Origin: Norana najaformis
Lineage: Eukaryota; Annelida; Clitellata; Crassiclitellata; Hormogastridae
Direction of reading: 5' to 3'
Assembly: GCA_964023275.1 (NCBI GenBank)
Contig: OZ029916.1
Span: 22,345,389 to 22,409,388, forward strand
DNA length: 64,000 nucleotides
Under the pieces are notes generated by a model. It was not told where the DNA came from. It did not search any database and saw only the letters and a program-made list of their open reading frames with translations. A program made the position numbers and the translations under genes. The first letter of the stretch is position 1; each line of letters starts with the position of its first letter. Of this stretch, positions 1 to 64,000 are shown in pieces.

Positions 1-314
1 GTTTCTGCCTTTGTCTGAGCATCGTTCACATGCAGATGATCTTATAGTTTTAACAAACTCGAACATTACTGTGGCTGGTTGGTAGAATCTTTAAGGGGTA
101 GAAGGTGCTATGTAAATGTCTAATTACATAACATTACATTAGAAAGAGGCTGATATTTTTCCTTTTCTTGCTGTATTGGCCAAACTTGACTGAAATGGTA
201 CAAGAATTCAAATGAAAAAGAAGCTTAACTCTTATATAGCCTTTTGTTATGCTTTCTGGTTTACAGTCTCTCATTTAAGCCGAACTGACATCAAGAATTG
301 TGTTCATATTTCAG

Positions 315-3300
315 TTTCTTTGCGGATTTTGGCCCACTGAACCTCGCCATCTTGTATCGTTATTGCATGAAAGTTAACAAGAAACTGAAGGTCAGTAGAG
401 CAAAGTATTCCTCGTGTAAGTAAAATGCAAATTGTAATTATAATCAAACATTTATGTGACAGCTGTTAAGAACCCTTGCAAAGGCTTCTAGGGCAATGGT
501 CAGACTTATTCTGGCTATAACATATCATAGTATGACTAGGGTTTTAAGTGGTTCAGAAGACATTATTATAAGCTGTGTTAGAACCACTGCAAAATAAAGG
601 GGAATGCTTACCAGTAATTTGTAAATCCTTCCTGGCTTCTTCTTAAAACCTGTGACGGTGTCCTCTGAGACAGCGTCATCATTCAAACTACGCTGCAGTC
701 TACAACTGTTGCACTGAAGAAATTCTGCCCTGCTGTTCCTTTCGGTTTCTTACTTAATTTTTGTTTGTGGCTTTGAATCCCTTGTTTGATCTTCAAGACA
801 GTCTACAACAAATTTTTACATGACAGCATAGATTAATTGAGCACAAAATTGTGCAGAAATTGTTGCCAGATAGAATTGAAAAGAAATTTTTAAATATTTT
901 TATAACTTTATGAGATACAATGTTTTAGTATTTAGACCGTTGTTGTAAAAACTGAAGAAAATTACAGGAAAAAGCCTAAAAGTAAAACAAATTGAACTTA
1001 TGATATCTCTGTTGGTTTCTGACATGTAGGCATAAGGTAACCTCTGCCACTTCACTGCTTCGTTTCCAGTGATAAACTTATAAGCTTCAATTAGGTCTGC
1101 TGTGCTCCTCCTTCTCTCCAGTGTTGTTAGGTTATACCTTTACAACCTTTCTTCATAGCTCTAATCCTTATGACCCCAGTTCATTTAGGTGGCTCTTACC
1201 TGCACTTTCTGCAGTTGTTCTGTCATGTTTTAGGTATGTATTCCTTACCTTGCTGTATTCCAACTGTGACCTCACCGGTGATTTGTACAACCTTAATATT
1301 GTGTCTGTATTTCTGAAGACTGTTGTCCGCTTGATAATGCCTAAGATCGAGTTAGCCTTTATTGCTGCTTCAGCTCATAGTCTTGAAGATTTTTCAATCT
1401 TGTGCATTAATCACTGCCAAGTGCCTTTCTTTCTCACTCATTTTCGCTACCTTGCTCCCCATTTCGTATGAAAACTCTTGTTTCTCTTCCCCGTATGCAT
1501 CGCCAAGCACTTTCCCAAATGGAAAAGCATATGCCTGTGCTCTGGCTATTTGAACATTCTCCTTAGATCTTCTTTCAATATCTTCACTTCTTATCAACCG
1601 CTGCTCTACATAGGTTTGTATCATTCGCAGACTTAGAAAGTTTAGATAAAATGTTGTTAATAAAATTATAAGTAGCAGTGGCCCAGGCTCTGATCTTTGT
1701 GGCACACCACTTAGCACTCATTGTCTAGCCAGAGATTTTGTCTCCTATGCCCACTCTGGAGCAGCAAAACTATAAGGTTGTATGTAGGAGCCGGCAGTCA
1801 AAATTATGTCCTCTTTGATTACGATTCCTCTGGATGCAAAGGATCTAAGTTTGGTTGAATTGATAAGAAAAACATATATAAATTATGTTAAGTCATGAGT
1901 TATAATAAGTCTTAGTATTCTACTGGAGGACTTGAGCTTAAGTATCAGGTTTTTTAAGCTTTATATCTAAGTTTCTTCTGTTGCATTGTACGTTAAAGAT
2001 CACAAAAATGTATACTTATTTTTGCAGAATAATTCATGACTAAATTGTTGCAGACCGGTGCTGGTCCATAGGCTACCAATTTAAGAGCCATTGACATAAT
2101 GTATGTGACTGCATGATTAGCAGTTAGATCACTGGCAGTCAGATGATTAGCTGTGAGATGACAGTGAAGTTACATAACACTGAACCTGTTTGGTGCTTGG
2201 TTGGGTGACCAACTGACCATCCATGGAATACCAGGCCCTCGGGCCAACTCAGCACTCCAACTTCCCTCCCTTTTGGGTCAGAGATTGGTTGCCATCATAA
2301 GTCAGAAACTAAAAAAGGTGGATTACTTTGGGTTGTCTTTGCACTGTTGAACAGCTGAATGACCCCTTAATCCTGGGTCCAAGATTCTGAGGGGTGTTTA
2401 TGTATAGCTATATAAACAAGAATTACTTTTATCTTTACATTTTTAATATACAACAAAGCAAACAATATACAACAATAAGAGACCTTGTTGGAAACAGTCT
2501 TACTGACATGGATGAAACTGAATTGTCTTAACTTGGTGATTTTGCAATGCAACGTAATGTAACTGAACAAATGCAATTTATGAGGGGTTCAGTGATTTGT
2601 TTGTTTGTGCTTGCAGACGATAAGTACTTTGAAAAAGATTCTGCAATACACACAGACTGATGCACAGAAGACGGTCAATGCAGCTTTTCTAATCGGTTCT
2701 TATAGTGTATGTACTTTCTGTTCTAACCTAGTCTAGAACTTCTTTATTCTGGTATCATTATCAGAGACTTAGCAGTCAGCACTTGGTTTACAAAAAGGAA
2801 TCAACAAGTGATGAATCACATTAAGAACAATAAGCGAGGCAATAAAAACTGCTTATTTATTTTGGATATTCAGCTATATATGTTTAATGCATTCCATCTG
2901 TAAGCTGTAATATAAGCATATTTACATAAGCCCTAGGCAGAAATCAGTTAAAGTATGACTGTCTACTACCTACAACACAGTTCAGTCCTCCCAACCTGCC
3001 TATTTTTGTCAATTATTTACAATCCAACCATTCAGTTCAACCCACTTCTCTTCCACCCTAACACTTCTCCACCCTCCCATCATTAATATTTGAAAATCAG
3101 TCAATAGCCATAGTTGCTCCACCCCTCAGGAATAAGCTTTTGCTGGAATTACAACAATTATCTGACCCAGTCTTCAAACTCACCAACAATTCACCCCTTG
3201 CGATATCTGCACAGGTTTTTCACTCAGGACTGAAAACACTCCTCTTCCACAAATCTTATCCTGATTCCTCTTGTTCCCCTTATCTGCCTTACCACTCGAT

Positions 3301-6201
3301 TTCCCCAAAACCATCCACCACTGCCGTATGACTGTCTGCCTGCCTGAGCCTTTTATACCTGGTACCTGGAACCAAATCTTACCCTTCCTGGCTGTTGAGT
3401 TTGTTTTGATTGAGTGCCTATGAATAAGCTGGTTCCTGTGACTTAGCTCTCTTTGGGTGCTGTAGAAAGCTTGAGTTTCTGATTATGATTACGACTTTAG
3501 GATTGTGTTACATTTTGACTGAAGTGCACACAAAAGCTATAACATAAACTTCCTGTAAGAGTTGTCTAGACTGAAAAGATTTCCATATTTTGCATAACAC
3601 ACTGAGATTTGTACCTTAGCAAAAATAATTTTTAAGGCTGCCATGGTACCACTTGGCTTAGTGTTCCTGGTTATAGGAATAGTCTACCATTTAAGTCTGA
3701 TGTCATGACTGCAACAAAGTGTAAAAGGTTTTAAGTTTGACTTAAAGAAAGAGAATTCTAGAGCTATAAATGACAATCTTTCAGGTTTGTCTTCTGTGAT
3801 GAAATAAAATGAACTCATCTTTTAGGATCATTTAGAGATGCTCTGAAAAAAGACTTTACCCATTAGCTCCTATTTGGTTAAGGCATTACCTATTAACATC
3901 TATTTCTAGTAAGTGCATGTGGTATTATCTGTGCTTAGTTGTGAATAGTCTGACGAATAGTCTTACCTGTGCTTAGCTGCGAATAGTCTGACGACCTACT
4001 TGCTTACTTAAGGTTATTTACCTGAAAAAGTCTCCGGAAGAAGTCCATCAGCTGCTGACATCAAATTCTGGTCCGTCGTTTCTGTCCTTCAGGTATTTTT
4101 AAACAAATGACCCAAGGAACCACAGCTTTGATTAGCGTGAGATGCTGTTGTGTCATTGACCATTACCTTGTGCCTGAGACATCAGTACCATTAAGTCGTT
4201 AGTTTTTTATAGGTCAACTGATGCCTTATGTTGATGAAATTATAAGAGACGATGGCAACCATGATTGAAAGTGATTGTCAGTGGTTGTTATGTCTGATGT
4301 TTATGGATGATGTTTTATGGAAAATTATTACAACAGATGCAGTTCAGCTTAGTTTATCCATAGCTAGATTTCCTACATACTTGCTTAATATGCTGGAACA
4401 TGATTCCATCCAATGCTAATGTGTAGGCTACTTGCAATATAGTGCAGAAGTTTTGCTTATTTAGTTATGTAGCAAAAACCAAAAACGTTAAGGAAACTTA
4501 CTAAAGTTGCTGTGAATCTGTACAGTCAGTAAAAATTATAAGCTTATGTATGACCAGTGTATGCAAGTTACTGAGGCTGCAACCTGTATTGACTGATTTG
4601 AGATGAATTGGCTGAGATTGAATTGAAAGTTGCATGTATGGTAATATTTGGATAAGTAGTCACAGGCTATGCTTCTTTTTAGCATATACCCTCCACTATT
4701 AATTGAATTGATTAACAAACAGCTTTTTGCAAGTTCAAAGAGATCCTTTCTGACATCCATGCATTACCAAGGCTGAATAGTAATAATTCCGATTTTCCTA
4801 ATGTATAATACATCAATTAAGAAATAATTAAGCTTTAAAAAAGTGAAAAAGTTAATAGAATAAATGCCATGATGATGTCAATGATAACATTAACCTTACT
4901 AATGACATTGATGATGTTGACTATTACATTGATCCCACAACAATAAACATTAGTTAGTGTTTAGTAATTGGTGATGAAAGACTACTAATTGTGTAAACTA
5001 CTAAGTGTAGAATAGTTTACTGTAAATAGGTTGCATTGTGTGACTGTAGTTGTTAATAGTATATATTACAGTAAAAACGACTTTTGTGAGATAGAATTGT
5101 GTTTTCAGAGATGCCTCGCTTGGAGCAAGCACTTACAATCTGACGTTGTTGGACTGTTTGCATGGCATCAGCAAGGTTTCTGTTTGCTACTTTTAAAATC
5201 AAAGAAAATTTCTGGCATCATTCATGTGATTGTGTTTGGACACTGGATACTGTAATTATGTGGTGCAGCATCCTTTAATAGTTGTTGAGTGTTAAAATCA
5301 CTTTTCTGCTGGCAGCATTGCTTGACTTCCATGGAATATATGTGGTAATTGTAATATTTGTAATTTAGTTGAATATTTTTATAGCATCTTCTAAGTATAA
5401 TTCAAAGCTACTCATTGCTAGAAAAAATGATTTTAGATTTCATTAAGAAAACAAGTTTATCTGTAAGCAAGTAATGCTCAAATAGCTGGAAAAGTCGAAA
5501 AGATACCAGTGGCTGACTCTGGGCAGATGTAGAATTCACCCACCATTGTGCAATTCAACATGCTAAATTCAATAAAAGTTAATTTCATGTTTCTCCAAAT
5601 TCCTACATGATACAGTCAATCTGAAAGTATATTTGTGTTCAGTTGAAGCTGACTATCATAATCACCAAAAATTTGTTAGGAAGCAAAACTTTTGGAAAAA
5701 TTTGTTGTCCAGTGATAAGCATTATTTTGTACTTCTGTGCATACTTTTAATTTGGAATTTTCTTTCTGGAACATAAAAAGGGAAATGAGACCTCTGAAGG
5801 CTGTGGTCTCAAGAGCATGGCAGACCAATATTTCCTGCAATTATGCCATACATTCATTTCAAACAGATATTCCTCTTCCCGAGATTTGTTAGCAAAGTTC
5901 TTACATGTTGTTAAACGCAACTTATTTAAACTGAAAAACATATATGTAAATAAATGTTAAACAAAATGGGTCCAGTTGGACCCCAGATGGGCTACAACGT
6001 AACGTTTTTCATGGGTTCTGTTGAGAGTTAAATTATTGTTTCCACCAAGTTCGTAATTTTGTTTTGTTGAGTCACTGAATTTGATTGTGAAATTAATAAA
6101 TGTCATTTATTTTTAGGCTTTGGCTTTTGGATTTTTCGACTTTGAGACATTTAACGTGGATGAATATGAACATTATGAGGTGAATGCACATGCCTTCTTC
6201 T

Positions 6202-6293
<92 letters not shown>

Positions 6294-9200
6294 TGTGCTT
6301 TGCTTCGTCTACTTTGTCTCTTCTGACTACTTCCTATATAGGGTTATGTAAAGGAGTGGGTTGTCTTTATCTTTAGTACGATGTCCTTATTACACCAGGT
6401 GGCCTACGTCTACATGGAAGTCTTTTTCAAGTACTAATCAGTCATATATTGCTACGTCTACATGGAAGTCTTTTTCAAGTACTAATCAGTCATATATTGC
6501 TACGTCTACATGGAAGTCTTTTTCAAGTACTAATCAGTCATATATTGCTACGTCTACATGGAAGTCTTTTTCAAGTACTAATCAGTCATATATTGCTACG
6601 TCTACATCAGTGGTGCACAACGTCCGGCCCGCAGGCCACATCCGGCCCGCCACGAGCCTTCATGTGGCCCGCGAAGATCAATGCGAAAGCCGAAAAATTG
6701 ATAATTCAGTCATATTTTTTCATGACGTTGCGATTGATTAAAAGGCAGCATTACGGTTGCGCACATGTCTAATTCTGCACATCTCTAATTCATAATGTGT
6801 CCCCCATTTTTTGTTTTTGTTTACTTTTACAATCTCGTGTTTACATGACTAATTTCATCAAGTTGTTGTAATTCGTAATTAGTTGTGTTTTTATATTCCC
6901 TCGTAAATACGAAATGTCTAACGGTCGGAAACGAAAAGTTGACAATGAAAACAGACAATTTCATGATGACTGGACAGACCGCTACTGTTTTATTCAGCAA
7001 CAGGGTAACGTCATTTGTCTGTTGTGCCACTCAACAGTAGCTGTAGCAAAGATATCAAACATGAAGCGCCACTACGAGTCGAAGCACAAGGATTTCCAAA
7101 GTGTTGTTGGTGAAGAAAGAACAGCCAAAATTCAGTCATTTTGTCGTTCACTGAACCAGCAGCAGAAGGTTTTTACCAAGCGGTCTGCCGACTTCGATGC
7201 ATCATGTGAAGTTAGCTACGACATTTCACTTATGATAGCGAAATCGGGTCGGCCGTTCACCGATGGTGACTTTGTGAAGAACTGTATGATAGCAGCGTCG
7301 AAGAAACTGTGTCCAGATGCTACTAACAAGCTGCAGACGGTCTCTCTGAACCGCATGACAATACAACGCCGAATTTCAGCTCTGTCACAGGACGTGACTA
7401 GGCAACTGGCAGACAAAGTAGCTAACTTTTGTTACTTTTCTTTGGCGGCCGATGAGTCGACCGATATCGACTCTACTGCACAGCTGTTGGTGTTTGTCCG
7501 TGGAGTATCCTCATCCTTTGAGATAACTGAAGAGTTGCTTGGTATGGGATCAATGAAAGGCAAAACAACAGGGGCTGACCTGCTGGACGAGACTTTGAAA
7601 CTGTGTGGCAGTGTTTCCTTGGATATGACGAAGCTGGTTAGTATCACTACAGATGGAGCACCAGCTATGACAGGTCAAACTAATGGGCTGGTGTCCTTGT
7701 TGTCAAGACATCTGGGAACTGGAAACAGGGAGCTGGTGAAGTTTCACTGCATTTTTCACCAGCAAAATTTATGTGGTAAGGATCTTGGCTTCCAGGACGT
7801 GATGACACTGGTGACAAAAACTATAAATTTCATCAAGTCACGAAGCCTCAACCATCGGCAGTTTCGAAGCCTTCTTGAAGACACCAACACAGACCATGGC
7901 GATCTGCTCTATTATTGTGAAGTGCGATGGCTGAGTCGAGGTAAGATGCTGAGGAGATTCTGGGAGTTGATTGATGACGTTGCAGAATTCATGACAGGCA
8001 AGAAGAAAGAAGCAGAAGTCGCATCTCTCACTGACAAAGCGTGGCAGGCTGACTTGACATTTCTTGTCGACATTACTGAACACTTGAATCGTCTTAATGT
8101 GCAGCTGCAGGGAGAAAATCAGCTTGTGTGTCATCTTGCAAATCATGTTGCAGGCTTCAAAGTCAAACTAAAGTTGTTTATTCAACAAGCTGAGTCTGGA
8201 AACTTCGTTCATTTTCCAACATTCCAGTCCCTGTTGCAGAAAAATCCAGGTATCTGTACGAACATATATGCTGAGAAGTTACAGGCGTTGATGACGGCGT
8301 TCGATGGTCGTTTTGCAGACTTTGACCAGCACAGCTTGCAGATGAAGGTGTTTGCAGATCCATTTGCTGTTCCGGTGGAAGATGTTTCGCTGGAGTACCA
8401 GCTTGAACTTATTGACATGCAATCCTCTGACACAATGCGTGCTGCTTTCAGAGATAAAACTTTGGTAGAGTTTTACAAGTGTCTTCCAGCAACATTCGTC
8501 AACCTGAAGGACAATGCTCTTGTTTTCGTGCAAGCATGTTTGGAAGCACGTATCGCTGTGAGCAAACCTTTTCGCAAATGAAGCTCAACAAAAGCAACAC
8601 CCGGAATCAACTCACTGACAAACATCTTGAAGAAGTTCTTCGTCTGTCAACTACGAACATTCGACCTGACATCTCCAGGCTTGTTGCGGACATGCAGCCA
8701 CAGCCTTCACACTGACTTGCGTAATGTGATAAAACTAACAGTTTTGCAGGAAAATAAACTTGATAACTTATAAGTCTTAGTAATTAACACAGTTGAATTT
8801 AAACTTTAATTTATGTTTGCTAATCCTCTTCCTAGACCATAAATTTCGCATACTAATCAGTCATATATTGCTACGTCTACATGGAAGTCTTTTTCAAGTA
8901 CTAATCAGTCATATATTGCTTACGTTTACTGAACTGACAGCATTTCATCCACAGTGCTAGGCCACCACCATTATCTTGCTACTGCTTATGTTAATATGAC
9001 TTTTTCTAGTGTGCATGAAATGGATGACTTGTTTGTAAATGTGGGTAAAAAAATAGTTTGTCTGATATAGGTAAGTACACTGATGCTGCGTTTACAATTG
9101 ATGAGGAATCCATTTAAATAATATGCCAGAATTTGAAACTTGTAGCAAATTTTGCAGTTATTGTAAAGCTTCTGAAGGTGTCAATAGTAGATTCTTATTT

Positions 9201-12200
9201 TCTGGAGGAATATTTTGTAAAATTTGTTTAAAATGGTGCATTTATTGATATTAAGGGAAGTGACAATTTGGCTTTAAAGTTCAGATGTTGTTTTTATTTT
9301 TTATGAGCATATTTATGTGTGACAGCATGGTAGAGCTATTGAAACTATGCTGGTTTCTGCACTGGAAAAATCGAGTTTGATTCCCAGCTCAGCCTTTGTG
9401 GCAAGCTTTGGCTACTGAACTGCACGAACCTGTCAGCTGAACCACTGGAGCAAGGACTTGTCTGAAGTGGAGCACTTTTCAGTGCCATCATTTGATACTT
9501 TCCCTTTTATACACAGGTGCTATAAAAGTTTAGAAACAAAGTAATTGTTTGTTCTGAAGCTAAAGTGAAAATGCATTGTTTCTCATTTGTCTACATTTTT
9601 AATGTTGTTACAACCAGAAATTAGAAATTCATATTCAAATCATGCATCATTGCTGCACTGCCCTCAAACGTCATGAAACGCAGTAAATATTTAATTGCCA
9701 TGCTATACTGTGTCTTACCTTGGCTGACTTGAGTTCTCCTAGTTACCACCTACTTTGAGGTTACATTTTGCAAAAGTTGCAAATACTTTGTAAGAAAAAC
9801 TGACCATTTCAACCTAACCAATTTCAATGGAATCTGTTGTAGAAAGTTGAAAACGGTGACCTCAACTGGATTGTGCCTGATAAATTTCTTGCATTTGCTG
9901 GGCCACACTCAAAAGCAAAGATTGAAAATGGTATTCCACAATTTTGTTTTGTGTTATTGATTTGTTAGCTGTACTGTCATCAAGCATCCTTATGGAGGAA
10001 TTTCAGATTGACTGCATAACCATGATTTTAGCCTTCCCTGAATTGGCCACTGCTGCTTTGGGATGTTTGCTAGTTCATGATACTTACCTGCTTTATACCT
10101 TGACAATAGTTGGTGTTGGCACTGTAAATTGCTGTGACTATGTTAGACACTGCTGATCAGTGTGCATTCAGCTGGTACATTAGTGACATAGCATTTAAGG
10201 CCTGCTCAGCTGTTCCAATACTGACAGATTTTATGTGACATCACGCTGCATTATTATCGTTACACAAGTCACTTGTTTGGTAAATGCAGTTACTGCAGAT
10301 GGTAATGACTTTATCATACTGGATTTTTTGTTAAACTGCACTTCATGAACTTCAGTTCTTTACATATGGGACTAGAATGTGACTAGTTTCATGGTAATTC
10401 ACTTAGTAGATTTGTAATTTTTTTGTATAGTACCATCAATCATCTAATGACAAGGTCATGGTCATTATTAGCCTGATGCAATATTACACTCATGTCTGAT
10501 GTACATATCAGTACATTTACTGTAATATAGCATCTTCAAGTACTGGATCTCAAAGTCCTCATATATGTTGAGGACTTGCTCGAGATTCCTAGGCATTGGC
10601 TGTCTTCAGAGAAGACTTTAACCTATGTGCCCACTTTACTGTTATTTGATGCATTGCACCTTATGACATTGACAATCATATGGGGGATATTAGGGTATAA
10701 TACCCTAATAGCCCCCCAGTATCATATTTTTGCTACTGGACACTGCAGCAACTTAAAATGTTTGAATAGGTTAAATCTTTAAAACTGGGTGATTCACTGG
10801 TTGAGTTGGCTGATGCTGCTTGTAACTCAGTTATTCAAATGTGTCTGTTACTGACTGTGTAAATGGTATTTGTAAGTCATCATACATGTATATTCATGAC
10901 ATTATATCCACATGTCCTCACTCAAGGATATCTCTAGCTACTGTATTGGTCTCTAGTTGCCTTGATTATAGTAACTTACTTCTTACTGGTATCGCAAAGG
11001 TACTACAAAGTGTTTAGAAGTGTTTGGCTAGAACTGTAACTGATATCTCCAAATATGAGCCTGTAATCCCTGTTCTTGAATCTTTGCATTGGCTTCCTGT
11101 TCAGCCAAGGATTTGTTTCAAATTGGGGGCTTATTGTATATAACTCATGTATACGCTGGCCAACCACAATACTTAAAATCAGTCCTCATTCCCCAGACCT
11201 GTCATTATTCAGTCAGGTCATCTGATTGTCTATCTCTGGTTGTGTCAATAGCTAGCACTGTTCTTGGTGGACGAGCTTTTTCGGTTGCAGGACCTAAATT
11301 CTGGAACTGTCTCTTGCTATATCTGTTTGTTTTGTTCAGGCTTTTCTGTCATTTCGGTCGTAACTTAAGACTTTTTTCTGTTGGCTTTTGCCTCATAGGC
11401 TGCCCCACTCTTTCAGTAGATTGACTTTCTGGCTAATGCCTGACTGACTTGATTTTGGTGTGCCATCGGTTGATACCTTGTATATTGGACACCAGCACTA
11501 TCAGGCTTTTGAATATAAACATGCATTTATATAAAACCTCTTGATGGCCTTTCACAATCGGTCAAACACCTGCCTGTTTGTTATATGTTTACCCGTGGGC
11601 ATTTTGGTGGCTGGCTGATAGCACGTTAAAACTGCGTAATAACTTAAATGGAGAACAAAATCATCAAATGGAGTATGCACCAAATGTGAACATCTTCAGG
11701 CTCTAGGCTCCTTAGACTTTAGACTGATTTTATTTATAAGTCACAAGCAACCGTAAACGACCAAATCAGTTTAACTTTGAACATTATATTATTTTTCTCC
11801 AGGTTATCCACTCCATCCTCCTGAAACATATATCCCATACTTCCAGCAAAGAAATGTCTCCACTATCATTCGCCTGAACAAGAAGATGTACAGCGGTGAC
11901 CGTTTCCGTCAGGCGGGCTTCGATCACTTTGATCTTTTCTTCTCTGATGGCAGTACTCCGAACGATTCAATACTTCGGTGGTTTTTGGAAATCTGTGAAA
12001 ATGCTAAAGGTGCCATTGCTGTTCACTGCAAAGGTATATGCTTAATTCAATAGATATATGCTAAATTCAGCTGGTGATAATTTGCTGTTTAGGGATACAT
12101 ACTAACTAGATTTATGATCCATGTTGAGTCTATTTATTATTTGTGGTAACGCAGTATTTTATTGTTAAATAAATTTATGTCCTTTTTACCCTAATTTATT

Positions 12201-15200
12201 ATTTTTGACCAAATTTATGATCGGTGTTAAACACATTTACCACTATTGATATTTTTATATCCTGAAAGTATTTTTCCTTGTCTTAGTTGTGTTGATCTTG
12301 ATGTGTGCATGTTTGTATCCGGGCCTTCATATAGCACCATTTAGGAATCTCAAAGGAGTGGATGCCTTTCTGAACACTGTCAGTCCCACTATGCTTAATG
12401 CTATACTTGGTATTTGGTCATCTTTCTTTGACATGATGCTCCTCATTTTGTCCTCTGTTTTCTTCCAACTTGTTTTTCTGAGTTGTGGCTGACACAGTTG
12501 AGATGCATTTGTTTTGATGATTAGCTGGACTGGGTCGTACAGGTACGTTGATTGGATGCTACATGATGAAGCATTACGAGTTTTCTGCTGCTGAGGCCAT
12601 TGCATGGATTCGGATAGCCAGGCCTGGATCTGTCATTGGACCACAGCAGAATTATCTTGAAGAGTTAGTCATTTCTTAGGAATTAAATAGTAATCTGAAA
12701 TAATGGTTTTGGTGAAGTTGGAAATTATAAAAACAAAAGTTCACTTTTGTGTGTGATCATTGCCATAATTAATAACTTATTCTATTTAATGTATATAGCA
12801 AAGTAGCAGACTTTGTTGTATATGCTTATTAGTTAGCCTGAGTTTTATACATTGAGCAGGAAATGATTTAGGTTAGACACAAAGCATTTTACTTCAGATG
12901 GTATGCTGAGGCTAGGAAATTCTTGTGCTGTGACTAATGGATTTGTTTTCATGTAAATCTGTCTGCTTCCAGGAAGCAATCACTGATGTGGGAAAAAAGC
13001 AATTCATTTTGGACAACGACCAATGAAAGAACCGATTTCCAGCAAATAGTTTCTGCAGTGGATGAGATGAGGATAGAAGACCAGAGGGAAATGACGACGA
13101 GTCTGATCAACAACAATTCTGTGGATTGCCTCAGTCTTGAGAAAGATTCTGTAAGGAGTCCATCAGTAGCTGTAGTTAGTCAACGGTTGATTGATCAGTC
13201 TTTCAGTCAGTCCATCAACAGATTAGCAATCCTTTAGTCAGTATTCAGTCCATTATAGAGTTAGTCAGTGTAATATGTCAGTGAATGTGATTTAATCTGG
13301 AGAATTTTTTGTGAATATTTCATTAGCAAATTTGTGTGAGTCTGTCAGGCACAGAATAAACTACAGGTAGTAAATGAAAAAATTATTAATTTGATGGCTG
13401 TCAGTTAAACAGTAAACTGATATTGTATTGATCAACTCAGTAATTTATTTCAACAGTGTCAGTAACTATCGATCAGTCAGTCTATGGCTTACATGTTTTA
13501 TTATGAGTTTGATAACAAAACATGAACCAATTTTATGGTGGTGATTAATTTGCTCAAATGTTACTGGCATTTTGCATCACCTTGAACTTTGCTGTTGAGG
13601 TGAATATCTGTTTGTTTGCTTTAGACGCCTAAACAAGAAACTACTGGACTGACCCAGGGAGATCACTTGAACAGAGTGAAAAGACGTCGGGGTAAACACA
13701 GCCGTCGAACCATCACCCTGTAAGCTCTTGTTTGTGCTGGTGTCTGAGATAATCTGAGCCACTCATTCATAATTAGCTGTTACAGTGTCAGTATTACTCA
13801 GTGCTATAGACTGGTCTAAATTCAGAGCAAGAAATGCAACAATTGCTGAAAATCAAGTGGTGTCATTATGAAAGAGTAGATGTAAACTAGCAGTTTGAAT
13901 TCACCTAGCGTTTTTTACCATTCCGTATCCCCTTTACCGAAGGTGCCTCCGCCCCAGCCACAGTTTGGGGACCGCTTGGGTTGATGCCCACGAGGCTGGT
14001 GGTGTGCTGATGCTCCCTGGCTGGGGCAGTTTTGGTGCTTCGGCCGAGTCCATCCACAAGGCCAGTGTAAAATACACCACTGACATGGCTGGGGCAAACT
14101 GATTGCCTATATTCCCACCTAGATGGAGGTGTGACATTTGCACATCCATTTAGATAAGAGTCCTGAGTGAGATACATGTATATAAATGGTGCAAGCAGAG
14201 ATTAAGTGTGCACAGTTGCCAGTAGGGCAAAGGGCGACTTGCGACCGCCGTTGTGTGCATGAGCACTGTGGGCTCCAGGGCATCAATACCTAACTGTACC
14301 AACACCCTGCAGCACCTGTGTTCTATGGAGGTCCTTGATTTGCTTCTAAGAACTAAACTAACTGAGTAGGCACGGAATTAAAGACGCATGTGACATCCTT
14401 GATGATGGAAGAGTATATTGGTCAGCTGCTTTCAGAGTTTGGCAAACTGGTGCCCATTCTCGATGAGGTGATTCCAAAATGGCGCTGCCTGCTTAAGCCG
14501 CTAGTGCCAAGGCCAGTCACTGTGGCATGCCTGGTGCAAGTTGGCAAAGCAGAAGGCAGTGTATGACTCCTGCACAGAGAGCCTCCTGCAGAGGATCCCT
14601 TTCAAGTTCCTCTTCCACAGGGCAGTGGCCACCCTGAGAGACTACTGCACAACTATCCAGCTGGCCAATGCTGCCAGAGGATTGCAACAACATTCCTGGA
14701 TGCCATTTGAGCTTAGGAGGACATAGATTACCTACAGTATTATAAATTTTTAAAATAGGTATAAAAATACTTATAGCGAAAAACATGGAAAAGTAGGACA
14801 AAGGAAGAGCAGAGAGCAAAGTTATGGAAATGGGGAAACATCCAAAATAGGTGAAGACTTTAACATGAGAAATTTGAAAATTTGCTCTGCTTACATTGCA
14901 TTAAAGGCGGGGTGAAGATGTAAAGGCACACAGACGGCTGGGCGCAGAGACCTCGGAAACAGGTTCAAGTCTCGGTTCAACCGCTTGTGCTGCATCTCCA
15001 GCAAAGGCATCAAATGATGAAGAAGGAAATCCAGTCAAGAGAAGAAACTTGTCTTCACGGTCATTGTCTAGACAGACGTCTGGCAAGAGGTATGGCTTTA
15101 CAATTATTGTTTCGTAATTACTGCTGAGGTTTACTACTTGCTCAGCTGAGTAGCTTTAAATTTAAAGCTAAGATTTATTTAATAAATGTTACTTATGCTT

Positions 15201-15997
15201 GCTGGTATTATTTTACAGGAAAAAGCCACCATCCACTTTTACTAACAAGGTTTGTCTAATTTATTGTATTTGATGAATTTAAATTGCAAAAATATTTATA
15301 CAAAACTGGGTTATTTAGAAAACCTTAAATTATTACGTGAAAATTAATTTTATTTGAGCATTATTGTTAAACTAATCATCCGCTTAAATTTTTCCCCAAA
15401 CAGATAAAGGGACCACATCTAGTAGAAGCTGTAGCTGAGAAATTATGGTATTCGTGCCCTTGTCTGTCATGGGCAGCCTCTCAGCAGGAGCTTAACTGCT
15501 GTCTCAGCCAAGGTTACAATAGCTTTGTACCAAAAGTCCAATGTGTGAGACTTCACCTTGAAAATAATGTCTGGAAGCTGTCGATGTTAATGTAGCCAGA
15601 AATAACAAATTATCTCGTATTAAATACAGACAATTTTGCCTGTACAAAGACAGCTATTTCTCTCCTTCTGGCTGGAATTAATCCCTCTTAGGGATAGTGT
15701 TTCAAGTGGCCAGCTTTCTGTCTGAATAATAACTCAGAGTTGTTCCCTATTTATTTTAAATATCTGAGTTTCTGTCCTTCGACACTGGTTCTGCAGTTGC
15801 AACAACTCTAACGTGTGGCACAACCAACTTTTAAGTAGAACCTTTCCTTACGTGCTACATACCACAAAATAACATTAAGTTTCATCCAGCTATGATTTAT
15901 ATCTGTATATATTTTTTCTTGCTTTGTTGTTTTACCAGAAACTGTTTTTTCTTAATAGTTTGTCTGCAAGAAGAAGACATCAAGTGATGGAAGCTAA
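315..15997 (+). CDS. CDC14: CDC14 dual-specificity protein phosphatase, 5' partial, 13 exons
   Basis: CDC14 removes phosphate from CDK-type Ser-Pro sites and acts in mitotic exit, cytokinesis and centrosome or cilium control. Exons with AG/GT borders and consistent phases: 315-390, 2617-2706, 4013-4092, 5109-5175, 6117-6179, 9843-9930, 11803-12033, 12525-12663, 12973-13150, 13625-13719, 14907-15089, 15219-15249, 15959-15997. Together they give 452 codons plus stop. Family landmarks in order are [48 protein letters not shown] (general-acid loop) and the CX5R signature [11 protein letters not shown]. That signature is split by an intron: Cys codon 12027-12029, Arg codon 12536-12538. The tail has a basic patch ([10 protein letters not shown]) that could be a nuclear signal. 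About 50 N-terminal residues lie upstream of the window. The last exon is the least certain: exon 12 could also splice to an open frame at 15403-15594, but that stretch is a dispersed repeat. I cannot separate CDC14A from CDC14B. Confidence 0.93.
1025..1735 (-). mobile_element. LINE fragment (CR1/L2-like reverse transcriptase end) in CDC14 intron
   Basis: Read on the minus strand, the block near 1700 gives [13 protein letters not shown], a worn form of the reverse-transcriptase motif (G-I/V-PQGSVLGPLLF). The block near 1040-1130 gives [19 protein letters not shown], typical of the C-terminal region of CR1/L2-type LINEs. The middle of the RT, including the catalytic YADD box, is not visible, so the copy is internally deleted and frameshifted. 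It lies antisense in a CDC14 intron and is probably old. Confidence 0.7.
2940..3500 (+). mobile_element. LINE 3'-end fragment, family A
   Basis: The encoded [13 protein letters not shown] and [18 protein letters not shown] match the C-terminus seen in the longer LINE at 40213-41560. The following 3' UTR, ending near the words about AATAAGCTGG and TGTAGAAAGCTTGAG, also matches. It is 5'-truncated and carries only the last part of ORF2 and the 3' UTR. It sits in a CDC14 intron. Confidence 0.75.
3905..3995. repeat. Two-copy tandem duplication of about 42 bp
   Basis: The words CTGTGCTTAG, GAATAGTCTGACGA and TAGTCTTACCTGTG recur once in tandem just before CDC14 exon 3. It is a local duplication in intron sequence with no visible function. 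Confidence 0.6.
6196..6295. repeat. (CTT)n microsatellite
   Basis: About 100 bases of nearly pure CTT with a few CCT interruptions start 17 bases after the splice donor of CDC14 exon 5. The apparent poly-Phe reading frame through it is an artefact of the repeat. Confidence 0.95.
6404..6607 (+). repeat. 48-bp minisatellite, left part (interrupted by hAT element)
   Basis: Four near-identical 48-bp units start at 6410, 6458, 6506 and 6554 and a fifth begins before being cut at 6607. The unit is 16 codons long without stops in several frames, so open frames here carry no coding weight. The array resumes at about 8851. Confidence 0.93.
6608..8850 (+). mobile_element. hAT-superfamily DNA transposon, right terminus missing
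   Basis: The left end begins CAGTGGTGCACAACG, a typical hAT inverted-terminal-repeat start, directly after the minisatellite word GTCTACAT. The interior encodes a hAT transposase (6914-8715). The right end shows no matching CACCACTG, and minisatellite sequence resumes at about 8851 in mid-unit. The right terminal repeat is therefore deleted, and an 8-bp target duplication cannot be confirmed because the flank itself is repetitive. The missing end makes it immobile by itself. It lies in CDC14 intron 5, sense strand. Confidence 0.88.
6914..8715 (+). pseudogene. hAT transposase with N-terminal BED-like zinc finger (one frameshift)
   Basis: The main frame 6914-8581 encodes 555 residues. Near residues 36-60 there is a BED-type zinc finger (CLLC ... 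HYESKH). The transposase core follows, with [24 protein letters not shown] and [13 protein letters not shown], blocks typical of hAT transposases related to ZBED5/GTF2IRD2-like host genes. The C-terminal hAT dimerisation segment ([15 protein letters not shown], then [14 protein letters not shown]) is read only in another frame, ending at 8715. One frameshift near 8530-8540 therefore separates core and dimerisation domain. Otherwise the frame is intact, suggesting a fairly young insertion. A domesticated gene is unlikely, given the break and the adjacent terminal repeat. Confidence 0.9.
8851..8920 (+). repeat. 48-bp minisatellite, right part
   Basis: The same 48-bp unit as at 6404-6607 resumes here for about one and a half copies after the hAT element. 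This shows that the element inserted into a pre-existing array. Confidence 0.9.
9321..9500 (+). mobile_element. tRNA-derived SINE, degraded
   Basis: A tRNA-like head at about 9321-9392 has an A-box-like GCATGGTAGAGC and a B-box-like CGAGTTTGATTCCC with roughly tRNA spacing. An AT-rich body follows. There are no flanking direct repeats that I can see. It lies in CDC14 intron 5. Confidence 0.5.
10780..11530 (+). mobile_element. LINE fragment, family B, 3' end
   Basis: Shifting frames give [17 protein letters not shown], then [16 protein letters not shown] and [12 protein letters not shown], the usual C-terminal part of CR1/L2-like ORF2. The terminal sequence (GATACCTTGTATATTGGACACCAGC) is shared with copies at 33360-33540 and 41690-41760. 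There are several frameshifts and stops. It lies in a CDC14 intron. Confidence 0.72.
13920..14740. other. GC-rich block of unknown origin in CDC14 intron
   Basis: This stretch between CDC14 exons 10 and 11 is clearly richer in GC than its surroundings. It has short open frames on both strands but no domain, terminal repeat or tail that I recognise. It is probably a decayed mobile element. The sharp change in composition is the only firm observation. Confidence 0.35.
15410..15700 (+). repeat. Dispersed repeat C, copy 1 (CDC14 intron 12)
   Basis: It aligns in the same orientation with 28565-28870. Shared words in order are GACCACATCTAGTAG / ACCACACTTAGTAG, CGTGCCCTTG / TGTGCCCTTG, CTTCACCTTGAAAAT / CTTCACCTTTAAAAT and a stretch around ATTAAAT and AAGACAGC. 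Divergence is substantial. It has an open frame in phase with CDC14 exon 12 (15403-15594) that could be mistaken for the last exon. Confidence 0.72.
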
Positions 15998-16731
15998 TCA
16001 CTTTATTAGTTTGCTTCGAATTGCTATCTGGATCTTCAGGCCAAGATCACTCGCAGAAACAGTTCTTTAAAAAACTGTCAGCCACGTTTCTTTTATTTTA
16101 TGCAAATAATCTGGGCATTTGACAGTTTTAACTTGTCTTTTGACGTTGTTTTATTTATGCAGTACTGTAAACCAAAAGCTGCTGACAGTTAGCTGAGGTT
16201 AGTCGTTCTTATCGTGCAAGTTACCATTATAACATTTGTGGCCTTTCTGAAGATCCCTATTTCCTTGATGAATTTTGTGTCAGCTGATATATTAGGTCAT
16301 CAGTTTTTGCTTAAATTTATTGTTAGTGTGATCTTGTGTGCATTGTTAAGACTGCTGCATGTCCTTTGAAGTTATCTCCAGGTTAATATTGCATGTCCCT
16401 TCAGGTTATCTCCAGGTGAATATCTCCAAAAGGGCAGCTTAGGAATAATCTCTGTTGCGTTAAATAATGCGTTGCACGAGTCTATAAAAATCAAGAATAT
16501 CCTACCGATTTTTAATGACGTCTATGCAGATAGTTGTAGATAAAGGCAGCAATTTGGTTATTTAGTATATAAATGATAACTATTGTTGAAGGTTTCTGTG
16601 TATTATAATCTGGTGGTTGCTAATTACTCCACAGTTAATATTTATAGAAGATCCAATACAATGTCAACATGGTATTTAAGTCTGACTGAATTCTTTGCAT
16701 TGTAGTGATCTGCTGCTGCTCAGAGGTTGCC

Positions 16732-16737
16732 AATAAA
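16732..16737 (+). terminator. Candidate poly(A) signal for CDC14
   Basis: This is an AATAAA hexamer about 740 bases after the proposed CDC14 stop and the first good one on this strand downstream of exon 13. Its use is inferred. Confidence 0.4.
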
Positions 16738-17174
16738 CCCTGCTGCATAAAATGTCTAGTTCCATGCATGTGTGAATTTATGGGGTATCAGTTAAAACTA
16801 CACACACCTACACACATGCGCACATACACACACAGGAGCTGCATTTGCATTAGAAGTTCATGAACCAGGACATCTCAGCCTACACACTGTAGATTTTTTC
16901 TTCATAATTCAAATTTCAGTAATGTTAACAATCCAAAGATGTTAACTTGCTGTTTTATCATTCTGCTTGTACATAATTATGAAGCATGAGATGATAGTGT
17001 TAAGCGGTCGTGCATGAAGTACTGTTCTTTCCATGCATGACTGACAAAATCCTCCCAGTGGTTGGCAGTTAATGCCATATTATGTTATAGCAGCCAGTTG
17101 TAGCACAGAATGAGACCACCATCAGTGAATTACCCACAAAACATCATATTCCTATCAACAAAAACTTGATCTAC

Positions 17175-17228
17175 AGCTGGCACTAGGTCTTCAGAAGCAC
17201 ACACAGTCCCAGGTTCAACTCCTTGCAT
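17175..17228 (+). mobile_element. tRNA-like SINE head
   Basis: A B-box-like CCAGGTTCAACTCC lies downstream of GCTGGCACTAGGTC. The body is not recognisable, so only the promoter-like head is called. Confidence 0.35.
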
Positions 17229-18360
17229 GATTTTTAAGTGTGCTGCACTGAAAACCATAACTGACAACACAGACAACCATGTTAGTTGGGCCCATAGCTG
17301 GCTACCAGTGGTACAGTAAGGCCCAGCTGAGGGCCAAATGAACATCGATGTCTGGGAAATATCTACATAGTATCTACATAGTAACTGTCCCAGGCAAGGA
17401 AACCCAAACCTGCACACTCCATGATAAAAGGTGAGGCTCAAGTTGATCAGCTACTGTGGGGACATTGCACTGTAGGTTGAAGTAATATCGGGCAGCAAAA
17501 CCACATGCCTAAACTTCTCCAAAAGTGTGTTTTGGCAAAAGCGTACAAGATGGCCCTACTGGAAAGCAAATCAGATTAGGAATTGCTGCAGTCATTACCG
17601 GTTTTGGCTTTATGTTCTCGTCACCACAGGTAAATGAATGCATCATTATTAACAATGATTTTTAAAGCAGGTCTTTTCTGTTTCTACCTAGACTCCTTGT
17701 GTCATATGCACCACCATTAAAAGCTGTCCTGCTTCTGAGCAGGGGCCCTGACATGGCACTACATAAATCATATTACTGGTACGAAATATGGGATGTAAAT
17801 CTAAATCTCTGATGGACCCAACAAATTAGATGACCACTGATATACATGCTCTTTTGATAGAACTTAAACACCTGTTAAAATCCAGTTTAATGTAAACTGC
17901 TAATTATCAGCCAGCTGCAAATCGATAGCCACAGACAGTTTCACAAAAAGCGTACCTTTACCACAGAAGGCTGAACAGAACATAAAAAGTCATTGGCAAA
18001 AATTAGCAGACAAGACAACAAACTGCACATACATGTTGACATATTGCACACAACCTTTCATTTAACCCCTGCAACACTGTGAATATTTCACAGCAACATT
18101 TAAACTTTGAATTATCTAATAAGCTACACATCAGAACCTTTAGAAGTCTCTGAGTTTCAAGCATCTAATACTTTATGTTTCCCATTTGCCAGTTTCTACT
18201 AGGAATTCATTGTCAACCTCATTCCTATTTGGCTCACACATTTACCAGTCTTTTCCACAGCCACTTCCAATGTTTCTTCAGTGAACCAATTCATAGTTTA
18301 ATGATCTGTTTTTTAGATTTTGTTGGCATTTCACTTTCATAAGCTCATCACAATCTCATT

Positions 18361-18500
18361 TGTAGCCAATTGGTTAAGCTCTTGCCTTGTAATATGGAAA
18401 TTACGAGTTTCAGCCTCGTAACAGCTGGTTGGTGTCTAAAAAGACCTTGAGCAAATCCTTTAAGCACAACTTCTTAGCAACACTAATGCTTAGGCAACAG
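18361..18500 (+). mobile_element. tRNA-derived SINE with V-SINE-like body
   Basis: The head reads TAGCCAATTGGTTAAGC (A-box region) and ACGAGTTTCAGCCTCG (B-box region). The body word GACCTTGAGCAAATCCTT also occurs in the SINE at 45345-45500, where it reads GACCTTGAGCAAGTCCTT. The shared body supports one SINE family. Confidence 0.65.
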
Positions 18501-18556
18501 ATAACAGTACAGTATAGATACAGACAATAATAATTTCAGATGCCAAATGGAACAGT

Positions 18557-18610
18557 CCGGATGGAATGGTGGCTGAGCAGATACACATCTGGCTCTCCTG
18601 ATGGCTTAGA
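18557..18610 (+). mobile_element. tRNA-like SINE head, partial
   Basis: GTGGCTGAGCAGAT and CATCTGGCTCTC resemble the 5' half of a tRNA-derived SINE. The B box and body are not clear. Confidence 0.3.
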
Positions 18611-19239
18611 CTGCCTCATATATTGTATGAAATCAAGAGAATACAGTAATTATGCAAAAACTTGGACATCACCTTAGATACACAATTTTACGCACATTTC
18701 CTATTAACATCAATACACACAACAGAACAGCAAACACAAATCTTGCAGAAACAGGGAATGGGATCGAATCACTAGGCAACACTGCAACAATGACGGTCCT
18801 TGGTGACAGTCTTGGTCAACAGATGACAATCGTGACAGATAAAGTATACCTGCTGGAGAATGATCAGGTAGGCAAAATTAAGAATCAGCCTTAAAAGTGT
18901 CCCCTATGAATAGGTTGAAATACAAATGTTGGTCAGAACAAACACCAAAAAGATGCAAAAGCACAAATCAGACATCTAGCCAACAGAAATCAAACTCAAG
19001 AATTTATTATTTTCCCACAATCTGATAAATTTTTATACAGGTTTCTCTTTTCATTGCCCAATTTTCCATCAACATCAAATGAGATCACAGAAGGCTACTA
19101 GAACCTAGGAAATGCCCAGAATTTCAAATATCAAACACTGCTAACTGTGAAATAAAAGCCAAAGCTATTCAGTATGGACAGTATTTTACCTAAAAAATGA
19201 AAAGCATGTTACCTAATCAATCATAAATTTTGGAATACA

Positions 19240-19320
19240 GTAGTATTTTGCTTAAATACTTGATTACCACTAATCAATTGATTTTAATTACAACTAGCAG
19301 TTAATTAAGCAAAATACTAC
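19240..19320. repeat. Short perfect inverted repeat (hairpin)
   Basis: The sixteen bases at 19240-19255 (GTAGTATTTTGCTTAA) are exactly the reverse complement of 19305-19320, separated by 49 bases of AT-rich sequence. It may be the remnant of a tiny foldback MITE. Confidence 0.6.
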
Positions 19321-20615
19321 AGCATTCTAATATATAAATATATATTAAAGCCATCAAATATTAACACTTGAAATGAGTAACTGCTACACTGCATTATCAT
19401 ACTGAGTACAGAAATGTAAAACAGCATTTCTCGTAACCTACTAACCAAGTCTTTCCTAAGCTTCCTTTTCCCACAGTGATTCTATGCGTATGCCATCTAG
19501 CATGGCCCTGTGCCTACATCCCTCCACTCCTCTAGATTCTGAAAACTGAGGAAATCCTATTCTATCAAGTTTCTCACAGAAATGCTTGTGAATCTTAAAC
19601 ATAAGTCTATAAACTCCCACGCATGTGAGTGATATTCTAAAGCTCTGCATTCACTTCTCAAACCATTTCCTTTGCCAAGTAGACTTCATATCTTGTCAAA
19701 TCAAGCCGACTGGCAAGGTACCGGCTATCACACGGTTAAATTTGTTTGGATTGTGTATAGTTATGCATGTGGAGATTAACTAATTACTTTGCTTGAATCA
19801 ATGATTGTCTCTGTATGCTTGCTTATAAAAAATTTAATTCTACTGGAAAGTCTGCCCATCAGCATCACATACTGTTTGTTTGACATTTAGGAATAATGAT
19901 GAATACCCATACATGGAGACTTCCTTCGCTATTCGAGCTTCATTTGCTGTGTGCTGCAGATGAACAGTTTGTTAAACTGTAACATCTCAGAAGCTGCTAC
20001 ATGAATGTTCAGGTACATTGCATTACATTACGTGACAACCATTATCAGAGAATCTTCAGCTGCTCCTAAATTGTGGCAGACCACAGAGGTCTAGTTGGGA
20101 TTAGACGCCTTCCACAAAAACCAATTTCAAGCATACATTTTCAAAGACTCAAAAACAGTCTAGTCCTAAGTTGTCTTTTCCAGGCAATCTTCGACAAGAT
20201 TTCACACTTATTTCTAATCTTTGTAAAATTTCTTGTATTGTACAAACATTAGTTCAAATTAAAAGTCAAAAATGAAACCCAGTAAAATGTATGGCAGGAA
20301 AGATAAATGGATATAAGCGCAAATGTATTTCCAAGCAATAAATGAAAGCAGCTGTAAAAGAAAACACACCAAAACCTTGGCTCAAAAATCATATCAAATC
20401 AAAAGTCATATAAATCATTGTATAAACATAATCACAAAATACAAAAACATGCATCAAAATACTCTTCAGAATTAGATAGAGGACTGGATATGAAGATATA
20501 CAGTACAAAAATCATGGGATTCAAAACACTGACAACCCAAGAACACTGTGAGATTTTAATTGCATCACGGTTGTTGCAACACAGTCACAAGATCTTGCAA
20601 GGCTGTCACATGATT

Positions 20616-20621
20616 TTTATT
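20616..20621 (-). terminator. Candidate poly(A) signal for LPCAT2
   Basis: AATAAA on the minus strand lies 34 bases past the LPCAT2 stop codon. It would give a very short 3' UTR; other signals further down are possible. Confidence 0.45.
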
Positions 20622-20654
20622 AAATAGGCACGTTTTAATAACACATCTAGATTT

Positions 20655-23600
20655 TTACAAAGTCTTCTTGCCTTCCAAATTCTGATTTGAAGCATCAGTG
20701 GTGTTTGCTTTAGATTTCATCAGCTCCTGATATGTCAAAAACAGTTTTGAGTATTCTGGCTTCTGCTCTGCATATGCCTTGAATTCAGCTGGAAAAAATT
20801 CGACAAATACATTAGTCAATCTGGCCACCACATGGTCTGAAAAGGAGTTGAGAAGTGAAAAACTAGTGTGAAAGCAACTTCTATTTCACAGATGACATTC
20901 CAGCACAGCAAGGTTCATTCGTGCTAATTAACTTTCAAATTGTTACTTGCACAATTTAGGGAGTAGTACAAAGCAATAAAAAAGTTTTGCTTTTTAATTT
21001 AATATTTTCAGCTTTGTTTAAATCCACTTAACAGATGCAAGTCTTTATCAGTTTTTACTTTTGAACTGAAATTTTGGCCCTACTTATACATCATGTCAAC
21101 TTCCATGTTCTTTTATTTGGATTTTACTTGTGGAAAAACATTTGTAAAATGTTGTTTTCAAAGTGACTCGGCATGAATGAACCAGATTCAACTAGCATGC
21201 AGCAACACAATCTACCAAATACACTGGTATGTTGAGGTCACAATCCCTGACCGACCCTGTTCTCAATTTTTTGCACAACCTAGCCATCACTTAAATTCTT
21301 TAATGTCTTAAAAACTATATCTTTAATTAACAAATTATAATTATATATCTGCAGCAAGCCAGCTGGTGGATGTGCTGGCAATCACAGTGAAGTTGAGCAA
21401 CACTATGCCTGGTCAGTCATATAATAGTAACCAAGATCAGTATATTTGCTGGAAAGTTAAAGATTGTCATTGCTGGATCGCTTTAGTCATGTTTGTACTT
21501 CAGCTGAAAGATCCTTCAAATCCTTCTCAAGAGCTCTATAAAGGCTTATAAATAAACCTCAGTATAAGTGATTTAATGACCTTAGTCATTAAGACATCAT
21601 TGCCTTAAGTAAATAATTCTACACCACTTTTTCTAATTCTATATCACTTTTTCACATTACCTCTCACAAATTATGTTACACTGTTAGCAATAAGAAACTT
21701 GTGTTCACCTATTATCATTTATTATTATAAAAAATTATGTACCTTTATCATTGTTATTAACAATAAATATGTTCAATATAATCAATAAATATTATGTGTA
21801 TCAATTATAATTCTTAAAATTGCATATACCATACGAGATCTTGCCATCACAGTCTGAGTCAACATGTGCAAACAGTTTCCCAGCGTCTAAGCAACTCATC
21901 CCAAGCATGTTGTGTAATATCTCAGCCAATTCAAGCTCAGTTATGTAGCCCTTTGATCCACGATCAAACAGCTGTCAAACACAAACATTCAATACTTATT
22001 TCCTTTGTACATATCAGATTATTAAAAACGTTAGCACAAGTACTATATGTCTGGTGAATGTTGCACCTTATCTACGCATTTGAATTTTGCCTTTTACGAA
22101 CCTTTCAGGGACATTCCTCAATACTCTAAATGTAGTTAAAGTTCAAGAACAATGACAAATTCACCATTTTGCCAAAGGATGCTTGCATAACTGGAGGTTA
22201 TTTCCACTGACTTTCTCACACACATCATGTAGATTCTGACCGAGAAAACCAATGAATGTATAAAACATATGAATGCAACAAGTGCCATACTTCAAATGCA
22301 AGTAGGGCTACCAAGCGGCTACTCAATTAACAATTTTTGAATAGTTAATTAAGAAACCACCCAAATAACAGAATGTAAGGAACACATCATAATCACTCTG
22401 TTCATTGAGGCCTGCTATAAGCACCATACCTCAAAGGCGAGTTGAATCACATCTTCAGTGTTGGACGGCTGAGAAACAAGGCAAAGGCCAATTACGTATT
22501 CTCGAAAGTCGATTGTACCAGAACAATTCTGGAGATTAAAGAAAAAAAATTAGGCAAACAATTCTAAAGAGCCATAAAATGTAAGGTAAATAATTTGGAG
22601 AATTTAAAAAGGAATATTAGGCAAATCACATTACATTTTAGGCAAATTTAATCAGTGCTATTAAGAAATTCAGATTTTGTTTCCTTTGAGAAAGTAATCA
22701 TAAAGCATAAAGTTACACTGCTATAGTGGTCACCATTTTGACAGATACTTCAGCTTAAGTTTAATTATAAAATACATGCACCCCACAGGGAAAGGTCAAC
22801 CGTTTGCTAAGAGGCTGCTGTCATGTTTGAAACCAAGCTAAAATATCTCAAAAGGAATGAAAGAGCTTTTCAAGATTTATCTGCCTTAAGGTAAGGTTAG
22901 TAATAGTTATAAAATTAACCATACCTTTTGTGATTATATAATTTAATTCACAGAATAAATAATGAAAACCTGAAAGAATAAATAATAATGATATTCCAGC
23001 ATAACATATGATATTATAAACAATGTTACAGATAATTATATTTCCACTGTTAATATAATCAGAGAACTTCTACAGCACCACTGTGATAATGCTCAAGGGA
23101 TCACTCGATCGTTGCTACTACGCAAAATCATTGTGCAAGCCATATTCCAGGGTACTTTAGGTTGAAAAGCCAAGGAGGAAATCCGAGAAGATGCAAAAAC
23201 AGTCTACGAAGGAAATGAGTCCAGAAACAGATGAGTTTTTAGTCCAGGTCTGAAGGCCAAAAGACTGCAGATAAAATGTTTGCTAGAAGAGTTCCAAGAT
23301 CTAGGACCAGCAACAGAATAGACACACACCTGCCAAGAGCTGTCTTTTTCCACGGAATAGTCAGATTAAGACAGTCAGAAGATCTGTTCAGGTAGAGACA
23401 AGTTTAGGGAGTCAGTAAAGAGTGAAAATAGTGAGGTTGGCAGATATCTAGAGTCCTGATTACAATTAGCCCTGTCTTACAAAACTATTCACTTTTCCAT
23501 GGGCAGCAAATGCAATAATTTTAGGATGAGTGATATATGTTCATGTTTTGCAGTCTTCATTATAGTTCTTGCCAATGTAATTTGAACTCTTTGAAGCTTC

Positions 23601-26600
23601 ATCAAGGTAGCTTTTAAAATGCCAGTAAGAAGTGAACTGCGGTAGTCAAGACTGCTGGAGACCAGGCATTACCCAAACAAACCAGGGCAGAAAAGAAAAG
23701 GTGTCACATATTCCTATCAAGGATGTGGTAGTGGGCAGACACACATATAGAATTAATGTCTTCACTGAACGATAAGTCGGCATCAATCACAACACCTAAC
23801 TTGCAGCTAAACAGCCGCATTGTCTGAGAAAGATGTCTAGATGGACTGAATTCAAACGGTTAAATTTATTAAGTTGCTGTTAAGTTCTAAAATGGAGAAA
23901 CCCAGTTCAAGAGCAGTCCGTTTTCTGCCATTCAAGACAACTTGGTTAAAGCTGTCAGACAACAGAGTAAGAGAGCTGGAAGAAGAGGAATTATTGAAGG
24001 AAATGTACAGTAAAATATCATCAGCACAAAAATGGTGCTTCAGACCATTCTGAATCAGTAAAACGTTATGCAGAGTGGTGCATAAGAAGAAAAGTAAGTG
24101 GTCATAACAGAGCCTTGAGGAATGCTGCAGGTAAGTGGTACTAGGTCCAACATTGCTCCATCGACTTAGACAGATTGAGTATTGGGAGTAAATACAACTG
24201 AGCTCTAAATAAACCTCAATATAAGCGATTTAATGACCTTAGTCATTAAGACATCATTGCCTTAAGTAAATAATTCTATACCACTTTTCTAATTCTATAT
24301 CACTTTTTCACATTTTCTAATATGTCAAACAAATACAAAAGCTACAAAATCCTGTAATCAACTTACACAAATCATGCTAAAATTTTAAGTCTTTACGGTC
24401 AAAAATAAAAAATAGAATTTAAAGTTCTGCCTTACTCTATCATAGAGAGTGAATAGTTGCTGTAATGGTTCTGTAACAGGGAGCTCAAGATAGTTTCCAA
24501 ATTCTTCAAGGGTAATCTGGCCTTTGCCATTCTTTGCTATGACACTAAACTTTTCTAACAGCGTCTTCAGCTGGTTATATCTGACTCTAAAATTTATAGA
24601 ACCATAACATAATGAAGAACTTCAGTATATTTTCATAAAAACACTAGATCAGCAGACTGATAAAATTAATAAAATCATGCACACAACACACAACTTGAAT
24701 AATTCTTATTAATGATTCTCGTAATGCAGCATCATGACCATAATGCCAAAGGTTTACGCAAATCACACTCCAAAAAAGAACCAATTATGAGTTAAAACTA
24801 GCAAAACTGGCAATAGAAGTTAATCTTAAGAGATGAGCAATAGTTACAGGAAAATGAAATAGACTATCAAGTTTTAGCTTAACTTCAAATTCCGTACTTT
24901 CAGTATGCATAATCTCCAGTCAAAAAGGTTTATTTGCTGAAACTCTTTTCCACGACCTGTCTACTCTGGTAAATGCTTGTTCTAAAGCAATTTTCCATGA
25001 CCTGTCTACTCTGATAACTGCTTGTTCTAAAGCAATTTTCCATGACCTGTCTACTCTGATAACTGCTTGTTCTAAAGCAATTTTCCATGACCTGTCTACT
25101 CTGATAACTGCTTGTTCTAAAGCAATTTTCCATGACCTGTCTACTCTGGTAACTGCTTGTTCTAAAGCAATTTTCCATGACCTGTCTACTCTGATAACTG
25201 CTTGTTCTAAAGCAATTTTCCATGACCTGTCTACTCTGATAACTGCTTGTTCTAAAGCAATTTTCCATGACCTGTCTACTCTGATAACTGCTTGTTCTAA
25301 AGCAACCAGAAAAGCACTGTTTTTCATGATCCACTCACAACCCCACAGCAGATTATTTGCAACTAGAATACCAAAGGAAACTGCACCATTTAAAGCTGGC
25401 TTAAAGTGGTCTTACCCCAACTTTCTTGACAGTTTCTGGAATTCCAGGAGTCCTGAGGCAGATGGAAGGCCAAGTTTTGCAGAATACAACATCAGTCGAC
25501 AGTCTTCAAAGCTGTGATCCGTGACAGGAACACTCAGAGCACTAAACAGAAAATATCATTTTTACTTGTCTCTGTGTATTGGTAACCAAATATTAAAAAA
25601 AATTGTTGCCAATAATTCTGCAACAATTAAAATACCATATTCAAAATGCAAGAGACAGCAAACTAAACATTAACATTTTTACACTGCACAGTGGCAGTGC
25701 CATGTCAGTGAAGTGAAATGCAGTGTTGTATCCTTTTCTGGTTCTTCCTATATTGTCAAAATCATGCATTTCTTAAAATCATAACAGATTTTTTCATAAA
25801 GAACAGAAGAGAAAAATGAAAGTTAACGCACAACTACCGTTCAGGTTCACCAGGGTAGGCCACCTATCTATAAATTATTCTTCCCTACTTTCCAAAAATA
25901 TTCTCATGATGAACATCACTGCAGTTTAGGTCCTGGTTTTAATTGATAAGTTTGGTTAAAATACAAAGTGAAATGTTCAGTAATAACATCGCTTGTTTCA
26001 TATTGAACTTATTGAAATGTTTTAACTGATAAGTTTGGTTAAAATCCAAAGTGAAACGTTCAGTAATAACATCGCTTGTTTCATACTGAACTTATTGAAA
26101 TGTGTCAGACAACAACTGTCAATTGTGCTACATCTGTAGTGAATGTATTATGCAACAGAAACAACAGTTTAAGTATGTCTTTGGGTGATGTCGTTAATTG
26201 TCACCATAAGTATTAAAGTAAAACTCTGAAGAAAAGATACTAACTTTGCAATGACTTTTCGAACGCTGGAAGCAAACAGCTTTGGATCATTTCGCTCTTC
26301 TGCATTTGGCACATAGATAGGCAAACGCTGGGAAGGAACATAAAACAGGGAATAGGGAAAACAAACATAAATTCTACATACAAAACAAATTTACATGTAT
26401 TCAAACATCAATAACAGTTTCATTTTACTGAAGGGATGTTTTACACATACACCTTGGTTGCTTGATATTTTTGTAAGATAAGTAATGTTCCCTTAAGAAA
26501 AATTACAGGCTGTATTAGAGCAAAAATGAATAGTGTCTATTTCGTCATCCTACTTCATTGAATTGCCTGTTACAATGCACTCATTAAAGTGAAGTCAAGT

Positions 26601-29600
26601 ATCCAACTGCACAAGGAAAGCTGAATCTATGTAGGAGGATATGATGCTCATATATGTTTAAAGCCAAGATTTAGTGGTCTGTTTACATACCTCAACAATA
26701 GCCTCTGTACTGAACTGACAGAGTGTCAACCACATCACAGTATACCTGTCACAAATTAACATAACAACAGTAAAATATTCCAAATTAATGTTTCTTCCTA
26801 GTCATTGAGCTTACATTTTAAGGTAAGGCCCAAAGTGTTCAAGCAAACATCACAACAAAAGTTAAATCGTTTCAGTTCAACGTTTGCACATATACTTTGA
26901 AATTCTGGCCTGAAGTGTCATTAATTTGCATATAATTCTTGATGACAGGATGCAATATGCACCATATAAATAAAAACCTGCATTACAAAAAAAAACAAGT
27001 GACTAGACACTAAATGTCACCCAAGAGAATTTGCCTGACTGTAATTTTAAGCTTCAGTGTGTTATGCCTGTTCATATGCCTGTTCATCAATCATAAAAAG
27101 TCTTAGCCAAAACACAGGAAGTTCAAAGAATGTCCTGATTACTTACGTGCCAGGTCCATCCCAAGTCCAGTATGTTGTATTCTAGAAAAGTTTAATTTAA
27201 TATAAAAATTAATCTTTCACAAGAAACTTAATTAACAGACTGAATACAAGTTATTTTAATAGCCAGAATTGCGAGCACAAAGGAGCATTCATACAAAGAT
27301 AAGGTCTTGAGCAGTAACCCTTCAACAGTAAAAATACGACATCATGTACTAAAACACCAATATCATTACAACCCGACTATGCTGAGGACTATTGTTGACA
27401 GAGGTATGTAATGCAAGAACAATAATCTAACACTAACTTACTTGATTCTTGTTATCAATCAGGCCAAAGCTATCTCAATGAATGTTGACAGAAGCAAATA
27501 AATTTCTGCTTAAAATAAAAAAGTATTGTTTTGCAAAAACACTGCAGACTTATTATATGCATGACTGCAAGTTCACAGGCAGGAATGCAAAAACTGAAAT
27601 AAAATACCACCTGGGTACCCCAGTCCTGTTGCACTCGATGAGCCTGCACATACATTCGTTACCTGGATAGCAAGGGTTCAGGTACCAAATGGCAGGAATT
27701 ACTGCAGGTCATTCCACTATGGTGGATGGAGAGGAATTAGAGACGGTAACAAGCTTTACATTCTTGGGATCAGTAGTAGAAAGAGAAGGAAAGTGCGATA
27801 TGGAAATAAACCGAAGGGTGGCGATTGGAAAAGCCACAATGAATGGACTAGAAAAAATATGGAAAGACAAACATGTGAGCACAGACACGAAAAAAAGATT
27901 GGTGAGGGCCTTGATTATACCAACAGTAACATACGGCAGTGAGACGTGGACAATGACCAAGAAAATAGAGAAAAAAATCAATGCTTGTGAAATGTGGATA
28001 TGGAGGAAGCTGCTGAGAACATCATGGACGGAGAAAAGGACTAATGAATGGGTACGCATGGCGATTGGAATTGAGCAAGATGAGACGTTACAACAAACAG
28101 TGCTAAAATTACCCGGATAGCAAGGGTTCAGGTACCAAATGGCAGGAATTACTGCAGGTCATTCCACTTACCATACGGTTCTTGTGTCTTATGCTGACTG
28201 GTCGGACCGGAACTCCAGGAATAAAAGCACCTATCAAAAGCCCAAAATGCATGTTAATCAACAAAGGTAACTGCAAATTCATATATGCATATGTACTTTA
28301 TTCCACACTAGGCAGACTGAAAATTCAACCATCCTACAAAACAAATAGAAAAGTTACAAAAACCAAAAGAAAACTCAAACCAACTGTCCACTGTAGACAT
28401 AGGTTCTGTTATCATGCAATCTCCTAGTGTACATACTGTCTGTGTCAGACACATCACAACTATTAACTAAAGAATAGGTGGCAGCAGCTGTTGGCTGCAG
28501 CTAACTTTAAGCCCTCCAGAGGGCAGTACAGTTCCAAAGCAGATGAACTTGATACAGCTGCATGTCTCCACTTCCCAAATGCATGAAGGTACCACACTTA
28601 GTAGCAGCTGTGGCTAAGATAAATTGTGGTACTTGTGCCCTTGGCTGCCACAGCCAGCTAGCAAACACAGGCAGTAGCTTAAGGTACCAACAGCCTTGAC
28701 GGTCCAATGCAGGAACTTCACCTTTAAAATAAAGTCTTAAAACAGTAGAGGTTAATGCAGCCAGGAACATAAATTGTCTGGTATTAAATCACAAACATTT
28801 TTGCTCATAACAAGACAGCAATATAGTTTTTGAGCTTTTTGTCTTTGAGCTTTCTAGCCAGCCTAAGACTTAGTGAATCATATGCTATTGTATTTCAGCA
28901 TGGCCCTCTTAACCCCTGTGGTTCATTAACATGTGGTCGCACAAAAACAGGTCCGCACCGTAACTGGAATTTTTCTGACAGTTAATCAAAAGATAGCAGA
29001 ACATAACCAAAGGTACAAGGCAAGATTCCAACTTCAAATACAAAATGTAGAGGACAGGATAAAAAAGGAATGGGTACAAAGCACAAATCCTCCATTGTTT
29101 TAATATTATAATGCATAGGCCAAATTTACATAGTGCCCATCAAGATATGTATTTCAGAATGCACATGTGACATTATTCAGCTGTAAAGTGCCCTATACTT
29201 TCACTGAATGCCCCCCCCTTTGTGACATCTGAGCAGAACAATCTCAATAACTCACTAAGTAAAGTTAGGCTGTGCTGGATGACCTTAGCATTAATGCACT
29301 GAACAGATTCCACTGATTGACCTTGCACTAAATGACCTCACCTGTAAAACTTGAAGAGATGACAGCAGATGAGCTCACCTGGTTTGAACGCAATGAGACA
29401 TTGTCCATTGGTGCAGGTTCCTTCAGGGAAGATGACAATTTCTGGCCAGGTATCTGATGACGTTGCTCTTCTCTTAAGCTCAGCAATTGTCTTCTGGCGC
29501 GAATTCTGATCCTCACGTATCACATATACGGGCTGTGTAAACTTAACTATTGCTGCATTACACAAAAAACATGTTCTCTGGTTACTGCTATTGTTTTATT

Positions 29601-32600
29601 GCTATTTAAGTTTCTAATGTAGCTTTTCAACATGTGGATCACGGTCATCACTTTTACTAATTCAGTAAAAGCTCATTTGCCATTTACACATTTCATTTCA
29701 CAAAATTTACAGCATTTAAACATTTTACTTCTCACAATATATAAGTACTTGATTTATGGTAAATATTAAATTTATTGACTCTTTTAATAACATTGGAATA
29801 AGCCTGCCTTGTGACAATGATTGTCACTGAAGATAACACAGGATAATCTGAAAGAATTCAGCCAACTTGGGTCACCATCATCCTCATCATTATCATCAAC
29901 AATTGCCTTGGGGCTAGAACATCAATTTTCTCCTCATCTTCTGAGATAATAATAAATGAGAAAGCTATAACAAAACCTCCTTAACACATGCACTATCATA
30001 ATATCAATTGTTACATAATGCAGTCAGGGCATTTATTTCACCTTTAAATATGACTTCGTAACAATGCACCTCGTTATAACATGGTGCTTGATATTCCTCC
30101 CAAACATAGGATTATATGGAGAGTCCAGCACACAGCTACAACATGTATTTCTTAAATTTCATTTTCAATGTAACAGAGCTCTGCAATTAAAACTACTAAA
30201 ATGATTTTTAAAATTTTACATTTTTAAAATTTGGCATGAAATTTATCTACTTCTTATTGCTTTAGAATAACCCCACAGCATAAGATTAAATAAAGTTCAC
30301 CATTTGCCTTTGAGAGATTCTTAAAATGAGCTATAAAAATAATCTGATGCATTAAGATAAGAAATCAAACCGCAGCCAATATGCCACTAATACATGCTAT
30401 GATTTTTCTTAGGGGAACATTATTTATCTTAAGAAAATATCAAGCAACCCAAGTGTACATGAAAAACATCCTTTTAGTAAAATGAAACTATGTGTTTGAA
30501 ATCATAATACATTTTCAAACAGTCAAGAATTCTAACCTCCAAGAAACGGTATGTTGTCGTTTTCGATTCTACTAACACCAGTTGGAAAATCATCACAGGC
30601 AAAAAGTATTACAGCGTCGAAGAAACTTGTATGTGGAGCAGCAACAACAATTGGAGCCTTAGTCTGGTTATCTCCAGTTGCAGAATTTTTATGTTCAATA
30701 ACACGAATCTTGTGATAACCACAAGAAAACAGCACACCTCGTATCAAAGCTCGCACTAGGATGGATAATTTTCTGGAACAGAAACCAAACACCATTTGAT
30801 ATATTTGAATTCACAACCATTGTCAACATAAAAAAAGATTACACTTCAAATTTGTAAAATTATCACACAAATAGCAATTTACCAAAAAACAGAGACTGAA
30901 GTATAAGAAATATACTAAATATTTCCAACTTCTCAATACATTTAGAAAAGCCATCAAGTATCGATATCTAAGAAAATCTACCAAGTACAGAAGCACTAGA
31001 AGACCCAACTGATGAGCAGCCAATGCATGTAGCCAGTTCTTTCCTTTGCTGTCTAATCTCACCACCGATAATGTACAGTTGATATGATGCACTCAATTTA
31101 AAGCCCAGAATACCAATCCTAAAATATTTTTCTGTTCACAAGATAATTTGAACCCCGATCTCTGGGCTGACATTCTCACATTAATCAATAGATTATCACA
31201 CTTCTAATCCACAATAAATTGGTGAATCCCTTAATGAGTGGTTCTTAAACTGGTGGTCTACACACTGGCACTGGTCTGTACAGCTCCAGTAACTGGTCTG
31301 CAAAAATAATTCCAACGTGCAACAAAGTGACAAAGCATAGATGAGAGAAGCTTAAAAAACTGACACTTAAATCTGACAGGCTGTAACTTACTCTACTTAC
31401 GGACTCAAATAACTGGCGACTCATCAAAATTCCTGACTATTGTTAGCTGACTATCGCTACATCACTGTCAAGAGACTTGGCATCATTTGGCCTCTGCCAG
31501 CACACAACTTCATACAAAGTTCAAGAACTACTGCCCTAGATTTTCATTTGAAATCAAAATGGGCACAGACACTAGTCACAGAAATGCAATGCAAGCGAGG
31601 CATGGTCTTCTGTAATATAATAGGCCATCTAAAATGCAAAGACCTTCACTGGCAGATTTAGAGACAGCTCGGTTACTGAAATCAACCAAAGCATGATTGT
31701 CTTATCATCCCACTAGGCCTCTTGGATCACCACTTTCTTGTCTTGATCATCAGTAACAGCATCATCATCATTTATCGATCACCTCTGGTCAATGATCACC
31801 TCCTCATCACTATCTTTCTCTTCATCACAGTCTTTCTGGAATTTAGATTCTTCAAAAAAGATCAACTGAATTTTAAAAAATGGTCTGCAGATTATTTTGG
31901 GGTACTGACCTCCTCCATCCACTCATCGGTTTCTCTTGGTGATGGCTCACTCCGTATGTGGCAATTGCTGTCGTGACACATATCAGTAACAGACAGAACA
32001 ACAACATGATCACTCGGATTGGAAAGACCGTCACAGACATAACTGCAATCTGTGAAATAATAAAAATATATTTTCTCAACACGTGTAATTCAATCTTCAG
32101 TAGTATGAATGAATACATCTAGTATTTATATAATATCTTTTAAGAACCTGTCTATGACACTGCCAATGAATTCCTTAACCTTTTTATTTCCTGCACAGAT
32201 GTTGCTTTAAAGACTTAACTCGATTCATTTATATTAATTAATTAATTAAGTATGTTCTTTATTAATCAATATCTCATCGCACATCGGTGTACAAGTATTT
32301 AATCTAATAAGCTAACAGAAAAAACTTATCAAGTGTACAATGTCCTAATAATAGATTTACGCATTAAACTATCAGCAGGAAGGATCATACGGTCATGGGG
32401 ACGGGACCGTAAGGAATAACACAGGGTTTTGACTGGCGGGAGTAGCTGCTGACTAGCGGGAGTAGCTGTAGTAAGATAGTTTGAATTATTCAAAATTGTT
32501 TTAAAGAGATGAGCGTCGGCTATGCCACTGAACTCTGGCCAACCACTTAGCCAACAATACTTAAAATCATTCCTCACTCCTCAAACTATCATTATTCAAC

Positions 32601-33726
32601 CAGGTCACCTGAATGCCTTTCTCTTGCTGTGCCAAAAACTAGAACTGTTCTTGGTGAGCGAGCTTTTCGGTTCGTAGTGGATCCGTTAACGCCCGGGACA
32701 TTAGCGGAAACTCAGAGACTAGATTCACGCTATTGGCTAAAGCATGTCACGTGAAATTTGCACTTCCGTTGTGATTTGGGTCACTTCCGGATGCATTTCT
32801 AGATTTTGAAATGGCGGCCCTCAGGCTGCATCAGTTTAGCTAGCTTTCCATCAATTTCTCTTATAAAGATAATGTCAAAATTTGATACTCTTATCGCTAT
32901 TTCATGCATTTTAATTACAAATACCAAAGGTCTCGTTGTGCCAGCAAAAATGCATTAAAATGGGCTATGAGGCAATAAACTTGTATTTCCCAAAAAGAAA
33001 TGTATTTGTGGGTTTGTTGGACTGAATTTTTAAAAAGAAAATCCCCATTTCTTGTTTTTGTTTGCAAATGCGCGACAGGCAATTATGCAGGTTCTCATAA
33101 CAACATCAGTTATTAATATACAGATATTTTATCAGAAAGGGGTCCAAATTAGGTCATTTTTACTACTGTCCTTTCCTAACATACAACACGTGTTACGCTT
33201 TACTATATTCGGGCGTGAGAGGATCCTCGACAACTTCAATCACGCCCGTTAGCCCCATACGCGTGCACAAAATCACGTGCTATGCATTGACCAATTGCGT
33301 GGCGGGCGTTATTCGAGTCCCGTGTATAGGCTAACGTCGGGCGTTACGGTATCCACGATCTTTTCGGTTGTTTCGTTCTCGACTTCAGACTTACCTTATT
33401 CAGTTGGCTTAACCGCCGCAGGCTGCCTCAGTCTTAGGAGACTGAACTGGATATTGACCTCAGTGCGGCTTAAATTTAATGCGCCATAGGTTGATGCCTT
33501 GTGCATTAGACACCGGCGCTCTAACAGTTCCTAATTAATAAAAATATAAAAAATGTTCTCGTTCGCAATTCCGTGAACGCCTCGTGCTATGCTCGACAAC
33601 GAATTCAGCCGTAAAAACATTTACCTGTATTTTACCCCATATCGAGAATTTTACTCGATGAAAGAAAGGGTTGGGAAGACCGGATTCGTTCAAGGAATCG
33701 CATCTGTCTACCTTATTTTCACTCAT
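20655..33726 (-). CDS. LPCAT2: Lysophosphatidylcholine/lyso-PAF acyltransferase (LPCAT2-like), complete, 13 exons
   Basis: This ER membrane enzyme re-acylates lysophosphatidylcholine; vertebrate LPCAT2 also acetylates lyso-PAF. Exons, 5' to 3': 33726-33625, 32049-31910, 30772-30537, 29552-29379, 28230-28172, 27181-27147, 26745-26691, 26327-26245, 25541-25416, 24586-24436, 22528-22430, 21971-21830, 20788-20655. All have AG/GT borders and matching phases, totalling 511 codons plus stop (human LPCAT2 about 544). A hydrophobic segment spans residues ~43-64. The acyltransferase motifs are HTSFFD (128-133) and FPEGTC with EGTC at 203-206. Three EF-hand loops follow: 386-397 (DRNCSGTIDFRE, canonical), 423-434 (degenerate) and 458-469 (canonical). 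The C-terminus KKTL is a KKXX ER-retrieval signal. GWRRKLS, VAAPH and SNTEDVIQLAF favour LPCAT2 over LPCAT1, though an invertebrate gene may be co-orthologous to both. Its start has A at -3. It is divergent from the RPTVHW gene, and a second copy starts at 62214. Confidence 0.95.
21551..21656. repeat. 107-bp direct repeat D, copy 1
   Basis: Nearly identical to 24204-24312, with only a few substitutions and one length change. It sits in the intron between LPCAT2 exons 12 and 13. Confidence 0.85.
22960..24200 (-). mobile_element. LINE fragment with RT motifs and 3' end, in LPCAT2 intron
   Basis: Read on the minus strand, 5' to 3', it shows IPQGSV (RT motif) and then CADDILLYISF, corresponding to the YADD box region. 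Near the end come VAGPRSWNSSSK and PGLKTHLFLDSF, typical of the ORF2 C-terminus of CR1/L2-like LINEs. Frames shift several times. The 5' half is missing. It lies in sense orientation within the intron between LPCAT2 exons 10 and 11. Confidence 0.75.
24204..24312. repeat. 107-bp direct repeat D, copy 2
   Basis: Second copy of the sequence at 21551-21656, in the same orientation, about 2.65 kb away in another LPCAT2 intron. It immediately abuts the upstream end of the LINE fragment at 22960-24200, so it may be a LINE-linked or separately dispersed repeat. Confidence 0.85.
24946..25305. repeat. 45-bp minisatellite, 8 units, in LPCAT2 intron
   Basis: Eight units of 45 bp run head to tail with very few differences, e.g. 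GATAACTGCTTG against GGTAACTGCTTG. Because 45 is a multiple of 3, the minus strand is open in two frames, one giving the 15-residue repeat ALEQAVIRVDRSWKI. It lies between exons 9 and 10, which splice cleanly without it. It ends 111 bases from exon 9. Confidence 0.95.
25936..26102. repeat. Two-copy tandem duplication of about 83 bp
   Basis: A block starting TTGATAAGTTTGGTTAAAAT and ending TTATTGAAATGT is present twice in a row with few mismatches, in the intron between LPCAT2 exons 8 and 9. Confidence 0.85.
27660..27716. repeat. Long direct repeat flanking a LINE insert, left copy
   Basis: About 57 bases are nearly identical to 28112-28168, differing at CTGG/CCGG. The two copies flank the LINE fragment 27718-28111 exactly. 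Confidence 0.85.
27718..28111 (+). mobile_element. 5'-truncated LINE ORF2 fragment (C-terminal end)
   Basis: An open frame running through 27689-28120 encodes TFLGSVVEREGKCDMEI, PTVTYGSETWTMTKK and INACEMWIWRKLLR. These are hallmarks of the segment C-terminal to the reverse transcriptase in RTE/jockey-like LINEs (FKYLGS...; LYGSETW...; EMRCWRR). The frame is unbroken over about 130 codons, so the insertion looks young. It is antisense to LPCAT2 and lies between exons 5 and 6, flanked by an unusually long direct repeat. Confidence 0.85.
28112..28168. repeat. Long direct repeat flanking a LINE insert, right copy
   Basis: Second copy of 27660-27716. It ends at the splice donor of LPCAT2 exon 5 (exon edge 28172), so the donor itself is preserved. 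Confidence 0.85.
28565..28870 (+). repeat. Dispersed repeat C, copy 2 (LPCAT2 intron)
   Basis: It aligns with 15410-15700 in the same orientation over about 290 bases. Neither copy has visible terminal repeats, a tRNA head or an RT motif, so the class of the family is unknown. Confidence 0.72.
31136..31200 (-). mobile_element. tRNA-derived SINE head
   Basis: On the minus strand it reads AATCTATTGATTAATGTG (A-box region), GTCAGCCCAGAGATC, then GGGGTTCAAATT (B-box region), close to the spacing of a tRNA. The body is not clear. It lies between LPCAT2 exons 2 and 3. Confidence 0.5.
32340..32520 (-). mobile_element. LINE ORF2 C-terminal remnant
   Basis: On the minus strand YSLRSRPHDRMILPADS followed by IIRTLYT resembles the extreme C-terminus of LINE ORF2 proteins (NLR-R-H ... 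F--RLLY). A short in-tandem duplication (AGCGGGAGTAGCTG) lies within it. The same remnant occurs in arm 2 at 63430-63620. Confidence 0.5.
32525..33545 (+). mobile_element. LINE family B 3' end, split by a MULE-like element
   Basis: Left part 32525-32672 and right part 33360-33545 match consecutive portions of the LINE at 10780-11530: CTTGGTGAGCGAGCTTTTCGG on the left, and the 3' terminus with GCGCCATAGGTTGATGCC and GACACCGGCGC on the right. The MULE-like element 32673-33359 lies between them. The fragment lies in LPCAT2 intron 1. Confidence 0.72.
32673..33359. mobile_element. Non-autonomous Mutator-like (MULE) element, 687 bp
   Basis: The ends are long imperfect inverted repeats: GTGGATCCGTTAACGCCCG on the left and the reverse complement of GTGGATACCGTAACGCCCG on the right. 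Similarity extends about 100 bases inward, including CACGTG-like words. It is flanked by a perfect 10-bp direct repeat CTTTTCGGTT (32663-32672 and 33360-33369). The related LINE at 11260-11290 has this site once. Target duplications of 9-11 bp are typical of MULEs. No transposase is present. Confidence 0.82.
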
Positions 33727-34326
33727 TTTTGTTGAAAAATGTTAAACTGTTATAAACTCCTTTCCTAGATCTTGACGCATAGACATCTATGTCTTGACGC
33801 TGTCCTTTCAACAGGCTTGAGTACAACGAGGTAATAGAAGAACTAGAGAAAGTGCTGCCGTGTATTGGGCTTACGACGGCTGTAGCTGCTGGAAGTGACG
33901 TATCACCAGGCTAGCTGGTAGACGGTCAGCTGCCAACAGTGCATCTGCCGATGCAATTAGGATGTGGAATCTGGCCAAATTTATAACAAAAATAGGTTTT
34001 ACCTTTGTCTCCAGCCCTATTGAATTTTGCTTGTTATTTCTAACTCATCTGTTGGACGCTAATTTTGTGTTTTCGTTACGCAGGAGGAATAATTAAGCCT
34101 CACGTTGACATGTCGTCCGGCGCTCCTGTGCGTCAAAAAGCGAAAATCAAAATCAAATCCCGACGTTAGAAATGCAAAACGCGACAATAAAAGTTAAAAA
34201 CGCCGCGAGAAAAATCAAAACGTGGATAAAAATTAAAAACTAGGCAAAGTAGCTAAATATTGTCCGTGATCAACTTTTACAATTTTTATTGCCTTCCGGT
34301 AAATAGGAAAGAAGTGGCTAAAAATT

Positions 34327-34563
34327 GAGGAGGAGGAGGAGGAAGAGGAGAAGGAGGAGGAGGAAGAAGAGGAGGAGGAGGAGAAGGAGGAAGAGGAGGA
34401 AGAGAGGAGGAGGAGGAAAAGGAGGAAAAGGAGGAAAAGGAGGAGAAGGAGAAAAAGGAGGAAAAGGAGGAAAAGGAGGAAAAGGAGAAGGAGGAAAAGG
34501 AGAAGGAGGAGGAGTAGGTGGAAAAGGAGGAGGAGAAGATGAGGAGGAGGAGGAGGACGTTGA
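34327..34563. repeat. Polypurine (GGA/GGAA) tract, arm 1
   Basis: About 235 bases are almost purely purine on the plus strand, between LPCAT2 and the divergent RPTVHW gene. Such tracts can form triplex structures. The basic and serine-rich open frames through it are artefacts. The arm 2 counterpart is 61382-61622 and differs in unit order. Confidence 0.95.
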
Positions 34564-34729
34564 GTAGAAGCGGAAGCAGAAGAAAAGCAGTCTCTAAAAA
34601 CTTAAATCGCATCTGTTTACGGATAAGTGATTCTGAATTCAAACAGCTTTACATAAGCAAATACATTAATTAATTAATAACGCAGCGATTAATTTAGCGG
34701 TTTAAAATATTTTCGCGGCAGTGACGAAA

Positions 34730-34737
34730 TGACGTCA
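34730..34737. promoter_or_regulatory. Perfect CRE (TGACGTCA) upstream of RPTVHW gene, arm 1
   Basis: A palindromic CREB/ATF site lies 146 bases before the proposed ATG at 34883. A second half-type site, TTACGTCAT, follows at 34751-34759. Both are preserved in arm 2 (61204-61211, 61182-61190). Binding is inferred from the word alone. Confidence 0.55.
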
Positions 34738-34882
34738 TTTTCGCGACTGATTACGTCATCTCCTTTGTTGGTTCGGCCTTCTTGTTGAGAGAGCTTTTGG
34801 CTAGATTGTTCGATTGCGATTTTCTAGGCGATTTTTTGGCGAATTTGTGAATTGTTAAATTGTCTGTTCAGCGTTGCTGGTG

Positions 34883-36330
34883 ATGTTTCGACGGCTGTTC
34901 GGTCGCTGGTTCGGTTGTCTGCTCGAGACGCTGTTTGGGATGCCGGTTGCGCAGGGAGGAGAGGTTGACGTGGAGGCTGCGACGCCCCCGGGAGCTGCCG
35001 AAGAAGATCCCGTCCAGGTAGTAGCCCCTCAGATTTTCTATCCAGGCCCCCGTGATGCGAACATGCGGGGCATTCTTTTTGTGTGTAACGGGCAGAGGGT
35101 CCTCATTGACAGTCAGGGCGAATCGAGGACCGTGTGTGAAATCGTCGATGACCGGTCAGGGTTGACGAACCGGTCATCAGGTGACGGTCACCGCGGTCCG
35201 ATTCCCTGTCCTCTGTTCGATGACCGAGTTGAGTCAGATCGTGTCAGAGATGTTGAAACACCCGCTGGTCCGCTTTGGAATATGTCCTTATTCAGCTTTC
35301 TTAAGAACCCCACACATGATGAGACAAATAGATCGACGCCCTGTACTGACGAAACAGCTGTCAAAGTATGTGAGGAGGTCTCACACGAAGACACGGGTGA
35401 TGGTAATGGGGATGGACTGACGGATGAATGCGATTCTGACACTGATCCCTGTTCTGGCGAAGTAACACCAGTCGAAGTTCGTGAGGAGGTATCGCCCCTG
35501 TACTGACGAAACGGCTGTGAAAGTACGTGAGGAGGTCTCACACGAAGGCGGGGGGTGACTGTGACGTGGATGAAAGTGAATCTCATCCCGATCCTGACCA
35601 GACGTTGTTGAAAGTGCGTGAGGAGGGGGAGCCACGAAGACAGAGCTGGTCATGAAGATGATGACACGGGAGTCCCTCTTGTGGGTCAGCCATATGCCCC
35701 AGTTCAAGCTGATTCACTGCGCACTCTTGTCCATGATGCCAGTGATCAGCGGTTCCCAGACCCTGCTCACCCACATGGTATTTTTGAAAGGGACACAAGT
35801 CACACCCTTGTCAACTGGTCTGACAAGTCAACATCAGTCAGGACTGTCACGCGAGGCACTGACGATGATCGATTGACTTTGATCAGAGGGGTGGATGACG
35901 GCGACAGAAATGTCAATCCCGCTCGTCAGGCAAACGTGCATTGCAAAACCGTCGTGGATGTCCATCATTACGATCTCTCTGACCGTGCTCCCTATCGAGG
36001 GATTCCGAAAAGGGCCCCTGTCCGGCCCACTGTTCACTGGGCTGAGGAACTGAGGGAGGTGCGGGTTTTTTGAGCAAGGCGCTGAGGAAGACCTGGAAGT
36101 TCTGTTTTGTGGGAAAAACTGATCATGACACTGAGGAAAAGGGTTTTGCTGATGAGAGACGGAGAGGCAGAGAAAAGAGAGGTTGAAGGGGAAGATCTCT
36201 TGACTGTTAACACCCATTATGCACGCCACTTTCGCCGCCGTTTACCGCCACCACCTCCTCAACTACCGTCACTACTTTACCCGTTGCGAAGACCTCTGCC
36301 ACGCTGGGACGACTACAACCACTACCTACT
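34883..36330 (+). CDS. Uncharacterised RPTVHW-family protein, arm 1 copy (frame interrupted)
   Basis: I do not recognise this gene. The ATG at 34883 follows codons the longest open frame also includes but which lack an ATG. The N-terminus (MFRRLFGRWFGCLLETLF) looks like an amphipathic or membrane-associating helix. An acidic middle follows, with repeats of TDETAVKVREEVSHED and a TSP3-like GDGNGDGLTDECDSDTD. The C-terminal part has IPKRAPVRPTVHWAEEL and LREVRVF, reminiscent of PP1-docking motifs such as TVTW in PNUTS or KVRF in PPP1R15. Coding is split over several frames: 34883-35506, about 35618-36073 and 36107 on. Many arm differences lie in G or C runs, so sequencing error, allelic decay and real pseudogenisation all remain possible. 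Satellite sequence starts about 390 bases downstream. Confidence 0.6.
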
Positions 36331-36722
36331 CTACCTCCGCTACCACCGCTTTCACTTCTATGACTATTTTCTGCCGCTTTTTTCCACCTCTACCAGACCC
36401 TTCTATGACTGCTTCCACCACCTGTACCCTGAGGACTACAAGCACTTTCACGTCTACTTCTACCACTTCTGCCCACTTCAAACGCCTATTCTTGCTGACC
36501 ACGCCAGGAGGGGGCATTCCAACACCTTCCATGCCCAGGCCCCGGGGGGTAAATCTCAGAAACCTACTTGGATGCAGGCGGCTCCAGATGAGTCCATTTT
36601 CCGAAGCAATTTGGAAGCTTCGATTTTTTCAAAATTTTTTAATTTTTCTCTAAATTGTTCGTTGTTAGCCGTTAGCGTTTTTTGCGTTTTGTTTGTCGAG
36701 TTATATTTTTTTTTTAAAATTT

Positions 36723-36817
36723 TGCAAGTGGAAAAAATAATCTAACGGGCGAATCTGTGAGAGAGAGAGTGAGAACTTGCACGTGGAAAAAATAATCTAC
36801 CGGCGAATCTGAAAGAA
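36723..36817 (-). repeat. Two satellite units at the inner edge of arm 1
   Basis: These bases contain the reverse complement of the unit seen at 50285-58935 (TTGCAAGTGG ... AATAATCTACCGGCGAATCTG). Arm 1 therefore also runs into the satellite before the assembly stops at the N run. Confidence 0.9.
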
Positions 36818-36827
36818 NNNNNNNNNN
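36818..36827. other. Assembly gap (10 N)
   Basis: A run of ten N directly follows two satellite units. The true amount of sequence missing is unknown, and the join to 36828 onward is not supported by sequence continuity. Confidence 0.99.
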
Positions 36828-37168
36828 CAAGGACGGGTTATATGCTCATATTTTTGAGTTTGTATGAAGGCTGAGGTGAACAAAGCATGCCCAATAGTTG
36901 CTTCTGAGTAAATCGGATATATGTACCTGAATCTGTTGTCACTTTGGTCGAAGTGCAACAGGGCATTCCACAGAGGTAAGTTACCTGAGACAGCTTAGCA
37001 TCAGATAAGTTAATGGCCTGTTTATTATGCACTGTCTTCTTCTATACCAGGCACTGGTAAATATGCCTTCACAATAAGTTTTTATGACACATCAGGAATC
37101 CAACCTCTTCCAAACAGTGGCAGAAGTGAGCAGCCGCTTCACCACTATACCCAGCTGACAAACTAAAG
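36828..37168. other. Unannotated sequence after the gap
   Basis: Ordinary AT-rich sequence with no convincing exon, repeat or RNA. It may hold upstream exons or the promoter of the gene starting near 37185, but I cannot show that. Confidence 0.4.
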
Positions 37169-37184
37169 CAAGGGTTTAAATGTC

Positions 37185-39266
37185 ATGATGAAAAATCTAG
37201 AAACAAATAAATTCAAACCTAACTCCATGTTTTTAAAACTAAATTACCAGAAAAATGACTTGTCGGCTGAAAATGAAGGTGATGAAGCATCTCAAGTTCC
37301 AAATGAAGAAAATGCTGAAGATTCTTCTAGAATGAATCAAACTGGTGATGAAGACAATGCAGCTGATCATGATGAATTTGTCTGGGGAGATTTTGACAGA
37401 CAGGGCAAACCAAAACCCGTCAAGTGCGTCTTTTTGACGGAAGCTGATGCTTGCTCAGTTGGAAGATTCTCACGAAAGCGAAAGGAGCTGATGGACGCAA
37501 AGGCAGTTGACAGCCAATACATTCAGGTCCACAACAGCCGACAGGATTCAGCAAGTATGTAAATGGCTTTGCCTCTGATAACCAGTTTTAACATAATCCT
37601 AACTGACATTTTGCCAGCAGTCAAACTGTAATAATCCAAATGTTTATATGAATCACTTAGGTAATTCACTTGACTCATTCACTACATGCATATGCTAACA
37701 GTGGTCTTCTGATAATTCTATTACAAAATAGTGATGCTAAGAATCTGTAGTAGCTTAAGTGCAGCCAAAATGATATGGTAGCCATTTGGCCATTCATCTC
37801 TGGTTGGGGTTAAGATCTGCGTGTTAAATGGAAGTTGTGAATTATCATTAGGAGCTGTGGTGCACAAGAAGTGTTCTTCAAGATTTTCAGTGAGCTGTTG
37901 AGATTGCCAAGTACATGTACCCGAATTTTCCAGACTTTAAGTAGCAGTTTTTTTCTGAGAACTTCTAGGGCTGCATCTAATTGAAAGGGAGCGACTTATG
38001 TGTGGAAATTTTCCAAATAAGTTATGTTTAGCAAAGCTCTGTAAAAAATTAAATTAATTAAATCACATTTATTAAAAATGAAATTTGCATAACAACTGCA
38101 GTTCTAGACTTACTATGGCACCATGTGGGCCAGTTAAATAAGTATGATATGATCTATTTTTTAGTTGGATTAACTTGCAACTGCTGTTCATGTAGGAGGT
38201 TTACTTAATATTGGCTTTGATAACTAATAAAAGATAGACTAATATATAAAACCAATATTTGTATTAAGGTATAACCCAAACGGTAATGTTTACCCTCACT
38301 ATTGATGTCATATGGTGCTTTTGGAGACATTTATTAGATGAAAATCCTAAACAGATTGCAAATTTCAAACAGTACCAACTGCACAAATTAAATTTTTATT
38401 CTGTTTACCAATAATTGTACAAGAAATATATGTTTAACATTTATTAAATGTTTTATTTCAATAATATTGAGTTGTACTATAAGTAAACAAGGCTTAACCT
38501 GAAGTCTAGCAACAGTTTATTTGTTTGCTTTTACTTTTCATTGAAACCAAAATCGCTTTTATGCTGATTGTTAACTTTTGCGCAATGTTGTCAGGTGGAA
38601 GCAGCCTTGCAACTGCTACCTTATCAACAGTATGGCCACCCCAGATTGCGAGAGAAAATGGAGTTCTGCTCCCTTTGCAGGAATTCATAAATTGTCAGTA
38701 CTAATCCGATGCACAAGGCTGCAATACTAAACTAAGCCTGTTTCTAATTAATTACGACTCTGCTAATTGTCCCGGTTGGGTTCATCTCTTGGCTGGGTGT
38801 CGCCCAAACTTCAGTGGGTGAAGATCATCATCCACTGTCCGGGTCCATTTGTGCCTGGACTTGCGACTGGTCTCTTTAAGACCCTAGATGACCAGAAATC
38901 GAGGCTCAGAGCGCTGTTGCATTGTTTTGCCTGATATAGGACTGAAAGCAATTTTGTAGGAACTGAACTATTAACTAAACTTTATTGTTTAATAAAACTG
39001 TGAATTTTTGGTATTTCTTGTATTTATGTATTCTTAATAGTCTATATTTTGGGTTTTTAGTGAGTCTGATGGCAGAAAATCGGAAGGCAATTGCAAGTTC
39101 AAGAACAACAGCAGAAAAGAAAAAGACTCTGCCACCAGATGTATCGTACCAGCCACTTACTCTTGGAGCACTTATGGAGTATGCCACCAAATATTCAGCA
39201 CCAGGTCATGGCAGTTTTAAATTTGGCACCCGGCCAATGTGGGTTGTGCAGGAGAAGACTTTCTAA
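37185..39266 (+). CDS. Small two-exon gene, function unknown
   Basis: Exon 37185-37554 ends at GTATGT. A second exon 39061-39266 starts after a T-rich acceptor in compatible phase and ends in a stop, giving about 191 residues. The first part is acidic (EDSSRMNQTGDEDNAADHDE), then comes FVWGDFDRQGKPKPVKCVFL and a basic stretch GRFSRKRKELMDAK. The second exon carries KKKTLPPDVSY and ends GSFKFGTRPMWVVQEKTF. I do not recognise the family. The codon pattern and clean splice sites make it look like a real gene rather than a transposon. The ATG at 37185 may be internal: the frame is open upstream to a TAA at 37164, with possible acceptors between, so earlier exons may be lost in the gap. Confidence 0.6.
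37555..39060. other. Intron of the two-exon gene
   Basis: AT-rich intron of 1.5 kb. A less AT-rich block at 38760-38930 and a minus-strand open frame at 38506-38688 show no recognisable domain; either may be decayed repeat. Nothing else is visible. Confidence 0.45.
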
Positions 39267-40212
39267 AGGAGTTGATGTATGGAAAATATTACATATATCT
39301 AAAGCAAGAAGGTGGAGTATTTGTTAAATTTTGATGCCAAATCAACATATTTTAATACAGATGCAAAAGTACGATGCCAAAGAAAAGTTCTGATGTCTAT
39401 AACAAACATCAAACTAAAAACTGTGACATCAAATAAAAACGTCTTTGTGCTTTAAAAAATGTTTTTCACATAGTTTGAATAACTTCTTAGAATTCAGTCA
39501 TTTATTTTGCTAAGCTATTGAAAAGAAATTTTAAATGATTGACTGATTTATTTAATTGATAATTATCAACAGATTTAACCGCTAGAATGATTAGGCAATG
39601 TCATATATTTGTTGAATAGCCTATTTTTACCAGTAATTTACCGGATTTGTGATTAAGTAGCTGATTAACTGAATTGTTTGGTTTTTTGACTGATTGATTC
39701 GATATTTGCCTGATGGAATTGTTTGGCTGATTGACTGAATTACTGATTGATTCACTTGTTTATGTTACTGATTAAATCATTCCTCAGATTCAGTGGCCGA
39801 AATGAATCGTCTGACTTAAATTGATTTAATTAATACTTAAATTGATTTAGTTAATGGACTGCTTCAATAATATCAAGTGCAGTATTACTCTGTCAGTATT
39901 TTACATTTCTTTAATGTGCCTAAATTATCCAATGATCCAATCATATTATGTAACAAATTTTGAAGATGAATCTGTTCCTTGTTTTGCTTCAGATAAATGT
40001 GTCTTGTATCATGTCATTGATTCAAGAGTTGTAACTTGTATGGTGTCAGTAGCAAATGATGAAGATGACTTGTGTGTATTTGTGATCATATCAGTCCAGA
40101 AATTCGAGGACCGTACACGAATAGTCATCTGAAGGAGGGATCCAGCTAGGTGTAATGGGTAGAAGGGTGGAGTAGGTGATGATTTCAGGGTAGGTTGTAG
40201 GGAGAGACTTTC
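39267..40212. other. Intergenic, low-complexity near 39660-39850
   Basis: This holds the 3' flank of the two-exon gene, with AATAAA at 39434. It also has a degenerate repeat built on words such as CTGATTGATT and GAATTGTTTGG. The 92-codon open frame at 39854-40132 shows no domain and sits next to a LINE. Confidence 0.45.
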
Positions 40213-41560
40213 GACCTGGTTTGGTTTTGCTGATCAATGCTGCTCTCCTCTGGATACAGTCTTATCTCTCCTCCTGCTCTTTCTCCGTTAAAACTTCGGA
40301 AGCCTGTTCTCAATCATGCCCTCTCACTTGCGGAGTTCCGCAAGGCTTTGTTCTTGGACCGCTTCTGTCTATTCTCTACACTACCTGACTCAGTTCGCTC
40401 ATTAAAGCATCCTCGGTTGGCCATCACCTGTACGCTGATGACACCCAGTTATTCATCTCTTTCTCCACGAATTGTTTCTCCGAATCTATAGATCATCTTG
40501 TGATTAAACAAATCTGCATCAGGATGACATCTAATCTCTTGTGCCTGAACCCATCTAAAACTGAATTCATACTTTTTGGCCTACGTGACGAGCTAAACAA
40601 AATTCCTGACCCCTGTATCTCCCTCAGCCTGGACTCTGCCTCCACCCACACCTTTAATAGTAACTCGTCTGTCCGTAATTTAGGTTTAATATTCGACTAA
40701 AACCTCACTTTTTCTGATCATATCACCCATCTTTCCCGCTCTTGCTTTATGCATATCCACCACCTTTGCAGAATCCTCCCTATGCTTGAATTCAAAACTG
40801 TATCCACCATTTTCCGCATCCATTCTCCATGCAAAACTAGACTACTGCAATTCACTTATCCTCAATATAGATATAACTCAAATAAACCGCCTTCAAGCCA
40901 TCCAGAATGCTCTTGCATTTTGAGTTCGTATGATGGATCAGATAATTCACCAAATCTCGCAAACACCATCATATAACTCCTGTTCTCAAATCACTTCACT
41001 GGCTTAAAATACCTGAATGAATAGAGTACAAAGTCTTATTCCTTTCCTACAACACACTTCAATCCTCCCAACCCTCCTATCTTCGTCAGTTATTTACAAT
41101 CCAACCACTCTGTTCAACCCACTCTTCGTCTGTCCTAACACTTCTTTGCCCTCCCATCACCTCATACTTAAAATTTGGAAATCGCTTCATAGCCATAACT
41201 GCCCCACCCCTCTAGAATAAACTCCCGCCAGAATTACGACAATTATCTGATCCATCATACGAACTCAACAACACTTCACCTCTTGCAATCTCTGCATTGG
41301 TCTTTCACACAAAACTAAAAACATTACTTTTCCAGAAATCTTATCCTGATTCTTCCTCTTCCGGGCCTCTTCTCGCTTCAGTTTCAAGCACCATCCATCG
41401 TAGCCATCCCCGACTGCCTGACTCAGGACTAGATCTTGACCTGGAACTCAACCCTTTTGCCTATCGATTTTGTCTTGACTGAGCGCCTGTGAATAAGCTG
41501 GTTCCCGCGACTTGGCATTCGTTGTGTGCTGTAGAAATCTCGAGATTACGATTACGAATA
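40213..41560 (+). mobile_element. LINE family A, 5'-truncated, with RT motifs (CR1/L2-like)
   Basis: Shifting frames carry reverse-transcriptase landmarks in order. LSCGVPQGFVLGPL-like sequence lies at about 40325-40375, and HHLYADDTQLFISFSP at about 40420-40460. NLLCLNPSKTEFILFG begins at about 40540, SVRNLGLIFD at about 40670, then HLSRSCFMHIHHL. The C-terminus is FHTKLKTLLFQKSYPDSS. The 3' UTR ends with ATTACGATTACGA, a 6-bp tail repeat typical of this group. There are several frameshifts and a stop. It is the longest member of the family represented at 2940, 42150, 43574, 44670 and 45150. Confidence 0.88.
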
Positions 41561-41689
41561 AGTGGATGTTTTTTGGATTGATGGTAGGATGACCGAGTAC
41601 ATTAATGATGAGTTGATTGGTGGATACTTGCACAGATGGCGGACAGGCTACACGCAAGTATTGACTACAGATTTACAAATTTCTTGGTT

Positions 41690-41760
41690 TTGGTGCACCA
41701 TTGGTGGATGCCTTGTGCATGTGACACCGGCGCGATAGAAGTTAATTACCTAACTGCACC
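41690..41760 (+). mobile_element. LINE family B 3' terminus, short
   Basis: The sequence with TTTTGGTGCACCATTGGTGGATGCC, GTGACACCGGCGC and CTAACTGCACC resembles the ends at 11455-11510 and 33480-33540. Only the last 70 bases are present. Confidence 0.5.
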
Positions 41761-42026
41761 AAACCATTGAGTGGCCGTATGGACCTTTTCCGGCGCGAAC
41801 GATTACCATGGCAAAAACTGTCCCGTGGCGCATCACACCAGCGCGTTATTTTCGGGTAGGGCAAAAGTCGCTGTTCATTGTTTTTGTCTATTTTTAAAGT
41901 AATTTTTGAAATGCAGTCATGGTACTGGGCGCCGAATTGCACGAATCCACGTACAAGAGAAAGTGCAGTAAAAGTTTATGGCTTTCTTTATGAAATGTCG
42001 CGTTTAAATCACTGGATTGTAACAAA

Positions 42027-42715
42027 CATAGATATAATAACACTGGATACAGCATACAGCCCGATTTCTATGCTACACAGTGAAGCCAACATCTCCTGGG
42101 TCAATTGACGTCATGGGTGGCAGAAAGCTGAGCTAAAATTTCTTCCCCCCGTGGCTTCGTCCTTAAAAATTGGAAATTGCTCAGCCATAGCTGTCCCACC
42201 CCTCTGGAATAAACTCCCGCCAGAATTACGACAATTAACTGATCCATCACACTAGCTCACCAACACTTCATCTCTGGCAATTTCTGGATTGGTCTTTCAC
42301 TCAAAACTGAACACATTACTTTTCCAAAAATCCTATCCTGATTCTGATACCCTCTGTCTGTCTGTCTGCCTGTCCACTCCAATCCGAAACATCTTCCACC
42401 TAACTGTTTACCCGCCCGGCTCATGGATCTGACAATTCTAATTGTATATTTTTAATTATAATTTTAAAAGCCTCATTATGGTCATTTTCCGCCATTAGCC
42501 AAAACATATTGCATTATTAAACTTATCCGTTAAAATATTTGTGTACATAAATGTCTCTGTAAAGACGATTCACAAACACGAACTTGCAGTTCTTTCATGC
42601 ATTTCTACCGTACAACGACTGCTTTCTGCCACCCATGACGTCACTGACTAAAATTAGATGTTGGCTTCACAAATCTGGTCGTATGCTGTATCCAGTGTTA
42701 TTATATCTATGGAAC
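42027..42715. mobile_element. Foldback-like element with about 95-bp inverted repeats enclosing a LINE fragment
   Basis: 42027-42125 and 42622-42712 are inverted copies sharing ATAGATATAATAACACTGG, GTGAAGCCAACATCT and TGACGTCATGGGTGGCAG. Between them lies a 3' fragment of LINE family A at about 42150-42440. The left copy carries 12 additional bases not in the right one. No target duplication was found, so it may also be two separate copies of one repeat in opposite orientation. Confidence 0.6.
42150..42440 (+). mobile_element. LINE family A 3' fragment
   Basis: LWNKLPPELRQLTDPS-type sequence and FHSKLNTLLFQKSYPDS match the C-terminus of the LINE at 40213-41560. It is truncated at both ends and enclosed by the inverted repeats of the foldback-like element. 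Confidence 0.8.
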
Positions 42716-43086
42716 TGACTGCAGCCCATAGACATCTTGAATATTAATATACATGATGTCTATGCTGCAGCCATGCAGCCATAGACGAAGTAAATTCGGA
42801 ATAAATTTAAATTGTTTGAATGCGCCATCTGGCAAGTTAAAATTAGTCACTTGTAATTTCTTTTAAATTTTTTTATTTTAAGGCTAAAATTTGAATAAAT
42901 TTCGGACAATAGTTCGAAGAATTTCACATAAATAAATTAATAATTAAAATTTATTTTTGACTCTTCTACGGGCCGGTGATCCCGTGGACCGGTGCCAGTC
43001 CGCGGACCACTACTTTAAGCACCACTGCTCGTTCAGTTGCATTAATATCAAATACTGAAATAACAATAATATTAACATGAACTGAA

Positions 43087-43157
43087 AAGACGATTGACGA
43101 CGATGACGATGGTGATGATGACGATGGTGATGATGATGAAGAAGAAGATGATGATGA
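43087..43157. repeat. (GAT/GAC)n trinucleotide tract
   Basis: Imperfect GATGAC/GATGAT/GAAGAA repeat of about 70 bases. Its open frames are artefacts. Confidence 0.9.
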
Positions 43158-43295
43158 ATTATTCAATAAGATTACTTATTTTCAATATTCTAATATAAAT
43201 TAGAATTTGATTGGATATTTAATGATTCTGATCTACGTACTATACCACGGGGTACCTACCATCAATAATATCAATAATAAGACAGGTAAATAACA

Positions 43296-43573
43296 ATTGT
43301 CGCAACGGGCGTAGTAATGACGGAAGTTAATGCGATGGCTGTTAGAACGGCGGTGGTAGCGTCGGGTATAATCAGGATCAACCGTCAGAGGATCTTCCCG
43401 GCCATCATCGTTTTCTATGCCCCTCTCTGTCTTTCGTCACCAAAACCAACCTCACTGTCAAGTTTATTGGCCACAACGATGATGTCAAGGTCTTCATCAG
43501 CGCCTTTTTCAAACACCCGAACCTTCAATAAATTCTCAACCCAGTGAACAGTGGGACGATCCTTGGCCTGTTT
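43296..43573 (-). pseudogene. Third, diverged RPTVHW-family copy (partial)
   Basis: On the minus strand it encodes KDRPTVHWVENLLKVRVF followed by EKGADEDLDI. After a frame interruption it continues with GEDPLTVDPDYTRRYHRRS and INFRHYYARCD. These match the arm copies (RPTVHWAEELREVRVFEKGAEEDLEV; GEDLLTVNTHYARHFRRR; NYRHYFTRCED). Several codon differences in the core are silent while the residues are kept. The 5' side is cut off by an inverted LINE family A tail beginning at about 43574, so N-terminal and acidic-repeat regions are absent. Confidence 0.75.
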
Positions 43574-43735
43574 AAGAATTACGATTACGATCACGGTCGT
43601 AATCGTAATCGTAATTCCGGGATTTCTACAGCGCCCAACGAAAGCCGCGCCGCGGTGACCAGCTTATTAACATGCGCTCAGTCAAAACAAAATCGATAGG
43701 CAAAAGGGGTTCGGTTCCAGGTCAAGATCCAAAAG
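43574..43735 (-). mobile_element. LINE family A 3' end with inverted (CGTAAT)n tail
   Basis: The reverse complement matches the 3' end of family A (CAAAATCGATAGGCAAAAGG; AGCGCCCAACGAAAG). The tail repeat GAATTACGATTACGAT faces CGTAATCGTAATCGTAATT at 43574-43617, forming a hairpin-capable inverted repeat. Confidence 0.75.
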
Positions 43736-43978
43736 TCAGACAGAGAGACAGCGTGGCAGCTACGGTGGGTGATTTTTGGGGTAGGAGAGGAGAAAGAGAG
43801 AGAGATAAGAGGAAGAATGATTACTATCACAAACAGAATTCAACATTTGATTGATCAGTTGGATTTGCCATCATTTATCAATAAATGAATTATACGAAAA
43901 TAAGAAACGGAGGGACGGAGGGAGGGAGGGAGCTGTGTGTATGCTTGTGCGTTCGTACGTACGCACGAGTGTATTAAT

Positions 43979-44140
43979 ATATGTATGTATGTATGTATGT
44001 TTGTATGTATGTATGTATGTATGTATGTATGTATGTATGTATATGAGTATGTTTGTATGTATGTATGCATGTTTGTGAGTATGTATGTATGTATGTATAT
44101 GAGTATGTATGTATGTATGTATGTGTATATGTATGTTTGT
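43979..44140. repeat. (GTAT)n microsatellite
   Basis: About 160 bases of GTAT with occasional GTTT, GCAT and GAGT variants. It is open in several frames on both strands without coding meaning. Confidence 0.95.
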
Positions 44141-44418
44141 GTCTGATCGTTTATATAGCGCCCTTTCAAGAACCTCTCAAAGATGCAGAACAGGTCTACA
44201 ATGGTGCGACTTAGGAAATATTAATATTGTGTGATTTGATAAAGCCTCAAATGACTCGTTTGAGCAAGTATGCGTCTAGGACTTTCTCAAAGGCGCTGCA
44301 CAAATCTAGTCTACTCTGGAGACTTCTATAGCGCCGCTATCACAATGCACGAGGAGACAATGATTGGTCGCCCCTAAGCAGGTCGCATTCCAAAATCACA
44401 ATCCATCGGATAGAACAA

Positions 44419-44570
44419 GGCAACCTATAGAACAATACAATCCATAGAACAATGCAATCAACAGAACAATACAATCTATAGAACAATTCAATCCATAGAA
44501 CAATGCAATTCACAGAACAATACAATCCATAGAGCAATGCAATCCACAGAACAATGCAATCAAGAACCAT
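44419..44570. repeat. 17-bp minisatellite, about 9 units
   Basis: Units such as GAACAATACAATCCATA and GAACAATGCAATCAACA run in tandem with one or two differences each. Confidence 0.9.
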
Positions 44571-44669
44571 GAAAGTCGAAACCAGGCTAAGGGAAACAAG
44601 AGATTCGAAAAGATGAGATTTAAATCATGAACGAAACAAAAGCTATTTATTAAAAACTTTAATAGTTTT

Positions 44670-44872
<203 letters not shown>

Positions 44873-44884
44873 GCTGCTGATTAA

Positions 44885-45150
44885 AAATTTGTTAAAGGAG
44901 TCGTTTAACAGAAGAATGTGGCCATCTGGCGAATATTTCTGATGATTGAAAATTTGTTAAAGCGTCGTTTTACAGAAGAATATGGCTATCTGGCGAATAT
45001 TTCTGCTTATTAAAAATAAAAATTTGTTAAAGGAGTCGTTTTACAGAAGAATGTGGCCATCTGGCGAATATTTCTGATGATTAAAAATTTGTTAAAGCGT
45101 CGTTTTACAGAAGAATGTGGCCATCTGGCGAATATTTCTGATGATTAAAG
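44885..45150. repeat. Minisatellite of about 62-70 bp, 4 units
   Basis: Each unit contains AAAATTTGTTAAAG, CGTCGTTTTACAGAAGAAT and GGCCATCTGGCGAATATTTC. Four copies differ by small indels. Confidence 0.92.
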
Positions 45151-45330
45151 AAACACCATCCACCGTAGCCGTCTGACTGCCTGACTGACTCTTAGAACTT
45201 GGCCTGGAACAGAACCCTTCTTGCCTATCGATTTTGTTTTGACTGAGCTCGTGTGAATAAGCTGGATCGCGCGACTTAGCTTTCGTTGGACACTGTAGAA
45301 ATCTCGTATTTACAACAACGACATCAGCTC
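45150..45330 (+). mobile_element. LINE family A 3' UTR fragment
   Basis: ACCATCCACCGTAGCC, TGCCTATCGATTTTG and GAATAAGCTGG match family A 3' UTR order at 41390-41550. Confidence 0.72.
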
Positions 45331-45344
45331 CTAGACCTTTCTCC

Positions 45345-45500
45345 TCCTCTCTGTAAGCGCTTTTAACGCGGAGAGTACGGGTTCGAGTCTCCTCCCCGGG
45401 ACGGTTACTGTGTAGGGACCTTGAGCAAGTCCTTCACTCACAATTGCTCAATGCCATCGCTTGGTGTTTACCCTTAGATGGTGGCGCCTAATAAATGCAG
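45345..45500 (+). mobile_element. tRNA-derived SINE with V-SINE-like body
   Basis: The B-box word GGGTTCGAGTCTCC lies at about 45380 and the body word GACCTTGAGCAAGTCCTTCACTC at about 45418. It ends near AATAAATGCAGAAATAATAAT. The copy at 18361-18500 shares the body. Confidence 0.72.
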
Positions 45501-45828
45501 AAATAATAATAGTCAATAGTTCAATAAAGATGAAGCAAAACTTCGTTACATGAAACTTCGATAAACAGATCGGTCGTAGTATTTTCTTGTGAAGTTGAGA
45601 ACGCCTCTTATGAGTTTTTCGTGAAGTGGCGCTACACAAATTTGCGATTACAATTACAAATTACAATTACATACATACATTAGTTAACCATACATCATTT
45701 GAGCTCGCATAACCAAACCAACTCGTTACTGCTTGTTGTGTATTTCGTCCTATGATAAAATTCAAAGTACAAACAGTGACTAATATTAATATTGAGAAAC
45801 CAGTTTTATTAAGTTTCTGGTGTTGCAA

Positions 45829-45990
45829 TAAATTAATGGTTTACAGATATATAAAAAAAGGATTAAAATGAATGTCATTTTTGATGTAACAATAAATTAG
45901 TGGTTTACAAAACTATAACAAAGGGATTAAAATGAATGTCATTTCTGATGTAACAATAAATTAATGGTTTACAGAAATATAAAAGTAACT
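45829..45990. repeat. Tandem repeat of about 65 bp, nearly 3 units
   Basis: The words AACAATAAATTA, TGGTTTACA and GGATTAAAATGAATGTCATTT recur in order. Confidence 0.85.
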
Positions 45991-46129
45991 AAAGCGTTAT
46001 TTAGGTCACAGTAGAAGGTTTGCAAACTCTCGGATGGCATCAGCATCTAACGAATGGGGACCTAATTACTGGGGGTCAAATTATAGGGTTAGCGACTGAG
46101 CTAGGAATTGTAAGCTGAATTCATTCCGT

Positions 46130-46243
46130 CTTTCTCCTCATTCGCTCTTCCTTCTTACGTCACGACCCTCCCCTCCCCTTCCCTCCCTCCCTCCTTCTCT
46201 CCGTCTCTCTCTCCCCTCTCTCTCCCTCCCTCTCTCTCTTCCA
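46130..46243. repeat. Polypyrimidine tract
   Basis: About 110 bases of CT-rich low-complexity sequence (CCCTCC, TCTCTC) on the plus strand. Confidence 0.9.
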
Positions 46244-46261
46244 TAAGACGAGGACAAGTTA

Positions 46262-47010
46262 CACAAGACAATCACAGAACACAGGGTCTTACGGGATTTT
46301 AAGCCACGCCAGAGGACCCACAGACTCCAGGGTCTTACGGGATTTTAAGCCACGCCAGAGGCACCCTGGAGTCCGACAACTAGCAGACAAACACACAAAC
46401 AGAAACTAGACAGACAAAACAGAAACTAGACAGACAAAACAGAAACTAGACAGACAAAACAGAAACTAGACAGACAATCACAGAAAACAGGGTCTTACGG
46501 GATTTTAAGCCACGCCAGAGGACCTACAGACTCCAGGGTCTTACGGGATTTTAAGCCACGCCAGAGGCACCCTGGAGTCCGACAACTAGCAGACAAACAC
46601 AAAACAGAAACTAGACAGACAAAACAGGAACTAGACAGACAAAACAGAAACTAGACAGACAAAACAGGAACTAGACAGACAAAACAGAAACTAGACAGAC
46701 AAAACAGGAACTAGACAGACAAAACAGAAACTAGACAGACAAACCAGAAACTAGACAGACAAAACAGAAACTAGACAGACAAAACAGGAACTAGACAGAC
46801 AAAACAGAAACTAGACAGACAGACCCACAGAACACAGGGTCTTACGGGATTTTAAGCCACGCCAGAGGACCCACAGACTCCAGGGTCTTACGGGATTTTA
46901 AGCCACGCCAGAGGCACCCTGGAGTCCGACAACTAGCAGACAAACACACAAACAGAAACTAGACAGACAGACACACAAACAGAAACTAGACAGACAGACA
47001 GACAGGAAGA
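46262..47010. repeat. Composite minisatellite
   Basis: Two kinds of unit alternate. One is a 40-46-bp block with GGTCTTACGGGATTTTAAGC and CACGCCAGAGG, seen six times. The other is a 19-20-bp unit with ACAAAACAGAAACTAGACAG in runs of up to about twelve. The order is block pair, run, block pair, run, block pair, run: a three-fold higher-order pattern. Confidence 0.9.
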
Positions 47011-47455
47011 GAGAGAGAGAGATACCCTTGTGGAAGATACCATTGGGATATAACAGATTTGCATTTCGTCTGAACAGAGTCGTTGCCATTGCCACCAAGA
47101 ATGCATACCTGCAAGACAATCAAAAAACATCATACAATTATCATAATCGTAAATTAGGCTCACATACAATTAGGCCTACAACTGCTACTATTAGAGATTA
47201 GCTTATCCTTTGTTGAGCGTCTTCTTACCCATGTCCTCCCCTCTCCATCCCTCCTCTCCACTTCCCAATCTTCCATCTCATTTCTCTGCCTCTCCTTCTC
47301 TTGTCTCTCCCTCTCATTATTCGCCAAATCCCAGCGTTTCTTTAATTAAACATTCAATCGGCGAAGCTGCTTTTAGTTATCAATTCATTCGCCAGTCGGC
47401 GCCACCGTTGTTCCCGCTCGCTATATTAGCCCACAATTAAAATTCTTTAAGTTTG

Positions 47456-47985
47456 CATGCTTAGGTTACATTACATGCTTAGGTTACATTACATGCTTAG
47501 GTTACATTACATGCTTGGGTTACATTACATTCTTGGGTTGCATTACATGCTTAGGTTACATTACATGCTTGGGTTACATTACATGCTTAGGTTACATTAC
47601 ATGCTTGGGTTACATTACATTCTTGGGTTACATTACATGCTTAGGTTACATTGCATGCTTAGGTTACATTACATACTTAGGTTACATTGCATGCTTGGGT
47701 TACATTACATGCTTGGGTTACATTACATGCTTGGGTTACATTGCATGCTTAGGTTACATTACATGCTTAGGTTACATTATATCTTGGGTTACATTACATG
47801 CTTAGGTTACATTATTATGCTTGGGTTACATTACATGCTTAGGTTACATTATTATGCTTGGGTTACATTACATGCTTAGGTTACATTATATGCTTGGGTT
47901 ACATTGCATGCTTGGGTTACATTACATGCTTAGGTTACATTGCATGCTTAGGTTACATTACATGCTTAGGTTACATTACACTGTA
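47456..47985. repeat. 18-bp minisatellite, about 29 units
   Basis: Unit CATGCTTAGGTTACATTA with a frequent TTGGGTT variant. The unit length is a multiple of 3, so long MLRLHY-type frames appear; they have no other coding support. Confidence 0.95.
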
Positions 47986-48868
47986 ATGGCTTGACAATAA
48001 AGAACTTAATAAACCCGGCCACTGGCCTAACAGACATTTCATATAATCTATTCTAATAACTTCTATGGCGCCAACATATCAGTCGATGGCGAATCAGACT
48101 CTGAAATCTAGTAGGTCTCCGGTTCAGAGACGAGGGAGGGAAGGAGGGAAGCAGAGGGAGGGAGGCAGGCAAACAGGGAGGCACAGAGGCAGGAAAGGAG
48201 GGAAGGAAAGAGGGATGGAAGGAGGAAAGAAGATAGAGACAGAGTCAGAGGCAGAGGCAGAGACAGAGAGATGAAAGAAGAATCATATTAATGGGAAAGA
48301 GGCAGACTTTTAGGTTGAAAAAGGAAGTCGATTCTACCTTTGATCTCGTTTTCTTCTTTAGTTAAGAGGGGTTTTGATTGCTGGAATGAAATAGGATGCA
48401 CGGGTCGGAATTCCGTTACCATCACTGGTAAGTTTCCTCTTTCAGCGGAGTGAGCAATTTCTTCTCACCGTTGGCAAATTCTTTTCAGGGCAGTGATTTC
48501 TCACCTTCAGCGGCGTTATTTTTAGGCAGGCCCATAGTTTTGATTTCCTCAAACAGTGGCCTCCATCGGTTGAAAGCCTGGCATTGAATCAAATCAGTTT
48601 ATATCAATGGACGAACGTATAGTTTATCGCACAGTAAGGCACCTATTTAGGTAGAGATTATCAGAGATAAAATTAGGCAAAGTTATCTTATTTTCCCCCA
48701 CTGAAGCACTCGGTGAGTTTAAAACTAGCGATCCGTCATAGGAGCGATTAATTCCAGCCAGAAGGAGAGAGAGAGAGTGAGTGAGAGACAGACAGACAGA
48801 GACAGAGAGAAGAGAAAGAGACAGAGAGAGATATAAGCGAGAGAGAGACAGAGAGAGAGAGACAGAGA

Positions 48869-48900
<32 letters not shown>

Positions 48901-49690
48901 CAGACAGACGGACACAGAGAAAGATCCGTCAAAAGTCGAAGTGATTGAATTTCCACATCCGTTGATGCATGACTGCCTGTGTGTGTGTGTGTGTGTGTCT
49001 GTCTGTCTGTCTTTACATATGTATACATGTTTGTATGTGTGTAGGACTGTGTAGAAATAGCAACATACGCAGAACGGATGGAGAATAAGGCGTTGATAAG
49101 TAAGATAAGGTAAAGTGGGTAAAAGTTAAGGTGAGGTGAGGAAATTTCTCACTTTTTCTCTCATTTGGTGACGGACATTTCAAGTTTCACCACCCGCAGT
49201 TCTTCACCACCGGCAGTTCTGTTTACCACCCGAAGTACTTTTCAAGAGAAATTTCTTTTTAATAGCAGAAGTTCTTTTCAGAAGAGAAGTTCCTTTTTAA
49301 ATGCCGAAGTTCTTTTCAAAAGATAAATTTCTTTTTAACAGCCGAAGTTCTTTACAGGTGTCGTTCGTACGTTTCGCTTTACGGAAATTCCTTTCAGCCG
49401 GATGAGTTTATTTTAGCAGATGGCGGTTCGCTTCTGGAGATTTTTGATTTAGGGCTTCTTTTCGGCAGAAGAAATCATCAGATGAATTCATATTCATCAT
49501 GCTCATCGTTCCAGAAGACCCAGTTATAGGCATATTAATTAAACATCCTCTAAACTTCAGGTATTCATATTGTAGTCGAACAGATGTTACACATAAAGAG
49601 TCAAATGCGACCAAAAGGCCATTAAAATTTAAATTTAAAATAACCACCAAAAGAGCTGTTGTATTTTCAAACAGCCAGATGTCAGTGAAA
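47986..49690. other. Repeat-rich intergenic stretch
   Basis: It holds purine-rich sequence at 48120-48270, a (GA/GACA)n tract at 48764-48910 and a short (GT)n at 48978-49000. Degenerate 25-35-bp repeats at 49180-49360 carry words such as CCGAAGTTCTTTTC. No gene is supported. Confidence 0.6.
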
Positions 49691-49699
49691 CGCCGACCC

Positions 49700-50275
49700 C
49701 TCAAAAAATCAGATTATGATTATAGCAACTGCTATCCCCAAATCATAATCTGACTGAAACATCTGCTAACCCCAAAATCAGATTATGATTAAAGCAGCTG
49801 CTATCCCCAAATCATAATCTGACTGAAACATCTGCTAACCCCAAAATCAGGTTATGATTAAAGCAGCTGCTATCCCCAAATCATATTCTGAATGAAACAT
49901 CTGCTAACCCTAAAATCAGATTATGATTAAAGCAGCTGCTATCCCCAAATCATAGTCTGAATGAAATATCTGCAACATCCAAAATAAGATACTTTTAAAA
50001 ATAGCCGCAATCCCCAAAATCATAATCTGAATAAAATAGGTGCTATTCCAAAAAATCAGATTCTGAATAAAATAGCTGCTATTCCCAAAAATCAGAATCT
50101 GAATGAAATAGCTGCTATTCCCAAAAATCAGATTTTGAATAAAATAGCTGCTATTCCCAAAAATCAGAATCTGAATAAAATAGCTGTTATTCCCAAAAAT
50201 CAGACACTGAAAAAAGCTGCCAACTCCGAAATTCTGATTCTGATTAAAATAGCTGCTATAGCAGTATCTCTTTAT
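49700..50275. repeat. Degenerate tandem array, units about 40-70 bp
   Basis: The first half repeats CAGATTATGATTAAAGCAGCTGCTATCCCC with AAATCATAATCTGACTGAAAC. The second half has a shorter form, TGAATAAAATAGCTGCTATTCCC. The units ATCAGATTATGATT and AATCATAATCTGA are partly self-complementary. It passes directly into the CT-rich satellite. Confidence 0.88.
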
Positions 50276-50284
50276 ACTGGTAAA

Positions 50285-51570
50285 TTTTCCTCTCTCTCTC
50301 TCTCTCCTTCAGATTCGCCACTAGATTCTTTTCCACTGGCAAGCTTTCCTCTCACCGATTCGCCGGTAGATGCTTTTACCACAGGCAAGTTTCTCTCACT
50401 GTCTCAGATTCGCCGGTAGAGTCTCTTTCCACTGGCAAGTTTCTCTCTGGCTCTCAGATTCGCCGGTAGAGTTTTTCCACTGGCAAGTTTCTCTCTCTCA
50501 GATTCGCCGGTAGATTCTTTTTCCACTTGCAAGTTCTCTCTCTCTCAGATTCGCCGGTAGATTATTTTTCCACTTGCAGGTTCTCTCTCTCTCTCAGATT
50601 CGCCGTTAGATTCTTTTTCCACTGGCAAGTTTCTCTCTCTCAGATTCGCCGGTAGATTCTTTTTCCACTGGCAAGTTCTCTCTCTCGGATTCGAGGGTAG
50701 ATTCTTTTTCCACTGGCAAGTTTCTCTCTCTCAGATTCGCCGGTAGATTCTTTTTTCACTGGCAAGTTTCTCTCTCTCAGATTCGCCGATAGATTATTTT
50801 TCCACTTGCAAGTTCTCTCTCTGTCAGATTCGCCGGTAGATTCTTTTTCCACATGCAAGTTCTCTCTCTCTCAGATTCGCCGTTAGATTCTTTTTCCACT
50901 GGCAAGTTTCTCCCTCTCAGATTCGCCAGTAGATTCTTTTTCCACTGGCAAGTTTCTCTCTCTCAGATTCGCCGTTAGATTCTTTTTCAACTGGCAAGTT
51001 CTCTCTCTCACAGATTCGCCAGTAGATTCTTTTTCCACTGGCAAGTTTCTCTCTCTCAGATTCGCCGTTAGATTCTTTTTCAACTGGCAAGTTCTCTCTC
51101 TCACAGATTCCCCGGTAGAATCTTTTTCCACTGGCAAGTTTCTCTCTGTCTCTCAGATTCACCGGTAGATTCTTTTTCCACTTGCAAGTTCTCTCTCTCT
51201 CAGATCGCCGGTAGATTCTATTTCAAGTGGCAAGTTTCTCTCTCTCTCTCTAAGTTTCGGCGGTAGATTCTTTTTCCACTGGCAAGTTTCTCTCTGTCTC
51301 ATTCGCTGGTAGGTTCTTTTTCCAGCTGCATGTTTCTCTCTCTCTCAGATTCGCCGTTAGATTCTTTTTCCACTTGCAAGTTCTCTCTGTCTCTCAGATT
51401 CGCCGGTAGATTCTTTCTCCACTGGCAAGTTCTCTCTCTCTCTCAGATTCGCCGCTAGATTCTTTTTCCACTGGCAAGTTTCTCTTTCTTAGATTCGCCG
51501 GTAGATTATTTTTCCACTTGCAAGTTCTCTCTCTCTCAGATTCGCCGTTAGATTCTTTTTTCACTGGCAA

Positions 51571-51636
<66 letters not shown>

Positions 51637-51723
51637 TCTGTCAAATTCGCCGGTTGATTCTTTTTCCACTGGCAAGTTTCTCTCTCTCACAGATTCGCCG
51701 ATAGAGTCTTTTTCCAGCGACAA

Positions 51724-51772
<49 letters not shown>

Positions 51773-53619
51773 AGTTTCGGCGGTAGATTCTTTTTCCACC
51801 TGCAAGTTTCTCTCTCCCTCAGATCGCCGGTAGATTCTTTTTCCACTGCCAAGTTCTCTCTGTCTTTCAGATTCGCCGGTAGATTATTTTTCCACTGGCA
51901 AGTTCTCACTCTCTCTCACAGATTCGCCGTTAGATTCTTTTTCCACTGCCAAGTTCTCTCTCTCTCTCTCTCAGATTCGCAGGTAGAGTCTTTTTCATTG
52001 GCAAGTTCTCTCTCTCTCTCTCAGATTCGCCGGTGGAGTCTTTTTTCACTGGCAAGTTCTCTCTGTCTTTCAGAGTGCCGGTAGATTCTTTTTCCACTGG
52101 CAAGTTCTCTCTCCCTCAGATTCGCCGAAAGATTCTTTTTCCACTGGCAAGTTCTCTCTCTTTCTCTCGCAGATTCGCCGGTAGATTCTTTTTCCACTGG
52201 CAAGTTTCTCTCTGTCTCTCAGATTCGCCGGTAGATTCTTTCTCCACTGACAAGTTCTCTCTCTCTCAGATTCGCCGCTAGATTCTTTTTCCACTGGCAA
52301 GTTTCTCTCTCTCAGATTCGCCGGTAGATTATTCTTCCACTTGCAAGTTCTCTCTCTCTCTCAGATTCGCAGGTAAAGTCTTTTTCATTGGCAAGTTCTC
52401 TCTGTCTTTCAGATTGCCGGTAGATTCTTTTTCCACTGCCAAGTTCTCTCTGTCTTTCAGATTCGCCGTTAGATTCTTTTTCCACTGCCAAGTTCTCTCT
52501 CTCTCTCTCAGATTCGCAGGTAGAGTCTTTTTCATTGGCAAGTTCTCTCTCTCTCTCAGATTCGCCGGTGGAGTCTTTTTCCACTGGCAAGTTCTCTCTG
52601 TCTCTCAGATTCGCCGTTAGATTCTTTTTCCACTGCCAAGTTCTCTCTCTCTCTCTCTCAGATTCGCAGGTAGAGTCTTTTTCATTGGCAAGTTCTCTCT
52701 CTCTCTCTCAGATTCGCCGGTGGAGTCTTTTTTCACTGGCAAGTTCTCTCTGTCTTTCAGATTCGCCGGTAGATTCTTTTTCCACTGGCAAGTTCTCTCT
52801 CTCTCTCAGATTCGCCGGTAGATTCTTTTTCCACTGGCAAGTTTCTCTCTCTCAGATTCGCCGGTAGATTATTTTCCACTTGCAAGTTCTCTCTCTCTCT
52901 CTCTCTCTCAGATTCGCCGTTAGATTCTTTTTCCACTGGCAAGTTCTCTCTCTCAGATTCGCAGGTAAAGTCTTTTTCATTGGCAAGTTCTCTCTGTCTT
53001 TCAGATTGCCGGTAGATTCTTTTTCCAGTGGCAAGTTCTCTCTCCCTCAGATTCGCCGTTAGATTCTTTTTAAAGTGGCAAGTTCTCTCTCTCTCTCTCT
53101 GTCAGATTCGCCGAAAGATTCTTTTTCAACTGGCAAGTTCTCTCTCTTTCTCTTGCAGATTCGCCGGTAGAATCTTTTTCCACTGGCAAGTTTCTCTCTG
53201 TCTCTCAGATTCGCCGGTAGATTTTTTTTCCAGTGGCAAGTTTCTCTCTCTCTCATTCGCCGGTAGGTTCCTTTTCCAGCTGCATGTTTCTCTCTCTCTC
53301 AGATTCGCCGGTAGATTCTTTTTCCACTTGCAAGTTCTCTCTCTCTCATTCGCCGGTAGGTTCCTTTTCCAGCTGCATGTTTCTCTCTCTCTCTCAGATT
53401 CGCCGTTAGATTCTTTTTCCACTGGCAAGTTCTCTCTCTCTCAGATTCGCCGTTAGATTCTTTTTCCACTTGCAAGTTCTCTCTGTCTCTCAGATTCGCC
53501 GGTAGATTCTTTCTCCACTGGCAAGTTCTCTCTCTCTCTCAGATTCGCCGGTAGATTCTTTTTCCACTGGCAAGTTTCTCTCTCTCAGATTCGCCGGTAG
53601 ATTATTTTTCCACTGGCAA

Positions 53620-53660
<41 letters not shown>

Positions 53661-53839
53661 CGCCGTTAGATTCTTTTTCCACTTGCAAGTTCTCTCTCTC
53701 ACAGATTCGCCGATAGAGTCTTTTTCCAGCGACAAGTTTCTCTCTCTCTCTCTCTCTCTCATATCGCCGGTAGATTCTTTTTCCAGTGGCAAGTTTCTCT
53801 CTCTCTCTCATTCACCGGTAGGTTCTTTTTCCAGCTGCA

Positions 53840-53883
<44 letters not shown>

Positions 53884-56800
53884 AGTTTCGGCGGTAGATT
53901 CTTTTTCCACTGGCAAGTTTCTCTCTCCCTCAGATCGCCGGTAGATTCTTTTTCCACTGCCAAGTTCTCTCTCTCTCTCTCTCAGATTCGCCGGTAGATT
54001 ATTTTTCCACTGGCAAGTTCTCACTCTCTCTCTCACAGATTCGCCCAAAGATTCTTTCTCCACTGGCAAGTTCTCTCTCCCTCAGATTCGCCGGTAGATT
54101 CTTTTTCCACTGGCAAGTTTCTCTCTCCCTCAGATCGCCGGTAGATTCTTTTTCCACTGCCAAGTTCTCTCTCTCTCTCTCTCAGATTCGCCGGTAGATT
54201 ATTTTTCCACTGGCAAGTTCTCACTCTCTCTCTCTCACAGATTCGCCCAAAGATTCTTTCTCCACTGGCAAGTTCTCTCTCCCTCAGATTCGCCGATAGA
54301 GTCTTTTTCCAGCGACAAGTTTCTCTCTCTCTCTCAGATCGCCGGTATATTCTTTTTCCAGTGGCAAGTTTCTCTCTCTCTCTCATTCACCGGTAGGTTC
54401 TTTTTCCAGCTGCATGTTTCTCTCTCTCTCTCTCTCAGATTCGCCGGTAGATTCTTTTTCCACTTGCAAGTTCTCTCTCTCAGATTCGCCGGTAGATTAT
54501 TTTTCCACTTGCAAGTTCTCTCTCTCTCTCAGATTCGCCGTTAGACTCTTTTTCCACTGGCAAGTTCTCTCTCTCTCAGATTCGCCGGTAGATTCTTTTT
54601 CCACTGGCAAGTTCTCTCTCTCTCTCAGATTCGCCGGTAGATTCTTTATCCACTGGCAAGTTTCCCTCTCTCAGATTCGCCGGCAGATTCTTTTTCCACT
54701 TGCAAGTTCTCTCTCTGTCAAATTCGCCGGTAGATTCTTTTTCCACTGGCAAGTTCTCTCTCTCTCTCAGATTCGCCGTTAGATTCTTTTTCCACTTGCA
54801 AGTTCTCTCTCTCAGATTCGCCGGTAGATTCTTTTTCCACTTGCAAGTTCTCTCTCTGTCAAATTCGCCGGTAGATTCTTTTTCCACTTGCAAGTTCTCT
54901 CTGTCTTTCAGATTCGCCGGTAGATTCTTTTTCCACTGGCAAGTTTCTCTCTCTCAGATTCGCCGGTAGATTTTTTTTCCACTTGCAAGTTCTCTCTCTC
55001 TCTCTCTCTCTCTCAGATTCGCCGTTAGATTCTTTTTCCACTGGCAAGTTCTCTCTCTCAGATTCGCAGGTAAAGTCTTTTTCATTGGCAAGTTCTCTCT
55101 GTCTTTCAGATTGCCGGTAGATTCTTTTTCCAGTGGCAAGTTCTCTCTCCCTCAGATTCGCCGTTAGATTCTTTTTAAAGTGGCAAGTTCTCTCTCTCTC
55201 TCTCTGTCAGATTCGCCGAAAGATTCTTTTTCAACTGGCAAGTTCTCTCTCTTTCTCTTGCAGATTCGCCGGTAGAATCTTTTTCCACTGGCAAGTTTCT
55301 CTCTGTCTCTCAGATTCGCCGGTAGATTCTTTTTCCAGTGGCAAGTTTCTCTCTCTCTCATTCGCCGGTAGGTTCCTTTTCCAGCTGCATGTTTCTCTCT
55401 CTCTCAGATTCGCCGGTAGATTCTTTTTCCACTGGCAAGTTCTCTCTCTCTCATTCGCCGGTAGGTTCCTTTTCCAGCTGCATGTTTCTCTCTCTCTCTC
55501 AGATTCGCCGTTAGATTCTTTTCCCACTGGCAAGTTCTCTCTCTCTCAGATTCGCCGTTAGATTCTTTTTCCACTTGCAAGTTCTCTCTGTCTCTCAGAT
55601 TCGCCGGTAGATTCTTTCTCCACTGGCAAGTTCTCTCTCTCTCTCAGATTCGCCGGTAGATTCTTTTTCCACTGGCAAGTTTCTCTCTCTCAGATTCGCC
55701 GGTAGATTATTTTTCCACTTGCAAGTTCTCTCTCTCTCAGATTCGCCGTTAGATTCTTTTTCCACTGGCAAGTTTCTCTCTCTCAGATTCGCCGGTAGAT
55801 TATTTTTCCACTTGCAAGTTCTCTCTCTCTCAGATTCGCCGTTAGATTCTTTTTCCACTTGCAAGTTCTCTCTCTCTCAGATTCGCCGTTAGATTCTTTT
55901 TCCACTGGCAAGTTCTCTCTCTCTCTCTCTCTCGCTCTCTCTCTCTCTCTCAAATTCGCCGGTAGATTCTTTCTCCACTGACAAGTTCTCTCTCTCTCAG
56001 ATTCGCCGCTAGATTCTTTTTCCACTGGCAAGTTTCTCTCTCTCAGATTCGCCGGTAGATTATTCTTCCACTTGCAAGTTCTCTCTCTCTCTCAGATTCG
56101 CAGGTAAAGTCTTTTTCATTGGCAAGTTCTCTCTGTCTTTCAGATTGCCGGTAGATTCTTTTTCCACTGCCAAGTTCTCTCTGTCTTTCAGATTCGCCGT
56201 TAGATTCTTTTTCCACTGCCAAGTTCTCTCTCTCTCTCTCAGATTCGCAGGTAGAGTCTTTTTCATTGGCAAGTTCTCTCTCTCTCTCAGATTCGCCGGT
56301 GGAGTCTTTTTCCACTGGCAAGTTCTCTCTGTCTCTCAGATTCGCCGGTAGATTCTTTCTCCACTGGCAAGTTCTCTCTCTCTCTCAGATTCGCCGGTAG
56401 ATTCTTTTTCCACTGGCAAGTTTCTCTCTCTCAGATTCGCCGGTAGATTATTTTTCCACTTGCAAGTTCTCTCTCTCTCTCTCTCTCAGATTCGCCGTTA
56501 GATTCTTTTTCCACTGGCAAGTTCTCTCTCTCAGATTCGCAGGTAAAGTCTTTTTCATTGGCAAGTTCTCTCTGTCTTTCAGATTGCCGGTAGATTCTTT
56601 TTCCAGTGGCAAGTTCTCTCTCCCTCAGATTCGCCGTTAGATTCTTTTTAAAGTGGCAAGTTCTCTCTCTCTCTCTCTGTCAGATTCGCCGAAAGATTCT
56701 TTTTCAACTGGCAAGTTCTCTCTCTTTCTCTTGCAGATTCGCCGGTAGAATCTTTTTCCACTGGCAAGTTTCTCTCTGTCTCTCAGATTCGCCGGTAGAT

Positions 56801-57149
56801 TCTTTTTCCAGTGGCAAGTTTCTCTCTCTCTCATTCGCCGGTAGGTTCCTTTTCCAGCTGCATGTTTCTCTCTCTCTCAGATTCGCCGGTAGATTCTTTT
56901 TCCACTGGCAAGTTCTCTCTCTCTCAGATTCGCCGTTAGATTCTTTTTCCACTTGCAAGTTCTCTCTGTCTCTCAGATTCGCCGGTAGATTCTTTCTCCA
57001 CTGGCAAGTTCTCTCTCTCTCTCAGATTCGCCGGTAGATTCTTTTTCCACTGGCAAGTTTCTCTCTCTCAGTTTCGCCGGTAGATTATTTTTCCACTTGC
57101 AAGTTCTCTCTCTCTCAGATTCGCCGTTAGATTCTTTTTCCACTGGCAA

Positions 57150-57204
<55 letters not shown>

Positions 57205-58935
57205 CGCCGTTAGATTCTTTTTCCACTTGCAAGTTCTCTCTCTCACAGATTCGCCGATAGAGTCTTTTTCCAGCGACAAGTTTCTCTCTCTCTCTCTCTC
57301 TCTCAGATCGCCGGTAGATTCTTTTCCAGTGGCAAGTTTCTCTCTCTCTCTCATTCACCGGTAGGTTCTTTTTCCAGCTGCATGTTTCTCTCTCTCTCTC
57401 TCTCTCTAAGTTTCGGCGGTAGATTCTTTTTCCACTGGCAAGTTTCTCTCTCCCTCAGATCGCCGGTAGATTCTTTTTCCACTGCCAAGTTCTCTCTCTC
57501 TCTCTCTCAGATTCGCCGGTAGATTATTTTTCCACTGGCAAGTTCTCACTCTCTCTCTCACAGATTCGCCCAAAGATTCTTTCTCCACTGGCAAGTTCTC
57601 TCTCCCTCAGATTCGCCGGTAGATTCTTTTTCCACTGGCAAGTTTCTCTCTCCCTCAGATCGCCGGTAGATTCTTTTTCCACTGCCAAGTTCTCTCTCTC
57701 TCTCTCTCAGATTCGCCGGTAGATTATTTTTCCACTGGCAAGTTCTCACTCTCTCTCTCTCACAGATTCGCCCAAAGATTCTTTCTCCACTGGCAAGTTC
57801 TCTCTCCCTCAGAGTCTTTTTCCAGCGACAAGTTTCTCTCTCTCTCTCAGATCGCCGGTATATTCTTTTTCCAGTGGCAAGTTTCTCTCTCTCTCTCATT
57901 CACCGGTAGGTTCTTTTTCCAGCTGCATGTTTCTCTCTCTCTCTCTCTCAGATTCGCCGGTAGATTCTTTTTCCACTTGCAAGTTCTCTCTCTCAGATTC
58001 GCCGGTAGATTATTTTTCCACTTGCAAGTTCTCTCTCTCTCTCAGATTCGCCGTTAGACTCTTTTTCCACTGGCAAGTTCTCTCTCTCTCAGATTCGCCG
58101 GTAGATTCTTTTTCCACTGGCAAGTTCTCTCTCTCTCTCAGATTCGCCGGTAGATTCTTTATCCACTGGCAAGTTTCCCTCTCTCAGATTCGCCGGCAGA
58201 TTCTTTTTCCACTTGCAAGTTCTCTCTCTGTCAAATTCGCCGGTAGATTCTTTTTCCACTGGCAAGTTCTCTCTCTCTCTCAGATTCGCCGTTAGATTCT
58301 TTTTCCACTTGCAAGTTCTCTCTCTCAGATTCGCCGGTAGATTCTTTTTCCACTTGCAAGTTCTCTCTCTGTCAAATTCGCCGGTAGATTCTTTTTCCAC
58401 TTGCAAGTTCTCTCTGTCTTTCAGATTCGCCGGTAGATTCTTTTTCCACTTGCAAGTTCTCTCTCTCTCTCAGATTCGCCGTTAGATTCTTTCTCCACTG
58501 GCAAGTTCTCTCTCTCTCAGATTCGCCGTTAGATTCTTTTTCCACTTGCAAGTTCTCTCTGTCTCTCAGATTCGCCGGTAGATTCTTTCTCCACTGGCAA
58601 GTTCTCTCTCTCTCAGATTCGCCGGTAGATTCTTTTTCCACTGGCAAGTTTCTCTCTCTCAGATTCGCCGGTAGATTCTTTTTCCACTGGCAAGTTTCTC
58701 TCTCTCTCAGATTCGCCGTATATGCTTTTTCCACTGGCAAGTTCTCTCAGATTCGCCGGTAGATTCTTTTTCCACTGGCAAGTTCTCTCTGTCTCTCAGA
58801 TTCGCTGGTAGACTGTTTTTCCACTGGCAAGTTCTCTCAGATTCGCCGGTAGATTCATTTTCCACTGGCAAGTTTCTCTCTTTCTCAGATTCGCCGGTAG
58901 ATTCTTTTTCCACTGGCATGTTCTCTCTCTGGCAA
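50285..58935. repeat. CT-rich satellite array, 8.65 kb, with higher-order repeats
   Basis: The unit is a conserved core of about 37 bp (CAGATTCGCCGGTAGATT, then CTTTTTCCACTGGCAAGTT) plus a (CT)n run of variable length, total about 45-75 bp and roughly 160 units. Blocks recur as wholes: 52312-52590 equals 56043-56321, a 1.0-1.5-kb type block starts at 53028, 55133 and 56606, and 53490-54970 recurs at about 57070-58480. The many Arg/Glu/Ser-rich or Leu/Ser-rich open frames on both strands are by-products of the repeat, not genes. Confidence 0.96.
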
Positions 58936-59261
58936 AACGAATTTACGCCTTATATTCAGAAAATAAATAAAAACAACTCAGGCGTGAACTTAAATCAGAA
59001 TACAACCACATAGTAATAAGACAGGTAAAAATCAGCAGCTCCAGACAAATTTATACGGAAAAATGCAAAATAGAACACGCTTAAGTTAAGTTAGAAAACG
59101 GGAAACGAATAATTTGTCAAAAAATACGAGAACTCCAAAATGCAAAAACTACAATCAACATTGAAAATTCTAAGCGCTACAATAATTACGAAATTCAAAA
59201 ACTCTTCAAACGCGAAATACATAAAAAATTTAAACTTTCAACTTTTTTGTTTTTTTTTAAA
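58936..59261. other. Segment between satellite and arm 2, absent from arm 1
   Basis: About 325 bases of AT-rich sequence separate the satellite from the start of arm 2 homology. In arm 1 the satellite follows directly. It is either deleted in arm 1 or inserted in arm 2. Confidence 0.75.
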
Positions 59262-59599
59262 TTTAAAAAAATTATAACTCGACAAACAAACGCAAAAACG
59301 CTAACGGCTAACAACGAACAATTTAGAGAAAAATTAAAAATTTGAAAAAGCGAAGGTTCCAAATTGCTTCGGAAATGGACTCATCTGGAGCCGCCTGTAT
59401 CCAAGTAGGTTCTGAGTTTTATCCCCGGGGCCTGGGCATGGAAGGTGTTGGAATGCCCCTCCTGGCGTGGTCAGCAAGATAGGCGTTGAAGTGGCAGAAG
59501 TGGTAGAAGTAGACGTGAAAGTGCTTGTAGTCCTCAGGGTACAGCTGGTGGAAGCAGTCATAGAAGGTCTGGTAGAGGTGGAAAAAGCGGCAGAAATAG

Positions 59600-61058
59600 T
59601 CATAGAAGTGAAAGCGGTGGTATCGGAGGTAGGGTAGGTAAGTGGTTGTAGTCGTCCAGCGTGGCAGAGTCTTCGCAACGGGTAAAGTAGTGACGGTAGT
59701 TGAGGAGGTGGTGGCGGTAACGGCGGCGAAAGTGGCGTGCATAATGGGTGTTAACAGTCAAGAGATCTTCCCCTTCAACCTCTCTTTCTCTGCCTCTCCG
59801 TCTCTCATCAGCAACCCTTTCCTCAGTGTCATGATCAGTTTCCACAAACAGAACTTCCAGGTCTTCCTCAGCGCCTTTCTCAAACACCCGCACCTCCCTC
59901 AGTTCCTCAGCCCAGTGAACAGTGGGCCGGACACGGGCCCTTTTCGGAATCCCTCCATAGGGAGCACGGTCAGAGAGATCGTAATGATGGACACCCACGA
60001 CGGTTTTGCAATGCACGTTTGCCTGACGAGCGGGATTGACATTTCTGTCGCCGTCATCCTCCCCTCTGATCAAAGTCAATCGATTATCGTCAGTGACAGA
60101 CCTGACTGATGTTGACTTGTCAGACCAGTTGACAAGGGTGTGACTTGTGTCCCTTTCAAAAATACCATGTGGGTGAGCAGGGTCTGGGAACCGCTGATCA
60201 CTGGCATCATGGACAAGAGTGCGCAGTGAATCAGCTTGAACTGGGGCATATGGCTGACCCACAAGAGGGACTCCCGTGTCATCATCTTCATGACCAGCTC
60301 TGTCTTCGTGGCTCCCCCTCCTCACGCACTTTCAACAACGTCTGGTCAGGATCGGGATGAGATTCACTTTCATCCACGTCACAGTCACCCCGGCCTTCGT
60401 GTGAGACCTCCTCACGTACTTTGACAGCTGTTTCGTCAGTACAGGGTGATACCTCCTCGCGAACTTCGACTGGTGTTACTTCGCCAGAACAGGGATCAGT
60501 GTCAGAATCGCATTCATCCGTCAGTCCATCCCCATTACAATCACCCGTGTCTTCGTGTGAGACCTCCTCACGTACTTTGACAGCTGTTTCGTCAGTACAG
60601 GGCGTCGATCTGTTTGTCTCATCATGTGTGGGGTTCTTAAGAAAGCTGAATAAGGACATATTCCAAAGCGGACCAGCGGGTGTTTCAACATCTCTGACAC
60701 GATCTGACTCAACTCGGTCATCGAACAGAGGACAGGGAATCGGACCGCGGTGACCGTCACCTGATGACCGGTTCGTCAACCCTGACCGGTCATCGACGAT
60801 TTCACACACGGTCCTCGAATCGCCCTGACTGTCAATGAGGACCCTCTGCCCGTTACACACAAAAAGAATGCCCCGCATGTTCGCATCACGGGGGCCTGGA
60901 TAGAAAATCTGAGGGGCTACTACCTGGACGGGATCTTCTTCGGCAGCTCCCGGGGGCGTCGCAGCCTCCACGTCAACCTCTCCTCCCTGCGCAACCGGCA
61001 TCCCAAACAGCGTCTCGAGTAGACAACCGAACCAGCGACCGAACAGCCGTCGAAACAT
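59600..61058 (-). CDS. Uncharacterised RPTVHW-family protein, arm 2 copy
   Basis: This is the better preserved copy. From the ATG at 61058 the first frame runs 256 codons to 60288. It contains the amphipathic N-terminus, a middle region (PQIFYPGPRDANMRGILFVC) and two full copies of TDETAVKVREEVSHE within acidic sequence. A second frame at 59600-60325 carries HEDDDTGVPLVGQPYAPVQ, RPTVHWAEELREVRVFEKGA, GEDLLTVNTHYARHFRRR and NYRHYFTRCED. The two frames overlap at a G run where repeat homology points to a length change shared with arm 1. Its layout (N-terminal helix, acidic repeats, C-terminal docking-like motif, CRE upstream) recalls PPP1R15/GADD34, but the eIF2-phosphatase RFARRI block is not recognisable, so this is analogy only. 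Confidence 0.65.
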
Positions 61059-61181
61059 CACCAACAACGCTGAACAGACAATTTAACAATTCACAAATTC
61101 GCCAAAAAATCGCCTAGAAAATCGCAATCGAACAATCTAGCCAAAAGCTCTCTCAACAAGAAGGCCGAACCAACAAAGGAG

Positions 61182-61211
61182 ATGACGTAATCAGTCGCGA
61201 AAATGACGTCA
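61182..61211. promoter_or_regulatory. CRE and half-CRE upstream of RPTVHW gene, arm 2
   Basis: TGACGTCA at 61204-61211 and ATGACGTAA at 61182-61190 correspond exactly to the arm 1 pair, 146 bases upstream of the ATG at 61058. Confidence 0.55.
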
Positions 61212-61381
61212 TTTCGTCACTGCCGCGAAAATATTTTAAACCGCTAAGTTAATCGCTGCGTTATTAATTAATTAATGTATTTGCTTATGTAAAGCTGTAT
61301 GAATTCAGAATCACTTATCCGTAAACAGATGCGATTTTAGTTTTTAGAGACTGCTTTTCTTCTGCTTCCGCTTCTACTCAA

Positions 61382-61622
61382 CGTCCTCCTCCTCCTCCTC
61401 CTCATCTTCTCCTCCTCCTTTTCCACCTACTCCTTCTCCTTCTCCTCCTTTTCCTCCTTCTCCTTTTCCTCCTTTTCCTCCTTCTCCTCCTTTTCCTCCT
61501 TCTCCTCCTTCTCCTCCTTTTCCTCCTCCTCCTCTTCCTCCTCTTCCTCCTTTTTCTCCTCCTTTTCCTCCTCCTCCTCTTCTTCCTCCTCCTCCTTCTC
61601 CTCTTCCTCCTCCTCCTCCTCA
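61382..61622. repeat. Polypyrimidine tract, arm 2
   Basis: Counterpart of 34327-34563. It is similar in length but differs in the order of CCT and TTTTCCT units, showing that the arms are not exact copies. Confidence 0.95.
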
Positions 61623-62213
61623 ATTTTCAGCCACTTCTTTCCTATTTACCGGAAGGCAATAAAAATTGTAAAAAGTTGATCACGGACAATATTTAGCTAC
61701 TTTGCCTAGTTTTTAATTTTTATCCACGTTTTGATTTTTCTCGCGGCGTTTTTAACTTTTATTGTCGCGTTTTGCATTTCTAACGTCGGGATTTGATTTT
61801 GATTTTCGCTTTTTGACGCACAGGAGCGCCAGACGACATGTCAACGTGAGGCTTAATTATTCCTCCTGCGTAACGAAAACACAAAATTAGCGTCCAACAG
61901 ATGAGTTAGAAATAACAAGCAAAATTCAATAGGGCTGGAGACAAATGTAAAACCTATTTTTGTTATAAATTTGGCCAGATTCCACATCCTAATTGCATCG
62001 GCAGATACACTGTTGGCAGCTGACCGTCTACCAGCTAGCCTGGTGATACGTCACTTCCGGCAGCTACAGCCCAATACACGGCAGCACTTTCTCTAGTTCT
62101 TCTATTACCTCGTTGTACTCAAGCCTGTTGAAAGGACAGCGTCAAGACATAGATGTCTATGCGTCAAGATCTAGGGAAGGAGTTTATAACAGTTTAACAT
62201 TTTTCAAAAAAAA

Positions 62214-64000
62214 ATGAGTGAAAATAAGGTAGACAGATGCGATTCCTTGAACGAATCCGGTCTTCCCAACCCTTTCTTTCATCGAGTAAAATTCTCGATA
62301 TGGGGTAAAATACAGGTAAATGTTTGTACGGCTGAATTCGTTGTCGAGCATAGCACGAGGCGTTCACGGAGTTGCGAACGAGAACATTTTTTATATTTTT
62401 ATTAATTAGGAACTGTTAGAGCGCTGGTGTCTAATGCACAAGGCATCAACCTATGGCGCATCAAATTTAAGCCGCACTGAGGTCAATATCCAGTTCAGTC
62501 TCCTAAGACTGAGGCAGCCTGCGGCGGTTAAGCCAACTGAATAAGGTAAGTCTGAAGTCGAGAACGAAACAACCGAAAAGATCGTGGATACCGTAACGCC
62601 CGACGTTAGCCTATACACGGGACTCGAATAACGCCCGCCACGCAATTGGTCAATGCATAGCACGTGATTTTGTGCACGTGAATGGGGCTAACGGGCGTGA
62701 TTGAAGTTGTCGAGGATCCTCTCACGCCCGAATATAGTAAAGCGTAACACGTGTTGTATGTTAGGAAAGGACAGTAGTAAAAATGACCTAATTTGGATCC
62801 CTTTCTGATAAAATATCTGTATATTAATAACTGATGTTGTTATGAGAACCTGCATAATTGCCTGTCGTGCATTTGCAAACAAAAACAAGAAATGGGGATT
62901 TTCTTTTTAAAAATTCAGTCCAACAAACCCACAAATACATTTCTTTTTGGGAAATACAAGTTTATTGCCTCATAGCCCATTTTAATGCATTTTTGCTGGC
63001 ACAACGTGACCTTTGGTATTTGTAATTAAAATGCATGAAATAGCGATAAGAGTATCAAATTTTGACATTATCTTTATAAGAGAAATTGATGGAAAGCTAG
63101 CTAAACTGATGCAGCCTGAGGGCCACCATTTCAAAATCTAGAAATGCATCCGGAAGTGACCCAAATCACAACGGAAGTGCAAATTTCACGTGACATGCTA
63201 TAGCCAATAGCGTGACGGGCGTGAATCTAGTCTCTGAGTTTCCGCTAATGTCCCGGGCGTTAACGGATCCACTACGAACCGAAAAGCTCGCTCACCAAGA
63301 ACAGTTCTAGTTTTTGGCACAGCAAGAGAAAGGCATTCAGGTGACCTGGTTGAATAATGATAGTTTGAGGAGTGAGGAATGATTTTAAGTATTGTTGGCT
63401 AAGTGGTTGGCCAGAGTTCAGTGGCATAGCCGACGCTCATCTCTTTAAAACAATTTTGAATAATTCAAACTATCTTACTACAGCTACTCCCGCTAGTCAA
63501 CAGCTACTCCCGCCAGTCAAAACCCTGTGTTATTCCTTACGGTCCCGTCCCCATGACCGTATGATCCTTCCTGCTGATAGTTTAATGCGTAAATCTATTA
63601 TTAGGACATTGTGCACTTGATAAGTTTTTTCTGTTAGCTTATTAGATTAAATACTTGTACACCGATGTGCGATGAGATATTGATTAATAAAGAACATACT
63701 TAATTAATTAATTAATTAATATAAATGAATCGAGTTAAGTCTTTAAAGCAACATCTGTGCAGGAAATAAAAAGGTTAAGGAATTCATTGGCAGTGTCATA
63801 GACAGGTTCTTAAAAGATATTATATAAATACTAGATGTATTCATTCATACTACTGAAGATTGAATTACACGTGTTGAGAAAATATATTTTTATTATTTCA
63901 CAGATTGCAGTTATGTCTGTGACGGTCTTTCCAATCCGAGTGATCATGTTGTTGTTCTGTCTGTTACTGATATGTGTCACGACAGCAATTGCCACATACG
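62214..64000 (+). CDS. LPCAT2: Second LPCAT2-like gene, exons 1 and 2 only (runs off the window)
   Basis: Exon 1 is 62214-62315 (34 codons, MSENKVDRCDSL... to WGKIQ, donor GTAAAT). Exon 2 begins at 63904 after TTTCACAG and is cut by the window end at 64000. It encodes IAVMSVTVFPIRVIML and the membrane segment. Both exons encode the same residues as the gene at 20655-33726, with the same phase and splice sites. Whether the remaining eleven exons are duplicated cannot be seen. Confidence 0.85.
62581..63276. mobile_element. MULE-like non-autonomous element, arm 2 copy, 696 bp
   Basis: It is flanked by AACCGAAAAG on both sides (62571-62580, 63277-63286), the complement of the arm 1 target duplication. 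It is longer than the arm 1 copy mainly through an extra CGGGCGTGA-type duplication near 63210. The insertion predates the separation of the arms. Confidence 0.82.
63372..63620 (+). mobile_element. LINE ORF2 C-terminal remnant, arm 2 copy
   Basis: Counterpart of the remnant at 32340-32520, encoding YSLRSRPHDRMILPADS in the plus orientation. It lies in intron 1 of the second LPCAT2 copy. Confidence 0.5.

Follow-up and report, generated by a model that had tools for sequence, protein, structure and literature searches.

False duplications in genome assemblies leave several marks, among others a gap between the two copies on one scaffold, half depth, discordant reads, and one-copy k-mers (PMC9516828, Genome Biol. 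2022). According to passages of the same paper, 7 to 24% of the false duplications in three previous assemblies were located on the same scaffold. A second kind of system with two similar copies is the palindrome with gene conversion between its arms. In mammalian sex-chromosome palindromes, conversion is reported to keep the arms at an identity of >99% (PMC8981503) or >99.9% (PMC3723533). A search of the literature for false palindromes found no paper on them.

The DNA analysed here is a stretch of 64,000 nucleotides of the annelid Norana najaformis (assembly GCA_964023275.1, contig OZ029916.1, positions 22,345,389 to 22,409,388 of the forward strand), referred to below as the window. It contains two inverted copies, both real letters of this assembly (Table 1). 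The pair is very probably a false (heterotype) duplication, in which both parental versions of one locus have been joined wrongly. Left in an annotation, a join of this kind could show up as a second LPCAT-like gene, a frame-broken pseudogene, and a palindrome, all of them false.

Table 1. Features of the inverted pair and its surroundings, with homopolymer counts by section of arm 1 (positions within the window)
Feature	Position	Strand	Remarks
Later LPCAT-like exon, frame	29338-29595	-	FPEGT acyltransferase motif; PF01553, E 4.6e-07; outside the arms
LPCAT-like exon 2	31910-32049	-	Borders AG/GT, approximate; arm 2 copy leaves the window
Arm 1	31953-36722	+	Outer border mirrors the window edge at the arm 2 side
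LPCAT-like exon 1, arm 1	33625-33726	-	Borders ATG to a GT; protein MSENKVDRCDSLNESGLPNPFFHRVKFSIWGKIQ
RPTVHW gene, arm 1	34883-36073	+	Frame shifted by surplus bases relative to arm 2, at ~35494, ~35550 and 36066
Poor-quality contig end	36060-36817	.	Surplus bases relative to arm 2 as far as 36722, then relative to most satellite units
Satellite stub ending the contig of arm 1	36723-36817	-	Reversed relative to the 50.3-58.9 kb array; best match 91%
Assembly gap, 10 N	36818-36827	.	Interpreted as the point where the contigs of the two arms meet
Third, diverged RPTVHW member	43293-43573	-	57% over 51 aa and 43% over 44 aa, pieces in different frames
Satellite array	50299-58930	+	Unit ~47 bp; 8.6 kb assembled at the arm 2 side
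Spacer, satellite to arm 2	58931-59258	.	328 bp, absent from arm 1
Arm 2	59259-64000	-	Runs off the window
RPTVHW gene, arm 2	59600-61058	-	Open in two overlapping frames
Homopolymers, arm 1 longer/arm 2 longer/all	31953-33000		1/1/62
Homopolymers, arm 1 longer/arm 2 longer/all	33001-34000		3/2/54
Homopolymers, arm 1 longer/arm 2 longer/all	34001-35000		11/9/67; contains a GA-rich microsatellite; not one-sided
Homopolymers, arm 1 longer/arm 2 longer/all	35001-35480		0/0/24
Homopolymers, arm 1 longer/arm 2 longer/all	35481-36059		3/1/34
Homopolymers, arm 1 longer/arm 2 longer/all	36060-36722		25/3/45

The Inverted Pair

When the 64,000-nt window is compared with itself by BLASTN, 31953-36722 aligns in inverted orientation with 59259-64000, with an identity of 97.1% over 4795 columns, 61 mismatches and 36 gap openings, and the inner ends of the two arms are 22.5 kb apart. 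The original prediction, which had placed inverted copies at 31953-36722 and 59262-64000 with about 22.5 kb between their inner ends, is thus confirmed. This is the only inverted match of at least 300 bp given by the self-comparison, and a separate repeat search of the window recovers the same pair in pieces. The second-best inverted match by score covers only 130 bp at 86%, which puts the arm pair far beyond chance. Since the window ends within arm 2, position 31953 is not a true border or breakpoint, and the duplicated stretch has a length of at least 4.74 kb.

A global alignment of the arms contains 58 substitutions in 4716 aligned bases and 38 indels. The substitutions amount to ~1.2%, are spread along the arms, and are compatible with alleles as well as with young paralogues. 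Without gaps the identity is ~98.8%, and it is 98.85% (47 substitutions in 4083 aligned bases) when the poor end of arm 1, described in the next section, is left aside. It had been suggested that the pair could be a palindrome exchanging sequence by gene conversion. Nothing in the arms supports this reading, since neither 97.1% with gaps nor ~98.8% without them reaches the >99% or >99.9% of converting palindromes; arm identity is still below 99% minus the poor end (98.85%), and gene conversion between the arms was rejected on these figures.

A true inverted duplication with a spacer of ~22.5 kb is nonetheless conceivable at a low probability. The satellite would then have hampered the assembly, so that the gap and the poor contig end would fall inside the palindrome. 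This explanation accounts for long inverted arms on one scaffold, and satellites are in general able to break contigs. Against it, the arms are not linked by gap-free sequence, as a run of 10 N stands between them, and no homogenisation by gene conversion is visible in their identity. Such a palindrome, if true, would amount to a duplicated gene pair of moderate interest and not to a new type of system.

The Assembly Gap and the Inner End of Arm 1

The sole N run of the window begins 95 bp beyond the inner end of arm 1. N runs usually mark joins of separate contigs. With such a run between them, the arms presumably belong to different contigs, which scaffolding alone would have ordered and oriented. 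A gap between the members of a pair on one scaffold, one of the marks of false heterotype duplications, is found here at 36818-36827. The length of 10 N was also considered as a possible signature of the Hi-C scaffolder instaGRAAL, an idea for which the passages of the instaGRAAL paper gave no support.

The sequence of arm 1 next to this gap differs from that of arm 2 in a one-sided manner. The alignment of the arms was split at 36060 into an outer part of 4083 and an inner part of 633 aligned bases. In the inner ~0.66 kb of arm 1, from 36060 onward, 24 of the 25 small indels are bases extra in arm 1, while the outer ~4.1 kb contains 4 larger indels and only 9 small ones, of which 3 add bases to arm 1 and 6 to arm 2. 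By a strict homopolymer rule, 21 of the 25 inner small indels are of this type (20 longer in arm 1, one in arm 2), compared with 4 of the 9 outer ones. The difference between 21 homopolymer indels per 633 inner bases and 4 per 4083 outer bases corresponds to an odds ratio of 33.9 and a Fisher p of 4.7e-15, a value that serves as a guide only because the split point was chosen post hoc, once the list of indels had been inspected. Substitutions are not significantly denser at the inner end (11/633 versus 47/4083, p 0.24). The homopolymer counts of Table 1, which comprise runs of length at least 3 and list those longer in either arm beside the total, agree with the indel counts. Two more surplus bases of arm 1 are found at ~35494 and ~35550, before the inner ~0.66 kb begins.

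The surplus bases of arm 1 are probably sequencing errors. One-sided lengthening of homopolymers piled up beside an N gap is useful in itself as a mark of a poor contig end that can be seen without reads and that names the copy to distrust. It is important to note that a poor contig end within a satellite can also adjoin a real duplication.

The Genes of the Arms

The original prediction assigned to each arm the 5′ end of an LPCAT2 gene and a divergent gene of the RPTVHW family, and had arm 2 reach the window edge while still within LPCAT exon 2. Both statements stand for a gene that is designated here as LPCAT-like: exon 1, at least the start of exon 2, and the RPTVHW motif are seen, and arm 2 does end inside exon 2. 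Exons 1 and 2 are presumably those of an LPCAT, as judged from a motif, and the 34-aa protein of exon 1 (MSENKVDRCDSLNESGLPNPFFHRVKFSIWGKIQ) is identical in arm 2, at 62214-62315. Beside this motif, the PF01553 match in the later frame (29338-29595) supports the putative LPCAT-like name. The neighbouring frame 30532-30810, for which Pfam gave no acyltransferase match, is taken by us as a further LPCAT-like exon from its H....D motif.

The RPTVHW genes start at 34883 in arm 1 and at 61058 in arm 2, divergent to the LPCAT-like gene. For one frame of their protein (243 aa), searches gave no hit in Pfam at thresholds up to E 1 or in PDB up to E 10, and nothing was found in PDB for the 48-aa core TVHWAEELREVRVFE. 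This core may resemble the docking region of protein-phosphatase-1 partners, for instance PNUTS.

The reading frames of the family indicate which arm is at fault. The frame of arm 2 continues through VRVFEKGAEEDLEVLF, where arm 1 hits a stop, and the third family member reads VRVFEKGADEDLDIIV at the same place, keeping the frame of arm 2 across 36066. Since arm 2 and the third copy both retain the frame at 36066, the first surplus base of the inner stretch, the fault at this position lies in arm 1; the remaining surplus bases are likely to be faults of arm 1 as well. For the same reason arm 2 was rejected as the faulty copy, although the third member is informative for 36066 and not for each of the other places. 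The idea that arm 1 is a decayed pseudogene was also rejected, because its small indels are one-sided, are mainly lengthened homopolymers, and are crowded in the last ~0.66 kb by the gap. Further along, the third copy changes frame as well, from one of its matched pieces to the other. Another frame change, more upstream and located between the two arm 2 frames, is common to both arms; it could be an intron or a real break and has no bearing on the argument about the fault.

The presence of at least one further RPTVHW member nearby indicates that duplication happens in this family, and the gap leaves the adjacency and orientation of the arms unproven, and no more than that. Both points would fit a true duplication located elsewhere in the genome, on the same or another chromosome and in any orientation, whose copies were set side by side through a scaffolding error. 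This is, however, very improbable: the duplicated stretch also takes in the beginning of the LPCAT-like gene, whose 34-aa first exon is identical in the two arms, and allelic variation alone can explain a divergence of ~1.2%.

The Satellite and the Spacer

Beyond its inner end, arm 1 passes into a stub of satellite that mirrors the array at the arm 2 side. All 141 matches between the stub and the array (50299-58930) are on the opposite strand, and none is on the same strand except the stub itself. The view that both inner ends run into the same satellite is correct for arm 1, which enters the stub (36723-36817) directly, and has to be modified for arm 2, from which the array is reached only past the 328-bp spacer. 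Mirrored matches would arise if arm 1 and arm 2, the latter reverse-complemented, represented the same locus. The whole layout, including the mirrored satellite at the inner ends, matches two allelic contigs; a true palindrome predicts the mirrored matches likewise, and they do not decide between the two.

The main structural difference between the two versions is the spacer, present beside arm 2 only, which has no other match in the window at E 0.01. Its presence beside one arm only is possible between paralogues, which would suit a real palindrome. If the arms are instead the two parental versions of one locus, the missing spacer in arm 1 implies that the haplotypes differ in structure here or that arm 1 is faulty at its end.

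The stub also has more bases than the units to which it corresponds. Compared with its best match in the array it has 5 surplus bases and none missing, and compared with the second best, 3 surplus and 2 missing; among 107 long array matches, the stub has on balance more bases in 102 and fewer in 4. As the array contains TC runs of differing length, this excess lends weak support to a poor quality of the stub.

The array itself comprises ~178 copies of the 47-bp unit. It hints at a higher-order period: among its best 15 shifts, the one of ~3.57 kb gives a self-match of 89.0%, and the 14 others 82.5-85.3%.

Other Features of the Window

Outside the inverted pair, an open frame of 569 aa at 6872-8581 (+) matches the Spin-doc zinc finger PF18658 (E 6.6e-09), with a DUF4371 match below the cut-off; it looks like a hAT-type transposase or a gene of such origin. 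At 11781-12053 (+) there is an apparent dual-specificity phosphatase exon, presumably CDC14-like, whose sole Pfam match, to the DSP-PTPase model, is below the cut-off. A tandem repeat with a 45-bp unit (8 copies, 98% matches) occupies 24946-25305 and is open in more than one frame.

Proposed Origin of the Pair

Under the preferred reading, a false duplication, the window would contain one locus, consisting of the LPCAT-like gene, the RPTVHW gene, the satellite, and the DNA that now runs from 50.3 to 36.8 kb, and each haplotype would have given its own assembly of it. On the side of haplotype A, the contig with arm 1 would halt within the satellite, where few or unpolished long reads would be available, and the contig of haplotype B, with arm 2, would traverse it. 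Scaffolding would then have set B behind A, inverted, with 10 N between them. The N run would accordingly be a contig join made by the scaffolder, and the arms would be alleles.

One of the two possibilities offered by the original prediction was a head-to-head join of two haplotypes over a satellite that had not been assembled. The haplotype join is the part that is favoured here. The satellite, with an 8.6-kb array assembled, cannot be the unassembled element as a whole, and the join is placed more precisely at the 10-N gap (36818-36827), where the satellite stub of arm 1 would meet the far end of the contig of arm 2. That the start of the LPCAT-like gene was truly duplicated in inverted orientation, together with the divergent gene of a family for which the searches gave no match, the copies being separated by the satellite and a further family member, is regarded as improbable.

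Comparison with Known Systems

The pair resembles the heterotype duplications described in passages of PMC9516828 in that two similar copies lie on one scaffold with a gap between them. It differs from those cases in that its copies are inverted, a word that is absent from the main text of PMC9516828. In having two inverted arms that carry genes, the pair is also similar to the mammalian sex-chromosome palindromes treated in passages of PMC3723533 and PMC8981503. Unlike the arms of those palindromes, the arms in N. najaformis have an identity of 97.1% with gaps and ~98.8% without, and an assembly gap lies between them.
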